The position numbers and the translations under genes are program-made. From assembly GCA_903832325.1 (NCBI GenBank), contig CAILBC010000043.1, positions 62,001 through 126,000 of the forward strand: a stretch of 64,000 bases of DNA. Reading direction: 5' to 3'. The first letter of the stretch is position 1. Every line of letters begins with the position of its first letter. Below the pieces are notes generated by a model. That model searched no databases, was not told the DNA's origin, and worked only from the letters and a program-made list of their open reading frames with translations. Below are positions 1-64,000 of this stretch, one piece after another. The DNA is from an uncultured Sphingomonadales bacterium (GTDB taxonomy: Bacteria > Pseudomonadota > Alphaproteobacteria > Sphingomonadales > Sphingomonadaceae).

Positions 1-513
1 AATCCGATGCAATGGGAAGGCTATTCCGATACGATCTGGGGGCTGACTGCCTGCGACGGGCCGGGCAATCATGTGCTGCCCTACCGCGGCGGAACCGCAC
101 ATTTTTCGGGCTATGCCGCGCGTGGGCCGATGGGGCAGCCCGATGGCTATGACGATGGCACGCTGGCGCCCACGGCGGCGCTTGGTTCCATCGCCTTTGC
201 CCCCGAAATCGTGATCCCGGCGGCGCGCGCGCTGGCTTCGTGGCAGGGCGGCCGGCTTTATGGCCGTTATGGTTTCAGCGATGCGTTCAACCCCAGCTTT
301 CGCGATGCGAGCCGGCGGGTGGACAATGGCTCGGTCGATCCCGCGTTCGGCTGGGTGGGCAGTGATTACCTGGGCATTGATCAGGGCCCGATCCTGAGCA
401 TGATCGCCAATTATCGCAGCGAAACGATCTGGAAAGTGATGCGCAAGGTGCCGCATATCCGCCGCGGGCTGATGCGGGCGGGGTTCACCGGGGGCTGGCT
501 GGGCGCCGCCTGA
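1..513 (+). CDS. GH144-like/glycoamylase-domain hydrolase, C-terminal part
   Basis: The reading frame is open from base 1, so the start lies outside the window; 170 residues remain. The sequence fits the end of the glycoamylase-like fold (PF10091), the family that holds GH144 endo-beta-1,2-glucanases. It has YGRYGFSDAFN, then WVGSDYLGIDQGPI and MIANYRSETIW, the conserved closing motifs of that alpha/alpha-barrel. The likely role is cleavage of beta-glucan or a related oligosaccharide in the periplasm, but the catalytic acidic residues and any signal peptide are not in view. It faces a DUF6445/TBDT/halogenase set on the other strand, which fits a carbohydrate locus. The exact substrate is inference. 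Confidence 0.7.
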   Translation, partial: NPMQWEGYSDTIWGLTACDGPGNHVLPYRGGTAHFSGYAARGPMGQPDGYDDGTLAPTAALGSIAFAPEIVIPAARALASWQGGRLYGRYGFSDAFNPSFRDASRRVDNGSVDPAFGWVGSDYLGIDQGPILSMIANYRSETIWKVMRKVPHIRRGLMRAGFTGGWLGAA

Positions 514-536
514 CCGCCACGCCGGTCAGGCGGCGC
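503..536. terminator. Perfect palindrome between two convergent genes
   Basis: Thirteen bases (503-515) pair perfectly with 524-536 around an 8-base loop. Both stop codons lie inside the stem, and each protein's last two codons (Ala-Ala) form part of an arm. There is no U-tract on either side, so this is a candidate bidirectional terminator or mRNA 3' stabiliser rather than a textbook intrinsic terminator. Confidence 0.5.
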
Positions 537-1227
537 GGATGAACAGGTTGGCAGTCAGTCGTCCGTCGCGGGGATCGGAGGAAAGCTGCGTGTCCGGCGC
601 GATCACGCCCGAATGGAGCAGGCTGCCGGGATAGATGACCAGCCGGTCGGCATGGCCGGTCACCCCGCCGATCAGTTCGTAATGCGCGTTTGATCCGGCA
701 ATGTAGGACGGACCGGCGCGCGCCGCCTCACCGCGCGCCGCAGCGACATAGTGCGCCAGGTTCGCTTCGGTCACGCATTCGATGCCCGTGGCACGATGGC
801 GATAGAATGCGGTGCCCTCGGTTTCGCGCAAATAGTGCATCACTGCGAAATGGCGCGGATCGGTCGAATCGAAATGGGGGGACCGCTGCACCGGGGTCAG
901 CGTTTGCGCCGGGGCGGTGACCATTGAAAAGCTGGCCTCGATCAGGTCAAAGCTGTCGATGTCATAGGCGCCGGCGATGAATGGTGCGGCGGCTTCGAGC
1001 AGGCTTTCGGCATAGGCCATTGCCGGTTCGTGCGCGGCAATCACGCGGCGCAGCCCGGGATAGTGGTTGGTCGCGGGTGGCAGAGGCGCAAGCGCCGCCG
1101 CAAGTTCGACAACCGGTGTGCAATCGCCGCAGAACGCGTCGATTGTCACCACCGGTGTCTGGTCGCGCCCGATGCGGTGCAGCGCGGGGCGCATGGCGGC
1201 GTGGGGAAGCACGGATGGAGGGTTCAT
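526..1227 (-). CDS. DUF6445 family protein, putative Fe(II)/2-oxoglutarate oxygenase fold
   Basis: This 233-residue protein resembles the DUF6445 family of unknown function. It carries a candidate metal triad and cosubstrate arginine in the order seen in 2-oxoglutarate dioxygenases: H118-x-D120 in SPHFD, H205 in SLLHSG, and R223 in GRLTANLF. It shares NHYPGLR and TAFYRHRATG almost exactly with the second family member at 20479-21159. The start at 1227 is preferred because GGAAG lies 8 bases upstream; a GTG at 1245 is possible. It is the last gene of a minus-strand run (halogenase, TBDT, DUF6445), 55 bases after the TBDT. The substrate is unknown; oxygenase activity is inferred from motifs only. 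Confidence 0.7.
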   Translation of the reverse strand: MNPPSVLPHAAMRPALHRIGRDQTPVVTIDAFCGDCTPVVELAAALAPLPPATNHYPGLRRVIAAHEPAMAYAESLLEAAAPFIAGAYDIDSFDLIEASFSMVTAPAQTLTPVQRSPHFDSTDPRHFAVMHYLRETEGTAFYRHRATGIECVTEANLAHYVAAARGEAARAGPSYIAGSNAHYELIGGVTGHADRLVIYPGSLLHSGVIAPDTQLSSDPRDGRLTANLFIRAA

Positions 1228-1282
1228 GCTCCGCACTTCCGCCACGCCAGAGGGAACCGGTGGTGCCTGATGGTCAGGCCGG

Positions 1283-4279
1283 TCAGAACTTGTACTTCAC
1301 CCCGGCCTGGAACCGGCGTGCATTGCCACCCAGACCGTTTTCCACCAGCGAAGGCGCGTTGCCGGCCGAAGTGCTGCCCGCGCCCCATGCCGAATAGCTG
1401 CGGTTGAGCCAGTTGAACGCATTGTAGACCTGGAAATCGACTGTCAGTTCATGCCCTTGCGCAAACGGCATGGTGAAAGTCTTGGCGATGCGCAGATCGA
1501 CATCCTTGTACCCGATGAATGGCTTGGGCGAATAGACTCCGCTGAAATTGGCATAGCAGCAGGCGCCCGCCGGTGCGTTGCCAAAGATCACCGTGCCAAA
1601 CCGCGGCCCCGAATTGAGGTTCAGCGTGCCCGAAACCGTGAAGCCATAAGGCGCGCGGTAATTGGCGGTGGTGTTCCAGATCCAGTCGGGAACGCCCGCG
1701 ACAAAGCCATTGCCATAGGCGTTCTGGCTGCCGCCGTTGAAAAACTCGTCGGAATTGAAATCGGGCGCGGCATCGTTGGTGCGTGCGCGCTGGATAGTCA
1801 GCGCAGTGGTAAAGCCCCACTTTGAGGTGTGGGTAAAGGGCTTTTCCACCTGGACATAGAGCGCGGTCAGCCAGGCCTTGCCATTGCTCTGCCCCAGATC
1901 GAGCTTGCCGTTGAAGCCGGGCAACTGGCCGGCGGGCGGGAAGTTGTCCTCGATCCAGCCCAGACCCTGGCTGGTATAGCTGCCATCGGGCAGGCGGTTG
2001 CCGCGCACATACTGGAAGATGTTGTGCGACCGCACGTGGCTGAGCGTGACGGTGGTCTTGATTTCGCCCATCTGCTTGCGAAAGCCAAGGTCGAACTGGT
2101 CGGAAAACGGCAGTGGCGTCTTGTTGTTGAGCAGCCACACGCTGCCCGCTGCCGGGTTCGATGCCTGCACCGCCGCGCGCAGCGTGGCCGGATTGAGGTA
2201 GCTTGCCGACCACACCAGGCAGTTGGCGAGCGCGGCCGAACCGGTCGGGCAGCTGCTGCCCGGCGCGACGAAATTGACGCGCGCGTTGTTCGAAGCGTTG
2301 GTTTGCGATTCGATCACCGATTCGATGAACAGGCTGCGGTCGTAATAACGCCCCGCACCGCCAAAGATCACGAAATCGCGATCGCCCTTCACGTCATAGG
2401 CAAAGCCCAGGCGCGGCTGAAAATTGGCCCATTCCAGCTTGCGGTTGCTGCCGGTGGACACATAGTCGTGGTAATTGATCCCGGCCGCCGCCAGATTGGG
2501 GTAGTTCTGCAGCGCCGCGACGATGTTGGCCGGGGTGACATACTTGTTGTTATTGGGATTGGTTTCCAGATCCCAGCGCAGACCATAGTTGATGGTCCAA
2601 TGATCGTCGGGCTTGTATTCGTCCTGTGCATAGAGCCCGATCTGCGTGTCCTTGCCCTTGTAGGTTGGCGAGGCTTCGACATTGATGTCGGCGCCATAGG
2701 GGATCTGCACGGTGGGGTCGAAATTGGTGCCCGCACCCTGGTTCAGGTAATAGAACCGGCCATTGTCGGCATTGGTGACGTTGCGCGCCAGATCGAGGAG
2801 CACCACCTGGCCGCCCAGCTTCAGCTTGTGCGCGCCGCGCGTCAGGACGAAATCGTCCTTGAACGTCAGCGAAGTCTGCCGATCGCCCTGCACGAAGAAA
2901 TGCGCGCCGAGTTCGGCGTTGTTGTTGAACGAACGGTTGGCAGGATCAGCCAGGTTTCCCGAATTGACCACATTGCTGATGTTGTATTCCGGGCCGGTGC
3001 CGATCGTCGGCGTGCTTTGCGTGTCGATATCATAGGACACATAAAGGTTGTTGGTCGAAGTTGCGGTCGTGTGCTTCCAGCTGAGCTGATAGCGGGTTTC
3101 CTGCGTCTGGATGTTTCGCGCATGGGTTACGGCCGCGTTGGAATCGATATCGCCCAGATTGGTTTCCCGCCGGACATAGCCCTCCAGGTTCACCGTATCC
3201 TGCGGCGTGGCATAGAACGTCAGCTTGCCGAAATAGAGCCCCTGGTGGAAATTGTAGCTGTGCGCCACGCCGGTGATCTGGCTCACCACGTTGTCAGGGT
3301 ATCCGCCTGGCGTCGGGCTGAGCATGCTGGTGGCACCGGGCAGGTTTTCGGAAACCGCCTCGGCCGCGATATAGAATGTCAGCTTGTCCCGAATGATCGG
3401 GCCGCCGAGGTCCGCACCAAACTGCTTGCGGTTGTATTGCGCCTTTGGAACGTTGTTCAGCTTGTCGAAATAGGACCGTTCGATGAACGCCTTGGGCTGG
3501 AATTCGACAAATGCGCCGCCGTGGAAGGTGTTTCCCCCGGTCTTGGTGATCGAATTGATCACCGCGGTGCCGGCCTGCCCGGTTTCCGCGCCGAAGTTCT
3601 GCGTTTCAACCTTGTATTCCTGGATCGCGCTTTGCGGGAACGGGTTGCCGCCCTGGCCAAAGTTCTGGCCCAGCACGCCGCCGTGGTTGATTGCGTTCTT
3701 GAAGCTGACGCCGTCGATGAACACGTTGACGTTCGACGGGCTGAGCGCGCCGGCCTGAACTTGTGCCGCACCGGGGAAATTGGTGATCTGCAGGCCGGGC
3801 GCAAGCGTCGCAAAACTGAGGAAGTTGCGCGAATCCTGCGGCAGGTTTTCGATCTGGTCGGGGGTGATGCTCACCGCGACATCGGCGCTGCGCACTTCAA
3901 GCTTTGAACGGGTGCCACGGACCACGATCTGCTTGTCGCCCGGGGTGTCGAAATCGACAATCGAGGTGGAGCTGACCGACAGCGTGACATCCTGCGGCGC
4001 GCGATCGGCCACCGACACGCGATAGCTTGACGGGCGCAGGCCCAGAATCTGGTAATTGCCCTTGTCATCCACGGTGCCGACGGTCTTGTGACCGGTCACG
4101 GTGTCGATCGCGACAACTTGCGTGCCGGCGGCTACGCCGTTGACATGGCCCTGCAGCGCGGCATCGCCCTGATCGGCAAGGGCCGGCGTTGCCATCAACA
4201 GCGCGGTGGCCACCGCGAGCGTCGAAATCGCATGGCGATCAAGCCGATGGCCCGTCGCTGCCTTGATTGATTGTGTCAT
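1283..4279 (-). CDS. TonB-dependent receptor with N-terminal carboxypeptidase-regulatory-like domain
   Basis: This is an outer-membrane active transporter of 998 residues. A signal peptide ends near ATPALA. A transthyretin-like/carboxypeptidase-regulatory domain follows (about residues 40-110, with DDKGNYQILGLRPSSYRVSV), then a plug containing NVFIDGVSFKNAI and INSITKTGGNTFHGG, and a long beta-barrel ending GVKYKF with the C-terminal Phe expected of barrel proteins. This is the Oar-like layout. The ATG at 4279 fits AAGGG 9 bases upstream better than the in-frame GTG at 4288. Two AACCGGTT operators lie about 110-135 bases upstream. Neighbouring glycan hydrolase and halogenase genes suggest oligosaccharide import; the ligand is not identifiable from sequence. 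Confidence 0.9.
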   Translation of the reverse strand: MTQSIKAATGHRLDRHAISTLAVATALLMATPALADQGDAALQGHVNGVAAGTQVVAIDTVTGHKTVGTVDDKGNYQILGLRPSSYRVSVADRAPQDVTLSVSSTSIVDFDTPGDKQIVVRGTRSKLEVRSADVAVSITPDQIENLPQDSRNFLSFATLAPGLQITNFPGAAQVQAGALSPSNVNVFIDGVSFKNAINHGGVLGQNFGQGGNPFPQSAIQEYKVETQNFGAETGQAGTAVINSITKTGGNTFHGGAFVEFQPKAFIERSYFDKLNNVPKAQYNRKQFGADLGGPIIRDKLTFYIAAEAVSENLPGATSMLSPTPGGYPDNVVSQITGVAHSYNFHQGLYFGKLTFYATPQDTVNLEGYVRRETNLGDIDSNAAVTHARNIQTQETRYQLSWKHTTATSTNNLYVSYDIDTQSTPTIGTGPEYNISNVVNSGNLADPANRSFNNNAELGAHFFVQGDRQTSLTFKDDFVLTRGAHKLKLGGQVVLLDLARNVTNADNGRFYYLNQGAGTNFDPTVQIPYGADINVEASPTYKGKDTQIGLYAQDEYKPDDHWTINYGLRWDLETNPNNNKYVTPANIVAALQNYPNLAAAGINYHDYVSTGSNRKLEWANFQPRLGFAYDVKGDRDFVIFGGAGRYYDRSLFIESVIESQTNASNNARVNFVAPGSSCPTGSAALANCLVWSASYLNPATLRAAVQASNPAAGSVWLLNNKTPLPFSDQFDLGFRKQMGEIKTTVTLSHVRSHNIFQYVRGNRLPDGSYTSQGLGWIEDNFPPAGQLPGFNGKLDLGQSNGKAWLTALYVQVEKPFTHTSKWGFTTALTIQRARTNDAAPDFNSDEFFNGGSQNAYGNGFVAGVPDWIWNTTANYRAPYGFTVSGTLNLNSGPRFGTVIFGNAPAGACCYANFSGVYSPKPFIGYKDVDLRIAKTFTMPFAQGHELTVDFQVYNAFNWLNRSYSAWGAGSTSAGNAPSLVENGLGGNARRFQAGVKYKF

Positions 4280-4388
4280 CAGCCTCACCCTTTCGTGTTT
4301 TTTTTCGTTCTGTGCCGGTCGGTGCGAAAGGAATGGCGCATGGATTGCCCCCCACGCACAGATGTCCTTCGCCCGATCAGCCCCTGTA

Positions 4389-4422
4389 TGGAACCGGTTA
4401 CAGCATCACGTAACCGGTTACA
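4389..4422. promoter_or_regulatory. Tandem LacI-type operators upstream of the TonB receptor
   Basis: Two copies of an AACCGGTT-centred palindrome, at 4392-4399 and 4412-4419, have centres exactly 20 bp apart (about two helical turns). The second extends to GTAACCGGTTAC (4410-4421). A longer perfect copy sits before the adjacent halogenase gene at 6242-6257. Central-CG palindromes of this kind are typical LacI-family operators; the cognate regulator is not in the window. Confidence 0.65.
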
Positions 4423-4523
4423 ACCCCATTCTGTGCGCCTCTGCAATGGTGTTGCGAATTTGCCATAAGCCGTGTCGGCCCGGGTTTGTTCAGCCCCGCG
4501 CAAATGGGCAGTATCGTTTCAAC

Positions 4524-6164
4524 TCAGGTGGTTGGGCCGGCTGCCCGAACGTCCTGAAACCGCACCGTATGGCTGATCCCGCCAAATTGCATGGCCGGGC
4601 GCGGGGGCGCCACGGGGCGCGGGTCGACAATCCGGCGGATATAGTCGGCATGGCCCGGCATGCGGTTTGCGGTATCGTCGATCACGTCCTCGATATCGGC
4701 CAGGAATGCGCGCACTTCGTCATCGGGCAGCATGTCGACCATCGGATCGTATTGCATCGGCAGGCCCTGGCCGATCAGCACCTGCACCCAGCTTTCCTCG
4801 CGAAACAGTTCGGCCTTGTGATGCATGAAGAACCGGGCCGAGGCGCGGAACAGGTCGATCCGTTCGGCCAGGCTGTCGGGCACGTCCATGTGCTTCAGAT
4901 AAGCCCAGAACGGCGTGTCTTCGCGATCGGTCACTTTGTAGTGCGCGATGATGAAATCGCGGATGTCGGCATATTCGAAATCGGTCTGGCGGTTGTATTC
5001 GGCGATGTCGGCCGGATTGAAGGCGCGGCCGGGAAACAGCGCGATCAGGCGGAATATCGCGGTCTGGATCAGGTGGATGCTGGTCGATTCCAGCGGTTCG
5101 AGAAACCCCGAAGACAGCCCGATGGCAACAACGTTCCGGTCCCACGCGCGCTGGCGCTTGCCCGGGCGAAACCGCACCGGCATCGGGTCTTTCAGCGGCT
5201 TTCCATCCAGATTGCCCAGCAGCAGCCGCGCCGCATCGTCATCGCCGATCGCGTCGCCGGAATAGACCAGGCCGTTGCCGATGCGGTGCTGCAGCGGAAT
5301 GCGCCATTGCCAGCCGGCGCCATGCGCGGTTGATCGGGTATATGGGGTCAGCACCGGGGCATTTTCGCATGGCACCGCCAGCGCGCGGTCGCACAGCAGC
5401 CACCGGTTCCAGTCTTCATAGCCCACGCCCAGCGCATCGCCGATCAGCAGGCCGCGCATGCCCGAACAATCGATGAACAAGTCGCCACCGACCGTGCGTC
5501 CGTCGGCCAGCACGACCTGTTCGACAAATCCGGTCTCGCCATTGCGGACAACCGTGCCAATGCGCCCTTCGATCCGTTCCACCCCGCGCGCTTCCGACAG
5601 TTTGCGCAAGTGCGCGGCAAACAGCCCGGCATCGAAATGAAACGCATAATCGATATCGGCCAGGGGCGATCCCGGGGTGCGGCCATCGGGTTCGGCAAAG
5701 CGGTTCAACCGCGCCGCCACGCAATTGAGCGCATAGTGGTCAAAATGCCTGGCCTCGCCCATTTGCGCCAGCTTCAGCCAGAGCTGGTGGGTGTGCAGCC
5801 ACAAGTTGTCCTGCCCGATCTTGCCAAACCCGTGGATATAGCTGCTGCCGATATCGCGCCAATTGACGAATTCGATGCCCAGCTTGAACGTCGCCTTTGT
5901 CGCGCGGATCATCTCGGCGGTGTCGACGCCGGCCAGCGTGTTGTAAGTGCGGATTGCCGGGATGGTCGCTTCGCCCACCCCGATCGTGCCGATGTCATCG
6001 GATTCGACCAGGCGGATGGTATATCCGCGCGTGAACAATTTCGACAGCAGTGCCGCAGTCATCCACCCGGCCGTGCCGCCGCCGACAATGGTGATGGCGC
6101 TGATCGGCGGATTGTCAGCTTTGCTCATCTTTTCTGGCCCAATCATCTTTTCAGGCTCTTGCAT
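4524..6164 (-). CDS. Flavin-dependent tryptophan-halogenase-like protein
   Basis: This 546-residue member of the tryptophan halogenase family (PF04820) has the FAD-binding GGGTAGWMTAALL near residue 28, the family's conserved lysine (K94 in ATFKLGIEF, aligning by eye with the PrnA catalytic Lys), the halogenase signature GWQWRIP, and GFLEPLESTSIHLIQ. Such proteins oxidise chloride or bromide with FADH2 and O2, but relatives next to TonB receptors have no established substrate. The ATG at 6164 is chosen because AGAGGAG lies 6 bases upstream; an ATG at 6236 has no ribosome site and abuts the operator. It is upstream of, and codirectional with, the TBDT and DUF6445 genes. Confidence 0.85.
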   Translation of the reverse strand: MQEPEKMIGPEKMSKADNPPISAITIVGGGTAGWMTAALLSKLFTRGYTIRLVESDDIGTIGVGEATIPAIRTYNTLAGVDTAEMIRATKATFKLGIEFVNWRDIGSSYIHGFGKIGQDNLWLHTHQLWLKLAQMGEARHFDHYALNCVAARLNRFAEPDGRTPGSPLADIDYAFHFDAGLFAAHLRKLSEARGVERIEGRIGTVVRNGETGFVEQVVLADGRTVGGDLFIDCSGMRGLLIGDALGVGYEDWNRWLLCDRALAVPCENAPVLTPYTRSTAHGAGWQWRIPLQHRIGNGLVYSGDAIGDDDAARLLLGNLDGKPLKDPMPVRFRPGKRQRAWDRNVVAIGLSSGFLEPLESTSIHLIQTAIFRLIALFPGRAFNPADIAEYNRQTDFEYADIRDFIIAHYKVTDREDTPFWAYLKHMDVPDSLAERIDLFRASARFFMHHKAELFREESWVQVLIGQGLPMQYDPMVDMLPDDEVRAFLADIEDVIDDTANRMPGHADYIRRIVDPRPVAPPRPAMQFGGISHTVRFQDVRAAGPTT

Positions 6165-6241
6165 CACGGGCTCCTCTGGTCGGAAGGGGGGCAGGGCCGA
6201 TCCACGCACCGCAAATGTCCTCTCCGCCGTCTCCATCCGGC

Positions 6242-6257
6242 TTGTAACCGGTTACAA
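6242..6257. promoter_or_regulatory. Perfect 16-bp LacI-type operator before the halogenase gene
   Basis: TTGTAACCGGTTACAA is a perfect palindrome, 78 bases upstream of the preferred halogenase start. It shares its core with the pair at 4392 and 4412, so halogenase and TBDT probably belong to one regulon. The 319 bases from 6165 to 6483 hold no gene; besides this site they contain the heptamer repeat at 6451, and nothing else was recognised. Confidence 0.65.
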
Positions 6258-6450
6258 AATCAGAGGCATAAGCCCTGTGCCTCGATCGATCAATCGGATT
6301 TGCGCGGACGCACCCGCCCCGGGCCGCGTCCCGAAATTGTGCAAACGCGATGGAATCGCCCCTATACAGCCGTCCCGGAGCGATTTAGCGTCGGTGCGGC
6401 TGTGACTCATCGGATCGACGCGATCCGGCTCCTGCGCAGAACTGACGGGC

Positions 6451-6483
6451 CAGGGTGCAGGGTGCAGGGGGCAGGGGGCAGGG
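6451..6483 (+). repeat. Heptanucleotide tandem repeat at a translation start
   Basis: Four full 7-base units and one partial run head to tail: CAGGGTG twice, CAGGGGG twice, then CAGGG. The TTG start of the large surface protein follows directly. The AGGGGG inside the repeat can pair with the 16S anti-Shine-Dalgarno (one G-U wobble) at 5-base spacing. Copy-number change would not preserve frame or spacing. Confidence 0.75.
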
Positions 6484-9400
6484 TTGGCGACGATTTCATG
6501 GAATGCTGCGGGAAGCCCGGGCGATTGGGGTTTTGCGGCAAACTGGGTGAACAGCATAAAGCCCCGGCCGGCCGATACGGTCTCGCTGGCTGCGACCCGG
6601 CCGACCACGATCACCGTTGGCCCGTCCAACATCGTGACAGTGGCCGCGATTATCTCGGGTGCCGCCGGCAATGATACGATCACCATCGCCGGCGGCACTT
6701 TGTCGATCACCGGCGATGCGGCGATCGGCAGCGGGCTGACGATCACGTCCGGAACGCTCAACCTTGGTGCGACGACCAATCTGGTTGGCGGTCCCGGGGC
6801 GCTTGTCACCAACGCCGGGATGATTGCCAAGGCCGCCGACACCGGCACCGGCACCGCAACGGTATCGGTCGCCACTGTCAACACCGGCACGATCAGTGTC
6901 GGCGCGGGCAGCTTGCGCTTCACCGGTGCGGTCATCCAGAACGGCAATCTTGTCGCGGCCGATGGCGCCACGCTCGCACTCACCGTCGGGGGCACGCTTG
7001 GCGGCAGCGTCAGCGCGGTTGGCACGGGCCAGATCACCTTTGGCGGCGATTGGACGCTGGCGGTCACTTCGCTGAGCCTTACCGGAAACCTGGGCTTTAC
7101 CGGGTCGTTGTCCTTCACCAGCGGCCAGACCCTGACGCTGGCGGGTTCGACCATCCTTGGCACCACGCTCAAAGGCAGTGGCAAGCTGATCACGCTGGGC
7201 CCGGTGTCCGTCAACAGCGGGCTTGTGACCGGGGGTGCGGTCTGGTCGGCCAGCGCGGGCGTAACTTTCGCCAAAAACGCGGTGCTCTCGCTCAAGGCCG
7301 GGACCCTGGCGATCACCAATGCGGGCAGCGTGGCGCTGGATGACGGATCGGCGATCAGCTCGTTCGACGGCACCGATGCTTTGACCAATGCCGGTGCGAT
7401 CACCAAATCTGCCGGCACCGGCAACGCTGGTATCACGGCCAGCGTGACCAACACCGGATCGATCACCGCCACGTCCGGCCAGATCCAGCTCAATGGCACG
7501 CTTTCGAACAGCGGGACCCTGGCCGCGACCGGCGCCACGTTCGTCGCCACCGGCCCCGTGACCGAAACCGGCATGTTGACCGCGGGCAACGGTGGCTCGG
7601 TGCAACTGACGGGCGGTGGAACGCTCGGCGGCAGTATCAGCACCACCGGCACCGGCCAGATCGCGCTGCTGGGCGGTTGGACGCTCTCGCCCGGGACGCT
7701 GGCATGGAATGGCGCGGTTTCGCTGGGCGGCACGATCACCTTTGCCAGCGGACAAAGTTTCGCCCTTGGGGGAAGCACCAGCTTTTCGGGCGCGATCCAT
7801 GGCCCGGGAACGCTCACCACTTCGGGCCCGGTATCGGTGCAATCGGGCGGGGTCCAGTCCGGCGCGATCTGGTCCGACAGCGGCGCGATGACGTTTGCCG
7901 GCAACGCGAACCTTGTGCTCGATTCCGGCGCGCTGGCCATCGCGGCGGGCGGCAGCATCGCGCTGTCCGACGGATCGCAAGTCACCGCGCTTACCGGCAC
8001 CGAACACGTCGCAAATGCCGGATCGATCACAAAGACGAACGGCACCGGCAGCGCGCAGATCGGCGGCCTGATCACCAACACCGGCACGATCAGCGTTACC
8101 GCTGGCACGCTGACGATTGGCAGCACGGTCGCCAACAGCGGCACGATGCATGCAACCGGCGCGACGCTGGCTTTGGGCACGATCAGCGGCACCGGCGTGA
8201 TCGGCGCCAGCGCCGGGGGCACGATCGTGTTCAGGCGCGGCGGGCAACTGGGCTCGTTCATTACGGCCGACGATACCAGCCAGGTCGATCTGACCGGCGG
8301 CACGTTCACCTTTGCCGGACCCGGCCTGACCTGGGCATTCCAGACCGCGCTGGCCGGTCCGGCGGTGCTGACTCTGGCTGCCGGCCAGACGTTCACCCTT
8401 TCCCGGGTGACCACGATTTCCGGCGCTGATGTAGAAGGTATCGGGGCGGGCGGCGGCACGCTGGTTACCACCAACACGCTGACCGAGACCGGCGCGCAAG
8501 TGGGTGGCGGTGCCACCTGGCAGGTATCGGGCACGGTCAACCAGCACGATGGCGGTTTGCTGCTGGGCACCACTATCGCCGGGGCGACCGGCACCGTGGC
8601 AATTGTCGCCGGCGGGACGTTCAATCTTGCCGATGACAACGGCATCTCCGGGCTTGCTGCAACGCCCTCCGGGCCTCCCGGCGGTATCGTGTCCAACGCC
8701 GGCATGCTGGCCAAGACCGGCGGCGCCGGCACCAGCACGGTCAGCAGCGCGATCACCAACACCGGCACGATCGAAATCGACAGCGGCACGCTCGACATAT
8801 CCGGTCTGCTCACCACCACCGGCGCGATCAACATCGGTGCGGCAGGCATTCTGCAATTGACCGGTGGCGCCGCGCTGGGCGGCACGCTGGCCAACCACAG
8901 CACGCACCAGGTCGTGCTTGGCGGTGCGAACTTTACCGTTGGGCAAATCGGCGGAGTCTGGGCGGGGGTCGACCTGACGTCGGCACTGCAATTCACCGCG
9001 GGGCAGACTTTCACCTTTGCCGGAACCAGCACCCTGGCCGGCACGGTGACCGGCGCCGGCACGCTGACGCTTGCCGGTACAACGGCCATCGGCAGCGGCG
9101 CAGCCGTTACCTATGGCGCAACCCTGGCGATCAGCGGCAGCGCCAGCCTTGCCGGCACGACGCTGTGGCTGGACAACCGGTTCAGCGATCCGGCCGGCAA
9201 CGGCAATCTGTCGATTGTCAGCGGTGGCAGCCTGTCGCTGGTCGATGATCAGGCGCGCATCGGGTTCAGCACCGGCGATGCGGCGATCACCAACGCAGGG
9301 ACCCTGGCGAAGACCGGCGGGACCGGGGTCACGCAGATCCAGCAGGACCTGATCAACACCGGCACGATTGCGGCGACAGCCGGCACGATCAGCCTGTCGG

Positions 9401-12400
9401 GGGCGGTCAAAAGCACCGGCACGCTTTCGGCGCACGGTGGTTCGCTCAATTTTGGCGGAACGATTTCGCAAACCGGGGCGATCTCCATCGATGATGGCGA
9501 TACGGTCACGATGGCGGGCGGCGGCGCGTTGGGTGGCACATTGGCCACGGCCGGGTCGGGCGCACTGGTGCTGACATACGGGACTTACGCGCTTTCCGGA
9601 ACGAACGTGGCCTGGGCCGGCACGCTGAATACCACGGCCGGGATTACGCTGGCCGCCGGGCAGTCGCTTGTCCTGGCCGGTAACGATACGCTTGCCGGAT
9701 CGTTCTACGGCGCCGGTTCGGTCACGGTCGCCGGCACTTCGACCCTCGGCAACAACGCCGGGATCGGGCTTGGTCTGACCATGACCGTCACCGGAAAGCT
9801 GCGCGCGAACACCGGCACGTTCAACCTGTTTGCCGGGGACGGTGTGACGCAAGGGACAGGCACCCTGGCGATTGCTGCCGGCGGCACGTTCGAACTGTCG
9901 AACAATGTCAGGGTGGATTACCAGGCCACGCCGGGCACGATTGCCAATGCGGGCACGATCACCACCGGGTCCGATGGATCGTCACCGGTGATCAATGCGT
10001 TGGTCACCAACACCGGCACCATTGTCGCCACCAGCGGCCTGCTGCAATTGGGTTTTGCCGTTGCCAACAGCGGCACGATCACGGCCAATGGCGGCAATAT
10101 ATTCATCTTTGGCCAATTGACCGGGGGCGGCACGCTCAACGTGCTGGGCACGAGCAAAGTCGTGCTGTTTGGCGGCGGCAGCCTTGACACGACCTTTGCC
10201 GTGGCCAGCACCGCCACCCTGACGCTGGACGGCACCTGGAGCTTTTCCGGCGCGGCGCATACCCTGTCGGGATCGATCGCGTTCATCGGCACGGTCGCCT
10301 TCACCAGCGGCCAGGTGCTGACTCTGGCCAGCGGGGCCACCGCGGCACAGGGCGCCTATCGCGGCGCGGGCCGGCTGCTCAGCTCTGGCACGGTCTCCAA
10401 CCTGGGCGTCACCTTGTCCGATGGGGCGGTCTGGGAAGTATCCGGCACTGTCACCCAGGGGGGCAGCGGCACGTTGGCGCTGGGCGATTCGCTGGCCAAT
10501 GCCGGCGGGTTGCAGGTCGATGCCGGCGCCATTTATCGGTTTTCCGGCAACAGCGGCATTACGACTTCGCTCGCCCCCGGCACGGTGACCAACGCCGGAA
10601 CGCTGGCCAAATCGGGCGGCACCGGCACAAGCATAATCAACGCCAACATCGCCAACACCGGCACGATCGCCGCCAATTCCGGCACGCTGGCGCTGACGGG
10701 CACAGTCACCAGCAGCGGCACGATCAGCATTGCCGCCAATGCCCGGCTGCAATTTGGCAACTACAGCCCGATCACCGATACCCTTGGCGGCACGATCACC
10801 AACAATGGTGAGCTGGACTGGGTTATCGGTGGCACCAACACGATCACCACGGGCCTGACGAACAACGGCCTGGTCGATGTGCAATACGGCACGCTGGCCA
10901 TCACCGGCGCAATCGGCGGCACCGGGCAGTTGAAAATCGAAGCCGGCGGCACGCTGGAACTGGGCTCCGTGCCCACGGCCACGCAGTCCGTCCAGTTCAA
11001 CGCCCATGGCATGAACAACGGGGTGGGGCAGCCCAATGGCGCAAAGCTGGTACTCGACCGGTTTGGCGCGCTGGCGATCAGCGGGCTGGCAAAAAACGAC
11101 GCGATCGACCTCGCTGGTGTGGCAATTTCCAGCGCGGTGATCAGCGGCAATGTGCTTACGTTGACCACCACGGGCGGCGCCACCGCCGCGCTGACATCAT
11201 CGACCAGCCTCGACGGGCTGGCAACCCAGGTTGCCAGCGATGGCCATGGTGGTTCGCTGGTAACGCTGTTTGGCAATGCGCCGGCGGTGGCGACACTGGC
11301 GCAGACCACATATACTTATACGAACCTCACGCTGACGGATCACCCTTCGATCCAGCTCAACCTGACCAATTCGGCCAGCACCGCCAATGGCATGGCGCTG
11401 AATGCCACTATCGGCGCGATCACCGGCCCGGTCTCCGCAGCCGGATCGATATCCGGGCTTCAACCGGGGCAGGTGGACCCGACCGACCTGGTGCTGACAG
11501 TCAATCCTTCGGTCACCGGGGCCTTTACTGCAACTGTCACCGTGAATTTCACCTCGGTCGGCGCGACAGTCACCACGCTGCCCAGCCAGACGATCACCAT
11601 TACCGGCACCGTGCTGAACAATGCGGTGCCGCGCTTTGTCGCGCCGGCGGGCTATGTGATCAGGGGCAATGCGACAATCGGCTACACGCTCGATCTGGGC
11701 TCGTTAAAGGTCGGCTATGCCCCGTTTGCGATCAATCTGGGCGAAACCAATGCGGCGCAGGGGCCGGCGGCGGATTTGGGCGGGTTCCTGTACCTGTCCG
11801 GATCACTGATAAACGCCACCGGCCAGACTGCCATCGGCCCGCTGGCCGCAGGCGCAACCGCGACCCAGCCCTTGACGATCAATTCGGCGGGGATCGGCGT
11901 GCAGACCGAAACGGTCGCTTTCGATCCGGCAGAACTCTATGGCGGCTATCGCAACAACCTGCCGCGACAGACGCTGACGATCATCGCCAACGTGGTGACC
12001 GACCAGACCACGACTTATGCTCTGGATGGTGCCGGCGGGGTGATTTACGCCGATGCCTATTCCAACTCGATTTTCCAGATCACCGCGCCGGCGCTGAGGC
12101 AAAGCTTTTCCGCGGCGAGTGGCGGGTGGTATTTGCGCGGCGGGCCGGGGCAGAACCAGTTGCAACTGATCGGCCCGGGCACGTTCGATCTGCGCATGCT
12201 GGTCTATCCGCAGGCCCTGGGCACGATCGAAGCGCACGAGGGCCAGCGCGCCTATGGCAGCATCGCCGGGACGCGGCAGGGCGTGATCCTGCGCGATGGC
12301 GATAGCGAAACGCTGGTGGTCAACAGCGGCACGCTGACGGCGGGGAATCCCAACCAGCTCGGCATCGACATCGTGGCGGGAACCGGCACATATATGATCA

Positions 12401-13023
12401 CGCTCGGCGCCGGGCACGATCACCTTCAGCTTGGCGCGGGCAGCGCGACGGTGCGGTTGGGCCGGCCGGTGAACCAGGTCATCGGGGGCGACGGTACCGC
12501 GGCAATCGTGGGCAACCTGCTGCAGTGTTCCGGCGCGCTGATCCAGGGCAACGGGACCGGGGCGATCACGCTCTATGCCACGGTTGCCGGGGCGATCACG
12601 CTGAACGGCGCCGACAGGAACCTGACCGTGGCGCTGAAAGCCGGATCGACGCTCAACATGGGGGCGGGCAGCGGAATCGTGGCGGATGGCCGCGCCGGCA
12701 GCAACGTGATCACCCTGCAGGCGAGCGCGCAGACCGCAATCGGCGGCAACGGCACGATGATCAATGGCGCGGCCGCCGGCGGCGACACGTTCCAGTTCTA
12801 CAAATTCTGCGGGGTCAATACCGTCAACGGCTTCATTGCCAGCGGCGCGAACCACGACACGCTGGCGTTCAGCACCAAGGCCTTTGCCGATTGGGCGCAT
12901 TTGCTGGGCGCCACCAAGGCGCAGGGCAATGACCTGCTGATCACGATCGATGCAAGCAACACGGTGCTGCTGAAAAACGTTTCGCTGGCCAGCTTTGTCA
13001 GCAGCGACGCCCGGTTTTTCTGA
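6484..13023 (+). CDS. Giant beta-strand-repeat surface or secreted protein (adhesin-like)
   Basis: The protein has 2179 residues and is rich in Gly, Thr, Ala and Ser with short beta-strand patterns such as ITNTGTI and GTLTTSG, as in parallel beta-helix adhesins. It opens with SWNAAGSPGDWGFAANW, a motif common at the start of autotransporter passenger repeats. Six related units of about 206-219 residues follow (anchors near residues 211, 420, 631, 837, 1056 and 1273). Residues 1600-1840 look like Ig-like/choice-of-anchor modules. There is no N-terminal signal and no C-terminal barrel. The last 50 residues (NDLLITIDASNTVLLKNVSL, ending in Phe) resemble type I secretion substrates. The start is TTG; the frame has no ATG near and an upstream stop at 6403. 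No type I exporter lies nearby. Confidence 0.7.
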   Translation: MATISWNAAGSPGDWGFAANWVNSIKPRPADTVSLAATRPTTITVGPSNIVTVAAIISGAAGNDTITIAGGTLSITGDAAIGSGLTITSGTLNLGATTNLVGGPGALVTNAGMIAKAADTGTGTATVSVATVNTGTISVGAGSLRFTGAVIQNGNLVAADGATLALTVGGTLGGSVSAVGTGQITFGGDWTLAVTSLSLTGNLGFTGSLSFTSGQTLTLAGSTILGTTLKGSGKLITLGPVSVNSGLVTGGAVWSASAGVTFAKNAVLSLKAGTLAITNAGSVALDDGSAISSFDGTDALTNAGAITKSAGTGNAGITASVTNTGSITATSGQIQLNGTLSNSGTLAATGATFVATGPVTETGMLTAGNGGSVQLTGGGTLGGSISTTGTGQIALLGGWTLSPGTLAWNGAVSLGGTITFASGQSFALGGSTSFSGAIHGPGTLTTSGPVSVQSGGVQSGAIWSDSGAMTFAGNANLVLDSGALAIAAGGSIALSDGSQVTALTGTEHVANAGSITKTNGTGSAQIGGLITNTGTISVTAGTLTIGSTVANSGTMHATGATLALGTISGTGVIGASAGGTIVFRRGGQLGSFITADDTSQVDLTGGTFTFAGPGLTWAFQTALAGPAVLTLAAGQTFTLSRVTTISGADVEGIGAGGGTLVTTNTLTETGAQVGGGATWQVSGTVNQHDGGLLLGTTIAGATGTVAIVAGGTFNLADDNGISGLAATPSGPPGGIVSNAGMLAKTGGAGTSTVSSAITNTGTIEIDSGTLDISGLLTTTGAINIGAAGILQLTGGAALGGTLANHSTHQVVLGGANFTVGQIGGVWAGVDLTSALQFTAGQTFTFAGTSTLAGTVTGAGTLTLAGTTAIGSGAAVTYGATLAISGSASLAGTTLWLDNRFSDPAGNGNLSIVSGGSLSLVDDQARIGFSTGDAAITNAGTLAKTGGTGVTQIQQDLINTGTIAATAGTISLSGAVKSTGTLSAHGGSLNFGGTISQTGAISIDDGDTVTMAGGGALGGTLATAGSGALVLTYGTYALSGTNVAWAGTLNTTAGITLAAGQSLVLAGNDTLAGSFYGAGSVTVAGTSTLGNNAGIGLGLTMTVTGKLRANTGTFNLFAGDGVTQGTGTLAIAAGGTFELSNNVRVDYQATPGTIANAGTITTGSDGSSPVINALVTNTGTIVATSGLLQLGFAVANSGTITANGGNIFIFGQLTGGGTLNVLGTSKVVLFGGGSLDTTFAVASTATLTLDGTWSFSGAAHTLSGSIAFIGTVAFTSGQVLTLASGATAAQGAYRGAGRLLSSGTVSNLGVTLSDGAVWEVSGTVTQGGSGTLALGDSLANAGGLQVDAGAIYRFSGNSGITTSLAPGTVTNAGTLAKSGGTGTSIINANIANTGTIAANSGTLALTGTVTSSGTISIAANARLQFGNYSPITDTLGGTITNNGELDWVIGGTNTITTGLTNNGLVDVQYGTLAITGAIGGTGQLKIEAGGTLELGSVPTATQSVQFNAHGMNNGVGQPNGAKLVLDRFGALAISGLAKNDAIDLAGVAISSAVISGNVLTLTTTGGATAALTSSTSLDGLATQVASDGHGGSLVTLFGNAPAVATLAQTTYTYTNLTLTDHPSIQLNLTNSASTANGMALNATIGAITGPVSAAGSISGLQPGQVDPTDLVLTVNPSVTGAFTATVTVNFTSVGATVTTLPSQTITITGTVLNNAVPRFVAPAGYVIRGNATIGYTLDLGSLKVGYAPFAINLGETNAAQGPAADLGGFLYLSGSLINATGQTAIGPLAAGATATQPLTINSAGIGVQTETVAFDPAELYGGYRNNLPRQTLTIIANVVTDQTTTYALDGAGGVIYADAYSNSIFQITAPALRQSFSAASGGWYLRGGPGQNQLQLIGPGTFDLRMLVYPQALGTIEAHEGQRAYGSIAGTRQGVILRDGDSETLVVNSGTLTAGNPNQLGIDIVAGTGTYMITLGAGHDHLQLGAGSATVRLGRPVNQVIGGDGTAAIVGNLLQCSGALIQGNGTGAITLYATVAGAITLNGADRNLTVALKAGSTLNMGAGSGIVADGRAGSNVITLQASAQTAIGGNGTMINGAAAGGDTFQFYKFCGVNTVNGFIASGANHDTLAFSTKAFADWAHLLGATKAQGNDLLITIDASNTVLLKNVSLASFVSSDARFF
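7114..10314 (+). repeat. Six degenerate protein repeat units of about 210 residues
   Basis: The motif F/L-x-SGQ-x-hydrophobic-LAGSTxxG recurs with codons beginning at 7114, 7741, 8374, 8992, 9649 and 10300, giving periods of 627, 633, 618, 657 and 651 bp. Each unit also contains GAIW-type, ITNTGTI-type and G-GTLGGS-type strands. The units are diverged at the DNA level, so they look like old internal duplications rather than recent amplification. The coordinates are those of the anchors, not of the unit limits. Confidence 0.7.
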
Positions 13024-13024
13024 T

Positions 13025-14278
13025 TTACCCGGCGCTTGCGTCGTAATCGAGCACCGCCTGCAACAGCACGTTGGCGCCGCGCGTGGCTTCGTCCGGGGTG
13101 ATGTTTTCGGCCACGTTGTGGCTGATGCCGTTTTCGCAGGGCACAAAGATCATCCCCGTGGGCGCCACGCGCGCGGTATAGACCGAATCGTGCCCCGCGC
13201 CCGACAGCATGGCGCGGTGGGTATAGCCCAGCCGCTGCGTCGCGCCGGCAATCGCGGCAATCACGTTCGGGTCGAACCGTACCGGCGGCGATGACCAGAT
13301 CGGGCTTAGCGTGGCCGTGCAGCCGGTTTCACCCTCCAGCGCGGCGATCTGCGCGGCCAGCGCGGCCTCCATCCGGTCCAGCCCGGCGACTTCGGGGTGG
13401 CGCAGGTCGACTGTCATCCGCACTTCGCCCGGCGCAGTGTTGCGCGATCCGGGAAAAGCCTGGAACAGCCCGATGGTCGACAGCGATTGCCCCGGGTCCG
13501 ACCGCCCGATGGCATCGACCGCAATCGCCAGGCGCGCCGCGGCGTGCAGCGCATCGCGGCGCAGCGCCATCGGCGTGGTGCCGGCGTGGCAGGTCTGCCC
13601 CTTCACCGAAACATCGTACCAGCGGATGCCCTGCACGCCTTCGACCACGCCGATTTCAAGGCGTTCGGCCTCAAGCACCGGGCCCTGTTCGATATGCAGT
13701 TCGAAATGCGCAGCCAGCGGCAAGGCGCCGGGCTCGACCGGGCCGGCAAAGCCTGCGTGGTCCAGCGCTTCGGCCAGGGTCACCCCGTCGCGGTCCTTTT
13801 GCGCCAGCGCATAGTCCAGCGTGAATTCGCCGGCGAAGACCCCCGACGCGACCATTGCGGGGGCAAAGCGCGCGCCTTCTTCGTTGGTCCAGTCGATCAC
13901 TTCGATCGGGTGGCGGGTGACGATGCCGGCTTCGTTCAGCGTGCGCACCACCTCCAGCCCGGCAAGCACGCCCAGAATGCCGTCAAACCGCCCGCCGGTG
14001 GGCTGCGTATCGAGGTGGCTGCCGATGCCGATCGGGGCGAGGGCGGGATCGCTGCCTTCGCGCCGGGCGCGGATCGTGCCGAGTTGGTCGATGGCGATGG
14101 TCATGCCCAGCGCCTTGCACGCCGCGATGAACCAGTGGCGCACCGCGACATCGGCCTCGGCCAGGGTCAGCCGGCACATGCCGCGCGCGGTGCCGGGAAT
14201 GGCGCCAAACTGCGCGGTTTCGGTCAGCGTGTGCCACAGCCGCTCGCCCGAAATGCGCAGATCCCGATGCGCGCTCAT
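13025..14278 (-). CDS. M20-family amidohydrolase (N-carbamoyl-amino-acid hydrolase / allantoate amidohydrolase type)
   Basis: This 417-residue zinc hydrolase resembles AllC/HyuC and beta-ureidopropionase. The metal-binding motifs are visible: GSHLDTQPTGGRFDG (His and Asp), WTNEEGARFAP (Glu-Glu) and a late His in GISHNVAENITP. It would hydrolyse a carbamoyl or ureido group from a small substrate, releasing ammonia and CO2. Its ATG overlaps the stop of the upstream deiminase gene by four bases (ATGA), so the two are translationally coupled. The stop codon is one base from that of the convergent surface-protein gene. Specificity within the family cannot be read from sequence. Confidence 0.8.
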   Translation of the reverse strand: MSAHRDLRISGERLWHTLTETAQFGAIPGTARGMCRLTLAEADVAVRHWFIAACKALGMTIAIDQLGTIRARREGSDPALAPIGIGSHLDTQPTGGRFDGILGVLAGLEVVRTLNEAGIVTRHPIEVIDWTNEEGARFAPAMVASGVFAGEFTLDYALAQKDRDGVTLAEALDHAGFAGPVEPGALPLAAHFELHIEQGPVLEAERLEIGVVEGVQGIRWYDVSVKGQTCHAGTTPMALRRDALHAAARLAIAVDAIGRSDPGQSLSTIGLFQAFPGSRNTAPGEVRMTVDLRHPEVAGLDRMEAALAAQIAALEGETGCTATLSPIWSSPPVRFDPNVIAAIAGATQRLGYTHRAMLSGAGHDSVYTARVAPTGMIFVPCENGISHNVAENITPDEATRGANVLLQAVLDYDASAG

Positions 14279-15135
14279 GCCAGCGGCTCACGGTGTAGCG
14301 GCATGGTCATGCAATGGATGCTGCCACCGCCGCGCGCAAAGACATCGAGCGGCGGATCGATCACCGTGACCCCGCGCGCGCGCAATTCGGCATTGATGCG
14401 CGTGCTGTGCGCCGGGCTGATCACGCGGTTGTCGCCCAGCGCCAGCAGGTTGCAGCTCATCGCCATGACTTCGGAATATGTCGCGGCAACGATGTCGATG
14501 CCGTGCGTAGTCAGCAGATCGGCAAATTCTTCGCCCAGCACATCGATGCAGGCCACGGCAATCCGGTCGGTCGCCATGCAGAACAGCACGTCAAGATGCA
14601 GGAAATGTTCGGGAAATTCCTTCAGCCGGGTTTCCCAGCCGTGTTCCTGGAACCACCCGGCAAACTGTTCGGCGCCGCGCCGGTTGGTGCGCACGCCCGA
14701 ATGGCCGATAATCAGCAGCCCGGGGCGCACGATATGGATATCCCCCCCTTCGACCACGCCTTCATTGGCAAAGCGGTGGAACCCGTCGGCAGCGAGGTGG
14801 AAATCGAGCACGCGGGCATATTCGCCGCGCCGTTGCGGCAGTGCCAGCTGGGTCAGCACCGGGCCCCAGGGTGTGGTCTGGCTCGAATCGCGGGTATAGA
14901 CCTGATAGGGATGCGCCGGGCTGGGATCGAGGAAATGCATGCGCACTTCGGCCGCATCGATCGCGGTGATCAGCCCGTCCCACTGGCGCAGCATCATCGC
15001 GCGATCGAATTGCGTCGATGCGGAAAGCGTCGATACCGCCACTGCATTGGTTTCCAGCCAATGGTAATGATCCGGCCGGCACAGCAGCACATCTGTCAGT
15101 ACGCCAGTTTCCGAATCCACCGTCCAACGCATCAT
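14275..15135 (-). CDS. Arginine deiminase / amidinotransferase-superfamily hydrolase
   Basis: This 286-residue guanidino-group hydrolase has the active-site signatures EGGDIHI, EHFLHLDVLFCM (catalytic His) and GGGSIHCMTMPL (nucleophilic Cys near the C-terminus), as in arginine deiminase and dimethylarginine dimethylaminohydrolase. It would convert a guanidino compound to its ureido product. The start at 15135 has GGAG just upstream; ATGs at 15147 and 15132 are also possible. It precedes and overlaps (ATGA) the M20 carbamoyl-type hydrolase, which suggests sequential removal of the guanidino nitrogen. That pathway is inference. Confidence 0.8.
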   Translation of the reverse strand: MMRWTVDSETGVLTDVLLCRPDHYHWLETNAVAVSTLSASTQFDRAMMLRQWDGLITAIDAAEVRMHFLDPSPAHPYQVYTRDSSQTTPWGPVLTQLALPQRRGEYARVLDFHLAADGFHRFANEGVVEGGDIHIVRPGLLIIGHSGVRTNRRGAEQFAGWFQEHGWETRLKEFPEHFLHLDVLFCMATDRIAVACIDVLGEEFADLLTTHGIDIVAATYSEVMAMSCNLLALGDNRVISPAHSTRINAELRARGVTVIDPPLDVFARGGGSIHCMTMPLHREPLA

Positions 15136-15235
15136 TGTCTCCGCCATCGCGCGGGGTCTGGTCCCGCATCCGGCCGCGACTATAGCGGCGCGGGCGCAGC
15201 GTGCAGCAATTTTCGGGCGTCTGGGTGAAGTGCGG

Positions 15236-16894
15236 TCAGGCGGCGCTTTCGCGGACCAGCACCGCGCCCCAGGCGGGCAGGTGCGCGGCATCGGCGCCGT
15301 TGATCGCCACGATTACATCGCCCGGGGACGCCTTGTGCAGTTGCAACGAGGCGCCGATGTTGAACGCGCAGGCGATGGTTTCGCCATCGGCCCGGCGGGT
15401 GAAAGTCAGCACGTCGCCGCGCGCCTCCACCGCCTCGATCGTGCCATGACGCAGCGCGGGGTGTTGCCGGCGCAGCGCGATCATCGCGCGGGTATGTGCC
15501 AGCAGCGCTACGGGATCGCCCTCCTGCACATTGACCGCGCGCGCGATATTCCCGGCGGACAGCGGCAGCCACGGATCACCGCTGGTAAACCCGCCGTGCG
15601 GCGCGCCGGCATCCCACGGCATTGGCGTGCGCACTCCGTCGCGGCTGAGCGTCAGCGGCCAGTTGGCAATCGCTTCGGGGTCTTTCAGCAGGTGAAACGG
15701 AATATCGTCCTGCAACAGGCCCAGTTCCTGCCCCTGATAAAGAAACACGTTGCCGCGCAGCGCGGTCAGCAGCGTGATCGTCATGCGGCCAAACGCCGGG
15801 CGCGCGGCCGCATCGGCCCAGCGCGACAGGCACCGCGGCGCATCGTGGTTTTCAAACGCCCAGCTGGGCCAGCCTTCATCACGGCCATCGGCATCCGGGG
15901 TGCCCGGCCAATCGCGCATCACGCTGGCAACAAGTTGCGCGCTCAATTTCGGCGCATAGAGAAAATCGAAGCCATAAGCGCTCGACAGGCGGTGGTTGCC
16001 CGCGGTGTAGGCCTTCATCAGCGGGATTGCGCCATCGCCGCCCACTTCGGCCACGCTGAACACCGCGCCATAGCCATCGCAGACCGCGCGGATGCGTTCG
16101 ACAAAGCCAACCACATCGGGATGGTTCTGGCTGAATGTCTTGAGCTGGAAATCATAGGGGCGGGTGCGCTGGCGGTTGTCGGTCGCCGGCGGATTGTCGG
16201 TCAGCGCCGGATCGAACATGCCGTGGTTCAGCGCGTCAAACCGGAACCCGTCGACCCCGCGATCAAGCCAGAACCGCACGACATCGAGCAGCGCATCCTG
16301 TACCGCGGGCAGATGGAGATTGAGCTGCGGCTGCTCTTTGAGAAACTGGTGGTAATAATATTGGCGGCGGCGCGCATCCCAGGTCCAGGCGGGGCCGCCA
16401 AACACCGATTGCCAGTTGTTGGGCGGGGTGCCGTCGGGCTTTGCATCGGCCCAGACATACCAATCGGCATGCGCGGCCTTGCGGCCCGAACGGCTGTCTC
16501 CAAACCAGGCGTGGCGATCGGACGTGTGCGCAAACACCAGATCGATCGTGACTTTCAGCCCCAGATCGTGCGCGCGCGCGATCAGCGCATCAAAATCGGC
16601 CAGCGTGCCAAAGGTGGGATCGACATCGCGGTAATCCGCCACGTCATAGCCGTAATCGGCCATCGGGCTGGTGAAAAACGGCGAAATCCACACCGCATCC
16701 ACACCCAGCCGCGCCACGTGATCAAGATGCGCGGTGATCCCCGGCAGATCGCCGATCCCGTCGCCATTGCTGTCGGCAAAGCTGCGCGGATAGATCTGGT
16801 AGATCGTCGCGCCGCGCCACCATTCGTGGCCGGCGGCCGCTGCGGGGCGTTCGCACGGTGCCGGTTCGACCATAATCGGGTTCGCCTTGGTCAT
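15236..16894 (-). CDS. Alpha-glucosidase, GH13
   Basis: This 552-residue GH13 enzyme has no signal peptide, so it is probably cytoplasmic. It opens with WWRGATIYQIYPRSFADSNG, typical of alpha-glucosidase/oligo-1,6-glucosidase. The catalytic residues are visible: nucleophile D220 (GFRFDALNH), acid/base E283 (FSVAEVGG) and D351 (FENHDAPR). FAHTSDRHAWF is in the expected place. It would release glucose from malto-oligosaccharides taken up by the cell. The start at 16894 is set by a four-base ATGA overlap with the upstream alpha-amylase gene. Together they form an operon under the ATACGTAT site at 18841. Confidence 0.9.
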   Translation of the reverse strand: MTKANPIMVEPAPCERPAAAAGHEWWRGATIYQIYPRSFADSNGDGIGDLPGITAHLDHVARLGVDAVWISPFFTSPMADYGYDVADYRDVDPTFGTLADFDALIARAHDLGLKVTIDLVFAHTSDRHAWFGDSRSGRKAAHADWYVWADAKPDGTPPNNWQSVFGGPAWTWDARRRQYYYHQFLKEQPQLNLHLPAVQDALLDVVRFWLDRGVDGFRFDALNHGMFDPALTDNPPATDNRQRTRPYDFQLKTFSQNHPDVVGFVERIRAVCDGYGAVFSVAEVGGDGAIPLMKAYTAGNHRLSSAYGFDFLYAPKLSAQLVASVMRDWPGTPDADGRDEGWPSWAFENHDAPRCLSRWADAAARPAFGRMTITLLTALRGNVFLYQGQELGLLQDDIPFHLLKDPEAIANWPLTLSRDGVRTPMPWDAGAPHGGFTSGDPWLPLSAGNIARAVNVQEGDPVALLAHTRAMIALRRQHPALRHGTIEAVEARGDVLTFTRRADGETIACAFNIGASLQLHKASPGDVIVAINGADAAHLPAWGAVLVRESAA

Positions 16895-18783
16895 TTCCGG
16901 GCCTCGCAAATCCCATAGCCCAGCGCGGGCAGGTCCAGATGCACAGTGCCCGGCGCGCTGGCAAGCCCGGGGCAGGTGCCGGCCAGCGCATGCAACTGCG
17001 TGGTGGCACTATCGACTTCCACATTGACCGACAGCGGAGTCTGCGCGGTATTGAACGCAACCAGGACTTCATGACCATCATCCGGGTCAATCCGTGAAAT
17101 GGCGAAGAGCCCCGGCATTGCCGATCGGGCGCGCACGATCTGCCGCCCGCGGCGCAGCGCCGGGGTGGCGCTGCGCACCCGCGCCAGATCGGCAATGGTG
17201 CGGAACAGCGGATGATCGGTGCCGAAATGCGCGGTGGCGGTGGTTTCGGCGCTGCCGATCAGCCGCTCGGCATTGTAGCTCGGCACGCGCGATCCGAACT
17301 GGTCTTCGCGCGCGGCCTGGTCATCGCCGGTGGAGGGAAAACCCTGTTCATCTCCGGCATAGATCGATGGCACCCCGCGCAACGTCATCAGCATTGCATG
17401 CGCGAGCGTGACCCGCGCCAGCACCTCGTCATCGCCGGCCTGGGGCAGCGCCTTGCGCACGAACCAGCCGATCCGGCCGTTGTCGTGGTTTGAAACGAAC
17501 GTCACCTGCTGGCGGGCCGCATCTTCGCCGCCGGCATAGAGCGGATCGATCATGAACAGATTGTCCAGCTTGTCGGTGCCGGTCTTGCCGCTGACCGCGT
17601 CGATCACGGCAAACCGGAAACCGAAATCGATTGTCGCCGGGTAATCGGCAACATGGGTAAACCGCGCCTGGTATTGCGCATTGTCGGCGCCGCCGCCCAC
17701 TTCGCCGAAAATCGCGAAATGGGGCAGGCCTTCGGCGCGGGCAACGCGCTGGATCGCCGGGATGAACGCGCGCCAGAATGCCGGATCGACGTGCTTTGCC
17801 GTATCCACGCGAAACCCGTCAACGTGATAGCGGCGCACCCAGTCGGCATAGATGTCGATCATGCCACGCACCACGCGCGGGTGCTCGGTCATCACATCGT
17901 CCAGCCCGCCGAAGTCACCCATTGTCGAATCTTCGCCGGTGAACGTCGTGTTGCCGCGGTTGTGGTAATAGATCGGATTGTTGAGCCAATCGGGCACTTT
18001 CAGATGCGCGTCGGCAGGATCGACCACCGGGGTATAGGCATAATCGGGGCGGGTGAGGTGGGCAAAATTGGCCTCTGTCGCCACGCCATCGCCGGCAAAC
18101 CCGGGATTGATGGGGTCGCCCGCCACGCCGCCATGCCGCTGATAGGGATAATCGGCGCGCGATCGATAGGGGCAGGTCGTTGCCGGGCATTCTGCATAAT
18201 GGATCACGTCGGCGGTGTGGTTGATGACGATGTCCATATAGATTTTCAGCCCGCGCGCGTGGGCGGCGGATACCAGCCGGGCAAAATCGGCATTGCTGCC
18301 GAAATGCGGATCAACCTGGGTGAAATCGGTGATCCAGTATCCGTGGTATCCCGCCGATTCCCTGCCCGGGGCGCCCTGCACGGCGCGGTTTTTCATCACC
18401 GGGGCCACCCAGATCGCGGTTGCGCCCAGCGCCTTGATGTAATCGAGCCGGCGGATGATCCCGGCAAAATCGCCGCCGTGGTAAAACGCGCGGTCGGTCG
18501 GATCATAGCCGGTGTGCAGCCGGTCGCCGATCAGGCCGCCCATATCGTTCGCCGGATCGCCATTGTCGAACCGGTCGGGCAGCAGGAAATAGACCACTTC
18601 ATCTTCGGCCGGGCGCGCCGCCACGGCATCTGCCGCAGGCGCAGGCGCCGCAAATGCCGGCCAGTCGGAAAGGCCCAGCGCCATCGCGCAGATCGCCGCC
18701 GCGACCTGCATGGCGCCCCTGGCGGAACGACCGCCACGCCGCCGGACGGTCCCGGCGACGTGCCCCGATGCTTGTTTCGGCAC
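16891..18783 (-). CDS. Secreted alpha-amylase, GH13
   Basis: This 630-residue GH13 hydrolase has an N-terminal export signal: a basic stretch (RRRGGRSARG), a hydrophobic run around AAAICAMALG, and a cleavage-like AFA. The catalytic domain begins near VVYFLLPDRFDNGDP. Catalytic motifs are GFRVDTAKHVD (nucleophile), FAIFGEVGGG (acid/base) and FVSNHDNGR. It would break alpha-glucans to oligosaccharides in the periplasm or outside the cell. A GTG start at 18783 is preferred, with GGGAG 6 bases upstream; longer in-frame starts would cross the operator. The alpha-glucosidase gene follows with an ATGA overlap. Confidence 0.9.
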   Translation of the reverse strand: MPKQASGHVAGTVRRRGGRSARGAMQVAAAICAMALGLSDWPAFAAPAPAADAVAARPAEDEVVYFLLPDRFDNGDPANDMGGLIGDRLHTGYDPTDRAFYHGGDFAGIIRRLDYIKALGATAIWVAPVMKNRAVQGAPGRESAGYHGYWITDFTQVDPHFGSNADFARLVSAAHARGLKIYMDIVINHTADVIHYAECPATTCPYRSRADYPYQRHGGVAGDPINPGFAGDGVATEANFAHLTRPDYAYTPVVDPADAHLKVPDWLNNPIYYHNRGNTTFTGEDSTMGDFGGLDDVMTEHPRVVRGMIDIYADWVRRYHVDGFRVDTAKHVDPAFWRAFIPAIQRVARAEGLPHFAIFGEVGGGADNAQYQARFTHVADYPATIDFGFRFAVIDAVSGKTGTDKLDNLFMIDPLYAGGEDAARQQVTFVSNHDNGRIGWFVRKALPQAGDDEVLARVTLAHAMLMTLRGVPSIYAGDEQGFPSTGDDQAAREDQFGSRVPSYNAERLIGSAETTATAHFGTDHPLFRTIADLARVRSATPALRRGRQIVRARSAMPGLFAISRIDPDDGHEVLVAFNTAQTPLSVNVEVDSATTQLHALAGTCPGLASAPGTVHLDLPALGYGICEARK

Positions 18784-18840
18784 GATATCTCCCTTTGCTT
18801 TTGCCCCTTGTGCCACCGGCTTGGCCGATCGGGCACAAGA

Positions 18841-18848
18841 ATACGTAT
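18841..18848. promoter_or_regulatory. Probable LacI operator between amylase and halogenase genes
   Basis: ATACGTAT is a perfect 8-bp palindrome in the 145-bp divergent intergenic region, 58 bases before the amylase GTG and 81 before the halogenase ATG. The same core occurs inside a 14-bp perfect palindrome between the TBDT and lacI-like genes (25873-25886) and, with one mismatch, upstream of the MFS gene (27091). Confidence 0.6.
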
Positions 18849-18928
18849 ACCCGTGTGACGGGCCTGCCGCCTGCTGCCTGCCGCGCCGATTGCCATTGCA
18901 GCATGACCACACTAGCGTGCAAAAAATC

Positions 18929-20467
18929 ATGCAAACCAACGTTGATAGCCCCCGTCATCCCGATGCTTTGCGATCGATCGTGATCGTCGGCGGCGGATCG
19001 GCCGGATGGATGACCGCAGCCGCGCTCGCCAATGCCCTGGCCAGTTCGTCAGGGTGCAGCATTCCGGTCACGCTGGTTGAATCCGATGCGATCGGCACGG
19101 TCGGCGTGGGTGAGGCAACGATTCCCCCGATCAAGGCGTTCAATGCGCGGCTGGGCATCGATGAGGCCGATTTTGTGCGCGCCACGCGCGGCAGTTTCAA
19201 GCTGGGCATCGAATTCGTCGGCTGGGGCGCCGCAGACACGCGCTATTTTCACCCATTCGGATCGTATGGCGCAGATTTTGACCGTGTGGCGCTGCACCAC
19301 TGGTGGCTGCGCGAACATGCCGCAGGCAACCCCGTGCCGTTCGATGACTATTCGATGTGCTGGGCACTGGCGCGCGAAAACCGGTTTGGCCCGCCGGTGG
19401 ACAATGCCCGCGATGTGCGATCCACCCATGCCTATGCCTATCATTTCGATGCCGGGCTCTATGCCGCGACGTTGCGGAACTATGCCGAAGCGCGCGGCGT
19501 GCAGCGGGTGGAGGGCCGCATCGCGCATGTTGGCCGCGATGGCGAAACCGGGCACCTGACCCATGTCACGATGGATGACGGGCGCACGGTGGCGGGCGAT
19601 TTCTTTGTGGATTGTTCGGGTTTTGCCGGGCTGCTGATCGAACGCACGCTGGATGCGGGGTTTGAAAGCTGGGCGCACTGGCTGCCCTGCGACAGCGCGG
19701 TGGCGATGCCCACTGCGAATGCCGCACCGATCACGCCCTATACCCGTTCCACCGCGCATGCTGCGGGCTGGCAATGGCGCATTCCGCTGCAGCATCGGCA
19801 GGGCAATGGCCATGTCTATTGCTCCGCCGCGATCAGCGATGACGAAGCGGTGGCGGTGCTGCGCGCCCATGTGGAAAGCGCGGCGATCGCCGATCCGCGC
19901 GTGATCCGCTTTACCGCCGGGCGCCGCCGCAAATCATGGGTGGGCAATTGCGTGGCGATCGGCCTTGCCTCCGGGTTTCTGGAACCGCTGGAATCGACCA
20001 GCCTGCATCTGATCCAGACCGCGGTCGAACGGCTGCTGCTGGTGCTGCCCGATCGCAATCACGATCCGCTCAATGCCGAGGAATTCAACCGCGCCACCGC
20101 GGCCGAATATGAACGCATCCGCGATTTCATCATCCTGCACTATCACGCCAATACCCGGCCCGAACCGTTCTGGCAGCAATGCGCCGCAACGCCGGTGCCC
20201 GATGAGCTGGCCTACAAATTGCGTCACTGGATGGGTTCCGGCCGGCTGGTTGCACCGCAGGACGAATTGTTCCGCAATCCAAGCTGGCTGGCAGTCTATA
20301 TCGGGCAGGGGCTGGTGCCCGATCGGTGGGACGCGATGGCCGATGCGCGCGCCGGCGTGGTCGATGCCCCGGCGCAATTGGGCAAACTGCGCAACCTGAT
20401 GCGCGCGGCGGCGGCAACGTTCCCCACGCACGATCAGGTGCTGGCGCGGCTGGCCCCGGCATCCTGA
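18929..20467 (+). CDS. Flavin-dependent tryptophan-halogenase-like protein
   Basis: This 512-residue homologue of the 4524-6164 protein has GGGSAGWMTAAAL for FAD, conserved K91 in SFKLGIEFVGW, GWQWRIPLQH and GFLEPLESTSLHLIQ. The ATG at 18929 places the FAD motif near residue 21, as in the family. No strong ribosome site is visible; the longer frame reaching back to 18710 overlaps the divergent amylase gene and is not believed. The DUF6445 gene begins 11 bases after its stop, so the pair is probably cotranscribed from the operator-bearing promoter shared with amylase. The physiological substrate is unknown; the gene's place in a starch locus argues against simple secondary-metabolite halogenation. 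Confidence 0.85.
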   Translation: MQTNVDSPRHPDALRSIVIVGGGSAGWMTAAALANALASSSGCSIPVTLVESDAIGTVGVGEATIPPIKAFNARLGIDEADFVRATRGSFKLGIEFVGWGAADTRYFHPFGSYGADFDRVALHHWWLREHAAGNPVPFDDYSMCWALARENRFGPPVDNARDVRSTHAYAYHFDAGLYAATLRNYAEARGVQRVEGRIAHVGRDGETGHLTHVTMDDGRTVAGDFFVDCSGFAGLLIERTLDAGFESWAHWLPCDSAVAMPTANAAPITPYTRSTAHAAGWQWRIPLQHRQGNGHVYCSAAISDDEAVAVLRAHVESAAIADPRVIRFTAGRRRKSWVGNCVAIGLASGFLEPLESTSLHLIQTAVERLLLVLPDRNHDPLNAEEFNRATAAEYERIRDFIILHYHANTRPEPFWQQCAATPVPDELAYKLRHWMGSGRLVAPQDELFRNPSWLAVYIGQGLVPDRWDAMADARAGVVDAPAQLGKLRNLMRAAAATFPTHDQVLARLAPAS

Positions 20468-20478
20468 CCGCAGCCACC

Positions 20479-21159
20479 ATGGAGCCCGCCTGCCGCATCG
20501 AACTGATCGGCGCCGAACGGCAGCCGGTGATCGTGATCGACGGGTTCGTGCCCGATCCGGCGGCGCTGCGCGCGCGGGCAGAGGCGCTGGCCTATCGCCC
20601 GATGGGGCCGCATTATCCGGGGCTGCGTGCCGAAGTGGCGCGCGATGATGTGGCCGCGTTTTTGGTGCCGGTGCTGGATCTGATCACCGAAACCTTTGGC
20701 CTGCGCGGTGTGCCGGGGGTGATTTCGGCCGGCTATTCGATTGTTACCACGCCGCCATCGGCGCTCACCCCGATCCAGCGCATTCCGCATATCGACGGGC
20801 TGGAGCCGGAACGGATTGCGCTGCTGCATTTCCTGTCGCGAGCAGACCAGGGCGGCACCGCGTTCTATCGCCATCGCAGCACCGGGTTTGAAACCATCGA
20901 TGCGGCGCGGCACCCGGTCTATGATGCCGCGCTGCACCGCGATGTTGCGCAGCATGGCCTGCCCGCTCCGGACTATATCGGCGGTGACACGCCGATCTAT
21001 GAACGCATCGCCCGGTTTGATGCCGTGCCCAATCGCGCGCTGATCTATCGCAGCCACGCGCTCCATTGCGCCGATCTGCCACCCGATCTGGACCTGACGC
21101 CCGATCCGCGCGTGGCACGGTTGACAGTGAACACGTTCCTGATGGGCCCGCGCGTGTAA
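20479..21159 (+). CDS. DUF6445 family protein, putative Fe(II)/2-oxoglutarate oxygenase fold
   Basis: This 226-residue protein is a paralogue of the one at 526-1227. It retains PHYPGLR, H104-x-D106 (RIPHIDG), GTAFYRHRSTG, H196 (SHALHC) and R214 (ARLTVNTF), the spacing expected of an iron/2-oxoglutarate oxygenase. It lies 11 bases after the halogenase gene and converges on another halogenase gene with a single base between stop codons. Its repeated location beside halogenase-like and TBDT genes suggests a joint function, possibly modification of a shared protein or peptide target. That function is inference. Confidence 0.7.
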   Translation: MEPACRIELIGAERQPVIVIDGFVPDPAALRARAEALAYRPMGPHYPGLRAEVARDDVAAFLVPVLDLITETFGLRGVPGVISAGYSIVTTPPSALTPIQRIPHIDGLEPERIALLHFLSRADQGGTAFYRHRSTGFETIDAARHPVYDAALHRDVAQHGLPAPDYIGGDTPIYERIARFDAVPNRALIYRSHALHCADLPPDLDLTPDPRVARLTVNTFLMGPRV

Positions 21160-21160
21160 A

Positions 21161-22663
21161 TCAGGCGGCGCAATGCCGGGCGATATAGGCGGCATGGTCG
21201 GGCATGGCCGAAACCTGACGCTGGATCACTTGCCGCATCAGCGCGAGCAGTTCTCGCACTTCGCCCGGTTCGCGCGCATCGGCCAGGGGGTGATACCCCT
21301 GCGGCATCAGCCCCTGGCCAACCATGACCTGCAACCAGCCGACTTCGGCAAAGAGTTCTTCGTTGAACCGGGTAATGCGGCCGTTTGCACGAAACAGGTC
21401 CAGCTTTTCGGTCAGGCTGTCGGGCACGGGCATCGCGGCGCATTCGCGCCAGAACGGTTCGTCGCGTGCATTGAGGTGATAGTGCAGGATGATGAAATCG
21501 CGCACGCGTTCCCATTCGAACACGGTTTCAGCGTTATAGGCGGCGCGGTCCGCGGGCTGGATCGGGCCCTGCGGCAAATAGCGGATCACCCGCTCCACTG
21601 CCGACTGCACCAGATGGATGCTGGTCGATTCAAGCGGCTCCAGAAAGCCGGCAGCAAGCCCCAGCGCGACGACATTGTGATTCCAGAATGCGCGCCGGCG
21701 CCCGGTGGCAAAGCGGATCGGGCGCGGATCAGCCAGTGCCTTGCCATCCAGATTGTCGAGCAGCACGCGCGCCGCTTCGTCATCGCTGGTGTATGCAGAG
21801 CAATAGACATGGCCATTGCCGGTGCGATGCTGCAACGGAATGCGCCATTGCCAGCCGGCACCCTGCGCGGTGGATCGGGTATAAGGCGTTAACGGCGTGG
21901 CCGAGGCGCAGGGCACCGCGAGCGCGCGATCGCAGGGCAGCCAATGCGTCCAGTCTTCGTATCCGGTGCCCAGCGCGCCCTCGATCAGCAGCCCGCGAAA
22001 CCCCGAACAGTCGATGAACACGTCGCCCGCGATCACCTGCCCGTCGGCCAGCGTCACGCTGCGCACATCGCCGCTTTCACCATCGCGTTCCACCGAAACG
22101 ATGCGCCCTTCCACCCGGTTTACCCCGCGCGGTTCGGCCCAGCTGCGCAAATGGCGCGAAAACAGCGATGCATCGAAGTGAAAGGCATAGGGCAGATCGG
22201 TGCCGCCGGCCGCCGGTTTGTCAAACCGGTTGGTCCAGCCGGCCTGGGCATTGGGGGCATAGGCATCGAGCGGCGCGGTTTCGCCCAGATGCTGCCCGCG
22301 CAGCCAGAAATGGTGAAACGCGATTGGCCCGGTGGCGCGTCCGACACCACCGAATGCATGCATGTAGCGGCTGTCGGCACGGCCCCAGCCGGCAAATTCG
22401 ATGCCGAGTTTATAAGTCGCCCCGGTGGCGCGCATGAATGCCGCTTCGTCCAGCCCGAGCGCCGCGTTGAGCAGGCGGATCTGCGGAATGGTTGCTTCGC
22501 CCACCCCGACAATGCCGATTTCATCGGATTCGATCAGCGTGATGGCATGGCGCTGCGCCGGCAGAAACCGCGCCAGCGATGCCGCGGCGATCCACCCGGC
22601 GGTGCCGCCACCCACGATCACGATTTTCTGGGGCACAATTTTCTGGGGCTGAATTTCGGTCAT
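21161..22663 (-). CDS. Flavin-dependent tryptophan-halogenase-like protein
   Basis: This 500-residue member is the third of its family in the window. It has GGGTAGWIAAASL for FAD, K85 in TYKLGIEFAGW, GWQWRIPLQHR and GFLEPLESTSIHLVQ. The start at 22663 fits the family N-terminus; a start at 22699 would add 12 residues. It is downstream of and codirectional with the TBDT at 22839-25733, separated by 175 bases that hold two hairpins, so its expression may be lower than or separate from the receptor's. The substrate is unknown. Confidence 0.85.
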   Translation of the reverse strand: MTEIQPQKIVPQKIVIVGGGTAGWIAAASLARFLPAQRHAITLIESDEIGIVGVGEATIPQIRLLNAALGLDEAAFMRATGATYKLGIEFAGWGRADSRYMHAFGGVGRATGPIAFHHFWLRGQHLGETAPLDAYAPNAQAGWTNRFDKPAAGGTDLPYAFHFDASLFSRHLRSWAEPRGVNRVEGRIVSVERDGESGDVRSVTLADGQVIAGDVFIDCSGFRGLLIEGALGTGYEDWTHWLPCDRALAVPCASATPLTPYTRSTAQGAGWQWRIPLQHRTGNGHVYCSAYTSDDEAARVLLDNLDGKALADPRPIRFATGRRRAFWNHNVVALGLAAGFLEPLESTSIHLVQSAVERVIRYLPQGPIQPADRAAYNAETVFEWERVRDFIILHYHLNARDEPFWRECAAMPVPDSLTEKLDLFRANGRITRFNEELFAEVGWLQVMVGQGLMPQGYHPLADAREPGEVRELLALMRQVIQRQVSAMPDHAAYIARHCAA

Positions 22664-22765
22664 GCCTATACCGGATACCAGACGGCCGCAGACTGGCAAA
22701 GCCAGACCACGGCCGAACGGGTCGAGGGAACCTGTGTTTTAGCGCCGCACCTTGCCAACTTCACC

Positions 22766-22821
22766 ACCCCGGCCAAGTCCGGGGTGACGACGGGGGAGGG
22801 TGGTGTTCCCGCCCCCGTCGT
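22766..22821. terminator. Two adjacent hairpins between TonB receptor and halogenase genes
   Basis: ACCCCGG (22766-22772) pairs with CCGGGGT (22779-22785) over a 6-base loop. ACGACGGGGG (22787-22796) pairs perfectly with CCCCCGTCGT (22812-22821) over 15 bases. On the minus strand they fall just after the receptor's stop and could attenuate read-through into the halogenase gene; neither has a U-tract in that direction. They also resemble short repetitive extragenic palindromes. Confidence 0.45.
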
Positions 22822-22838
22822 TTTCAAAGCGCGGCTAA

Positions 22839-25733
22839 TCAGAACTTGAACGTCGCCCCGGCCAGATAGGACGAACCGTACTGGTCGCGGATGTTGATCT
22901 GGTTTGGATCGTTGTTCACATAAGACAGCGTCTTGGCATTGGTCAGGTTGTGGCCCTGGATATAGATCGACAGACCGTTGAGCGGGCCCGACTTGAAGTC
23001 ATAGCCGACTTGCGCGTCCAGCGTCGATTGCGCCTTGGTCTCGTTCGCATAGACCTGCGCGCTGAACAGCTGGTAATCGCCCAGATACTGGCCACGATGG
23101 GTGAACGAGGCGCGGGCGTTGAAGCCATACTTTTCAAAGTAGATCTGCGCCTGGAACACATCCTTTGAAAGACCCGGCAGCGTGATCGTGTGCCCATTGG
23201 AAAACTTGATCTTGCTTGTCGTGTTCGCATAGTTCGCGATCACGCCAAACCCGTCAAGCGCAGGGGTCAGCACCTTCAGCGGAAGCACGCCGCTGATTTC
23301 AAAGCCATAGACATCGCCCGAGCCATCGTTGGTCGGCGCGGTGGCATAGCCCAGCGTGGTATATCCCGATCCGGTCAGCTGGTCCGGGTTGGTCACCAGC
23401 GCCTGATAGGCGCTGAAGTCATAGATATAGGTGGTGGTCGACGTGGGGCCATCGCTGTTGACGTTGCCGGTGTTCAGCTTCTGGTTCTGCGTCGCAAAGT
23501 TGCTGATGTGCTTGTAATACCCGGCCAGCGCGATCTTGCCCTGATCGTGGGCAAAGAATTTTTCCACGCCCAGGTCGACGTTGTCGGAGAAATAAGGCCG
23601 GATCAGCGGGTTGCCGCCGTTGCCATTGATCAGCGGGGTCTTGCCGCCGATCTGCGGCACGTCGGTGCAGCCCTTTGCCGCGCCGCAGTAATTGACCGAG
23701 AACGAGGCGTTTTCATTGTCCAGCTTGGCCCGGGCGATGGAGCGGCTGGCGCCGAACCGGATGAAAGTTGCCGGAGCAACTTCAAAGCTGGTGTTCAGGC
23801 TGGGCAGGAAATAATTGTAATTGGTCGACAGGTGATTGGTGCTCAACTGGTCGCCCGGCAGAATGCTGAAGCCATCCGAACCCTGGTTGGTGTGGATGAA
23901 CTGCGCGCCGATGTTGCCGCGGATGCGCACGCTGCCGGCGATGCTGTCGACATTGAGCTGGGCATAGCCGGTCAGGATGCGTTCGCGCACCGTCCAGTCA
24001 CGCGACGAGTTGCTGGCATTCGACTGCGGAGCAACCCGTTCGAGCGCCTGCGCCGCCAGAATGTTGACCGCGATGATGTTGGTGCCGGTCACGCCATAGG
24101 GCGAAACCGAGCCGGTGACGATCGATTGCGGAATGGCAACGCTGTTTGCGCCGCCACCCAGACCCGGCCAGGGGCCGCAATTGCCAACCGTGCTGGTGCC
24201 AGGCGCGCCGGGCAGGCAGATGAAATAGCCCGAATAGTTTGAGGCCTTCTTTTCATCCGAATAGTTCGCGCCGGCTTCCCAGCTTTTGAAGAAGCCGCCA
24301 CCCAGGCTGCCGTCGAGTTCGGCGCGCAGGCCCTTGATGGTGTCGGTGAAATCGGGAACGTTGTTGAACCCGGTCTGGCCCCAGCCCTGCGGGTCGGTCA
24401 GCGAAACCGTGCCCGGATCGGCATAATTCACGCCCGAAATGGCCGCCGCATAGCTGCCGTCGGGCTGGCGCGTGATCGTGGCGAGCGCGCGGTTGGTGGC
24501 ATTGAGGTTCTGGTGCGAAATCCCGCCATAGATTTCATAGGTATTGTCGTGGCGGTGCGCGTGCGAATAATTGGCATCGAGGTTGAGCTTGACGCTGTCG
24601 CTCAGCCTGACCTTGGTGTTCCAGCCGATGGCCACCGTGTCTGCGTCCGACGTGTTGAAATCGTTGCGCAGCACCGGATTGACCAGCCACTGTTCCGACT
24701 GGACATAGTTGTTGGTGGCGGTTTCGGTGCCGGGCACCTGGCTGTCATGGCTCCAGCCGGCCAGTGGCATTTCCCAGCCACGCGAATATTCGCGCGATTT
24801 CGACTGGGTATAGAGCGCATCGACCGACATTTCGAACGCATCGCTGGGGCGATAGACCACATGGCCAAAGCCGGTCTGGCGATAGAGCGTGTTGGTGTTG
24901 GCATAGTTCTGGATGTCGTCAGGGCCGATATTGCCCGCCGCATCAGGATTGCTGGCCGTGTAATAGTTGCCCTGGCCACCGCCGGTTGCCCAGTGATAGT
25001 CCTGCGTCGGGTCCTTGATCGCCGAAAAGCCCAGCGACACGCCGATGGTGTTGTCGGCAAACTTGTCGATATAGACCGCGGTAACCTTGTACCCCTTGTT
25101 CGAGCCTTCGGGGTTCAGCGATTTGTACTGGCCAATCTGGCCCTGCACGTTGATGCTGATCGATTTCTTGACCTTGAGCGGATCATAGGTCTTCAGGTCG
25201 ACCGTCCCGGCAAGGCCGGCGTTCAACAAGTCGGCCGAAGGCGTCTTGATGACGTCGATTTCCTGGAAAAGGTCGCCCGGATACTGGCCATAGTCAAACC
25301 GGCGGTTGTCATCGACCGTGGCGATCAGGCGGCCATTGAGCGTGGCGGTGGTGTAGTCCGGACCGAAGCCGCGGATCGACAGGTACTTGGCGCGGCCGGC
25401 CGATTGCTGCACGGCAAGGCCTGGCAGGCGCGACAGCGCATCGGCAATCGAAACATCGGGCAGCTTGCCCACGTCTTCGGCCGAAATCGCTTCAACCACC
25501 GAAACCGACAATTCCTTGATGCGGTTGGCGTTGGTGATCGACCGGGCATAACCGCTGACGACGATGGCTTCGCCTTCGCTCGCGGCGGGCTTGGCCGGTG
25601 CTGCCGGGGCGGTTTGGGCCATCGCTGGCGCCACGCCGGCCACAGCCAGTGCCGCCACGCCGGATTTCAGCCCGGATTTCACAAATGTCTTGAACGCCGC
25701 AGACGCGCCAGTGCTCTGGTACCGCTTCATCAT
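22839..25733 (-). CDS. TonB-dependent receptor of the alpha-glucan locus
   Basis: This 964-residue outer-membrane transporter has a signal peptide ending APAMA. The plug begins around EAIVVSGYARSI and continues with EDVGKLPDVSIADALSRLPG and YLSIRGFGPDYTTATLNGR, typical of the large sphingomonad/Caulobacter receptors in carbohydrate loci. The barrel ends GATFKF. The start at 25733 has GGGAGGG upstream; a second ATG at 25730 is equally plausible. A perfect 14-bp operator palindrome lies 140 bases upstream, shared with the divergent LacI-type gene. Amylase, alpha-glucosidase, LacI and MFS neighbours point to maltodextrin or related alpha-glucan uptake, which is inference from context. Confidence 0.9.
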   Translation of the reverse strand: MMKRYQSTGASAAFKTFVKSGLKSGVAALAVAGVAPAMAQTAPAAPAKPAASEGEAIVVSGYARSITNANRIKELSVSVVEAISAEDVGKLPDVSIADALSRLPGLAVQQSAGRAKYLSIRGFGPDYTTATLNGRLIATVDDNRRFDYGQYPGDLFQEIDVIKTPSADLLNAGLAGTVDLKTYDPLKVKKSISINVQGQIGQYKSLNPEGSNKGYKVTAVYIDKFADNTIGVSLGFSAIKDPTQDYHWATGGGQGNYYTASNPDAAGNIGPDDIQNYANTNTLYRQTGFGHVVYRPSDAFEMSVDALYTQSKSREYSRGWEMPLAGWSHDSQVPGTETATNNYVQSEQWLVNPVLRNDFNTSDADTVAIGWNTKVRLSDSVKLNLDANYSHAHRHDNTYEIYGGISHQNLNATNRALATITRQPDGSYAAAISGVNYADPGTVSLTDPQGWGQTGFNNVPDFTDTIKGLRAELDGSLGGGFFKSWEAGANYSDEKKASNYSGYFICLPGAPGTSTVGNCGPWPGLGGGANSVAIPQSIVTGSVSPYGVTGTNIIAVNILAAQALERVAPQSNASNSSRDWTVRERILTGYAQLNVDSIAGSVRIRGNIGAQFIHTNQGSDGFSILPGDQLSTNHLSTNYNYFLPSLNTSFEVAPATFIRFGASRSIARAKLDNENASFSVNYCGAAKGCTDVPQIGGKTPLINGNGGNPLIRPYFSDNVDLGVEKFFAHDQGKIALAGYYKHISNFATQNQKLNTGNVNSDGPTSTTTYIYDFSAYQALVTNPDQLTGSGYTTLGYATAPTNDGSGDVYGFEISGVLPLKVLTPALDGFGVIANYANTTSKIKFSNGHTITLPGLSKDVFQAQIYFEKYGFNARASFTHRGQYLGDYQLFSAQVYANETKAQSTLDAQVGYDFKSGPLNGLSIYIQGHNLTNAKTLSYVNNDPNQINIRDQYGSSYLAGATFKF

Positions 25734-25872
25734 GTCACCCTCCCTGCCGGTGCGCTTGGCGCATCTCGGTGATAGAACCCGACGCGACCTTCGCAGCCCC
25801 CCTGGGATGCGCACCTGCCGCGTTACCGTGGCTGCGCTTTTGCGCCGGACAGGCCCTGCTGGTAAAGAATGC

Positions 25873-25886
25873 GACATACGTATGTC
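25873..25886. promoter_or_regulatory. Perfect LacI operator palindrome between the TBDT and LacI-type genes
   Basis: GACATACGTATGTC is a perfect 14-bp palindrome with central CG, 140 bases before the receptor start and 153 before the regulator start. It is the strongest of three related sites (others at 18841 and 27089). The 305 bases between the two genes show no other recognisable feature. Confidence 0.7.
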
Positions 25887-26038
25887 AGGCATGGGCCGGC
25901 GCGCAGGTCCGTTGACCGGCCAGGCACAGCCATCAGGCAGTTGCGCACCGATTGCACGAACTGGCCCTTTCGGCGCGCCATCAGGGGTGCTAATCACGGC
26001 AAAACAAGAGAAACCGACCGGAGGAGGATCACGCGGCC

Positions 26039-27067
26039 ATGAGCTTCAAGCCGACGTCATTCGACATTGCCCAACGCGCCGGGGTGTCACAGCCCACAGT
26101 GTCGCGCGCGCTGCGCGGGCACCCTTCGGTAAGCGAGGCGACACGGCTGCGGATCGAGGCGATTGCCGCGCAGATGAATTACGCGGTCGATCGCAATGCC
26201 TCGCGGCTGCGATCGCGCACCACGAACACGCTGGCGCTGCTGTTTTTCGAAGACCCGACGCCCGATGATTCGCACATCAATCCGTTTTTCCTTGCCATGC
26301 TCGGCTCGATCGCGCGGACTTGCGCGCAGCGTGGGTATGACCTGCTCACCTCGTTCCAGCAGTTTTCGCGCAGCATGCATGTCGATTACGAATATAGCCG
26401 CAAGGCCGACGGGATCATGCTGCTGGGCTATGGCGATTACGAAACCTATCGCGAACGGCTGCACCAGCTGGAAAACGAAGGCACGCGCTATGTCCGCTGG
26501 GGCTCTGTCACCGCCGATGCACCGGGCGCGACAATCGGGTGCGACAACCGGCTGGGCGGCATGCTGGCGGCGCGCCACCTCATCGCCATGGGCTATCGCC
26601 GCATTGCGTTCCTGGGTGAAGCATCGAGCCACGCGCCCGAAATCGACGATCGCTGGCGCGGCGCCTGCGATGCCATGATCGAGGCGGGGATCACCCCCGA
26701 TCCCGATCTGGTGGTCAGCGCGGTGACCACCGACGTGGCCGGCTATGCCGCCGCGCGCACGTTGCTGGCCCGGGGCAAGCCGTTTGACGCGGTGTTTGCC
26801 GCCTGTGACCTGATCGCGATCGGCGCGATGCGCGCCTTTGAAGAGGCGGGGCTGTCCATTCCTGGCGATGTCGGGCTGGTGGGGTTTGATGATATTCCGC
26901 TGGCCGCGTTCACCCATCCGCCGCTGACCACCGTGGCGCAGGATGCCACGCGCGCCGGCGCCGCGCTGGTCGAAGGGCTGATCGCGCAAATCCGGGGCGA
27001 AGACATTGCCACCACCGTGCTGCCGCCCCGGCTGGTGGTCCGCCAATCGGCAAAGCGCGCGGGCTGA
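26039..27067 (+). CDS. LacI-family transcriptional regulator
   Basis: This 342-residue repressor-type protein has an N-terminal helix-turn-helix (FDIAQRAGVSQPTVSRALRG, residues 8-27) and hinge around EAIAAQMNYAVDRNASRLRS. A periplasmic-binding-protein-like effector domain follows, with GCDNRLGGMLAARHLIAMGY and the late GDVGLVGFDDIPLAAFTHPPLTTV. GGAGGAGG lies about 10 bases before the ATG. It sits between a TonB receptor and an MFS sugar transporter, and ATACGTAT-type palindromes flank it, so it probably controls the whole 15.2-28.7 kb alpha-glucan locus. The inducer, likely a maltose-type sugar, is inferred. Confidence 0.9.
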   Translation: MSFKPTSFDIAQRAGVSQPTVSRALRGHPSVSEATRLRIEAIAAQMNYAVDRNASRLRSRTTNTLALLFFEDPTPDDSHINPFFLAMLGSIARTCAQRGYDLLTSFQQFSRSMHVDYEYSRKADGIMLLGYGDYETYRERLHQLENEGTRYVRWGSVTADAPGATIGCDNRLGGMLAARHLIAMGYRRIAFLGEASSHAPEIDDRWRGACDAMIEAGITPDPDLVVSAVTTDVAGYAAARTLLARGKPFDAVFAACDLIAIGAMRAFEEAGLSIPGDVGLVGFDDIPLAAFTHPPLTTVAQDATRAGAALVEGLIAQIRGEDIATTVLPPRLVVRQSAKRAG

Positions 27068-27088
27068 TCCCCGGCCGATGCCCGCGTA

Positions 27089-27100
27089 GTATTCGTATGC
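27089..27100. promoter_or_regulatory. Imperfect LacI operator upstream of the MFS gene
   Basis: GTATTCGTATGC differs at one core base from ATACGTAT (27091-27098 reads ATTCGTAT). It lies 21 bases after the LacI-type gene's stop and 109 bases before the MFS start, a plausible position to control the transporter separately. Confidence 0.4.
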
Positions 27101-27208
27101 AGCGCGGTTGTTGGGCGCAAAGCCGCGTGCTTCACCCCCGGGGCCATGGCATGCCACGGTGCAAGCGGCCCGGATGCGACAACAAGGGCCAACGGGGAGA
27201 GTAAGCGC

Positions 27209-28705
27209 ATGGAAAAGCCGCGGCGGTCGTTTTTCGGTCTGTGCCGCATCAGCGTGGGCTTTTTCGGCATCCAGATCGGCTTTGCGCTGCAAAACGCCAA
27301 TATGAGCCGGGTGTTCCAGTCGCTGGGCAGCAGTGTCGATGATCTTTCGGCGCTGTGGGTGGCCGCGCCGTTGACCGGATTGCTGGTCCAGCCGGTGATC
27401 GGGCACTTGTCGGATCGCACGTGGCTGGGGCGGTTTGGCCGGCGGCGGCCCTATTTTCTGGCCGGTGCAGTGCTCGCGGCGCTGGCGCTGGTCGGCATGC
27501 CCCGGGCGCACGGGTTGTTGGGCGCGGCGCTGTTGCTGTGGATGCTCGATGCCAGCATCAATGTTGCGATGGAACCGTTCCGCGCCTTTGTCGGTGACAG
27601 CCTGCGCAAGGACCAGCATGCCGCGGGCTATGCGGTGCAAACCGCGTTCATCGGCGCAGGCGCCGTGGTGGGCTCAATCTTTCCGTTTGTGCTCGCGCAT
27701 TTCGGCGTGGCCAATGTGGCGGCGGCGGGTGGCATTCCCGAAACCGTGCGGATCAGCTTTTACGCCGGCGCCGCGGCGCTGATGATCGCGGTGCTGGCCA
27801 CGGTGCTGGGCAATCGCGAATTTTCCCCCACCGAAATGGCCGGATTCGAAATGGCAGCATTCGGTGAAGCGGAAGTCCATGCCGCGCCGCAGGTCGATCT
27901 TGTCGCGCGGGGCTGGACACCCGGCCTGCGCTGGATCGCCGGCGGTCTGGCGGTGATCGCAAGCGTGGCGCAATTGCATCTGCAAAAAGAGGTCTATTTG
28001 CTGGGCGGGCTGCTTGCCGGTTATGGCGTGCTGTCGCTGGTCGCCTGGGCGCTGGCGCGGGCCGGGCGGCAGACCACGATGCTGGCCAGCATTGTCGGTG
28101 ATTTTTCCGGCATGCCGGTGCTGATGAAGCGGCTGGCGCTGGTGCAGTTTTTCAGCTGGTCGGCGCTGTTCGTGATGTGGATCTATTCCACCCCGGTGGT
28201 GGCGCAGGCGTTCTATGGCACGTCCGATCCGGCCAGCGCCGGATACCAGGCGGCGGGCAACTGGGTGGGTGTGCTGTTCACCTGCTACAACGCGATTGCC
28301 GCGGTGTTTTCGCTGGCGCTGCTGCCGCGATTGGCGCGCGCGCTGGGCAACACGCGCGCGCATGCGCTGTGCCTGTTTGCCGGGGCGCTGGGCCTCGGCA
28401 GCTTTCTGGTGTTGCGCGATCCCAGCCTGCTGGTGCTCAGTGAAATCGGGGTGGGCATCGCCTGGGCCTCTATCCTGGGCATGCCCTATACGATCCTTGC
28501 CTCCAGCCTGCCGCCGGCAAAGCTGGGGGTTTATATGGGCCTGTTCAACGTGTTCATCGTCGTGCCGCAATTGCTGGTATCGACGGTGATGGGATCGATC
28601 CTGAAGCTCGCCTTTCCCGGACAGCCGGTGTGGACAATGGCGTTTGGCGCAGGCGCGCTGGTGATCGCGGCGGTCGCTTCGCTGCGCGTCAAGACTTCCG
28701 CTTGA
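27209..28705 (+). CDS. MFS sugar transporter, SLC45/GPH-like
   Basis: This 498-residue inner-membrane carrier has about twelve hydrophobic segments. Its N-terminus matches the SLC45-type sugar:proton symporters: GFFGIQIGFALQNANMSRVF, then PLTGLLVQPVIGHLSDRT and FGRRRPYFLAGA (the MFS loop 2-3 motif). It would import the oligosaccharide liberated by the amylase. GGGGAGAG lies 7 bases before the ATG at 27209. It is related to the truncated transporter at 63347-64000. Its last 17 bases overlap the end of the convergent MaoC-like gene. Confidence 0.85.
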   Translation: MEKPRRSFFGLCRISVGFFGIQIGFALQNANMSRVFQSLGSSVDDLSALWVAAPLTGLLVQPVIGHLSDRTWLGRFGRRRPYFLAGAVLAALALVGMPRAHGLLGAALLLWMLDASINVAMEPFRAFVGDSLRKDQHAAGYAVQTAFIGAGAVVGSIFPFVLAHFGVANVAAAGGIPETVRISFYAGAAALMIAVLATVLGNREFSPTEMAGFEMAAFGEAEVHAAPQVDLVARGWTPGLRWIAGGLAVIASVAQLHLQKEVYLLGGLLAGYGVLSLVAWALARAGRQTTMLASIVGDFSGMPVLMKRLALVQFFSWSALFVMWIYSTPVVAQAFYGTSDPASAGYQAAGNWVGVLFTCYNAIAAVFSLALLPRLARALGNTRAHALCLFAGALGLGSFLVLRDPSLLVLSEIGVGIAWASILGMPYTILASSLPPAKLGVYMGLFNVFIVVPQLLVSTVMGSILKLAFPGQPVWTMAFGAGALVIAAVASLRVKTSA

Positions 28706-29138
28706 TCAGCGCAGAACGGGTGCACGACAGCACCTCTTCGCCGCGCTGGTTGGTCAGCCAATGGCGGAACACCACCAGGCCGGCCTTTGGCCGCGATTTG
28801 CTGGCGCGGGTTTCGATCACTTCGCTGTGGCAGGTCAGCGTGTCGCCGATGAAGGTCGGTTTGGGCGTGACCACTTTGTCAAATCCCAGATTGGCAACCA
28901 GCGTGCCCACTGTGGTGTCACCCACTGACAGCCCGATGCACAGCGCAAAGGTAAAGGTCGAATTGACGAGGATCTGACCGAACTCGCTGGCGCGTGCGGT
29001 TTCGGCATCGAGGTGCAGCGGCTGCAGATTGTGCGTCATCGCCGAAAACAGCAGGTTGTCGGTTTCGGTGACCGTCCGGCTGGGCTGGTGGGTGATCCGG
29101 ATGCCCGGTTCCCACTCTTCGAAATAGCGTCCGGGCAT
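28689..29138 (-). CDS. MaoC-family dehydratase (enoyl-CoA hydratase-like)
   Basis: This 149-residue single hot-dog-fold protein has FEEWEPGIRITHQPSRTVTETD, SAMTHNLQPLHLD and ILVNSTFTFALCIGLSVGDTT, the MaoC/(R)-hydratase pattern with the catalytic Asp/His region. It would hydrate an enoyl-CoA or act on a related CoA ester. Its ATG shares one base with the stop of the carboxylase alpha-subunit gene (TGATG), so it is the last gene of the leucine-degradation operon. No crotonase-type methylglutaconyl-CoA hydratase (LiuC) is present in this operon; this protein might fill that place, but that is unproven. Confidence 0.8.
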   Translation of the reverse strand: MPGRYFEEWEPGIRITHQPSRTVTETDNLLFSAMTHNLQPLHLDAETARASEFGQILVNSTFTFALCIGLSVGDTTVGTLVANLGFDKVVTPKPTFIGDTLTCHSEVIETRASKSRPKAGLVVFRHWLTNQRGEEVLSCTRSALIKRKS

Positions 29139-31003
29139 CAGGCTTCGTCCTTTTCCACGCGGATCAGCAGGGCATCGGCGCCCACTTGCTGGCCGGCGCT
29201 GACCGGCAATTCGGCCACCACGCCCTCGATCGGGCTTTTGATCGCCTGTTCCATTTTCATGGCTTCGAGCGTCAGCAGCGTCTGCCCTTTGCCTACGCGT
29301 TCGCCCGCGGCCACCATCACCGCCGTCACCAGCCCGGGCATCGGTGCGTGCACGGCGCCCGCGCCCTCTTCGTCCCCGATACCGGCAGGCCGCCATGGCT
29401 GGATCAGCCAGGTGGCGCCCTGTTCGCTGGCAAGATAGCCGCGCGGATGACCCTGAACCGAAGACCCTGTTTTGTAACAAGGCGTTACGGCACGCACTTG
29501 CTCCCCATCGTCAAGTCGTACGATCACCGGAGCTGGCGCAGCATTCAGCCGCCAGCCCGGCAGATGCGGGGGTGGCCCGGCCTTGGCCGCGGCACAGACA
29601 CGCGCGGCCACGTCCTGCAACAAGGCCTCGCCCGGAGCGACCCGCGCCGCCCAGGCATCGCCGCGCTGGCCGACCAGCCCGGTATCGATCCGCCCGGCGA
29701 TAACATCGCCATCGGCCAGCGCGCGGGTCAGAAACGGCGCATTGGTGCGCACCGGCCAGCATTGCACCGCTGCCGCCATCTGCGCGAGCCCGGCAAAGGC
29801 CGCCGTGCGCGTCGGCGCGTGGTGGATCAGCTTTGCCAGCATCGGATCGTAATAGGGGCTGACCCTGTCACCTTCGGCCACGCCGCTGTCGACCCGGCCG
29901 GATTGCGGCAGGCGCAAGTGCTCGATCGGCCCGACGCTTGGCAAAAACCCTGCTGCGGGGTCTTCGGCATAGAGCCGCGCCTCTACTGCGTGGCCGTTCA
30001 GCGTGATCCGGTCCTGCGTCAGCGGGATCGGTTCGCCGGCCGCCACGCGCAATTGCCATTCCACCAGATCGATGCCCGTAACGGCCTCGGTCACCGGATG
30101 TTCCACTTGCAGCCGCGTGTTCATTTCCATGAACCAGATGCGATCGGCGCTTAGCGGCCCCGACCCGTCGGCGATGAATTCGATCGTGCCCGCCCCGCGA
30201 TAGGCGACCGCCTGTGCCGCGCGCACGGCTGCGGCGCACAGGGCAGCGCGGGTTTCGGCATTCATGCCCGGCGCCGGCGCTTCTTCGATCACTTTCTGGT
30301 GGCGGCGCTGGAGCGAACAATCGCGTTCGAACAGATGGACCACGTTGCCATGGGCATCGCCAAACACCTGCACCTCGATATGGCGCGGGCTGGAAATGTA
30401 TTTTTCGATCAGCACATGGGCATTGCCGAACGAACTCGCCGCCTCGCGCTGGCACGATGCCAGCGCATCGGCAAATTGCGCGGGATCTTCGACCAGCCGC
30501 ATGCCTTTGCCGCCGCCGCCCGCCACGGCCTTGATCAACACCGGATAGCCGATCTGCGCCGCTTCGCCCGCCAGAACCGCCGGGTCCTGGTTTTCGCCGA
30601 TGTATCCGGGCGTTACCGGCACACCCGCCTTGGCCATCAGCCGCTTGGCCGCGTCCTTCAGCCCCATCGCGGTGATGCTGGCGGGATCGGGGCCGACCCA
30701 GATCAGGCCGGCATCGATCACGTTTTGCGCAAAGGCGGCATTTTCCGACAGAAAGCCATAGCCGGGGTGGATCGCCTGCGCGCCGCTTTCGCGCGCGGCG
30801 GCGATGATGCGTTCGCCCACCAGATAGGATTCGCGCGCCGGTGCCGGGCCGATCGCAACCGCCGCATCGGCCAGCCGCACATGCAGCGCGCCGGCATCGG
30901 CCGCGGAATGGACCGCCACGGTGCGAATGCCCATCGCCCGCGCCGTGCGGATCACGCGGCAGGCGATTTCGCCGCGATTGGCGATCAGCAGGGTTTCGAT
31001 CAT
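29138..31003 (-). CDS. mccA: Methylcrotonyl-CoA carboxylase, biotin-containing alpha subunit
   Basis: This 621-residue biotin carboxylase/carrier subunit starts with ETLLIANRGEIACRVIRTAR and has the ATP-grasp core (VAGGGGKGMRLVED). FMEMNTRLQVEHPVTE and the biotinyl-lysine motif EAMKMEQ near the C-terminus complete the pattern. It carboxylates biotin with ATP and bicarbonate for transfer by the beta subunit to 3-methylcrotonyl-CoA. An ATG at 31003 with AGGTG 5 bases upstream is preferred to a GTG at 31009. It lies 8 bases after the beta-subunit gene, in an operon with ivd, so methylcrotonyl-CoA is the likely substrate. Propionyl- or geranyl-CoA carboxylase is a less likely alternative. Confidence 0.88.
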   Translation of the reverse strand: MIETLLIANRGEIACRVIRTARAMGIRTVAVHSAADAGALHVRLADAAVAIGPAPARESYLVGERIIAAARESGAQAIHPGYGFLSENAAFAQNVIDAGLIWVGPDPASITAMGLKDAAKRLMAKAGVPVTPGYIGENQDPAVLAGEAAQIGYPVLIKAVAGGGGKGMRLVEDPAQFADALASCQREAASSFGNAHVLIEKYISSPRHIEVQVFGDAHGNVVHLFERDCSLQRRHQKVIEEAPAPGMNAETRAALCAAAVRAAQAVAYRGAGTIEFIADGSGPLSADRIWFMEMNTRLQVEHPVTEAVTGIDLVEWQLRVAAGEPIPLTQDRITLNGHAVEARLYAEDPAAGFLPSVGPIEHLRLPQSGRVDSGVAEGDRVSPYYDPMLAKLIHHAPTRTAAFAGLAQMAAAVQCWPVRTNAPFLTRALADGDVIAGRIDTGLVGQRGDAWAARVAPGEALLQDVAARVCAAAKAGPPPHLPGWRLNAAPAPVIVRLDDGEQVRAVTPCYKTGSSVQGHPRGYLASEQGATWLIQPWRPAGIGDEEGAGAVHAPMPGLVTAVMVAAGERVGKGQTLLTLEAMKMEQAIKSPIEGVVAELPVSAGQQVGADALLIRVEKDEA

Positions 31004-31011
31004 CGCCACAC

Positions 31012-32613
31012 CTACATCCGGAACACGCCGAAGCGCGGCTGGTCGGGAAAGGGCGCCTCAAGCGCGGCGGCGAGCGACAGGCCGATCACGTCGCGCGTCT
31101 GCGCCGGATCGATGATACCGTCATCCCACAGCCGGGCGGAGGCGAAATAGGGGTTGCCTTCGTCTTCGAACCGCGTGCGGATCGGCGCCTTGAAGGCTTC
31201 GGCCTCATCCGCGCTCCACGACGCGGCATCGCGGTGGACGGTCGCCAGCACGCTGGCCGCCTGTTCGCCGCCCATCACCGAAATCCGCGCATTGGGCCAG
31301 GTGAACAGAAACCGCGGGTCATAGGCGCGGCCGCACATGCCGTAATTGCCCGCGCCAAACGATCCGCCGATCAGCACGGTGATTTTGGGCACATTGGCGG
31401 TGGCGACCGCAGTCACCAGCTTGGCACCATGGCGCGCAATCCCTTCGGCCTCGGCCTTGCCGCCGACCATGAAGCCGGTGATGTTCTGCAGAAACAGCAG
31501 CGGAATGCGCCGTTGGCAAGCCAGCTCGATGAAATGCGAACCCTTTGTTGCGCTTTCGGAAAACAGCACGCCGTTGTTGGCCAGGATCGCCACCGGCAGT
31601 CCGTGCACATGGGCAAAGCCGCAGACCAGCGTGGTGCCGTACAAGGCCTTGAATTCATGAAATTCGCTGCCATCGACCAGCCGCGCGATGATCTCGCGCG
31701 CGTCCATCGCCCCGCGCAAGTCTTCGGGGATCAGGCTATAGAGATCATCTGCCGGGTATAGCGGGTCGGCCGGTTCGCGGCGGTTGACCGGTGCAGTGTG
31801 GGGCGGGGGCAGAGTGCTGACAATATCGCGCAGGATCGCGATGGCGTGGTCATCGCTGGCGGCCAGATGATCGACCACGCCCGATTTGCGCGCATGCAAG
31901 TCTCCGCCGCCCAGCGCTTCGGCGGTGATGTCTTCGCCGGTCGCGGCCTTGACCAGCGGTGGCCCGGCCAGAAAGATCGTGCCCTGGTTGCGCACGATCA
32001 CCGTTTCATCGCTCATCGCCGGAACATAGGCGCCGCCCGCGGTGCAACTGCCCATCACGCAGGCGATCTGGGCAATGCCTTGCGCCGACATCTGCGCCTG
32101 GTTGAAAAAGATCCGCCCGAAATGATCGCGATCGGGAAAGACTTCGGCCTGGTGCGGCAGATTGGCGCCGCCGGAATCGACCAGATAAAGGCACGGCAGG
32201 CGGTTTTCGGCGGCGATTGCCTGCGCGCGCAGATGCTTTTTCACCGTCATCGGGTAATAAGTGCCGCCCTTTACCGTGGCGTCATTGGCCACGATCATCA
32301 CCTGGCGCCCGGCCACGCGGCCGATCGCGGTGATCAGCCCGGCGCCGGGCACGTCATCGTCATAAAGGCCGAACGCGGCCAGTTGCCCCAGTTCGAGCAG
32401 CGGCGAGCCGGGATCGAGCAGCCGCTCCACCCGGTCGCGCGGCAGCAGCTTGCCCCGCGCGGTGTGCCGGTCGCGCGCGCGTGTGCCGCCGCCGGCCGCC
32501 ACGGTGGCCACGCGGTCGTGCAATTGCGCGACAAGCGCCCGATTGTGGGCATCGCGCGCCTGCGCCTCGGGCGAAAGCCGGTCGAGCGCAGTGGGCAGCA
32601 CCGGCGCACTCAC
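31012..32613 (-). CDS. mccB: Methylcrotonyl-CoA carboxylase, carboxyltransferase beta subunit
   Basis: This 533-residue acyl-CoA carboxyltransferase has [20 protein letters not shown] and [14 protein letters not shown]. It also has [18 protein letters not shown], characteristic of the methylcrotonyl/propionyl-CoA carboxyltransferase family. The GTG start at 32613 gives the usual family length; the frame continues upstream to 32733, but only through an inverted-repeat element. The Shine-Dalgarno GGAGG (8 bases upstream) is supplied by the end of that element. It is followed by the alpha-subunit gene and preceded by ivd, as in liu-type leucine/isovalerate operons. Confidence 0.88.
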
Positions 32614-32619
32614 AACCCG

Positions 32620-32760
32620 ATCCTCCCCGAGCCGGGGAGGGGGACCAGCGAAGCTGGTGGAGGGGCCTTTCCCCGCAGCGCGGCATTGCGAGGGTGGTTT
32701 GCCGGGGCCTGGCCCCTCCACCATGCTGCGCATGGTCCCGCTCCACGGTTCGGGGAGGAT
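32620..32760. repeat. 141-bp element with about 48-bp inverted ends (MITE/REP-like)
   Basis: The left end, from ATCCTCCCCGAGCCGGGGAG through about 32668, is repeated in inverted, imperfect form at the right end (about 32711-32760). Each arm itself holds small hairpins: CCTCCCC with GGGGAGG, and a GGACCA/TGGTGG-type pair. The middle 40-odd bases are unique. No open reading frame is carried. The element fills the gap between ivd and mccB without breaking either gene, the usual placement of non-autonomous palindromic elements. Confidence 0.75.
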
Positions 32761-32773
32761 GTTCCGGGGGCGG

Positions 32774-33940
32774 TCATCCGCGGGCGCCGATCAGTTCGCG
32801 GCCGATCAGCATGCGACGGATTTCGTTGGTGCCGGCGCCGATATCGAGCAGCTTGGCATCGCGCAGATAGCGTTCGACCGGCCAATCGGTGGTATAGCCG
32901 GCGCCGCCCAGCGCCTGGATCGCTTCGCCCGCGGCGCGGAATGCGTTTTCGCTGGCCAGCAGGATCGCGCCGGCGGCGTCAAACCGCGTGGTCTGGCCCT
33001 TGTCGCAGGCGCGCGCCACGGCATAGACATAGGCCCGCGCCGATTGCAGCGAAACATACATGTCGGCAATTTTGGCCTGAATCAGCTGGAACGATCCGAT
33101 CGGCTGACCAAACTGGCGGCGGTCGCGCACATAGGGGATCACGGTATCAAGGCAGGCCTGGATGATCCCGGTCTGGATGCCGGCCAGCACCACCCGTTCA
33201 TAATCGAGCCCGCTCATCAGCACGCCCACCCCGCCGTGCAGCGGGCCCATCACCTGGTCTTCGGACACGAAACAATCGTTGAACACCAGTTCGGCAGTGG
33301 GCGATCCGCGCATGCCCATCTTTTTGATTTTCTGCCCGATCGAAAATCCGGGAAAGTCCTTTTCGATCAGGAATGCGGTGATCCCGCGCGATCCGGCATC
33401 GGGCCCGGTCTTGGCATAGACCACCAGAGTATCGGCCTCCGACGCGTTGGTGATCCAGTATTTGGTGCCGTTCAGCCGATAGCCGCCGGGCACCGCATCG
33501 GCGCGCAGTTTCATGCCGACAACATCGCTGCCGGCGCCGGCCTCCGACATGGCGAGCGAACCGACATGATCGCCGCTGATCAGCCCGGGCAGATATTTCG
33601 CCTTTTGCTCCGGATTGCCCCAGCGGCGGATCTGATTGACGCACAAATTGGAATGCGCGCCATAGGACAGGCCGACCCCGGCGCTGGCGCGGCTGATTTC
33701 CTCCACCGCGATCACGTGGTCGAGATAGCCCAGCCCCAATCCGCCGTCGGCCTCGTCCACGGTCAGCCCGTGCAGCCCCAGCGCGCCCATTGCCGGCCAC
33801 AATTCGCGCGGGAAACGGTCTTCGGCATCGATCGCCGCGGCAATCGGGGCAATGCGGTCATCGGCAAAGCGCGCGATGCTGTCGCGCAGCATCATGGTCT
33901 GTTCGGACAGGCCGAAATCGAATTCCGGGGTGGCGCGCAT
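32774..33940 (-). CDS. ivd: Isovaleryl-CoA dehydrogenase
   Basis: This 388-residue acyl-CoA dehydrogenase has [34 protein letters not shown] and [18 protein letters not shown]. It also has [11 protein letters not shown], where the Glu is the catalytic base position specific to isovaleryl-CoA dehydrogenases. It oxidises isovaleryl-CoA to 3-methylcrotonyl-CoA with FAD, passing electrons to ETF. The ATG at 33940 has GAGG 6 bases upstream; the longer frame to 34018 runs into the divergent promoter. It heads the operon with mccB, mccA and the maoC-like gene and is divergent from a LysR gene 91 bases away, its likely regulator. Confidence 0.9.
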
Positions 33941-34031
33941 GGCATCCTCTGGTTCTGCTTTGGCGCAGGATACGTCATGCGCCAACATATCGAAAATTGA
34001 AAATGGGCGCGCCTTCATATAGGTTTCATCT

Positions 34032-35015
34032 ATGATAAAGCGCCATCACATTCGCCAGTTCCTTGCCGTGGCCGATGCCGGCAGCTTTGTGCAGGCGGCG
34101 GCGCGGCTGCGCATCACGCAGCCATCGCTATCGGCCGGGATTGCCGAACTGGAGCGGCTGGTCGGCACGCGGCTGTTTGTGCGCAACCGGCGGCTGGTGC
34201 GCCTGACCGAGGCGGGCGGCGCGTTTCTGGCGATTGCGCGCGATCTGGAACGGGCGTTTCGCGCCGCCGACGGGTTTGGCCGCGGCACTGCGCGCGATTG
34301 GCCGACGCTGCGCCTGGGGGTGATCCGCACGATTGCCGCGCCCTGGCTGGCGGCGGTGGTCACGCCTTTGCTCGATGCCCACGGGGTGGAACTGGTCGAA
34401 GGCAGCGACCATGAATTGCGTGCCGGGCTTTCCGGCGGGCGGATCGCCTGCGCCCTGACGCTGCTGCGCGAGGGAGAGGTGGGGACGGGGCCGGGGGTGG
34501 TGCCGGGGACGGGGGGACCAGCCGTGCGGCTGTGGGACGAAGCCTATTGCATGATGGTCGGCACCGGCCACCGGCTTGCGGGCGCGGGGCTGGTGGCGCC
34601 CGAGGATCTGGCCAGCGAAATCATGATCGCGCGCCGATCGTGCGAAGTGCTCGATGAAACCAGCCGGTTTTTCACCGCCGCCGGGGTTCGCCCGCGCTTT
34701 GCCCTGCGCAGTGAAAGCGATGAACGCTGCCTGGCGATGGTTGCCGCGGGGCTGGGCATCACCACCGCGCCGCAATCGCTGGCCATGGCCGGCACCACAT
34801 CGATTGCGGTGGCGGGCTATGGCTTTCGCCGCAGCGTGGGCCTGCTTTGCGATCCGGCTTTGGCGCAGGAATGGCAGAAGGGGGATGGGCACGCGATGGT
34901 CGCAACGATTGCCGCAAGGCTGGCGCCACTCATTGCCACGCTGCCACGTCCTGGCGCCGATTTCGCAGGCAAGGCTTGCACTGCGCGGCCAAGTGGTGTT
35001 CGAAATGGGGAATGA
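34032..35015 (+). CDS. LysR-family transcriptional regulator
   Basis: This 327-residue regulator has an N-terminal winged helix: HHIRQFLAVADAGSFVQAAA, then LRITQPSLSAGIAELERLVG and LFVRNRRLVRLTEAG. A substrate-binding domain follows, starting near WPTLRLGVIRTIAA. It is divergent from ivd, 91 bases apart, the normal arrangement for a LysR regulator and its target. ATAG and CTAT half-sites (about 34018-34033, T-N11-A type) overlap its own start, a possible autoregulatory site. The GH125 gene follows in the same frame after its stop, 69 bases on. The effector may be a leucine-pathway intermediate; this is inferred from position. Confidence 0.85.
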   Translation: MIKRHHIRQFLAVADAGSFVQAAARLRITQPSLSAGIAELERLVGTRLFVRNRRLVRLTEAGGAFLAIARDLERAFRAADGFGRGTARDWPTLRLGVIRTIAAPWLAAVVTPLLDAHGVELVEGSDHELRAGLSGGRIACALTLLREGEVGTGPGVVPGTGGPAVRLWDEAYCMMVGTGHRLAGAGLVAPEDLASEIMIARRSCEVLDETSRFFTAAGVRPRFALRSESDERCLAMVAAGLGITTAPQSLAMAGTTSIAVAGYGFRRSVGLLCDPALAQEWQKGDGHAMVATIAARLAPLIATLPRPGADFAGKACTARPSGVRNGE

Positions 35016-35084
35016 TTTTCCCCTGGCCGGGCGCCTGCGCCCGATTCCCGGCCATCAAACCCGGATCGATGCGATTTTTCTGCC

Positions 35085-36620
35085 GTGAACCCGAATGCCG
35101 CCCCCCCGATCCTGCCGGTCCCGAACGCTGAAGTGCCTGCGCAGGATCAACCGCGCCGCCTGTTTCTGAAACAGCTGGCGGGCGCGGGGGCCGTGGCGCT
35201 GGCCATGGCCGAAGGGCTGGGCGCTTTGCCAGAGGCCGCGCCGCGCGCGCAGGCGGCCGAATATGTCTCGCGCCGGCCGGCACCTGCCGATCGCCGTTTC
35301 ACCAGCCCCGCGGTAGAGGCCGAAATCCGCCGCGTAGCCGGCTTGATCGCCGATCCTGAACTCGCCTGGGTCTATGCCAATTGTTATCCCAACACGCTCG
35401 ATACCACGGTCGAGGTTGGCCTGGCAGGCGGGCGGCCCGATACGTTCATCCTGACAGGCGACATTCCGGCGATGTGGCTGCGCGACAGTTCGGCGCAAGT
35501 CTGGGGCTATCTGCACCTCGCCAAGGATGATGCCGCGCTGCAGCGGCTTTACCGCGGGCTGATCGGCCGGCATGCGCGGTCCATCCTGATCGATCCTTAT
35601 GCCAATGCCTTTGCGCGCGATCCCGGGGCGAAATCGCCGTTGTGGTGGGTGGCGCAGGATGGCACGACGATGCGACCCGGTGTGGCCGAGCGCAAATGGG
35701 AAGTGGATTCGTTGTGCCACGTGGTGCGGCTGGCCTGGGGCTATTGGCGTGCCACGGGCGATGTGGCGCCGTTCGATGCCGAATGGCGCCGCGCCGCGCA
35801 GGCCATCGTGGCGACCTTTCGCACCGAACAGCGCAAGAACGGCACCAGCCCCTATCGCTTTTTGCGCAACACCACCAATCCGGCCGATACGCTGATGCTG
35901 AACGGCATGGGCGCGCCAACGCGCAAAGTCGGGCTGATCCATTCGATGTTCCGCCCGTCGGACGATGCCTGCGTCTATCCGTTCCTTGTCCCGGCCAACA
36001 TCTTTGCGGTGCAGGCGCTGCGCTGGCTGGCGCAGATTGCGGGCACGGTGCTGCACGATGCCACGCTTGCCAACGATGCGCTGGCGCTCGCGGCCGAAGT
36101 GGAGGGCGCGCTGGCGCGCAACGGGCGGATCGGGGACGGGGCCAATGGCGTATGGGCCTATGAAGTCGATGGCTTTGGCAACGCGCTGTTCATGGACGAT
36201 GCCAATGCGCCCAGCCTGTCGAGCCTGGCCTATCTCGGCTGCGTGCCGCGCAACGATCCGCTGTTTCGCCGTACCGAAGCGCGCTGCTGGAGCACGGCCA
36301 ACCCCTATTTCTTTGCCCAGGGCGGGCACGAAGGCATTGGCGGGCCGCATGTCGGGCTGGGGATGATCTGGCCGATGTCGCTGATGATCCACGCCATGAC
36401 ATCGGACGATCCGCGCATTGTCGCCACGTGCCTGGCCCAGCTGAAAACCAGCCACGGCGGCACCGGGTTCATGCACGAAGCGTTCGAGGCCGGAAATCCG
36501 ACGCATTATACGCGGCCCTGGTTTGCCTGGGCCAACGGCCTGTTTGGTGAGCTGGTGATCGATCTGGCCGCGCGCATGCCGCGCGTGCTGGCGGTGCCAC
36601 CGGCGCTCAGGCCGGGGTAA
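35085..36620 (+). CDS. GH125 exo-alpha-1,6-mannosidase-like protein, Tat-exported
   Basis: This 511-residue protein fits GH125 (formerly DUF1237), metal-independent exo-alpha-1,6-mannosidases of alpha/alpha-barrel fold. Motifs include GDIPAMWLRDSSAQVWGY, DSLCHVVRLAWGYWRATG, GLIHSMFRPSDDA and GGTGFMHEAFEAGNPTHYTR. A twin-arginine signal (RRLFLKQLAGAGAVALAMAE) starts about residue 24, so it is probably folded in the cytoplasm and exported by Tat. The start is GTG at 35085 with no clear ribosome site; the region back to the LysR stop has no stop in frame. Its last 14 bases overlap the convergent LysR gene. No other mannan genes are adjacent. Confidence 0.82.
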   Translation: MNPNAAPPILPVPNAEVPAQDQPRRLFLKQLAGAGAVALAMAEGLGALPEAAPRAQAAEYVSRRPAPADRRFTSPAVEAEIRRVAGLIADPELAWVYANCYPNTLDTTVEVGLAGGRPDTFILTGDIPAMWLRDSSAQVWGYLHLAKDDAALQRLYRGLIGRHARSILIDPYANAFARDPGAKSPLWWVAQDGTTMRPGVAERKWEVDSLCHVVRLAWGYWRATGDVAPFDAEWRRAAQAIVATFRTEQRKNGTSPYRFLRNTTNPADTLMLNGMGAPTRKVGLIHSMFRPSDDACVYPFLVPANIFAVQALRWLAQIAGTVLHDATLANDALALAAEVEGALARNGRIGDGANGVWAYEVDGFGNALFMDDANAPSLSSLAYLGCVPRNDPLFRRTEARCWSTANPYFFAQGGHEGIGGPHVGLGMIWPMSLMIHAMTSDDPRIVATCLAQLKTSHGGTGFMHEAFEAGNPTHYTRPWFAWANGLFGELVIDLAARMPRVLAVPPALRPG

Positions 36621-37569
36621 CGCCAAGATCGGCCATGCCCGGCAGGCGATCGGTGGCGATGCGCGCGCGGCAGAAATCGGCAAAGGCCGTCGCCGCGCGG
36701 GTCTGGCGCCGCGAACGCGCGGTCAGGATGCCAAGCTGCATCGGGGCAAAGGCTTCGTCGAGCGCCAGATAGGCCAGCGGTCGGCCATTGGCGGCCACCC
36801 GCGCGGCCGGGCGCGCGGTCATCAGCGCATAGCCCAGCCCGCTGCCGACCATCGACCGGATCGTTTCGGGCTGGTCCGATCGTGCGGCGGGCCGCATCGG
36901 CAGGCCGGCGGCATCGAACAGCGCGCGAAAGGTATCGCGGCTGACCGGCATGTCGAGCAGGATGAACGGGTCGTCCGCCAGATCGGCCAGCGCCACGGTC
37001 CTGCGCCCGGCCAGGGGGTGATCGGCCGCCACAACGACATGCGTGGGCAATTCGGCCAGGCATTCGAACGCGATATCGTCGGCCGCTTGCGCATAGCTGA
37101 GCGCCAGATCGATCTCGCCCTTGCGCAACCGGGCCACCAGTTCGGCTTCATCGTGCTCCACCATGGTCAGATCGACCCCGGGGTTGGCGGCGGCAAACCC
37201 GGCGACCAGTTCGGGCAGGATCAGCGGCGACAGCGTGCGGAACGCGCCGATGCGCAAGGGCCCCACCACGCCGCCCGCCCCGCCGCCCGCCCCGCCGCCC
37301 GCCATGTCGCGCGCCAGATTGCCCAGATCATCGGCTGTGCGCAGCAAATCGCGCGCGGCGATCAGCAGTCGCTCGCCCGCCGGGGTGGGTGACAGGCCCT
37401 GTGCATGGTGGCGCACAAACAGTTGCACCCCGAATTCATCCTCCAGCGCGGCAATCGCGGCGGAAATCGATGGTTGCGAAATGTGCACGCGCCCGGCAGC
37501 GAGCGTGACGCTGCCGGCTTCACCCGCGGCGACGAAATAGGCCAGTTGTTTCAGCGTGAAGCGGGTCAC
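36607..37569 (-). CDS. LysR-family transcriptional regulator
   Basis: This 320-residue regulator starts with a winged helix: FTLKQLAYFVAAGEAGSVTL, then VHISQPSISAAIAALEDEFG. The linker to the effector domain carries an unusual GGGAGGGAGG run encoded by a 12-bp tandem repeat. The GTG start at 37569 overlaps the stop of the DUF1028 gene by four bases (GTGA), so it is the last gene of the ArgE-like/FMO/RidA/DUF1028/LysR operon and is translated with it. It probably controls that operon, but being cotranscribed with its targets is less usual for a LysR protein than divergent placement. Confidence 0.85.
   Translation of the reverse strand: MTRFTLKQLAYFVAAGEAGSVTLAAGRVHISQPSISAAIAALEDEFGVQLFVRHHAQGLSPTPAGERLLIAARDLLRTADDLGNLARDMAGGGAGGGAGGVVGPLRIGAFRTLSPLILPELVAGFAAANPGVDLTMVEHDEAELVARLRKGEIDLALSYAQAADDIAFECLAELPTHVVVAADHPLAGRRTVALADLADDPFILLDMPVSRDTFRALFDAAGLPMRPAARSDQPETIRSMVGSGLGYALMTARPAARVAANGRPLAYLALDEAFAPMQLGILTARSRRQTRAATAFADFCRARIATDRLPGMADLGVTPA
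37269..37303. repeat. 12-bp tandem repeat encoding a Gly/Ala linker
   Basis: CGCCGCCCGCCC is repeated about 2.9 times inside the LysR gene. On the coding strand it gives four-residue Gly-Gly-Gly-Ala steps in the linker between DNA-binding and effector domains. Gain or loss of a unit would keep frame. Confidence 0.7.
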
Positions 37570-38246
37570 AGATCGCCCGGCACGCCATAACTGGGCGCAT
37601 CGGCCGGATCGAGCGCGCGGGTGACATAGGCGTCCATCTGCGGCTGCCACAGCGTCCACAACTTGCGCAAGCCCGCGATTGGCGCGTGATCGGCCCAATC
37701 GACACGCAAATCGACCAGCGGCCAGGGTTGATCCGCCACGATCAGCAGCCCGGCGGAATGGACCGGGCCCGCTTCGCCGCCGGCATCGAGCGCAGCCTCC
37801 AGCGCAAAGAGCAGCCGTTCGCCCAGGTGCGCGGCAGGGTCGGCGGCAAAGGCGGCGACCATCGCGGGCAGGACCTGGTCGCTGGCCAGCATGTTGCCCG
37901 CCGCCACGGCATCCCGGCCCGCACAATGCCCGTTGCGCCCCAGCGCGCGCGCGCCGCTGAACCCGGCCGGCGCGCCGCTCGTGCCGATCGCCGTCACTTG
38001 CCGCCACGGCGCATGATCGCCCGCCGCGCCCGCCAGCGCGGAAACGGCGGCATCGGCGGCAAACCCGCGCGCCATCAGATCAAGCCCCGATGGGCCAAGG
38101 CGCGGATCGGTCACGTTCTGCGTGGCCACCGCGCCCACCCCGGCGCGCGCATGGGCACAGCGCGCGGCCACGGCGGGGCTGGACGAAGACAGCGCCACAC
38201 CGAACTGGCCGGTGCGCGCGCATCGCGCGACGATCGAAAAGGTCAT
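37566..38246 (-). CDS. DUF1028 (Ntn-hydrolase-like) protein
   Basis: This 226-residue protein starts MTFSIVARCARTGQFGVALS and has TQNVTDPRLGPSGLDLMARG and GNMLASDQVLPAM, the DUF1028 pattern. The family has the Ntn-hydrolase fold; its substrate is not firmly known, though members often lie with RidA and amino-acid catabolism genes, as here. The ATG at 38246 overlaps the RidA stop by four bases. The longer frame to 38411 lies within the RidA gene and is rejected. Confidence 0.82.
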   Translation of the reverse strand: MTFSIVARCARTGQFGVALSSSSPAVAARCAHARAGVGAVATQNVTDPRLGPSGLDLMARGFAADAAVSALAGAAGDHAPWRQVTAIGTSGAPAGFSGARALGRNGHCAGRDAVAAGNMLASDQVLPAMVAAFAADPAAHLGERLLFALEAALDAGGEAGPVHSAGLLIVADQPWPLVDLRVDWADHAPIAGLRKLWTLWQPQMDAYVTRALDPADAPSYGVPGDL

Positions 38247-38656
38247 GGTATCACCGCCGTCGCCTCGATTTCGACCAGCCATTCGGGCCGGGCGAGGGCG
38301 GACACGACAAGACCGGTGGAAACCGGAAACACGCCTTTCAGCCAGGCGCCCATTTCGCGATAGACATCTTCGCGATAGCGGATGTCGATCAGATAGACGA
38401 CCACGCGGCACACGTGGGAAAGATCGCCGCCGGCCTCGGCCATCAGCAGCGCGATATTTTCCATCGCCTTGCGCGTCTGCAGCGTGGCATCGCCGATATG
38501 CAGGCTTTCGCGCGTATCAAGGTCCTGCGAAATCTGGCCGCGCACAAACACCGTGCGCCCGCTGGCGACAACCGCCTGGCACAGATCGTTGTCCAGTTTC
38601 TGTTCGGGATACGTTTCGCGCGTGTTGAACGGGCGGATGCGGGTGTGGACGGGCAT
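38243..38656 (-). CDS. RidA/YjgF-family enamine/imine deaminase
   Basis: This 137-residue protein has FVRGQISQDLDTRESLHIGD, TRKAMENIALLMAEAGGDLSH and the RidA terminal pattern of ARPEWLVEIEATAV. Family members hydrolyse reactive imines or enamines made by amino-acid oxidation to the keto product and ammonia. GAGGAG lies 6 bases before the ATG. The gene lies between a flavin monooxygenase and DUF1028, so it may deaminate an imine made by the monooxygenase. The usual family arginine that contacts the carboxylate appears replaced (ARPEWLVEIE keeps only the preceding Arg), so subgroup assignment is uncertain. Confidence 0.88.
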   Translation of the reverse strand: MPVHTRIRPFNTRETYPEQKLDNDLCQAVVASGRTVFVRGQISQDLDTRESLHIGDATLQTRKAMENIALLMAEAGGDLSHVCRVVVYLIDIRYREDVYREMGAWLKGVFPVSTGLVVSALARPEWLVEIEATAVIP

Positions 38657-38665
38657 GGGGGCTCC

Positions 38666-39910
38666 TCAGGCGGGGATCGGCGCGGTTTCGCGCGCGGCAA
38701 TATGGTCGGCCAGCCAGGCGGCATCGTGCCACACGCCCCAGATGAACGCAGAGGCGCGGCGCGACAGTCCGGGAAGGCCCACAAAATGGAGGCCCGGAAC
38801 CGCCGTGACGCCGCGTTCGTGGCGCGGGCTGCCATCGGGCTTGAACACGTCGCATTCGATCCAGCCATAATCCGACGCATAGCCGGTGGCCCACACGACC
38901 GAGGTTATGCCCGCCGCGGCCAGATCGAGCGTGATTGCCGGATCACTGACACAGGGCGGATCGGGGCGGATCACGTATGCTTCGGGTTCTTCGGGCAAAT
39001 CCAGCCCTTCGCGCGCGACATAGGCGTCGGATTGGCGCAACGTGGCCAGGTAATCGGCGTCACCCGCCGCGATGTTCGCTTTCAGATCGTCGGAAAAGTG
39101 CAGGCGCCCATCGGCATAGGCGGTGGCGCGCCCCACCAGCGTGATGCCCGACGCCGCCAGTTCGCGAAAATCGACTGTCGCCCCGCCATGCGCCCCGCTG
39201 ACCGCGATGGTCACGTGCGGGCCGCTGGTTTCCACCGGCTTTTCATCCCATTTGCCCAGCACGCCCAGCCACCAGACGAAATCGCGCCCGCGATAGCGGC
39301 GCGGCGGGCGGTTGTGTGGCCCCACCGCGAGCCAGGTCGGGCGGCCGGCGCGGTTCAGTTCATCGGCAATCTGCACGCCCGATGATCCCGCGCCGATCAC
39401 CAGCACGCCGCCTGCGGGCAATTGTGCCGGATTGCGATAATCGGCCGAATGGATCTGCTCGAGCCCGGCGCTGTCGGGGATCAGCGGCGGGATGACCGGG
39501 GTGTGGAATGCGCCCGTTGCCACGATCACGTTGTGCGCGATGATCGTGTCACCGCCATCGGTTTCGGCCACGAACCGGCCATCGGCGGCGCGCGTCAGCC
39601 GGCGCACATCGACCCCGGTGCGGATCGGCGCGGCAAAATTTTCGGCATAGCGCACCAGATAATCCGCCACTTCCTCCTTGGGCGCGAACGCATCGGGCGC
39701 GGTGTGCGAAAACGTCTGGTTGGGAAAGCGGTCGTGCCAGGCCGGGCCATTGGCGACGAGCGAATCCCATCGGCGCGTGCGCCAGTGTTCGGCCACGCGC
39801 GCGCGCTCCACCACGATATGCGGCTGGCCCAGGCGGGTCAGATGCTCGCTGGCGGCAATGCCGGCCTGTCCGCCGCCAATCACCAGCGTTCCGGTTTCTT
39901 CGCTGCTCAT
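38666..39910 (-). CDS. Flavin-containing monooxygenase / NAD(P)-FAD oxidoreductase
   Basis: This 414-residue flavoprotein has an N-terminal FAD Rossmann motif (VIGGGQAGIAASEHL), ERARVAEHWRTRRWDSL, an ATGAFHTP hinge and a second NADPH-type Rossmann motif (VIGAGSSGVQIADEL). This two-dinucleotide-fold layout is that of class B monooxygenases (FMO/CzcO type) that N- or S-oxygenate small molecules. It lies 9 bases upstream of the RidA gene in the same operon. Oxidation of an amine or amino acid followed by RidA deamination is a reasonable guess. The substrate is unknown. Confidence 0.83.
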   Translation of the reverse strand: MSSEETGTLVIGGGQAGIAASEHLTRLGQPHIVVERARVAEHWRTRRWDSLVANGPAWHDRFPNQTFSHTAPDAFAPKEEVADYLVRYAENFAAPIRTGVDVRRLTRAADGRFVAETDGGDTIIAHNVIVATGAFHTPVIPPLIPDSAGLEQIHSADYRNPAQLPAGGVLVIGAGSSGVQIADELNRAGRPTWLAVGPHNRPPRRYRGRDFVWWLGVLGKWDEKPVETSGPHVTIAVSGAHGGATVDFRELAASGITLVGRATAYADGRLHFSDDLKANIAAGDADYLATLRQSDAYVAREGLDLPEEPEAYVIRPDPPCVSDPAITLDLAAAGITSVVWATGYASDYGWIECDVFKPDGSPRHERGVTAVPGLHFVGLPGLSRRASAFIWGVWHDAAWLADHIAARETAPIPA

Positions 39911-39929
39911 GCCGCATCCTCAATCTAAG

Positions 39930-40036
39930 CCCCTCCCCTTAAGGGAAGGGGTTGGGGTGGGGCCTGTCCCCACGCGCCAACACTGCGCAATTCGGACGGC
40001 CCCCACCCCCGGCCCCTCCCCTGAAGGAGAGGGGGG
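39930..40036. repeat. Pair of inverted REP-like GC-rich palindromes
   Basis: One arm (39930-39963, starting CCCCTCCCCTTAAGGGAAGG) is repeated in inverted, imperfect form at 39998-40034, with about 34 unique bases between. Each arm also folds on itself. The element fills the 191-base gap between the monooxygenase and ArgE-like genes, which shows nothing else. It may act as a mRNA stabiliser or attenuator between the two genes. Confidence 0.65.
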
Positions 40037-40101
40037 AAGACGGGATTGCCCTTCCGCATTGGTCTACGCGCACGCCTGCATTTACAAAAGAACGAAAAAT
40101 A

Positions 40102-41301
40102 TCACGCTTGCATCGGAAAAGCCGATTCAACCCCCGCTTCCAGCCGCTCGATCAGCCGCAGCAGCATCGCATCGCAGCGCGCGAGCTGGTCTTCGGTCAC
40201 GAATTCATCGGGTTTGTGCCCCTGGTCCATCGATCCCGGGCCGCAGATCACCGCAGGCACACCCAGCGTTTTTGCAAACAGCCCGCCTTCGGTGCCGAAC
40301 GCCAGCTTTATCTCGGGGCCATTGTGCCCCGACACCGCGCGCGCCAGCGCCAGTGCATGGGGATTGCGCGTGTCGAGCCCGGGATAGGTGTTGGTGGTTG
40401 CGATGGCGATCGCCGCCTCGGGAAATTGCGCGCGCCAGGGCGCAACGATCGCCTCGGCAGCGGCATGGATGCGCGCCTCGATCGCGGACACATCGTCGGC
40501 CGCCAGATCGCGGATCTCGAATTCCAGCGTGCAGGCATTGGGCACGATGTTCAGCGCCTCGCCGCCGTGGATCGTGCCGACATGGATCGTGGAATAGCCC
40601 ACGTCATAGGCGGGATCGGGCACAGTCCGGGCAATCAGGTCCTCCTGCAATTCGCGCAGCGCGGTGATGAAATCGCTCGCCAGATAGATCGCGTTCAGCC
40701 CTTGCGGGGTGAGCGCCGAATGCGCCGCGCGGCCGGTGAATGTGGCGCGGTACGATGATTTGCCCTTGTGCCCGCTGGCCAGCGCCAGCCCGGTCGGCTC
40801 ACCGATCCACACCAGCAGCGGCCGCACATCGCGCGCCGCCAGCATCGGCAGCAGCGATCGCACGCCGATGCAGCCGATTTCTTCATCGAACGAGATGGCC
40901 AGGTGCAGCGGCGTTTTCAGCGGGCGCTGCGCCGCGATCAGCACGGCGCGGATGGCCGAGGCGACAAACCCCTTCATGTCGGCCGTGCCACGCCCGTAAA
41001 GCCGGCCATCCTGCGCATGCAGCACAAACGGATCGCGGCTCCACGGCTGCCCGGCCACCGGCACGACATCGCTGTGCCCCGACAGCACGACACCGCATCT
41101 GTCCCCGGGCCGATCATCCGGCCCCACGCTGATCCACATGTTGGCATTATCGCCATCGTCGGTCAGCGTCACGCGTGCGCCGGCAGGTTCCACCAGCGAC
41201 CGGACATACTCGACCAGCGCCAGATTGCCGCTGCGGCTGACAGTGGGAAAGGCGATCAGGCGCTCGAGAATGGCGCGGGTATCGGGAAAGATGCTCGTCA
41301 T
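40102..41301 (-). CDS. ArgE-like M20 deacylase (acetylornithine deacetylase family)
   Basis: This 399-residue metallopeptidase-family hydrolase has VVLSGHSDVVPV (His), YGRGTADMKGF (Asp), ISFDEEIGCIG (Glu-Glu), WIGEPTGLALASGHKG and a late CGPGSMDQGHKPDE. It resembles acetylornithine deacetylase and would remove an N-acyl group from an amino acid. The start at 41301 has AAGG 5 bases upstream; 41319 is also possible. It heads the operon that continues, after a palindromic element, into monooxygenase, RidA, DUF1028 and LysR genes. This suggests a catabolic N-acyl-amino-acid substrate rather than arginine biosynthesis. Confidence 0.85.
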   Translation of the reverse strand: MTSIFPDTRAILERLIAFPTVSRSGNLALVEYVRSLVEPAGARVTLTDDGDNANMWISVGPDDRPGDRCGVVLSGHSDVVPVAGQPWSRDPFVLHAQDGRLYGRGTADMKGFVASAIRAVLIAAQRPLKTPLHLAISFDEEIGCIGVRSLLPMLAARDVRPLLVWIGEPTGLALASGHKGKSSYRATFTGRAAHSALTPQGLNAIYLASDFITALRELQEDLIARTVPDPAYDVGYSTIHVGTIHGGEALNIVPNACTLEFEIRDLAADDVSAIEARIHAAAEAIVAPWRAQFPEAAIAIATTNTYPGLDTRNPHALALARAVSGHNGPEIKLAFGTEGGLFAKTLGVPAVICGPGSMDQGHKPDEFVTEDQLARCDAMLLRLIERLEAGVESAFPMQA

Positions 41302-41434
41302 CTGTGCCTTGTTGCGCAAATTCCGGGCGCGCGCACGTCGAAAGTTTGCCCCAATGGTGCCTGCAGGTCACCAGGGGGTGTCCTTTAAAACACTTGCCCG
41401 GCATTTTGCACGGTCGTAACCCGGCGCCCTGTCC

Positions 41435-41453
41435 GCCCCCGGTTGCCGGGGGC
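41435..41453. other. Strong hairpin in the leader of gcdH
   Basis: GCCCCCGG pairs perfectly with CCGGGGGC over a three-base loop, ending 25 bases before the gcdH ATG. It is also just upstream of the divergent ArgE-like gene. It could act in the mRNA leader or be a remnant palindrome; no U-tract follows. Confidence 0.45.
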
Positions 41454-41478
41454 TCCACCTGATAAAAGGCACTGCGCC

Positions 41479-42663
41479 ATGGCCGGCATGACCCGTTTCG
41501 ATTGGAGCGATCCGTTCAACCTCGAAGGACAATTGACCGAGGAAGAGCGCATGATCCGCGATGCGGCCAAGGCCTATGCCGAGGACAAGCTGCAGCCGCG
41601 CGTGATCAAGGCGTGGAGCGAAGAGACCACCGATGTGGGCATCTTTCGCGAAATGGGCGAACTGGGCCTGCTGGGCCCCACGGTATCGGAAACTTATGGC
41701 GGTGTGGGGGCGTCCTATGTCGCCTATGGCCTGATTGCGCGCGAGATTGAAAAGATCGATTCGGGCTATCGCAGCATGATGAGCGTGCAGTCGAGCCTCG
41801 TGATGTATCCCATCCATGCCTATGGTTCGGAAGAGCAGAAGCACAAGTATCTGCCCGGGCTGGCGCGCGGCGAACTGATCGGCTGCTTTGGCCTGACCGA
41901 GCCCGATGCCGGGTCTGATCCGGGCGGGATGATCACCCGCGCGCAAAAAATCGACGGCGGCTATCGCATTTCGGGCGCCAAGACGTGGATTTCCAACGCC
42001 CCGATTGCCGACGTGTTCGTCATCTGGGCAAAATCGGATGCGCATGGCGGCGCGATCCGTGGGTTCGTGCTGGAAAAGGGCATGGCCGGGCTGGTCGCGC
42101 CCAAGATCGGGGGCAAGCTCAGCTTGCGCGCCTCGATCACCGGGATGATCCAGATGGACAGCGTCGAAGTGGGCGAAGACGCGTTGCTGCCCCATGTCGA
42201 AGGGTTGAAGGGGCCGTTCGGCTGCCTCAACCGCGCGCGCTATGGCATTTCGTGGGGCGCTTTGGGTGCGGCGGAATTCTGCCTGCACGCCGCGCGCCAG
42301 TACGGGCTGGATCGCAAGCAGTTCGGCCGGCCGCTTGCCGCGACGCAATTGTTCCAGAAAAAGCTGGCCGACATGATGAGCGATATTGCGCTGGGGCTGC
42401 AGGCCAGCTTGCGCGTTGGCCGCCTGATGGATGATGGCCAGTTCGCGCCCGAAATGGTTTCGATCGTCAAGCGCAACAATGTCGGCAAGGCGCTCGATAT
42501 CGCGCGGATGGCGCGCGACATGCACGGCGGCAACGGCATTTCCGAAGAATACCAGGTGATGCGCCACCTCGCGAACCTGGAAACGGTCAACACCTATGAA
42601 GGCACGCATGATGTTCATGCGCTGATCCTGGGCCGCGCGATCACCGGCATCGCGGCGTTCTGA
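41479..42663 (+). CDS. gcdH: Glutaryl-CoA dehydrogenase
   Basis: This 394-residue acyl-CoA dehydrogenase has the GcdH-specific pattern: [54 protein letters not shown] and [12 protein letters not shown] (Glu is the catalytic base). It oxidises and decarboxylates glutaryl-CoA to crotonyl-CoA in lysine, tryptophan or glutarate degradation, using FAD and ETF. The ATG at 41479 gives normal length; a TTG at 41443 would run through a hairpin. The CoA-transferase gene follows after 2 bases, which suggests that free glutarate is activated here. Confidence 0.9.
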
Positions 42664-42665
42664 AC

Positions 42666-43796
42666 GTGACACCGCTGGCCGGGCTGAAAGTCGTCGAACT
42701 GGCGCGCGTGCTGGCGGGGCCCTGGGCCGGGCAGATCCTGGCCGACCTGGGCGCCGAAGTGACCAAAGTCGAAAGCCCCGAAGGCGATGATACGCGCACC
42801 TGGGGCCCGCCGTTCGTCACGTATGCCGATGGCAGCCGCGATGCCGCCTATTACCATGCGACCAATCGCGGCAAGCGGTCGCTGGTGGCCGATTTCACCA
42901 CGGCGCAGGGGCGCCAGCTGGTGCTCGATCTGGTGGCCGATGCCGATGTGCTGATCGAGAATTTCAAGCTGGGCGGTCTTGCCAAATATGGCCTCGATTA
43001 TGCCAGCCTGTCGGCGATCAACCCGCGGCTGGTCTATTGCTCGATCACCGGGTTCGGTCAGGATGGGCCCTATGCCCCGCGCGCCGGGTATGATTTCATC
43101 ATCCAGGGCCTGTCGGGGATCATGGACCTGACCGGCGATCCGGCCGGGTCGCCGCAGAAAATCGGCGTGGCCTTTGCCGATATCATGACCGGGCTCTATT
43201 CGGTGATCGCGATCCAGGCGGCGCTCGCGGCGCGTGAAAAGACCGGGCGCGGCGAACATGTCGATATGGCGCTGTTTGACGTGATGGTCGGCGTGCTGGG
43301 CAACCAGGCGCTGAACTATCTGGTGTCCGGCCTCAGCCCGACGCGCATGGGCAATGCCCATCCCAATGTTGCGCCATATGCGGTCTATCCCACCAGCGAT
43401 GGCTGGTTCATTCTGGCGGTGGGCAACGATGGCCAGTTTGCGCGGTTTTGCGCGGTGGCGGGGTGCCCCGATCTGGCGAAAGACCCGCGCTTTATCGGCA
43501 ACACCGCGCGGCTGGACAACCGCGCGGCGCTCGAAGACGCGATCCGCGCGGTAACGCGAAACTTTGCCCGCGACGATCTGCTGGCGCAACTGGCCGAGGC
43601 CGGCGTGCCCGCAGGCCCGATCAACACCGTGGCCGATGCCTTTGCCGATCCGCAGATCGTGGCGCGCGGCATGCAACTGGCGCTCCACGCCGATGACGGC
43701 ACCCCGATCCCCGGGGTGCGCAGCCCGATCCGCTTTGCCGGGATGGAGCTGGCCACCGACGCGCCTTCGCCGCGCAAGGGGCAGCACGGGGAATAG
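42666..43796 (+). CDS. CaiB/BaiF family CoA-transferase (possible glutarate CoA-transferase)
   Basis: This 376-residue family III CoA-transferase has VVELARVLAGPWAGQILADL, ATNRGKRSLVADF and DVLIENFKLGGLAKYGLDY. It also has SPQKIGVAFADIMTGLYSV, where the Asp matches the nucleophile that forms the acyl anhydride. The start is GTG at 42666, 2 bases after gcdH, so the two are cotranscribed. The context fits transfer of CoA to glutarate (as in human SUGCT), giving the substrate of GcdH; the acid specificity is inferred, not read from residues. Confidence 0.85.
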   Translation: MTPLAGLKVVELARVLAGPWAGQILADLGAEVTKVESPEGDDTRTWGPPFVTYADGSRDAAYYHATNRGKRSLVADFTTAQGRQLVLDLVADADVLIENFKLGGLAKYGLDYASLSAINPRLVYCSITGFGQDGPYAPRAGYDFIIQGLSGIMDLTGDPAGSPQKIGVAFADIMTGLYSVIAIQAALAAREKTGRGEHVDMALFDVMVGVLGNQALNYLVSGLSPTRMGNAHPNVAPYAVYPTSDGWFILAVGNDGQFARFCAVAGCPDLAKDPRFIGNTARLDNRAALEDAIRAVTRNFARDDLLAQLAEAGVPAGPINTVADAFADPQIVARGMQLALHADDGTPIPGVRSPIRFAGMELATDAPSPRKGQHGE

Positions 43797-43917
43797 CGCG
43801 AACCGCCATCTTTTGCGGCACCCCGGATCACGTCCAATTCGTCCACACAAATCCTGTGTGACGAAGGTGTTTGGCAGCAATCTGCGCCGCCAGCCCTTTT
43901 TTGCCGCACCGTAAAAA

Positions 43918-43932
43918 ATGTCTATACATATT
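43918..43932. promoter_or_regulatory. HutC-type operator before the hutD/ABC operon
   Basis: ATGTCTATACATATT: the 12-bp near-palindrome ATGTCTATACAT sits 50 bases before the hutD start. The identical 15 bases occur between hutF and hutI (54044-54058), and a variant occurs before the hutH paralogue (49211-49222). TGTnTAnACA-type sites are typical of GntR/HutC regulators. Confidence 0.7.
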
Positions 43933-43979
43933 GGCGCGCCCATGGCAGTTTTTCGGCTCCACAGACAAAGGGCATAACG

Positions 43980-44513
43980 GTGGCGCAGGCCGGGGGCAGC
44001 GGGGCAAACGGCACGATCGTGCGTGCGGCCGCGCTGGTGGCCGTGCCCTGGGCCAATGGCGGCGGGATCACCCGGGTGATTGCCGATCGGCGTGGCGCAT
44101 TTCGGCTCAGCCTCGCAACCCTGGCCGATGATGGCCCGTTTTCGCCTTTCCCCGGGCTGATGCGGCACTTTGCGCTGGTGGCCGGTCGGGTCGGCCTGTC
44201 TGGCAATGAGGCACCTTTTCCGGTCGAACTCGATGCCGCATCGGCGCCGATCACGTTTCCCGGAAACCGCGCGGTCCATGCCGCGATTGCCGGCGGGCCC
44301 GCGCTGGCGCTCAATCTGATGGTGCCGGTCGATGCCGCGCCGTTGCGGCTGGAACGCTGCAACGATGGCGTGGTGCGCAATGGTCTGGCCGTGTTTGCCT
44401 GCGAGGACGTGGCGGTGGACCAGGCATCGGGCCGGGTCATGCTCGCGCCGCATGACACGCTGTTTCCGGCAGGTTCGTTCCGCGTGACCGGACGTGCGCT
44501 GGTGGTGCGCTGA
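43980..44513 (+). CDS. hutD: HutD family protein
   Basis: This 177-residue cupin-like protein carries the HutD signature VPWANGGGITRVIADR near residue 20 and the pattern LSLATLADDGPFSPFPG. HutD proteins are widespread in hut clusters, where they are thought to limit or tune histidine degradation; no catalytic activity is established. The start is GTG at 43980. The gene heads an operon with a complete amino-acid ABC importer, its stop sharing one base with the binding-protein start (TGATG). A HutC-like operator lies 50 bases upstream. Confidence 0.8.
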   Translation: MAQAGGSGANGTIVRAAALVAVPWANGGGITRVIADRRGAFRLSLATLADDGPFSPFPGLMRHFALVAGRVGLSGNEAPFPVELDAASAPITFPGNRAVHAAIAGGPALALNLMVPVDAAPLRLERCNDGVVRNGLAVFACEDVAVDQASGRVMLAPHDTLFPAGSFRVTGRALVVR

Positions 44514-45388
44514 TGGCTTTTTCCGGGATGCGTGCCATCGCCCGGTTTTTGGCGCCAGGTCTGCTGCTGGTGCTGGGGTCCTGCCAGGGATCGTCGGCGC
44601 CCAATGCGCACGACGAACTGGTGATTGGCACCGAAGGGCTTTATCCGCCGTGGAATTTCACGCGGCCCGATGGCAGCCTTGCCGGGTTTGAGCCCGATTA
44701 TCTGCGCGTGCTGTGTGCCCGGATCCATCGCCGCTGCCGCATGGTGGCGATGGACTGGGATGGCATGGTCGGCGCGCTGCTGACCGGAAAGATCGACGTG
44801 ATCGCCGATGCGGTGCAGATCACCCCCGAACGGTCCGGCGTGCTGGCATTCGGCCGCCCTTATGCGCTGACCACCGGGGTGATCGCCACGTTGCGCGGCA
44901 GCCCGCTCGCCGCGCTGCCCGATGGCGGCGCCCGGCTTGATTTTGATCACCGCGGCCCCGCGCTCGATGCAAAGATCGCGCATTTGCGCAATGGCCTGGC
45001 GGGCAAAGTGATCGGGGTCGAACTGTCGGGCGCGTTTGATACGTTTCTCAACCAGTCGCTGGGGTCGGCGGTGTCGATCCGTTATTACCGCACGATGGGA
45101 GAGCGGGATCTCGATCTGCTGAATGGCCGGATCGATGCCACGCTGGAGGATGAATCCTATCTTCACCCGCTGCTGGCAACGCGCGATGGCGCGGCGCTGG
45201 TGCTCGCCGGTCCGCGCATGATCGGCGGGACGATGGGACGGGGAGAGGCGCTGGCCTTTCGCCCGAAAGACAATGCCCTGCGCGCGCAGTTCAACGATGC
45301 GATCGGCGCCACGCTGGCCGATGGCACGGTGCGGCGGCTGGGGCTGCAATGGTTCCGCATGGATGCTTCGCCGGGGGCGGCACGATGA
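44513..45388 (+). CDS. Amino-acid ABC transporter substrate-binding lipoprotein
   Basis: This 291-residue type II periplasmic binding protein has a lipoprotein signal peptide with lipobox LVLGSC (Cys about residue 23), so it is probably anchored in a membrane rather than free. The family pattern is clear: LVIGTEGLYPPWNFTRPDGS, GFEPDYLRVLCARI and GKIDVIADAVQITPERSG. It matches HisJ/ArgT-type polar amino-acid receptors. It lies between hutD (1-base overlap) and the first permease (ATGA overlap). The hut context suggests histidine or urocanate as ligand. Confidence 0.87.
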   Translation: MAFSGMRAIARFLAPGLLLVLGSCQGSSAPNAHDELVIGTEGLYPPWNFTRPDGSLAGFEPDYLRVLCARIHRRCRMVAMDWDGMVGALLTGKIDVIADAVQITPERSGVLAFGRPYALTTGVIATLRGSPLAALPDGGARLDFDHRGPALDAKIAHLRNGLAGKVIGVELSGAFDTFLNQSLGSAVSIRYYRTMGERDLDLLNGRIDATLEDESYLHPLLATRDGAALVLAGPRMIGGTMGRGEALAFRPKDNALRAQFNDAIGATLADGTVRRLGLQWFRMDASPGAAR

Positions 45389-46110
45389 TCGGCGATGATG
45401 TTGCGCTGCCCGTGCTGCTGGGGTTTGGCCATGATGGCTGGGCGCTGGCGCTGATCGCCGGGGCGGGGTTGACCATGGCGCTGTCATTGACGGCCATGGC
45501 GATTGGCACGGTGCTGGGTGCACTGCTGACAGTGGCGCAGATGTCGCGTCGCGGCTGGCTGGCCGCGCTGGCGCAGGGCTATGGCCTGGTGCTGCGCGGG
45601 GTGCCCGAATTGCTGGTGGTGCTGCTGCTCTATTTCGGCACGCCGGGGTTGCTGGCCGCGATTGCTGCGCTGGCCGGGCTGCCCGCGCCGGGCTCTCCGC
45701 CGGCGTTCCTGACCGGCAGCGTGGCCATCGGGCTGGTATCGGCCGCGTATCAGGCCGAAGTGTTTCGCGGCGGGTTGCTGGCGGTGCCGCGCGGGCAGGT
45801 GGAGGCGGCGATTGCCGCAGGGATGGGGCCGTTTACCCGGTTTCGCCGCGTGATCGCGCCGCAAGTGCTGCACCACGTGCTGCCACCGCTGGGCAATATC
45901 TGGCAATTCAATCTGAAGGATTCGGCGCTGGTGGCGATTACCGGGCTGGCCGAACTGATGCGCGTAAGCCTGGTTGCGGCAGGTTCGACGCGGCGGCCCT
46001 TTGCCTTTTTTGCTGCGGCGATGGTGCTTTATCTGGTGCTGACCAGCGCCAGTTCGGCGGTATTCCGCTTTGCCGAGGCGCGCGCAGGGCGCTGGGCCGG
46101 TGGGCGATGA
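45385..46110 (+). CDS. Polar amino-acid ABC transporter permease (HisQ-like)
   Basis: This 241-residue inner-membrane permease has about five hydrophobic segments. It shows the HisQM pattern: GAGLTMALSLTAMAIGTVLG, LRGVPELLVVLLLYFGTPG and the coupling loop QVEAAIAAGMGPFTRFRRVI. It forms half of the membrane channel with the next gene product. Start and stop overlap both neighbours by four bases (ATGA), so translation of the operon is tightly coupled. Confidence 0.87.
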   Translation: MIGDDVALPVLLGFGHDGWALALIAGAGLTMALSLTAMAIGTVLGALLTVAQMSRRGWLAALAQGYGLVLRGVPELLVVLLLYFGTPGLLAAIAALAGLPAPGSPPAFLTGSVAIGLVSAAYQAEVFRGGLLAVPRGQVEAAIAAGMGPFTRFRRVIAPQVLHHVLPPLGNIWQFNLKDSALVAITGLAELMRVSLVAAGSTRRPFAFFAAAMVLYLVLTSASSAVFRFAEARAGRWAGGR

Positions 46111-46805
46111 TGGGGGAATCCGGGACGGGGGAATCCGGGTTCCTTGCCGATACGGCGCTGGCCATCGTGGCGGCGGTGCCGGTAACGCTGGCGCTGTTTG
46201 TGGCTTGCGCCGTGGGGGCCAGCCTGCTTGCCGGCGTACTGGTGGCCGCGCAGCAGGGGCGTGTGGGCGGCCTGGTGGCGCGGGCATGGATTTTCGTGTT
46301 TCGCGGCACGCCGCTGCTCTTGCAGATTTTCATGGTCTATTACGGCCTGGCCGCGCTGGGGCCGGTGCGCCACGGGCCGCTGTGGCCGGCATTTCGCGAT
46401 CCGCTGTTCTGCGCCTTTCTGGCGATGACCTGCTGCTGTTCGGCCTATATTGCCGAAGTGTTGCGCGCCGCGCTGGCGGCAATCCCGCCGGGGCAGATCG
46501 AGGCGGCGCGCGCCTGCGGCATGGCGCGCTGGACGCTGGGGCGCCGGATCGTAGTGCCGCAGATGGTGCGCCTGGCGCTGCCGGCTTATGGCAACGAGTT
46601 GGTGATGATGCTCAAATCCACCTCGCTCGCCAGTTCGGTCACCGTGCTGGATGTAACCGGCGTGGCGCAGCAGGTGATCGCCCATTCCTATCGCACGGTG
46701 GAGGTGTTTTGCCTGGCAGCGGCAGTCTATCTGGGCCTTACTGCCGCACTGACCTGGCTGTTGCGCCGCATCGAACGCCGGCTTGATCCGGCAGGGGGCC
46801 GTTGA
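46107..46805 (+). CDS. Polar amino-acid ABC transporter permease (HisM-like)
   Basis: This 232-residue permease is paralogous to the preceding one. It has VFRGTPLLLQIFMVYYGLAA, the EAA loop GQIEAARACGMARWTLGRRI, and ALPAYGNELVMMLKSTSLAS, all typical of HisM/GlnP-type subunits. It overlaps the previous permease by four bases and is followed by the ATPase gene at 46808 after 2 bases. A double ATG occurs at the start (46107, 46110). Confidence 0.87.
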   Translation: MMGESGTGESGFLADTALAIVAAVPVTLALFVACAVGASLLAGVLVAAQQGRVGGLVARAWIFVFRGTPLLLQIFMVYYGLAALGPVRHGPLWPAFRDPLFCAFLAMTCCCSAYIAEVLRAALAAIPPGQIEAARACGMARWTLGRRIVVPQMVRLALPAYGNELVMMLKSTSLASSVTVLDVTGVAQQVIAHSYRTVEVFCLAAAVYLGLTAALTWLLRRIERRLDPAGGR

Positions 46806-46807
46806 CG

Positions 46808-47581
<774 letters not shown>

Positions 47582-47590
47582 AGCGTTGGA

Positions 47591-47657
47591 AGGTCTAAAT
47601 TGGGGCAGGCCTAAATTTGGGGCAGGCCTAAATTTCTGGCAGACCTAAATTTCGGGC
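47591..47657. repeat. Four 17-bp tandem repeats covering the hutH-paralogue stop
   Basis: Units of AGGCCTAAATTTGGGGC type run head to tail: 47591-47606 (16 bp), 47607-47623, 47624-47640 and 47641-47657. On the minus strand the promoter-proximal unit encodes the last residues (Leu-Pro-Glu-Ile-stop) of the hutH-like gene, and the others are near copies of that end, each retaining TAG. Confidence 0.8.
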
Positions 47658-49144
47658 AGGCCGGCGCGCACCATTGCCGCACCAGCCTCCATCACCCGGT
47701 TCATTGGCAAGTCATCGGCATAAGGCGCAATCGCCTGCCGCACATGGGCGTGGAGCCGCGCCGTGCCCGGCGCGCGGGCATCGGCGGGCACGGCCAGATC
47801 GTGCGCCTGCGCCGCGGCGGCCAGTTCGATGCCCAGGATCATTTCGACATTGGCGATGACCGCCAGCGCCTTCAGCGCGGCCGGGGTCTGGTGCGACAGG
47901 TAATCTTCCTGAAGGCCCGACGTGATCCCGCCATCCAGGCTGGCGGGCGCGGCGAGCCGGCGGTTTTCCGCCACCAGCGCGGCGGCGCTGTATTGCGCGA
48001 TCATGAATCCGCTCGAAACTCCGGCTTCGGCGGCCAGAAATGCGGGCAGCCCGCTGACCAGCGGATTGACCAGCCGGTCCAGCCGCCGTTCGGCGATCAT
48101 CCCCAGATGCGCCACCGCAATGGTCAGTGCGTCGAATGTCATGGCCAGCCCCGCCGCCACGGCATGGGCCTGCGATCCCGATCGGGGCGCCTCTGGCGTG
48201 CCCAGCAGCACCGGATTGTCACTGACCGAGGCGAGTTCGGCATCGATCATCGCGGCGACATGGGCCAGCGAATCGCGCACCGCGCCGTGCACTTGCGGAA
48301 CCGCGCGCAGCGACAGCGGGTCCTGCAAGCGGCCGCCTGCGGCAAGGTGCGCGCTGCCTGTCAGCCAGCCATCGAGCGCAGCGCCGGTTGCCGCCACCCC
48401 GTCCGACTGCCGCAATGCAAGCAATTCGGCCGCGTGCGAGCGCCGGTTTCCGCCCAGCGCCTCGAAACTGAGCGCGGCCACCGCATCGGCGGCCAGTACC
48501 GCGCGCTGCGCCCGGTACAGCGCCAGTGCGCCAAGCCCGGTGGCACATGGCGCACCGTTCAGCAGGCTGAGCCCCTCTTTGGCTTCGAGCACCAGCGGTT
48601 CGAGCCCGGCGCGCGCCAGTGCCTCGGCGCCGGTCATGCGGTTATCGCCGATACGGGCATGGCCTTCGCCGATCATCACCAGCGCGATATGCGCCATATG
48701 GGTCAGGTATCCGACCGAGCCGCCGGCGGGCACTTCGGGAACGATGCCGTGCGCCAGCAGATCGATCAGATGTTCGACCACGGCCACGCGCACGCCCGAC
48801 AGGCCATGCGCCAGATTGTTGGCCTGCGCGGCGATGATCGCGCGCACTTCGGCAGCGGGCAGGGGGGTGCCGACACCGCAGGCATGGCTCATCACCAATT
48901 GGCGCGACAGACGGCGTTGCAGCGCCGGTTCGACCGCGCGGTCGAACAATGCGCCCACCCCGGTGTTGACGCCATAGGACGGCACGCCCTGTGCCACGAT
49001 TGCAATCACCAGGTCATGCGCCCGGTCGATCCGCGCGCGCGCCATATCGCCCAGCGCCAGCGGGGCACCCAGCGCGACGGCCGCCAGCCTGGCTGCGTCG
49101 AGCGGTTGATCGAGCGTAACTGGTAACTGTGTCCGAAATGCCAT
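47645..49144 (-). CDS. HutH-like ammonia-lyase homologue lacking the MIO triad
   Basis: This 499-residue protein has the overall histidine/phenylalanine ammonia-lyase fold pattern: YGVNTGVGALFDR, LSGVRVAVVEHLIDLLAHGI, GLSLLNGAPCATG, SVSDNPVL and SGFMIAQYSAAALV. The Ala-Ser-Gly triad that cyclises to the MIO electrophile is missing: canonical [14 protein letters not shown] aligns with GSVGYLTHMAH only if exactly those three residues are deleted (after G145). The conserved Tyr of QDPYxLR is Leu (QDPLSLR). The start at 49144 is chosen because an upstream ATG (49222) lies inside the HutC operator. The canonical HutH is encoded at 55328-56857. Function is unknown; ammonia-lyase chemistry by MIO looks impossible. 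Confidence 0.8.
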   Translation of the reverse strand: MAFRTQLPVTLDQPLDAARLAAVALGAPLALGDMARARIDRAHDLVIAIVAQGVPSYGVNTGVGALFDRAVEPALQRRLSRQLVMSHACGVGTPLPAAEVRAIIAAQANNLAHGLSGVRVAVVEHLIDLLAHGIVPEVPAGGSVGYLTHMAHIALVMIGEGHARIGDNRMTGAEALARAGLEPLVLEAKEGLSLLNGAPCATGLGALALYRAQRAVLAADAVAALSFEALGGNRRSHAAELLALRQSDGVAATGAALDGWLTGSAHLAAGGRLQDPLSLRAVPQVHGAVRDSLAHVAAMIDAELASVSDNPVLLGTPEAPRSGSQAHAVAAGLAMTFDALTIAVAHLGMIAERRLDRLVNPLVSGLPAFLAAEAGVSSGFMIAQYSAAALVAENRRLAAPASLDGGITSGLQEDYLSHQTPAALKALAVIANVEMILGIELAAAAQAHDLAVPADARAPGTARLHAHVRQAIAPYADDLPMNRVMEAGAAMVRAGLPEI

Positions 49145-49210
49145 GGTCTGTCCCGTGATCGGCAAAGGTGCCTTGGTTCTGTCAAAAAGCCCCTTGTCTC
49201 TCAGGACTAT

Positions 49211-49222
49211 ATGTCTAGGCAT
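49211..49222. promoter_or_regulatory. HutC-type operator before the hutH-like gene
   Basis: ATGTCTAGGCAT matches the ATGTCTATACAT sites at 43918 and 54044 at 10 of 12 positions. It lies 66 bases upstream of the hutH-like start, in the 271-base divergent region shared with the TBDT gene, and so could control both. Confidence 0.55.
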
Positions 49223-49360
49223 AATGAAAAGCGGCCGATGATGGCAAGGTACTTGTGTCTTCGGCAGGTTTGCGCAATTCGGGCGGGGATGCCACAAGTG
49301 GTGGCTGATCCCTGCTTTGGGCGCGGGATTTGATGCCGACCGGCGCGCAGGCGACCGGCC

Positions 49361-49403
49361 AGGCTACACTTTGCCAAGGCATATCATGCAAGGCTACACT
49401 TTG
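49361..49403. repeat. 13-bp direct repeat before the TonB receptor of the hut cluster
   Basis: AGGCTACACTTTG occurs at 49361-49373 and 49391-49403, 30 bases apart, the second copy running into the Shine-Dalgarno GGAGG. Repeats at an integral number of helical turns may bind a regulator or mark a small duplication of the leader. Confidence 0.5.
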
Positions 49404-49415
49404 GAGGTCAGTTTC

Positions 49416-51851
49416 ATGAGGGTTACCACACCAGTATCGCACCGGTTTGCGCTGCTTCTGGCCGGCGGATCGCTGATGGCGCTTTCGGCAACACCGGCGA
49501 TGGCGGCCGACGCGGCTCCGCAGGCCGCAGCCGGCGCCTCGAATGGCGGCGAAATCATCGTTACGGCGCAAAAGCGTTCGGAAAGCATCCAGCGCGTGCC
49601 GATCAGCCTTCAGGCGCTCAGCCCGGCGGTTCTCGATCAGCACCAGGTGCAGTCGTTTGACGATTATGCCAAGCAGTTGCCCAGCGTGTCGTTCCAGTCG
49701 TTCGGTCCCAGCCAGGGTCAGCTGTTTTTCCGCGGCATCACGTCGGGCGGCGATGGCCTGGCGTTTGGTGCGCTGCCGACCAGCGGCGTCTATCTGGACG
49801 AACTGTCGATCACCACGATCGGCGCGCTGCAGGATATCCACATTTACGACATGCAGCGCGTCGAGGCGCTGTCCGGCCCGCAGGGCACGCTGTTTGGCGC
49901 GAGCTCGCTGTCGGGCACGCTGCGCCTGATCACCAACAAGCCCAACCCGACCAAGCTCGAAGGCAGCTTTGACGTCACGGTCGACAAGTTCGGCAAGGGC
50001 GATGCCGGCGCCACGGTCGAAGGCATGATCAACGTGCCGCTGGCCAAGGGCGTGGCGGTGCGTCTGGTCGGCTTTTACGAACACGATGGCGGCTATATCG
50101 ACAACACGCCGGGTTCGCGGACTTATCCCAACAAGTACCTCGATGCGAACGGTGCGGTGCAGACCGATCCGCTGACGGTGACCAACAGCAAGTATGTAAA
50201 GAACAATTTCAACGATGTGACCACCTATGGTGGCCGGATTGCGCTGGGCATCGATCTGGACAGCGGCTGGAAAATCACCCCGACGATTGCCGCGCAGCAT
50301 CAGCATGCCAATGGCACGTTCCTGTTCGACCCGGCCGCGGGCGATCTGCAGGTGCATGATTTCACGCCGGATTATAACACCGACCAGTGGATCCAGGGTT
50401 CGTTGACAGTCGAAGGCAAGATCGGCGACTGGGATGTGCTCTATGCCGGTGGCTACCTGACGCGCAACATCAAGAACGCGCAGGATTACAGCTATTACAC
50501 GGTCGCCTATTCGACCCACCCGGCGCAGGATGGCCAATATGCCGGCTATACCCGCTTTACCGACAGCAACGGCAAGCAGATCGATCCGACCCAGCAGTTC
50601 AGCGCGTCGCAAAAGTTGACGAAGCAGAGCCACGAACTGCGCTTCAACTCGCCGTCGACCGGGCCGTTCCGCCTGACCGCGGGCCTGTTCTATCAGAAGC
50701 AGACCAACCACAACGTCAACAATTATGCGGTTCCGGGTGTCAGCACCGCCAATCTCAGCCAGTATGCCAATGGCAGCCTGGTCATCGGTGACGATCTGTT
50801 CCTGACCAACGCCTATATCGCCGATCGCGATTTTGCGGCCTATGCGCAGGGCAGCTATGAAATCGTCCCGAGCCTGACGCTTACGGCCGGGCTGCGCGGG
50901 TTCATCTATACCAACACCCTGGGCGGCTTTTCGGGCTATCCGTTCTATGTGCCGCCAACGTCGACCTGCACATTCCCGATCGCGACGATTGATTCGTGCA
51001 ATTTCCTCAACAAGCGCTCGCATGGGTCGGGCGAAACGCACAAGCTCAACCTGACCTGGCAGATCGACAATGATCACATGGTCTATGCGACGTATTCCAC
51101 CGGGTTCCGTCCGGGTGGTACGAACCGCGACAAGGGTGCGCTGCAGGGCACGATCTATTCGCCGGACAAGCTCAACAACCTTGAATTTGGCTGGAAAACG
51201 AGCTGGCTTGACCATCTGGTCCGCTGGAACGGCGCCGTCTACTACGAAAAGTGGAACAACCTGCAATATGCCGAACAGGCAGCCGGCGCGGGCATCACCA
51301 ATATCTCCAACGTGGGCGGTGCGCGGGTCTATGGTATCGAAACCGATATCCAGCTGCACCCGGCCAAGGGCTTTTCGCTGACGGCATCCGGCGCCTACAA
51401 CGACAGCGCGCTGACATCGGATTTCGGCAACCCGGGCAAGGGCAATTTTGCGCCCAAGGGCACCCGCCTGCCGGTCCAGCCGAAGTTCAAGCTGTCGGCC
51501 ACCGCGCGGTATGAATTTCCGCTCGGTTCGATCGATGCCTTTGTGCAAGGTTCGATGAACACCCAGACCAATGCGACCAGCCTGCTCGGGGTAGGCGACA
51601 ACGGGGTGTTTGGCAACAGCCCCGGCTTTACCACGGCCGATTTCTCGGTGGGCGGCAAGGCCGGCAAATATACGGTCCAGCTGTTTATCCAGAACGCTTT
51701 CGACGAGCGCGGGTCTTTGTCGCACAACGCGCAGATCGGGCCGGCCAATTTTGAAAACACGTATCCCGCAGGGGCCAGTTCGGCCCACTTCACGCGGACC
51801 TATCCGATCAAGCCGCAATATTTCGGCGTGAAGGTCGGCACGAAGTTCTGA
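49416..51851 (+). CDS. TonB-dependent receptor in the hut cluster
   Basis: This 811-residue outer-membrane receptor has a signal peptide ending TPAMA, followed by a plug with GEIIVTAQKRSESIQRVPIS, FFRGITSGGDGLAFGALPTS and RVEALSGPQGTLFGASSLSG, and a barrel ending YFGVKVGTKF. It belongs to the large FecA/CirA-like group. The ATG at 49416 has GGAGG 8 bases upstream. A strong bidirectional terminator follows its stop. Its position between the hutH-like gene and hutC, next to a HutC-type site, suggests uptake of histidine, urocanate or a histidine-containing ligand rather than iron, but this is context only. Confidence 0.88.
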   Translation: MRVTTPVSHRFALLLAGGSLMALSATPAMAADAAPQAAAGASNGGEIIVTAQKRSESIQRVPISLQALSPAVLDQHQVQSFDDYAKQLPSVSFQSFGPSQGQLFFRGITSGGDGLAFGALPTSGVYLDELSITTIGALQDIHIYDMQRVEALSGPQGTLFGASSLSGTLRLITNKPNPTKLEGSFDVTVDKFGKGDAGATVEGMINVPLAKGVAVRLVGFYEHDGGYIDNTPGSRTYPNKYLDANGAVQTDPLTVTNSKYVKNNFNDVTTYGGRIALGIDLDSGWKITPTIAAQHQHANGTFLFDPAAGDLQVHDFTPDYNTDQWIQGSLTVEGKIGDWDVLYAGGYLTRNIKNAQDYSYYTVAYSTHPAQDGQYAGYTRFTDSNGKQIDPTQQFSASQKLTKQSHELRFNSPSTGPFRLTAGLFYQKQTNHNVNNYAVPGVSTANLSQYANGSLVIGDDLFLTNAYIADRDFAAYAQGSYEIVPSLTLTAGLRGFIYTNTLGGFSGYPFYVPPTSTCTFPIATIDSCNFLNKRSHGSGETHKLNLTWQIDNDHMVYATYSTGFRPGGTNRDKGALQGTIYSPDKLNNLEFGWKTSWLDHLVRWNGAVYYEKWNNLQYAEQAAGAGITNISNVGGARVYGIETDIQLHPAKGFSLTASGAYNDSALTSDFGNPGKGNFAPKGTRLPVQPKFKLSATARYEFPLGSIDAFVQGSMNTQTNATSLLGVGDNGVFGNSPGFTTADFSVGGKAGKYTVQLFIQNAFDERGSLSHNAQIGPANFENTYPAGASSAHFTRTYPIKPQYFGVKVGTKF

Positions 51852-51875
51852 TCAACCGCCGGATATTTTACAGAC

Positions 51876-51899
51876 GAAAGGGGGCTTCGGCCCCCTTTC
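51876..51899. terminator. Bidirectional intrinsic terminator with UUCG loop
   Basis: A perfect 10-bp stem (GAAAGGGGGC with GCCCCCTTTC) closes a TTCG tetraloop, 24 bases after the TBDT stop. Its last two bases enter the end of convergent hutC. T/A-rich bases on both sides allow termination in both directions. Confidence 0.85.
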
Positions 51900-52605
51900 A
51901 ATTTCCGCCGGGGCCGAAGCGCGCGACCAGTTCATAGCGATCGGCCACGAAATGCTGGCGCACGCGGGTCACCGTATCGGTGCCGCGCCAGGTGCGTCGT
52001 TCCAGCATCAGGCACGGCGCGCCGCGTGCGATGCCCAGGGCACGGGCCACGGCGACCGGTGCGGCGGTGGCGCTGATGCGGTTTTCCGCCTCGGTCCACG
52101 GCACATGCGCGATCAGCCACGATCCGGGCGGGGTCTGCGACAGATCGGCCTCGGCTATGTCGGGCACGAGCGCCAGATTGATCATGCGCTCTTCAAAGGC
52201 GAGCGGCAGCCCTTCGGAAAAATGCACCCCCGTCACGCTCAGCACTTTGGCACGCACGCCCAGCGCTTCGGCCTCGGCCCGCGCGGGCGCGGAAATCTTG
52301 CGACTGGTAAGGTCCCAGCGATAGCTTTGCCCGCGCGCGGCGATGGCGGCGGCCAGATCGGGCACATCGAGCACCATCGACTGGGTGCGCGGTTGCGCCA
52401 CGAACGATCCGGCACGTTTGCGCCGTTCCAGCATGCCATTGCCCGCCAATGCCGAAAGCGCCTTGTTCACCGTCATCCGCGCGCAGCCATATTCGGCCAT
52501 CAGCTCGGTTTCTTTGGGAATGCGGTCGCCCGGGCGCAATTGTCCGCCCAGAATGGCCGCCTCGATTTCGGCGCGGATGCGTTCGTGCAGGGCAATGGGT
52601 TTCAT
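51898..52605 (-). CDS. hutC: HutC, GntR-family repressor of histidine utilisation
   Basis: This 235-residue regulator has a GntR winged helix (LRPGDRIPKETELMAEYGCA followed by RMTVNKALSALAGNG) and a UTRA effector domain (SVTGVHFSEGLPLAFEERMI and SATAAPVAVARALGIARGAP), the HutC layout. HutC proteins repress hut genes and are released by urocanate. The ATG at 52605 overlaps the hutF stop by four bases, so it is made from the hutF promoter and, with a HutC-type site there (54044), would regulate itself. Confidence 0.92.
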   Translation of the reverse strand: MKPIALHERIRAEIEAAILGGQLRPGDRIPKETELMAEYGCARMTVNKALSALAGNGMLERRKRAGSFVAQPRTQSMVLDVPDLAAAIAARGQSYRWDLTSRKISAPARAEAEALGVRAKVLSVTGVHFSEGLPLAFEERMINLALVPDIAEADLSQTPPGSWLIAHVPWTEAENRISATAAPVAVARALGIARGAPCLMLERRTWRGTDTVTRVRQHFVADRYELVARFGPGGN

Positions 52606-53960
52606 GCAAGCAATCCGGCAAGCGTCGCGCGATAGCGGGCCGCAATGGCATCGCGCGCGTGGTGGCGCCCTTGCGATACCAGCTTGACGCCATGGCGCCA
52701 GACGCAATCGACCGCGCCGCGCCCGCCGGCAAAGATCCAGCCATCGATCAGCGCATCGCCATCGCGCCCGATCAGGCACGGATGGTCGGCCCGCAGGGTG
52801 ACCAGATCGGCGCTGTTTGCGACCGCTATCCCGGTTGGCGCGCCCAGCGCGGTGCCGCCGCCGGACTGGCTTTGCGCAAACAGCGCGGCGCCGGTGCTGG
52901 CGCCGGGGCCGGGGCTCAACAGGTTGCGCCCGCGATGGACCAGCCGCTGGCCATATTCATACAGGCGCAGTTCCTCGCTGGCATCGATCATCACGTTGGA
53001 ATCGCTGCCCACCGCCCAGGCGCCCCCGGCCGCAGCATAATCGAGCGCGGGAAACACCCCGTCGCCCAGATTGGCCTCGGTAATCGGGCACAGCCCGGCA
53101 ACCGCGCCGCTTTGCGCCAGCCGCCGGGTTTCATCGGGTGTCATGTGCGTGGCATGCACCAGGCACCACCGCGCATCGACCGGCAGCTGATCGAGCAGCC
53201 ATTGCACCGGGCGGGCGCCGCTCCACGCCAGGCAATCATCCACTTCGCGCAACTGTTCGGCGATATGGATGTGGATCGGGGCACCTTGCGCCATGATTTC
53301 CAGCCCGATCAACTGTTCGGGGGTGGCGGCGCGCAGCGAATGCGGGGCCAGCCCCAGCACCGCATCGGGCAGCGGGGCAAGCGCCTGCGCGGCAGCCCCG
53401 CGCAGGCGGGCAAATCCATCGAGGTCGTGCAGAAACCGGCGTTGGCCGGTGCCGGGTGCCTGCCCGCCAAAGCCACCATGGGCATAGAACACCGGCAACA
53501 GCGTCAGCCCGATCCCCGACAGAGACGCGGCCTCGGCAATGCTGGCACACATCTGCGCCGGATCGGCATAGGCCCGCCCCTGCGGATCGTGGTGCAGATA
53601 ATGGAATTCACCCACGCGGGTAAAGCCGGTCTCCAGCATTTCGACATAGGCGAGCGCGGCAATCGCGGCGCAATCATCGGGGTCCATCCGTTCCAGAAAG
53701 CGGTACATCACCTCGCGCCAGGTCCAGAAGCTGTCGGAACTTTGCCCGCGCCGCTCGGCCAGGCCCGCCATGCCGCGCTGAAACGCGTGCGAATGGCAAT
53801 TGCCCAGCCCGGGCAGCGCAATCGCATGGCATTCATCGTGCGGCCCTGGCGAAACCCTGATCTCGATCCGCGCGATGCGCCCGCCCGAGATCGTGACGCG
53901 CACATTGTCCTGCCATCCTGCGGGCAGCAGAGCGTGGGTGAAATGAAGCGCCTGGGCCAT
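52602..53960 (-). CDS. hutF: Formimidoylglutamate deiminase
   Basis: This 452-residue amidohydrolase-superfamily enzyme has GLGNCHSHAFQRGMAGLAER (metal HxH), SSDSFWTWREVMYRFLERM, PIHIHIAEQLREVDDCLAW and GSDSNVMIDASEELRLYEYG, all typical of HutF. It deaminates N-formimino-L-glutamate to N-formyl-L-glutamate, the step before HutG, and marks the five-step pathway. The start at 53960 gives normal length; AGGGG is upstream. The gene is divergent from hutI and followed by hutC with an ATGA overlap. Confidence 0.93.
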   Translation of the reverse strand: MAQALHFTHALLPAGWQDNVRVTISGGRIARIEIRVSPGPHDECHAIALPGLGNCHSHAFQRGMAGLAERRGQSSDSFWTWREVMYRFLERMDPDDCAAIAALAYVEMLETGFTRVGEFHYLHHDPQGRAYADPAQMCASIAEAASLSGIGLTLLPVFYAHGGFGGQAPGTGQRRFLHDLDGFARLRGAAAQALAPLPDAVLGLAPHSLRAATPEQLIGLEIMAQGAPIHIHIAEQLREVDDCLAWSGARPVQWLLDQLPVDARWCLVHATHMTPDETRRLAQSGAVAGLCPITEANLGDGVFPALDYAAAGGAWAVGSDSNVMIDASEELRLYEYGQRLVHRGRNLLSPGPGASTGAALFAQSQSGGGTALGAPTGIAVANSADLVTLRADHPCLIGRDGDALIDGWIFAGGRGAVDCVWRHGVKLVSQGRHHARDAIAARYRATLAGLLA

Positions 53961-54043
53961 GGCGGCTGATCCCCTGTGGTTGGCGATTAACTGGCGGAAC
54001 GGGTAGTCCGGGACGCACACAAGCCTCTTGCGAGCGCTTCATA

Positions 54044-54058
54044 ATGTCTATACATATT
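54044..54058. promoter_or_regulatory. HutC operator between divergent hutF and hutI
   Basis: ATGTCTATACATATT is identical over 15 bases to the site before hutD (43918-43932). It lies 62 bases before hutI and 84 before hutF, so one operator can control hutFC and hutIHGU. The central 12 bases form an imperfect palindrome of the GntR/HutC kind. Confidence 0.75.
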
Positions 54059-54119
54059 CAGGCGGCGAGGCAATCCGCTTCGCATCCGTGTGATGGTTCA
54101 AAAGCGAAAAGGGTTGCCG

Positions 54120-55331
54120 ATGTCCGCTGGCCTGTCGTGCGATGTGCTGTGGACCGGGGCGCGGCTTTTGCCGATGACCGATCCGGCGCGGCCCGACCTG
54201 CTGATCGATGACGCGGTGGTTGCGGCGCGCGACGGGCATATCCTTTATGCCGGGCCGCGCGATGGCGCACCGGCCTTTGTGCCCGCGCGCACGCAGGCTT
54301 GTGAAGGGCGGCTGATCACCCCCGGATTGATCGATTGCCATACGCATCTGGTCCATGGCGGCAGCCGCGCCGGCGAATTCGAGGCGCGGCTTGCCGGGGC
54401 CAGCTATGAAGCGATTGCACGCGCCGGCGGGGGCATCGTTTCAACCATGCGCGCCACGCGCGCGGCGAGCGAGGCCGATCTGGTGGCTGCCAGCGCGCCG
54501 CGCCTGGCGGAAATGCTGGCCTGCGGCGTGACCACGGTGGAAATCAAATCGGGCTATGGCCTGGAACCGGCGGCAGAGGCACGCATGCTGCGCGCGGCGC
54601 GATCGCTGGGTGCGGCGATGGATGTTTCGGTTGCCACCACGTTCCTGGGCGCCCACGCGCTGCCGCCCGAATTTGCCGGCCGCGCCGATGCCTATATCGA
54701 CAGCGTGATCGCCATGCTGCCCGATCTGGTGGGCGAAGGGCTGGTCGATGCGGTCGATGCCTTTTGCGAAGGGATCGGTTTCAATACGCAGCAGGTCGAA
54801 CGCGTGTTCCTGGCCGCGCAGGCGCTGGGTCTGCCGGTGAAGCTGCACGCCGAACAGTTGTCCAATCTCCACGGCGCGGCGCTGGCGGCGCGGTACAAGG
54901 CGCTGTCGGCCGATCATCTGGAATTTCTCGATGATGCGGGGGTTGCGGCCATGGCCGCTGCGGGCACGGTGGCCACGCTGCTGCCCGGCGCCTATTACTT
55001 CACCCGCGATACGCACCTGCCGCCAATTGCCGCCTTGCGCGCGGCCGGCGTGCCCATGGCGCTGGCGACCGATTGCAACCCCGGCACCAGCCCGCTGACC
55101 TCGCTGTTGCTGGCGATGAACATGGGCGCGACGCTGTTTCGCCTGACTGTGGCCGAATGCCTGGCCGGGGTTACCATCCATGCCGCGCGTGCGCTGGGGC
55201 GCGGCGATATCGGTGCGCTCGCGCCAGGGTTTTGGGCGGATATGGCGGTGTGGGATGTCACCCAGCCTGCCGAACTGGTCTATCGCATCGGGGGCAGCCC
55301 CCTCCATGCCCGTGTCTGGAGAGGTCAATGA
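54120..55331 (+). CDS. hutI: Imidazolonepropionase
   Basis: This 403-residue amidohydrolase has [20 protein letters not shown] (metal HxH), [25 protein letters not shown] and [20 protein letters not shown]. These match HutI, which hydrolyses 4-imidazolone-5-propionate to N-formimino-L-glutamate. The ATG at 54120 is preceded by GGG 6 bases upstream; 54090 is less likely. It heads hutI-hutH-hutG-hutU, with a 4-base ATGA overlap into hutH. Confidence 0.93.
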
Positions 55332-56857
55332 CCCCGATTGTGCTTGTTCCCGGTGCCGTTCCGCTGGCCGATTGGCGCGCGATCTGGCTTGGCGCGCCGG
55401 CGCGGCTCGATCCCGCCGCGCAAGGGGTGATTGCCGCCAGTGCCGCCGCCGTGGCGCGCATTCTGGCGCGCGGTGAACCGGTTTACGGCATCAACACCGG
55501 CTTTGGCAAATTGGCCAGCGTGCGCATTGATGATGCCGATCTGGCGCGGCTGCAGCGCAATATCGTGCTCAGCCATGCGGCAGGCACGGGGGCTCCTGCG
55601 CCGGTCGCGGTGGTACGGTTGATGATGGCGCTGAAGCTTGCCAGCCTGGCCCAGGGCGCCAGCGGGGTGCAGCCGGCGACGGTTGCGTTGTTGGAGGCGA
55701 TGCTGCTGGCAGGCCTGACGCCGGTCGTGCCGGCGCAAGGTTCGGTGGGGGCCAGCGGCGATCTGGCGCCGCTGTCGCATATGACCGCGGCGATGATCGG
55801 GGTGGGCGAAATTGACCTGAACGGCGAACGCCTGCGTGCGCCTGACGCCCTGGCGCGTGTCGGGCTGGAGCCGGTGGTGCTGGGCCCCAAGGAAGGGCTG
55901 GCGCTGCTCAACGGCACGCAGTTTTCCACGGCCAATGCGCTGGCCGGGCTGTTCGGCGCGGAATCGCTCTATCAGGCCGCGCTGGTCAGTGGCGCGCTGT
56001 CGACCGAGGCGGCGCGCGGGTCCGATACACCGTTTGATCCGCGCATCCATGCGCTGCGCCGCCATGCCGGGCAGATCGAAACCGCCGCCGCGTTGCGCCT
56101 GCTGATGGATGGCAGCGCGATCCGCGCCAGCCACCGCGAAAACGATCCGCGCGTGCAGGACCCTTATTGCCTGCGTTGCCAGCCGCAAGTGATGGGCGCC
56201 TGCCTGACCGTGCTGCGCCAAGCGGCGGCCACGCTTGATGCCGAAGCCAACGGCGTGTCGGACAATCCGCTGATCTTTGCCGAAACCGATGAAGCGCTGT
56301 CGGGCGGCAATTTCCATGCCGAACCGGTCGCCTTTGCCGCCGACATGATCGCGCTGGCGGTGTGCGAAATCGGATCGATTGCCGAACGACGCATTGCCAT
56401 GCTGGTCGATCCGGCGCTGTCGGCGCTGCCGGCGTTTCTTACCCCGCGCCCGGGGCTCAATTCGGGGTTCATGATCCCGCAAGTTACCGCCGCGGCGCTG
56501 GTTTCTGAAAACAAGCAGATGGCCTATCCGGCAAGCGTCGATTCGATCCCCACCAGCGCCAATCAGGAAGACCACGTGTCGATGGCGGCCCATGGCGCGC
56601 GGCGCCTGGCGGCAATGGTTGCCAATGCGCAGGCGGTCATCGGCATCGAATATCTTGCTGCGGTGCAGGGGCTGGAATTCCACGCTCCGCTGCAATCATC
56701 GGCGGCGCTGGAGGCGGCGCGCGCGCTGTTGCGGGTGCACGTGCCCGCGCTCGATGAAGATCGGCATTTTCACCCCGATATGGAGGCCGCCAATAGTCTG
56801 GTGCGCAGCGGGGCGCTGATCGATGCCGTGGGCCAGCCGCTGCCCGGGGTGTGCTGA
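55328..56857 (+). CDS. hutH: Histidine ammonia-lyase
   Basis: This 509-residue enzyme has the complete MIO-forming triad (A142-S143-G144 in [14 protein letters not shown]), [11 protein letters not shown] with the catalytic Tyr, [30 protein letters not shown] and QEDHVSM. It eliminates ammonia from L-histidine to give trans-urocanate, the first step of the pathway. ATGA overlap with hutI and TGATG overlap with hutG show tight coupling. It contrasts with the MIO-less paralogue at 47645-49144. Confidence 0.95.
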
Positions 56858-57662
56858 TGGACTGGTTGCAGGTTCACCGTGGCGCCGCGCCGCTGATTGT
56901 TGCCCTTCCGCACGGCGGCACCGATCTGGCGGGGCTGGACGCGCAATTTGTCTCAGCCTGGCTGGCGCAGCGCGATGCCGATTGGTGGATTGCCGATCTT
57001 TACGCATTTGTGCGCGATCAGGGCGCCACCACGGTTGCCACCACGATCAGCCGCAGCGTGATCGATTGCAACCGCGATCCTTCGGGCGCCTCGCTCTATC
57101 CGGGGCAGGCGACCACCGAGCTGGTGCCGACCACGACTTTTGATGGCGAACCGCTTTATGCAGGGGCCGGGCCCGATGCTGCGGCCATTGCCGCCCGGCG
57201 CGCCGCGTATTTTGACCCCTATCACGCGGCGCTGGCCACCGAAATTGCGCGGTTGCGCGCCGATCACCCGCGCGTGGTGGTCTATGATGCGCATTCGATC
57301 CGCAGCCGCATTCCGCGCCTGTTCGATGGCGATCTGCCGCAGTTCAACATCGGCACCAACAGCGGCCAGACTTGCGCGCCCGCGCTTGCCGCGGCGATTG
57401 CCGGGGCCTGTGCCGCATCGGGGCTGGGCCATGTCGTCAATGGCCGGTTCAAGGGCGGATGGACCACGCGCCATTATGGCCGGCCCGAAACGGGCGTCCA
57501 TGCCGTGCAAATGGAACTCGCGCTGCGCGGTTATGTGACCGAGCCCGATACCCCTGGCCTGTCCAACTGGCCGGCACCGCTTCACCCCGCGCCCGCCATC
57601 GCCCCCACTTTGCGCCGCGTGATCGACGCCGCGCTCGCCTTTGCCAATTCGGGAGAAACCGC

Positions 57663-57666
<4 letters not shown>
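56857..57666 (+). CDS. hutG: N-formylglutamate deformylase
   Basis: This 269-residue protein has [60 protein letters not shown] and [20 protein letters not shown], the HutG (N-formylglutamate amidohydrolase) pattern. It releases formate and L-glutamate in the last step. The ATG at 56857 shares its A with the hutH stop codon. The next gene, hutU, begins in its last four bases. Its presence with HutF confirms the formylglutamate route. Confidence 0.93.
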
Positions 57667-59348
<1,682 letters not shown>

Positions 59349-59490
59349 ACCACCACGATGCGGGCAGGGCTTGCCATTGGCCGCCCTGTTCCCAACCTGT
59401 CATGATTTGCGCCTATCGCTTGGCGATTGCGCGGGGTTGGGCAGGCGGGGTTGGGTCCACGGGCCCGGCACGCGGGAAAGGCAGGTTGGC

Positions 59491-60747
59491 ATGCGCTTCT
59501 GGTTGAAACGGCGTCATCCTGCGCGCGCGCGTGGCGGCGCAGTCCTTGCCGTGGTGGCGGCGCTGGGCGTGTTCGGCCCCACCCCTGCGGCAGCAGACCC
59601 AGGGCAGCAGGGCACGCTCGATCGGGTGGTGATCGTGATGCGCCACGGGGTGCGGCCGCCGACCAGGGCCATGCCGCTGCCCGACGGCATGACCGCGCGC
59701 ATCTGGCCGTCATGGCCGGTCCCGCCGGGCTGGCTGACCCCGCATGGCGAAGCGGCGGTGGCGCTGGCGGCACAATTCGATGCCCAGCGTTATGCGCCGC
59801 TGGTCCCGTCTGGCTGCCCAACCGCGGCGCAAGTGCGCTTTGTTGCCGATACCGATCAGCGCACGCTGCGCACGGCCCAGGTCTATGCCGATACGCTGTT
59901 TGCAGGGTGCCAGGTGCCGGTTGAAAACGTGGGCGCTGGCACGCGCGACCCCCGGTTTTCCCCGTTTGACGGCCCCGATGTGATCGATCCGGCGCTTGCC
60001 GTCGCGGCGATCACCGCGGCCTTGCCCGATGGCGGCACGGCCGCGATCGACCGCGCCAATCACGATCGCCTTGCCCGGCTCGATGCCGTGCTCGGCTGTT
60101 GCCGTCCCCCGGCTTGCGCGCCCGGGCAGGCGACCTGCCATCTGACCGACCTGCCGCTTACCATTGCGGCGGGCAAGGGGCGTGCCCGCGTGACGGGCGG
60201 CCTGATGATCGCCGCCTCGCTGGCGCAAACGCTGCTGTTGGAATATGCCGAGGGCAAGCCGATGGGTGACGTGGGCTGGGGCGCAGTTTCCGCCGCCGAT
60301 ATCACCGACTTGTCGAATCTCCACGCGCTCGATTTCGCCCTGACCGATCGGCCGCCGGCCATCGCGCGCGCCGGCGCCAGGGCGCTGCTGCAAACCGTCG
60401 CCGCAGCCTTGCAGGATCAGACAGGGGCAAAGTTTACCGTTCTTGTCGGGCATGATGCCAATCTGGCGTTGATCGGCGGGGCGCTTGGCCTGCATTGGCA
60501 GGCCAGGGGCTTTGGCGCCGATGATCCCGCGCCGGGCGGGGCGCTGATGTTCGAATTGTGGCATGACCGCGCCGGCACACCGCAAGTTCGAGTGCGCTAT
60601 CGGTCACCATCGCTCGACGCGATCCGCATGCTTCAGCTGCTATCCGCCGGCGATACGCAGGCGCTGGCCTTTCGCGCCTGCGCCGCCGGCGGATCGTGTT
60701 CGATCGGGAAATTCGCCGCGCTGGTTGATGCGATGGGCGCGCGCTGA
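59491..60747 (+). CDS. Histidine acid phosphatase (phytase / glucose-1-phosphatase type)
   Basis: This 418-residue exported protein has a signal peptide (basic start, hydrophobic AVLAVVAALGVFG, cleavage near PAAA) and the branch 2 histidine phosphatase motifs: MRHGVRPPT (nucleophile His) and VGHDANLALIGG (HD, proton donor). Six or more cysteines in the mature part may form disulphides. It would remove phosphate from sugar phosphates or phytate in the periplasm. AGG lies about 8 bases before the ATG at 59491. It stands alone, 142 bases after hutU. Confidence 0.88.
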   Translation: MRFWLKRRHPARARGGAVLAVVAALGVFGPTPAAADPGQQGTLDRVVIVMRHGVRPPTRAMPLPDGMTARIWPSWPVPPGWLTPHGEAAVALAAQFDAQRYAPLVPSGCPTAAQVRFVADTDQRTLRTAQVYADTLFAGCQVPVENVGAGTRDPRFSPFDGPDVIDPALAVAAITAALPDGGTAAIDRANHDRLARLDAVLGCCRPPACAPGQATCHLTDLPLTIAAGKGRARVTGGLMIAASLAQTLLLEYAEGKPMGDVGWGAVSAADITDLSNLHALDFALTDRPPAIARAGARALLQTVAAALQDQTGAKFTVLVGHDANLALIGGALGLHWQARGFGADDPAPGGALMFELWHDRAGTPQVRVRYRSPSLDAIRMLQLLSAGDTQALAFRACAAGGSCSIGKFAALVDAMGAR

Positions 60748-60883
60748 TTCGCTGCAAACACGGGGTATTCTGGGCAATCGGGGCGCTTTTCTGCGGATTT
60801 GCGCCGCTGCGGTGAAACTTGGTTAACGGTTTTCGCATAAGTCCGATGCTGAATGGCGCGATGGCGCGGCGGGCAGGGGTTTA

Positions 60884-63238
60884 TTGCGCGTGGATGCAGG
60901 AACTGTGGCGGATCGGCCGGTAATGGCAGGCAATGCGGCGCGGGCGCGCCTGGCGGGGGCCGGCGGCGTCTGGCTTTATACCGTGGCGATATTCGTCAGC
61001 GCGTTTCTGGTGTTCGAAGTTGAACCGATGGTCGCGCGCATGCTGTTGCCGCAACTGGGCGGAGCGCCGGCGGTGTGGAATACCGCGATGGCGTTTTTCC
61101 AGTTCGCGCTGCTGGCGGGCTATGGCTATGCCCATGCCTTGCAGAAACTGCGCGTCGTGCGCATGCAAATGCTTGTGCACCTGGGCGTGCTTGGCCTGTC
61201 GGCGCTGGTGCTGCCGATGCATCTCAGCACGCTGATCGGGCCGCCGGCGGCGGCTGGATCGCCCATCGGGTGGACACTGGCCGAACTTGCGCTGTCAGTC
61301 GGCGCACCCTTTGCCACCTTGAGCGCGACTGCACCGCTGCTGCAGGCGTGGTTCGCGCGCACCCGGGCGGCGGACCACGGCCATGGCACGTACCGTCTTT
61401 ATGCCGCGAGCAATTTCGGATCGTTGCTCGCCCTGCTCAGCTATCCTGCTGTGGTTGAACCGTTTTTGCACGTCAGCACGCAGCGGCTGGTCTGGTCGAT
61501 CGGTTATGGCGGGTTTGTCCTGCTGACGATAACGATCCTGCTCACTGCCGGCCGCCGCGCGGCGCAGGCCCACGACGACGCCGCGCGCCCGCGCGAAATG
61601 GCCACTGTTCGCCCTGCAACGGCGCGTCCGGGCTGGGGCGAATTGCTGCTGTGGGTCCTGCTGGCGGCGGCACCTTCGTCGCTGATGCTGGGGGTGACCA
61701 CGCAGTTGACCACCGATGTGGGGTCGGCGCCGTTCCTGTGGCTGCTGCCGCTGGCGCTCTATCTTGTCACGTTCATCCTCGCCTTTGGCGACAGCAAGGT
61801 GATCAGCCCGGGTTTCGCGCTTGGCCTCCAGGCCGCAGCCGCAGCGGCCTGCGTGTTCAGCATGCCGTTTGGCGGTGTGGCGATCGGGTTGCAATTGACG
61901 GTGCACTTGCTGTGCTTTTTCCTTACCGCGCTGGTCTGCCATGTGGCGCTGGCGGCGCGGAGGCCGGCGCCTGATCATCTCACGCTGTTTTACCTGTGCC
62001 TGTCGCTTGGCGGGGTGATCGGCGGCAGTTTCAATGCCTTGCTGGCGCCGGTGGTGTTTCGCACAGTGGTCGAATATCCGCTGGTGCTTACGCTGTCGTG
62101 CCTTGCGCGGCCCTGGGGCGGGGCGACGCTGGCGCAACCGTTCCGCGCGCAGTGGCGCACCGTCGCGCTGGCGCTGGGTGCGATCGGCTGTGCGCTGGGC
62201 ATGGTGCTGTTTCCGGGGCTGCTGCCGCTGGCGCATCGCGCCGGCGCGCTTTTTCACGGGGTGCTGGCCCATGGATTGGAAGTGCTCGCATCTGGCGGCA
62301 CGGCGGCGTTGCTGTTTCTGCTGGCGGTGGTTGGCGCGTTTCTGGTGCGCAATCATGCCGTGTGGTTCACCACCAGCCTGGGCGTCACGGCGCTGTGCGC
62401 TGCGCAAGTGGGCGACAAGGCGCATGTGCTGGCGGTTGATCGCTCGTTCTTTGGCGTGATCAAGGTTTCGGCGGCGGTCGATCCGGTGATCGGTCCGATC
62501 CATCGCATGATGAACGGCACCACGCTTCATGGCGCGCAGGCGCTGACCCCGGGGATGGAATGCCGCCCGTTGACGTATTATGCGCCGACCACCGGGATCG
62601 GCGAAACGGTGACCGCGCTGCAATCGGTGCGCCCGTCGCTGGTCTGGGCGACAGTGGGCCTGGGGACGGGCGCGCTGGCCGCTTATGTGCGACCGGCCGA
62701 CCGGCTGACTTATTACGAGATCGATCCGCTGGTGGTGCGTTATGCCACCGATCCGCGCTATTTTACCTATACCCGCCATTGTGCCGCTGCGCCGGTGCGG
62801 TTTGAACTGGGCGATGCGCGGCTGACGCTGGCAAAGCTGGCCCCGGCATCGCAGGACCTGATGATCATCGATGCCTTTTCCTCCGACGCGGTGCCCGCGC
62901 ATCTGCTGACGGTGGAGGCCGTGCGGATGTATCTGTCAAAGCTGAGGCCCGATGGCGTGCTGCTGTTTCATTTGTCCAACCGCCATCTGGAACTGCGCGA
63001 TCCGGTGCTGGCCGCGGTGCGCGCAGCGGGCGCGACCGGCGTATCGCAAGTGCGGCTGCAAAAGGGGCCGTTCTCTGTCGCTGCAACGTCGACATCGGTC
63101 GTGGTGGCCAGCCGGTCGCGCGCCGCGCTCGATCCGGTGATCCGCGCGGGCGGCTTTGTGGCGCGCGATCCCGGCAAAGTTGCCGCCTGGACCGACGATT
63201 ATACCAATCTGATCGGGGCGATGCTGGCGCACAAGTAA
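60884..63238 (+). CDS. Membrane protein fused to a spermidine-synthase-like domain
   Basis: This protein has up to 784 residues. The first 500 or so hold many hydrophobic segments (VAIFVSAFLVFEVEPMVARM, LWLLPLALYLVTFILAFGDS and others), resembling the membrane part of fused MFS/spermidine synthase proteins. The C-terminal 200 residues have the aminopropyltransferase Rossmann pattern: VGLGTGALAAYV, LTYYEIDPLVVRYA, FELGDARLTLAK and MIIDAFSSDAVPAHLLTVEA. Whether it makes polyamines, exports them, or does something else is not known for this architecture. The start is uncertain: TTG 60884 (AGGGG 4 bases upstream), GTG 60890 or ATG 60923. No speD-like gene is nearby. Confidence 0.75.
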   Translation: MRVDAGTVADRPVMAGNAARARLAGAGGVWLYTVAIFVSAFLVFEVEPMVARMLLPQLGGAPAVWNTAMAFFQFALLAGYGYAHALQKLRVVRMQMLVHLGVLGLSALVLPMHLSTLIGPPAAAGSPIGWTLAELALSVGAPFATLSATAPLLQAWFARTRAADHGHGTYRLYAASNFGSLLALLSYPAVVEPFLHVSTQRLVWSIGYGGFVLLTITILLTAGRRAAQAHDDAARPREMATVRPATARPGWGELLLWVLLAAAPSSLMLGVTTQLTTDVGSAPFLWLLPLALYLVTFILAFGDSKVISPGFALGLQAAAAAACVFSMPFGGVAIGLQLTVHLLCFFLTALVCHVALAARRPAPDHLTLFYLCLSLGGVIGGSFNALLAPVVFRTVVEYPLVLTLSCLARPWGGATLAQPFRAQWRTVALALGAIGCALGMVLFPGLLPLAHRAGALFHGVLAHGLEVLASGGTAALLFLLAVVGAFLVRNHAVWFTTSLGVTALCAAQVGDKAHVLAVDRSFFGVIKVSAAVDPVIGPIHRMMNGTTLHGAQALTPGMECRPLTYYAPTTGIGETVTALQSVRPSLVWATVGLGTGALAAYVRPADRLTYYEIDPLVVRYATDPRYFTYTRHCAAAPVRFELGDARLTLAKLAPASQDLMIIDAFSSDAVPAHLLTVEAVRMYLSKLRPDGVLLFHLSNRHLELRDPVLAAVRAAGATGVSQVRLQKGPFSVAATSTSVVVASRSRAALDPVIRAGGFVARDPGKVAAWTDDYTNLIGAMLAHK

Positions 63239-63266
63239 CCCCGCGCCAATCACTTGGAAAATCGCA

Positions 63267-63284
63267 TTGCAAACGATTGTTGCC
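63267..63284. promoter_or_regulatory. Weak LacI-operator-like sequence before the second MFS gene
   Basis: TTGCAAACGATTGTTGCC has a central CG and one half-site (TGCAAACG) typical of LacI operators, but the other half matches poorly. It lies 62 bases before the MFS start. Listed as a candidate only. Confidence 0.3.
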
Positions 63285-63346
63285 AGCGTCCCGACAATGT
63301 GACATGACGCGCCTGAGGGCCGACAGTGCCCCGGGGGAGAGTCGTG

Positions 63347-64000
63347 ATGTCTGTGCATCGCCCACGCCTGCCGCTTGGCCGGATTCTGGAAATGAACCTG
63401 GGTTTTCTCGGGTTGCAGTTCAGTTTCGGCCTGCAACAGGGCAACATGGCGCCGATCTACAGCTATCTGGGGGCCAGTGAGAGCCAGTTGCCGTTGCTGC
63501 AACTGGCCGGGCCGATGACCGGATTGCTGATCCAGCCGCTGATCGGCGCAATGAGCGACCGCACGACCGGGCGCTGGGGACGGCGCACTCCCTATTTCGT
63601 CGCCGGAGCGGCGCTGTGCTTTGCCGGCCTTGCGCTGATGCCGCTGTCGGCATCGATCCTGATGGCGGCGTCGCTGCTGTGGCTGCTTGATGCAGGCAAC
63701 AACATTACGATGGAACCCTATCGCGCCTATGTGTCGGATCGGCTTGATCCGTCGCAGCGCCAGTTCGGCTTTCTGTCGCAAAGCGCGTTCACCGGCCTTG
63801 CCCAGATGCTGGCGTTTCTTACCCCGTCGATCCTGGTCGGGCTGGGCATGAACCAGGATTGGGTCGATGCGCACCATATTCCCTATACCGTGCGGGTGGT
63901 GTTTTCGATTGGCGCGGTGCTGTCGCTGACGACGATCCTGTGGTCGATCTGGCGCGTGCCCGAATTGCCGCTGCTGCCCGCAGAACGCGCCGAAATCCTG
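63347..64000 (+). CDS. MFS sugar transporter, SLC45/GPH-like, N-terminal part
   Basis: The first 218 residues are present; the gene runs off the window. The sequence NLGFLGLQFSFGLQQGNMAP, PMTGLLIQPLIGAMSDRTTG, WGRRTPYFVAGAAL and LLDAGNNITMEPYRAYVSD closely parallels the transporter at 27209-28705, so both are SLC45-type sugar:proton symporters. GGGGGAGAG lies 6 bases before the ATG. It probably opens another carbohydrate locus to the right. Confidence 0.87.
   Translation, partial: MSVHRPRLPLGRILEMNLGFLGLQFSFGLQQGNMAPIYSYLGASESQLPLLQLAGPMTGLLIQPLIGAMSDRTTGRWGRRTPYFVAGAALCFAGLALMPLSASILMAASLLWLLDAGNNITMEPYRAYVSDRLDPSQRQFGFLSQSAFTGLAQMLAFLTPSILVGLGMNQDWVDAHHIPYTVRVVFSIGAVLSLTTILWSIWRVPELPLLPAERAEIL

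Follow-up and report, generated by a model that had tools for sequence, protein, structure and literature searches.

Two loci in the window, i.e., the 64,000-nucleotide stretch of Sphingomonadales DNA which was analysed, each combine a gene for a TonB receptor with one or two genes for flavin-dependent halogenase-like proteins (FDHs) and a gene for a DUF6445 protein, which is a predicted Fe(II)/2-oxoglutarate (2OG) oxygenase. Since the FDH and oxygenase genes adjoin a sugar-receptor gene in this organism and in many relatives, the arrangement suggests, without proving, that the receptor is modified. Modification of the co-encoded TonB receptor by both enzymes before its export is the reading which we favour, tentatively and as possible rather than probable. 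The features are as follows.

1..513, plus strand: C-terminal part of a glycoamylase-like gene, context of locus A; clusters with L058:1093-2520, which is PF10091
526..1245, minus strand: DUF6445 copy 1, predicted Fe(II)/2OG oxygenase (PF20043, 3e-60); codons of H 874-876, D 868-870, H 613-615, R 559-561
1283..4288, minus strand: receptor A, Oar-like TonB receptor (OMP_b-brl_4, PF25183, 7.7e-48; weak CarboxypepD_reg)
4524..6236, minus strand: FDH1, flavin-dependent halogenase-like, BrvH/Xcc4156 group (PF04820, 610.9 bits)
15236..18939, minus strand: two GH13 alpha-glucan enzymes, context of locus B (PF00128, 4.6e-113 and 8.9e-58)
18929..20467, plus strand: FDH2, flavin-dependent halogenase-like (PF04820, 615.7 bits, at G000:C43:80977-82350)
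20479..21159, plus strand: DUF6445 copy 2, predicted Fe(II)/2OG oxygenase (PF20043, 3.2e-67); H104, D106, H196, R214
21161..22699, minus strand: FDH3, flavin-dependent halogenase-like (PF04820, 620.9 bits)
22839..25997, minus strand: receptor B, TonB receptor (PF07715; TIGR01782, 506 bits, cut-off 310)
24381..24383, minus strand: codon of Trp539 (LTDPQGWGQTGF; numbering from the long open frame), candidate acceptor residue
26039-27067, plus strand: LacI regulator, sugar-locus context
27146-28705, plus strand: MFS transporter, sugar-locus context

Profile matches thus bear out the description in an earlier note of two loci, each with a TonB receptor, PF04820 protein(s) and DUF6445. Receptor B (22839-25997) lies beyond the range given there, 526-22663. 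Intergenic gaps inside the two modules are 37, 235, 11, 1 and 139 bp; DUF6445 copy 2 starts 11 bp past the end of FDH2, for which the ATG at 18929 was chosen by us as the start. FDH3 lies downstream of receptor B and is convergent with the FDH2/DUF6445 pair. The true start of receptor B is probably inside the long open frame (MMKRYQS...). Receptor A had no match in NCBIfam and did not reach the TIGR01782 membership score (>310 bits); its family is PF25183. The gene set of locus A recurs in the loci L057 and L058, and in locus L013 the glycoamylase-like frame starts at 19044.

The two modules are not close copies of each other. The FDHs are 48–54% identical and the DUF6445 proteins 37%, and comparison of receptor A with receptor B gave no match at E ≤ 1e-3; a recent tandem duplication was therefore rejected. 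The whole genome contains two PF20043 genes, both in the window, and eight PF04820 genes, seven of them on the same contig as the window; all eight FDHs are situated in receptor-containing loci.

All three FDHs of the window score above the PF04820 cut-off and possess GxGxxG, WxWxIP and the catalytic lysine and glutamate (Lys118 and Glu383 in FDH1, Lys91 and Glu355 in FDH2, Lys97 and Glu357 in FDH3). Among sequences of solved structures, FDH1 matched 6y1w (539 bits), 6frl (490) and 9luq (487), the next being at 279; FDH2 matched 6frl best (482 bits; next group 294), and FDH3 matched 9luq (524 bits), 6y1w (507) and 6frl (460), followed by 281. With 451–539 bits versus less than 300 for the next group, sequence similarity assigns them to the BrvH/Xcc4156 group (PDB 6frl and 6y1w, also 9luq), with which they share the catalytic residues, and they are predicted halogenases. 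In 132 of 137 FDHs (frames of 430–850 residues) both catalytic residues are kept; five paralogues have lost both. The peptide halogenase MibH (PDB 5uao; as cited in PMC7336383) is far more distant from the window FDHs (192–221 bits). FDH2 and FDH3 were also scanned as possible QhpG members, which they are not (NF049967, 35.9 and 31.7 bits, respectively, versus a cut-off of 240).

For DUF6445, the earlier note had seen in both copies the HxD...H...R residues which an Fe(II)/2OG oxygenase should have, and had proposed a fold prediction. The residues are present in both copies and in 122 of the 123 frames collected from all 80 DUF6445 loci, the single exception being a short frame of 177 residues without the second half. 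They are likewise kept in all 54 aligned sequences, the window copies included; this alignment omits ten rows of the first list (L032, L043, L046, L048, L050, L052, L054, L055, L080 and L107, of which L050 alone was reported as faulty), and 25 more of the 80 loci, many of them near-copies, are outside it. An AlphaFold model of copy 2 (pLDDT 96.6) predicts with high confidence the double-stranded beta-helix of Fe(II)/2OG oxygenases, the metal residues being retained in the sequence, and DUF6445 thereby gains a likely enzyme class. The top Foldseek match was HygX (1.2e-5), and VIA gave OGFOD1 with Z 13.9 and an rmsd of 3.0 over 174; lysyl hydroxylase, PHD2 and P4H were among the other matches. 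Since the small-molecule oxygenases HygX, AsqJ and SnoN match the model about as well as the protein hydroxylases do, the predicted fold does not choose between a protein and a small-molecule substrate. The likeness to OGFOD1 and P4H is one of predicted fold, and no solved structure matched DUF6445 by sequence below E 0.4. No relatives were confirmed in viral contigs.

The association of FDH, DUF6445 and TonB receptor, which was to be looked for in other genomes, is conserved across genera and families. It exceeds chance: an FDH was present within 10 kb of DUF6445 in 58 of 80 loci. In an evenly drawn sample of the phylum, strong DUF6445 genes had an FDH nearby in 25 of 31 cases, a receptor in 24 and both in 21; a further 11 hits of this draw were weak, and seven of these were fetched. 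DUF6445 itself is patchily distributed (9/59 genomes of the genus, 30/398 of the phylum), and neither FDH nor receptor was found at 17 of the 80 loci. Around some DUF6445 genes without an FDH, the neighbours (amidase, DUF4397, DUF1214/DUF1254 near a TonB_C protein, LigT, DUF2853) offered no shared clue. Of the 80 loci, 36 contained LacI and 20 contained MFS; SapC was found in three, which is an undercount, since one seed was used for the search.

Viewed from the FDHs, in an even draw of 150 genomes, 29 of 34 loci contained a TonB receptor, with a gap of at most 303 bp in 20 of the 29; five of the 34 had no recognised receptor and 18 no recognised Fe/2OG partner. The module occurs with receptors of three types (TIGR01782, PF25183 and a PF00593/PF07715 type), and the accompanying carbohydrate genes vary between GH13, GH97, GH3, GH30, GH32 and glycoamylase. 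In sister modules, an FIH-like Cupin_8 protein or a TPR-2OG oxygenase stands in place of DUF6445, often together with SapC. FIH and JMJD5/7 are protein hydroxylases, and one Cupin_8 partner (L018) matched FIH (1.4e-19) and JMJD5/7 by sequence; the third oxygenase type, TPR-2OG, gave weak matches to TPR proteins. The SapC model is confident (pLDDT 94), but Foldseek gave nothing at E ≤ 0.001 and VIA nothing with Z ≥ 2 among 1000 chains, and therefore no function was read from it. In 11 FDH and receptor loci without recognised accessories, no further Fe/2OG family was present among the families listed (25 of 42; 50 of 105 open reading frames).

Of 29 FDH-linked loci, 16 had a SapC, Cupin_8 or DUF6445 gene no further than 5 kb from the receptor, versus 1 of 40 FDH-less ones (p 4.6e-7). 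The controls were 43 receptors in 40 regions, taken from 78 above the TIGR01782 cut-off, with three further FDH-less ones omitted. On the receptor tree, FDH linkage required 11 changes versus 37.1 in shuffles, a contrast which is inflated by near-copies; L048 (17453), L098 and L103 were scored as FDH-less, although an FDH could lie beyond the end of these loci. The earlier note had suggested a shared role for the two oxidative enzymes, and such a role in TonB-linked nutrient uptake is well supported. The two outcomes which would have refuted the reading in that note, missing co-occurrence in other genomes and a DUF6445 structure lacking a metal site, were not observed, as far as prediction goes. 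Distance co-variation was not decisive: over 17 common loci, FDH, DUF6445, receptor, two GH13 enzymes and LacI were all correlated, and in partial correlations FDH was highest with the receptor (0.39), the receptor with a GH13 enzyme (0.62) and DUF6445 with LacI (0.61).

According to the favoured explanation, each locus would serve sugar uptake and would at the same time encode a module for oxidative modification of a protein. Both enzymes, the FDH (BrvH/Xcc4156 group) and the Fe(II)/2OG oxygenase, would be cytoplasmic and would act on the unfolded receptor precursor, their common substrate, so that particular side chains would be halogenated or hydroxylated before Sec export, the target of the FDH being a tryptophan in a loop. 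Such a modification may tune how the receptor binds glycans, how stable it is or how well it resists attack. In its most specific and general form, the proposal would be that TonB sugar receptors of proteobacteria undergo a dedicated post-translational maturation, in which an FDH alters a tryptophan in a loop (Trp539 in the clade of receptor B) and an Fe/2OG oxygenase, which may be DUF6445, FIH-like Cupin_8 or TPR-2OG, alters another residue of that precursor; the receptors on the cell surface would then have halogenated or hydroxylated side chains. In this form the proposal is doubtful. If it is true, outer-membrane proteins would undergo a modification of a new kind, with bearing on sugar uptake by many bacteria. 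For the FDHs of the BrvH/Xcc4156 group, which have been solved and assayed, the gene pattern names a candidate natural substrate, the neighbouring receptor, and a candidate residue.

This residue, Trp539 of receptor B, lies in a variable loop which is probably extracellular. It is present in 45 of 45 FDH-linked receptors of clade A, and the orthologues without an FDH, all from one family, lack it in 27 of 27 cases; the contrast amounts to a single evolutionary event and is absent in two other clades. Outside clade A, the same column contains tryptophan in 4 of 25 linked versus 18 of 47 unlinked receptors, and 16 of these 18 fall outside clade A's part of the tree. No column has a tryptophan in every linked receptor. 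Clade B has two conserved tryptophans; the FDH-less rows closest to it (two of L232, one of L256) retain them, and they are missing only in more distant ones, and in clade C no tryptophan conserved in linked rows is consistently missing from the unlinked sisters. A clade-wise tryptophan contrast with the nearest FDH-less sisters was therefore rejected as a general rule; it holds in clade A only. In tryptophan content, linked receptors are slightly poorer (1.16 vs 1.37%, p 0.018).

Other substrates have to be considered. TonB receptors commonly import small ligands, and the enzymes could make or tailor a small aromatic molecule, e.g., a bromoindole-like signal or ligand, which is then exported, or imported through the receptor. 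BrvH brominates free indole and not tryptophan, as described in PMC5945002, and natural-product oxygenases are among the predicted fold matches of DUF6445. The same paper reports low activity on indole, with the authors doubting that it is the natural substrate; moreover, the genes which recur nearby encode sugar enzymes, LacI and MFS, and no NRPS or PKS type was present among the families listed for 11 FDH loci (25 of 42; 50 unlabelled open reading frames). This explanation appears unlikely. The earlier note had left a receptor, a peptide or an incoming glycan as possible targets, of which a receptor or another protein is now favoured. Modification of an incoming glycan or of its aromatic decoration is in keeping with the frequent location in carbohydrate loci, where LacI, MFS and glycoside hydrolases are encoded, but FDHs act on electron-rich aromatic rings, and the same enzymes accompany GH13, GH97, GH3, GH30, GH32 or glycoamylase genes at different places; the receptor is therefore the more constant factor, and a glycan is disfavoured as highly improbable.

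As substrate, a ribosomal peptide or some other protein encoded at the locus (e.g., SapC, LacI or an unannotated short precursor) would suit the relationship of Cupin_8, by sequence, and of DUF6445, by predicted fold, to protein hydroxylases. The natural substrate of the BrvH/Xcc4156 group is reported as unknown in PMC7336383, where the active site of Xcc4156 is described as open, possibly for peptides, and a peptide substrate is proposed by analogy with MibH. However, gaps of 1–235 bp inside the window modules leave little room for a precursor gene, no putative precursor peptide was recognised, and of the 80 DUF6445 loci three (an undercount) had SapC and 36 LacI; a substrate of this kind is very unlikely. 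Finally, the association might be passive, i.e., successful sugar loci might collect unrelated oxidative genes, or the FDHs might be oxidases without a dedicated substrate. The loci lacking the partner oxygenase or the receptor, the five paralogues without catalytic residues and the patchiness of DUF6445 could be explained in this manner; the strength and breadth of the association, the clustering of FDH linkage on the receptor tree and the intact residues of nearly all FDHs stand against it, and we consider it quite unlikely.

With respect to known systems, the receptor modification which we favour resembles in its mode of action the maturation of quinohemoprotein amine dehydrogenase, where QhpG, a FAD enzyme structurally resembling FDHs, dihydroxylates a tryptophan inside a protein, as described in PMC7876137; QhpG works with a radical-SAM enzyme. 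FIH, JMJD5 and JMJD7 are the corresponding sequence relatives for the Cupin_8 protein of sister modules. The window loci are presumably TonB-linked carbohydrate utilisation loci of the proteobacterial type (CUT/PUL), in which receptor, LacI, MFS, GH13 and other CAZymes likewise stand together, whereas in the window loci and sister modules an FDH and an Fe/2OG oxygenase, and SapC, are added. A literature search retrieved no description of such an addition, no mention of DUF6445 and no report which joins tryptophan halogenase and TonB-dependent receptor with SapC, or tryptophan halogenase with TonB and cupin. Unlike the window modules, the BrvH and Xcc4156 papers, in their available portions, mention no TonB receptor or Fe/2OG partner, and the main text of the FDH survey PMC8269204 is silent on TonB, outer membrane, carbohydrate, gene neighborhood, genomic context and orphan. 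The module is not described in the accessible text of PMC11337851, PMC4911050 and PMC7333567; the "SapC" which occurs there in PMC4911050 is a clay.

The window carries two gene sets, locus A and locus B, each combining a TonB receptor, DUF6445 (PF20043) and flavin-dependent halogenase-like proteins of PF04820 (FDH):

Window: G000 (own genome, 4.57 Mb), contig C43, 62001-126000
526-6236, all minus strand: locus A, in the order FDH1 (4524-6236), Oar-like PF25183 TonB receptor (1283-4288), DUF6445 copy 1
18929-20467, plus strand: FDH2 of locus B, 11 bp from DUF6445 copy 2 on the same strand
21161-22699, minus strand: FDH3 of locus B, convergent with the preceding pair
22839-25997, minus strand: TIGR01782 TonB receptor of locus B
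Flanks of locus B: two GH13 enzymes, LacI, MFS transporter

The twice-repeated module described in the earlier note is a solid observation, although the end assigned to it falls short of the second receptor. The two sets are divergent from each other; the order FDH, PF25183 receptor, DUF6445 also occurs in L057 and L058, loci of two Sphingomonas genomes. Locus A has a sugar context too, since the frame cut by the left edge of the window (1-513) starts in the collected locus L013, near LacI and GH3, and groups with a glycoamylase-like gene of L058. Between the loci lie a repetitive open frame of 2179 residues (6484-13023, plus strand) that has no Pfam match and may encode an adhesin-like surface protein, and a gene pair (13025-15291) for an M20 peptidase and an arginine-deiminase/DDAH-like protein.

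The association of FDH, DUF6445 and receptor is real and broad. Among the best 80 loci of 478 DUF6445 relatives in the genome collection, a set biased toward the query, 58 had FDH within 10 kb and 58 a receptor, while 53 had both and 17 neither; clustering at 70% identity left FDH in 35/49 and both in 31/49, and at 60% identity in 19/29 and 15/29, respectively. PF20043 was present in 30 of 398 genomes drawn evenly from the phylum. The co-occurrence that the earlier note proposed to check was borne out there: the 31 strong matches (> 190 bits, own genome excluded) had FDH within about 9 kb in 25 cases (one partial, at the edge of L294), a receptor in 24 and both in 21; FDH was missing from L271, L274, L281, L288, L292 and L293. 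Seven of the 11 weak matches were examined (L295–L301); none had FDH and one had a receptor. The metal residues and the Arg of DUF6445 are still present in them, and therefore PF20043 may comprise at least two functional groups. With PF20043 in 9 of 59 genomes of the genus, DUF6445 is a patchy accessory.

Approached from the halogenase side, full-length PF04820 matches (> 140 bits) occurred in 15 of 150 evenly drawn genomes, own genome among them. The 34 neighbourhoods covering the listed full-length FDHs of the other 14 genomes contained a receptor in 29 cases, mostly directly adjacent (exceptions: L166, L176, L188, L196 and L197), and the receptor was the commonest protein common to the FDH loci. 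As control served 40 regions around FDH-less TIGR01782 receptors, taken from nine of the same genomes. SapC, Cupin_8 or DUF6445 was encoded within 5 kb of 16 of 29 FDH-linked receptors versus 1 of 40 FDH-less ones; for Fe/2OG-type enzymes only, without the 5 kb limit, the values were 16/34 FDH loci and 1/40 control regions, but the FDH set had longer flanks, which makes the 5 kb count the fair comparison. Five loci (L186, L272, L282, L287, L291) have the order receptor, FDH, SapC, Cupin_8, FDH, DUF6445, of which locus A and locus B look like reduced versions.

Conserved residues and a modelled fold predict, with high probability, that DUF6445 is an Fe(II)/2OG oxygenase. His104, Asp106, His196 and Arg214 were invariant in 54/54 aligned sequences, and 122 of the 123 frames collected retained the HxD, H and R residues, which the earlier note had pointed out; the remaining frame is short and lacks the second half. 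The fold prediction suggested in that note gave an AlphaFold model with a mean pLDDT of 96.6, whose top Foldseek match was HygX (E 1.2e-5). In the VIA comparison OGFOD1 reached Z 13.9 (rmsd 3.0, 174 aligned), and SnoN, AsqJ, HygX, lysyl hydroxylases, P4H and PHD2 Z 12–13. The enzyme class is well supported by prediction; since matches up to one Z unit apart were taken as tied, the fold cannot choose between a protein and a small-molecule substrate.

The three window FDHs scored 451–539 bits against Xcc4156 (6y1w), BrvH (6frl) and 9luq, and < 300 bits against Trp halogenases. Both catalytic Lys and Glu were kept in 132 of 137 FDH frames of 430–850 residues from the collected loci. The five divergent paralogues lacking them (L164:4993-6477, L168:9043-10527, L172:7480-9210, L181:10037-11530, L107:888-2420) each share a locus with intact FDHs and are possibly regulatory or heteromeric partners. 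According to the respective papers, the native substrate of the BrvH/Xcc4156 group is unknown (PMC5945002, PMC7336383), BrvH brominated indole weakly and tryptophan not (PMC5945002), and the open active site of Xcc4156 might take peptides (PMC7336383). QhpG is a flavoprotein able to oxidise Trp within a protein (PMC7876137); it resembles FDHs, but FDH2 and FDH3 are not QhpG members by NCBIfam profile comparison.

The partner enzymes point, by sequence relationship, to a protein substrate. In L018 the Cupin_8 partner is related in sequence to FIH (1.4e-19) and JMJD5/7, and HxD...H was present in 34/34 collected Cupin_8 frames. A third partner type combines a 2OG-FeII_Oxy_5 domain with weak matches to TPR proteins; in the own genome it is encoded between two FDHs, and it also occurs in L039, L040 and L180. 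In L019:9604-11073 and L180:9599-11863 such a protein adjoins FDH and TonB receptor.

Modification of the co-encoded receptor by these enzymes is the leading explanation, which we hold tentatively, at somewhat less than even chances; the open-access literature searched contained no description of the module. Since no signal peptide was evident on the enzymes (sequences inspected by eye), the simplest picture would be a cytoplasmic step on the unfolded receptor precursor. A tree of 117 receptors (70 linked to FDH and 47 unlinked) showed linkage to be clustered, with 11 changes versus a shuffled mean of 37.1, a contrast inflated by near-copies. No Trp was universal among linked receptors. In clade A, the clade of the locus B receptor (45 linked rows), just one Trp is conserved in 85% or more of the rows: Trp539, present in 45/45 within an otherwise variable loop. 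Conservation in 43/45 rows or more was seen for 96 columns, of which six were lost in 27 FDH-less orthologues of family f28 (L230 and L238 included): Trp539 and the following Gly were deleted in 27/27, and the other four columns were Ser or Gly. By position, none of the 27 had FDH within 10 kb on the contig, six of them (L302, L308, L310, L315, L320, L323) lying < 10 kb from a contig end. The three distant f28 receptors examined (about 47% identity) kept the Trp, and their contigs also carry FDH, at distances of about 7, 8 and 19 kb. The pattern of L177 fits: two receptors flank an FDH pair, one with Trp in the Trp539 column, the other without and grouped with FDH-less L250.

Against Trp539 as the modified residue, however, this contrast represents one evolutionary loss, clade C showed no consistent Trp contrast between linked and unlinked receptors, and the two conserved Trp of clade B were retained by its nearest FDH-less rows. 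Trp occupied the column in 18/47 unlinked receptors versus 4/25 linked ones outside clade A, and was likewise found there in L338 and L339, two receptors without FDH nearby in their genomes; overall Trp content was lower in linked receptors. Trp539 may serve plain ligand binding.

Besides the putative oxygenases, SapC (PF07277; L018:5113-5832 and 13 relatives) is a recurrent partner. Its predicted model is confident (pLDDT 94) and had no match among the solved structures searched; a conserved HxD motif was absent from the alignment. At L064:10660-12747 and 14 similar loci, which are FDH-DUF6445 loci, the neighbour of a TonB receptor gene encodes about 690 residues that begin like a signal peptide and belong to no Pfam family, accompanied in some by FecR and ECF sigma genes.
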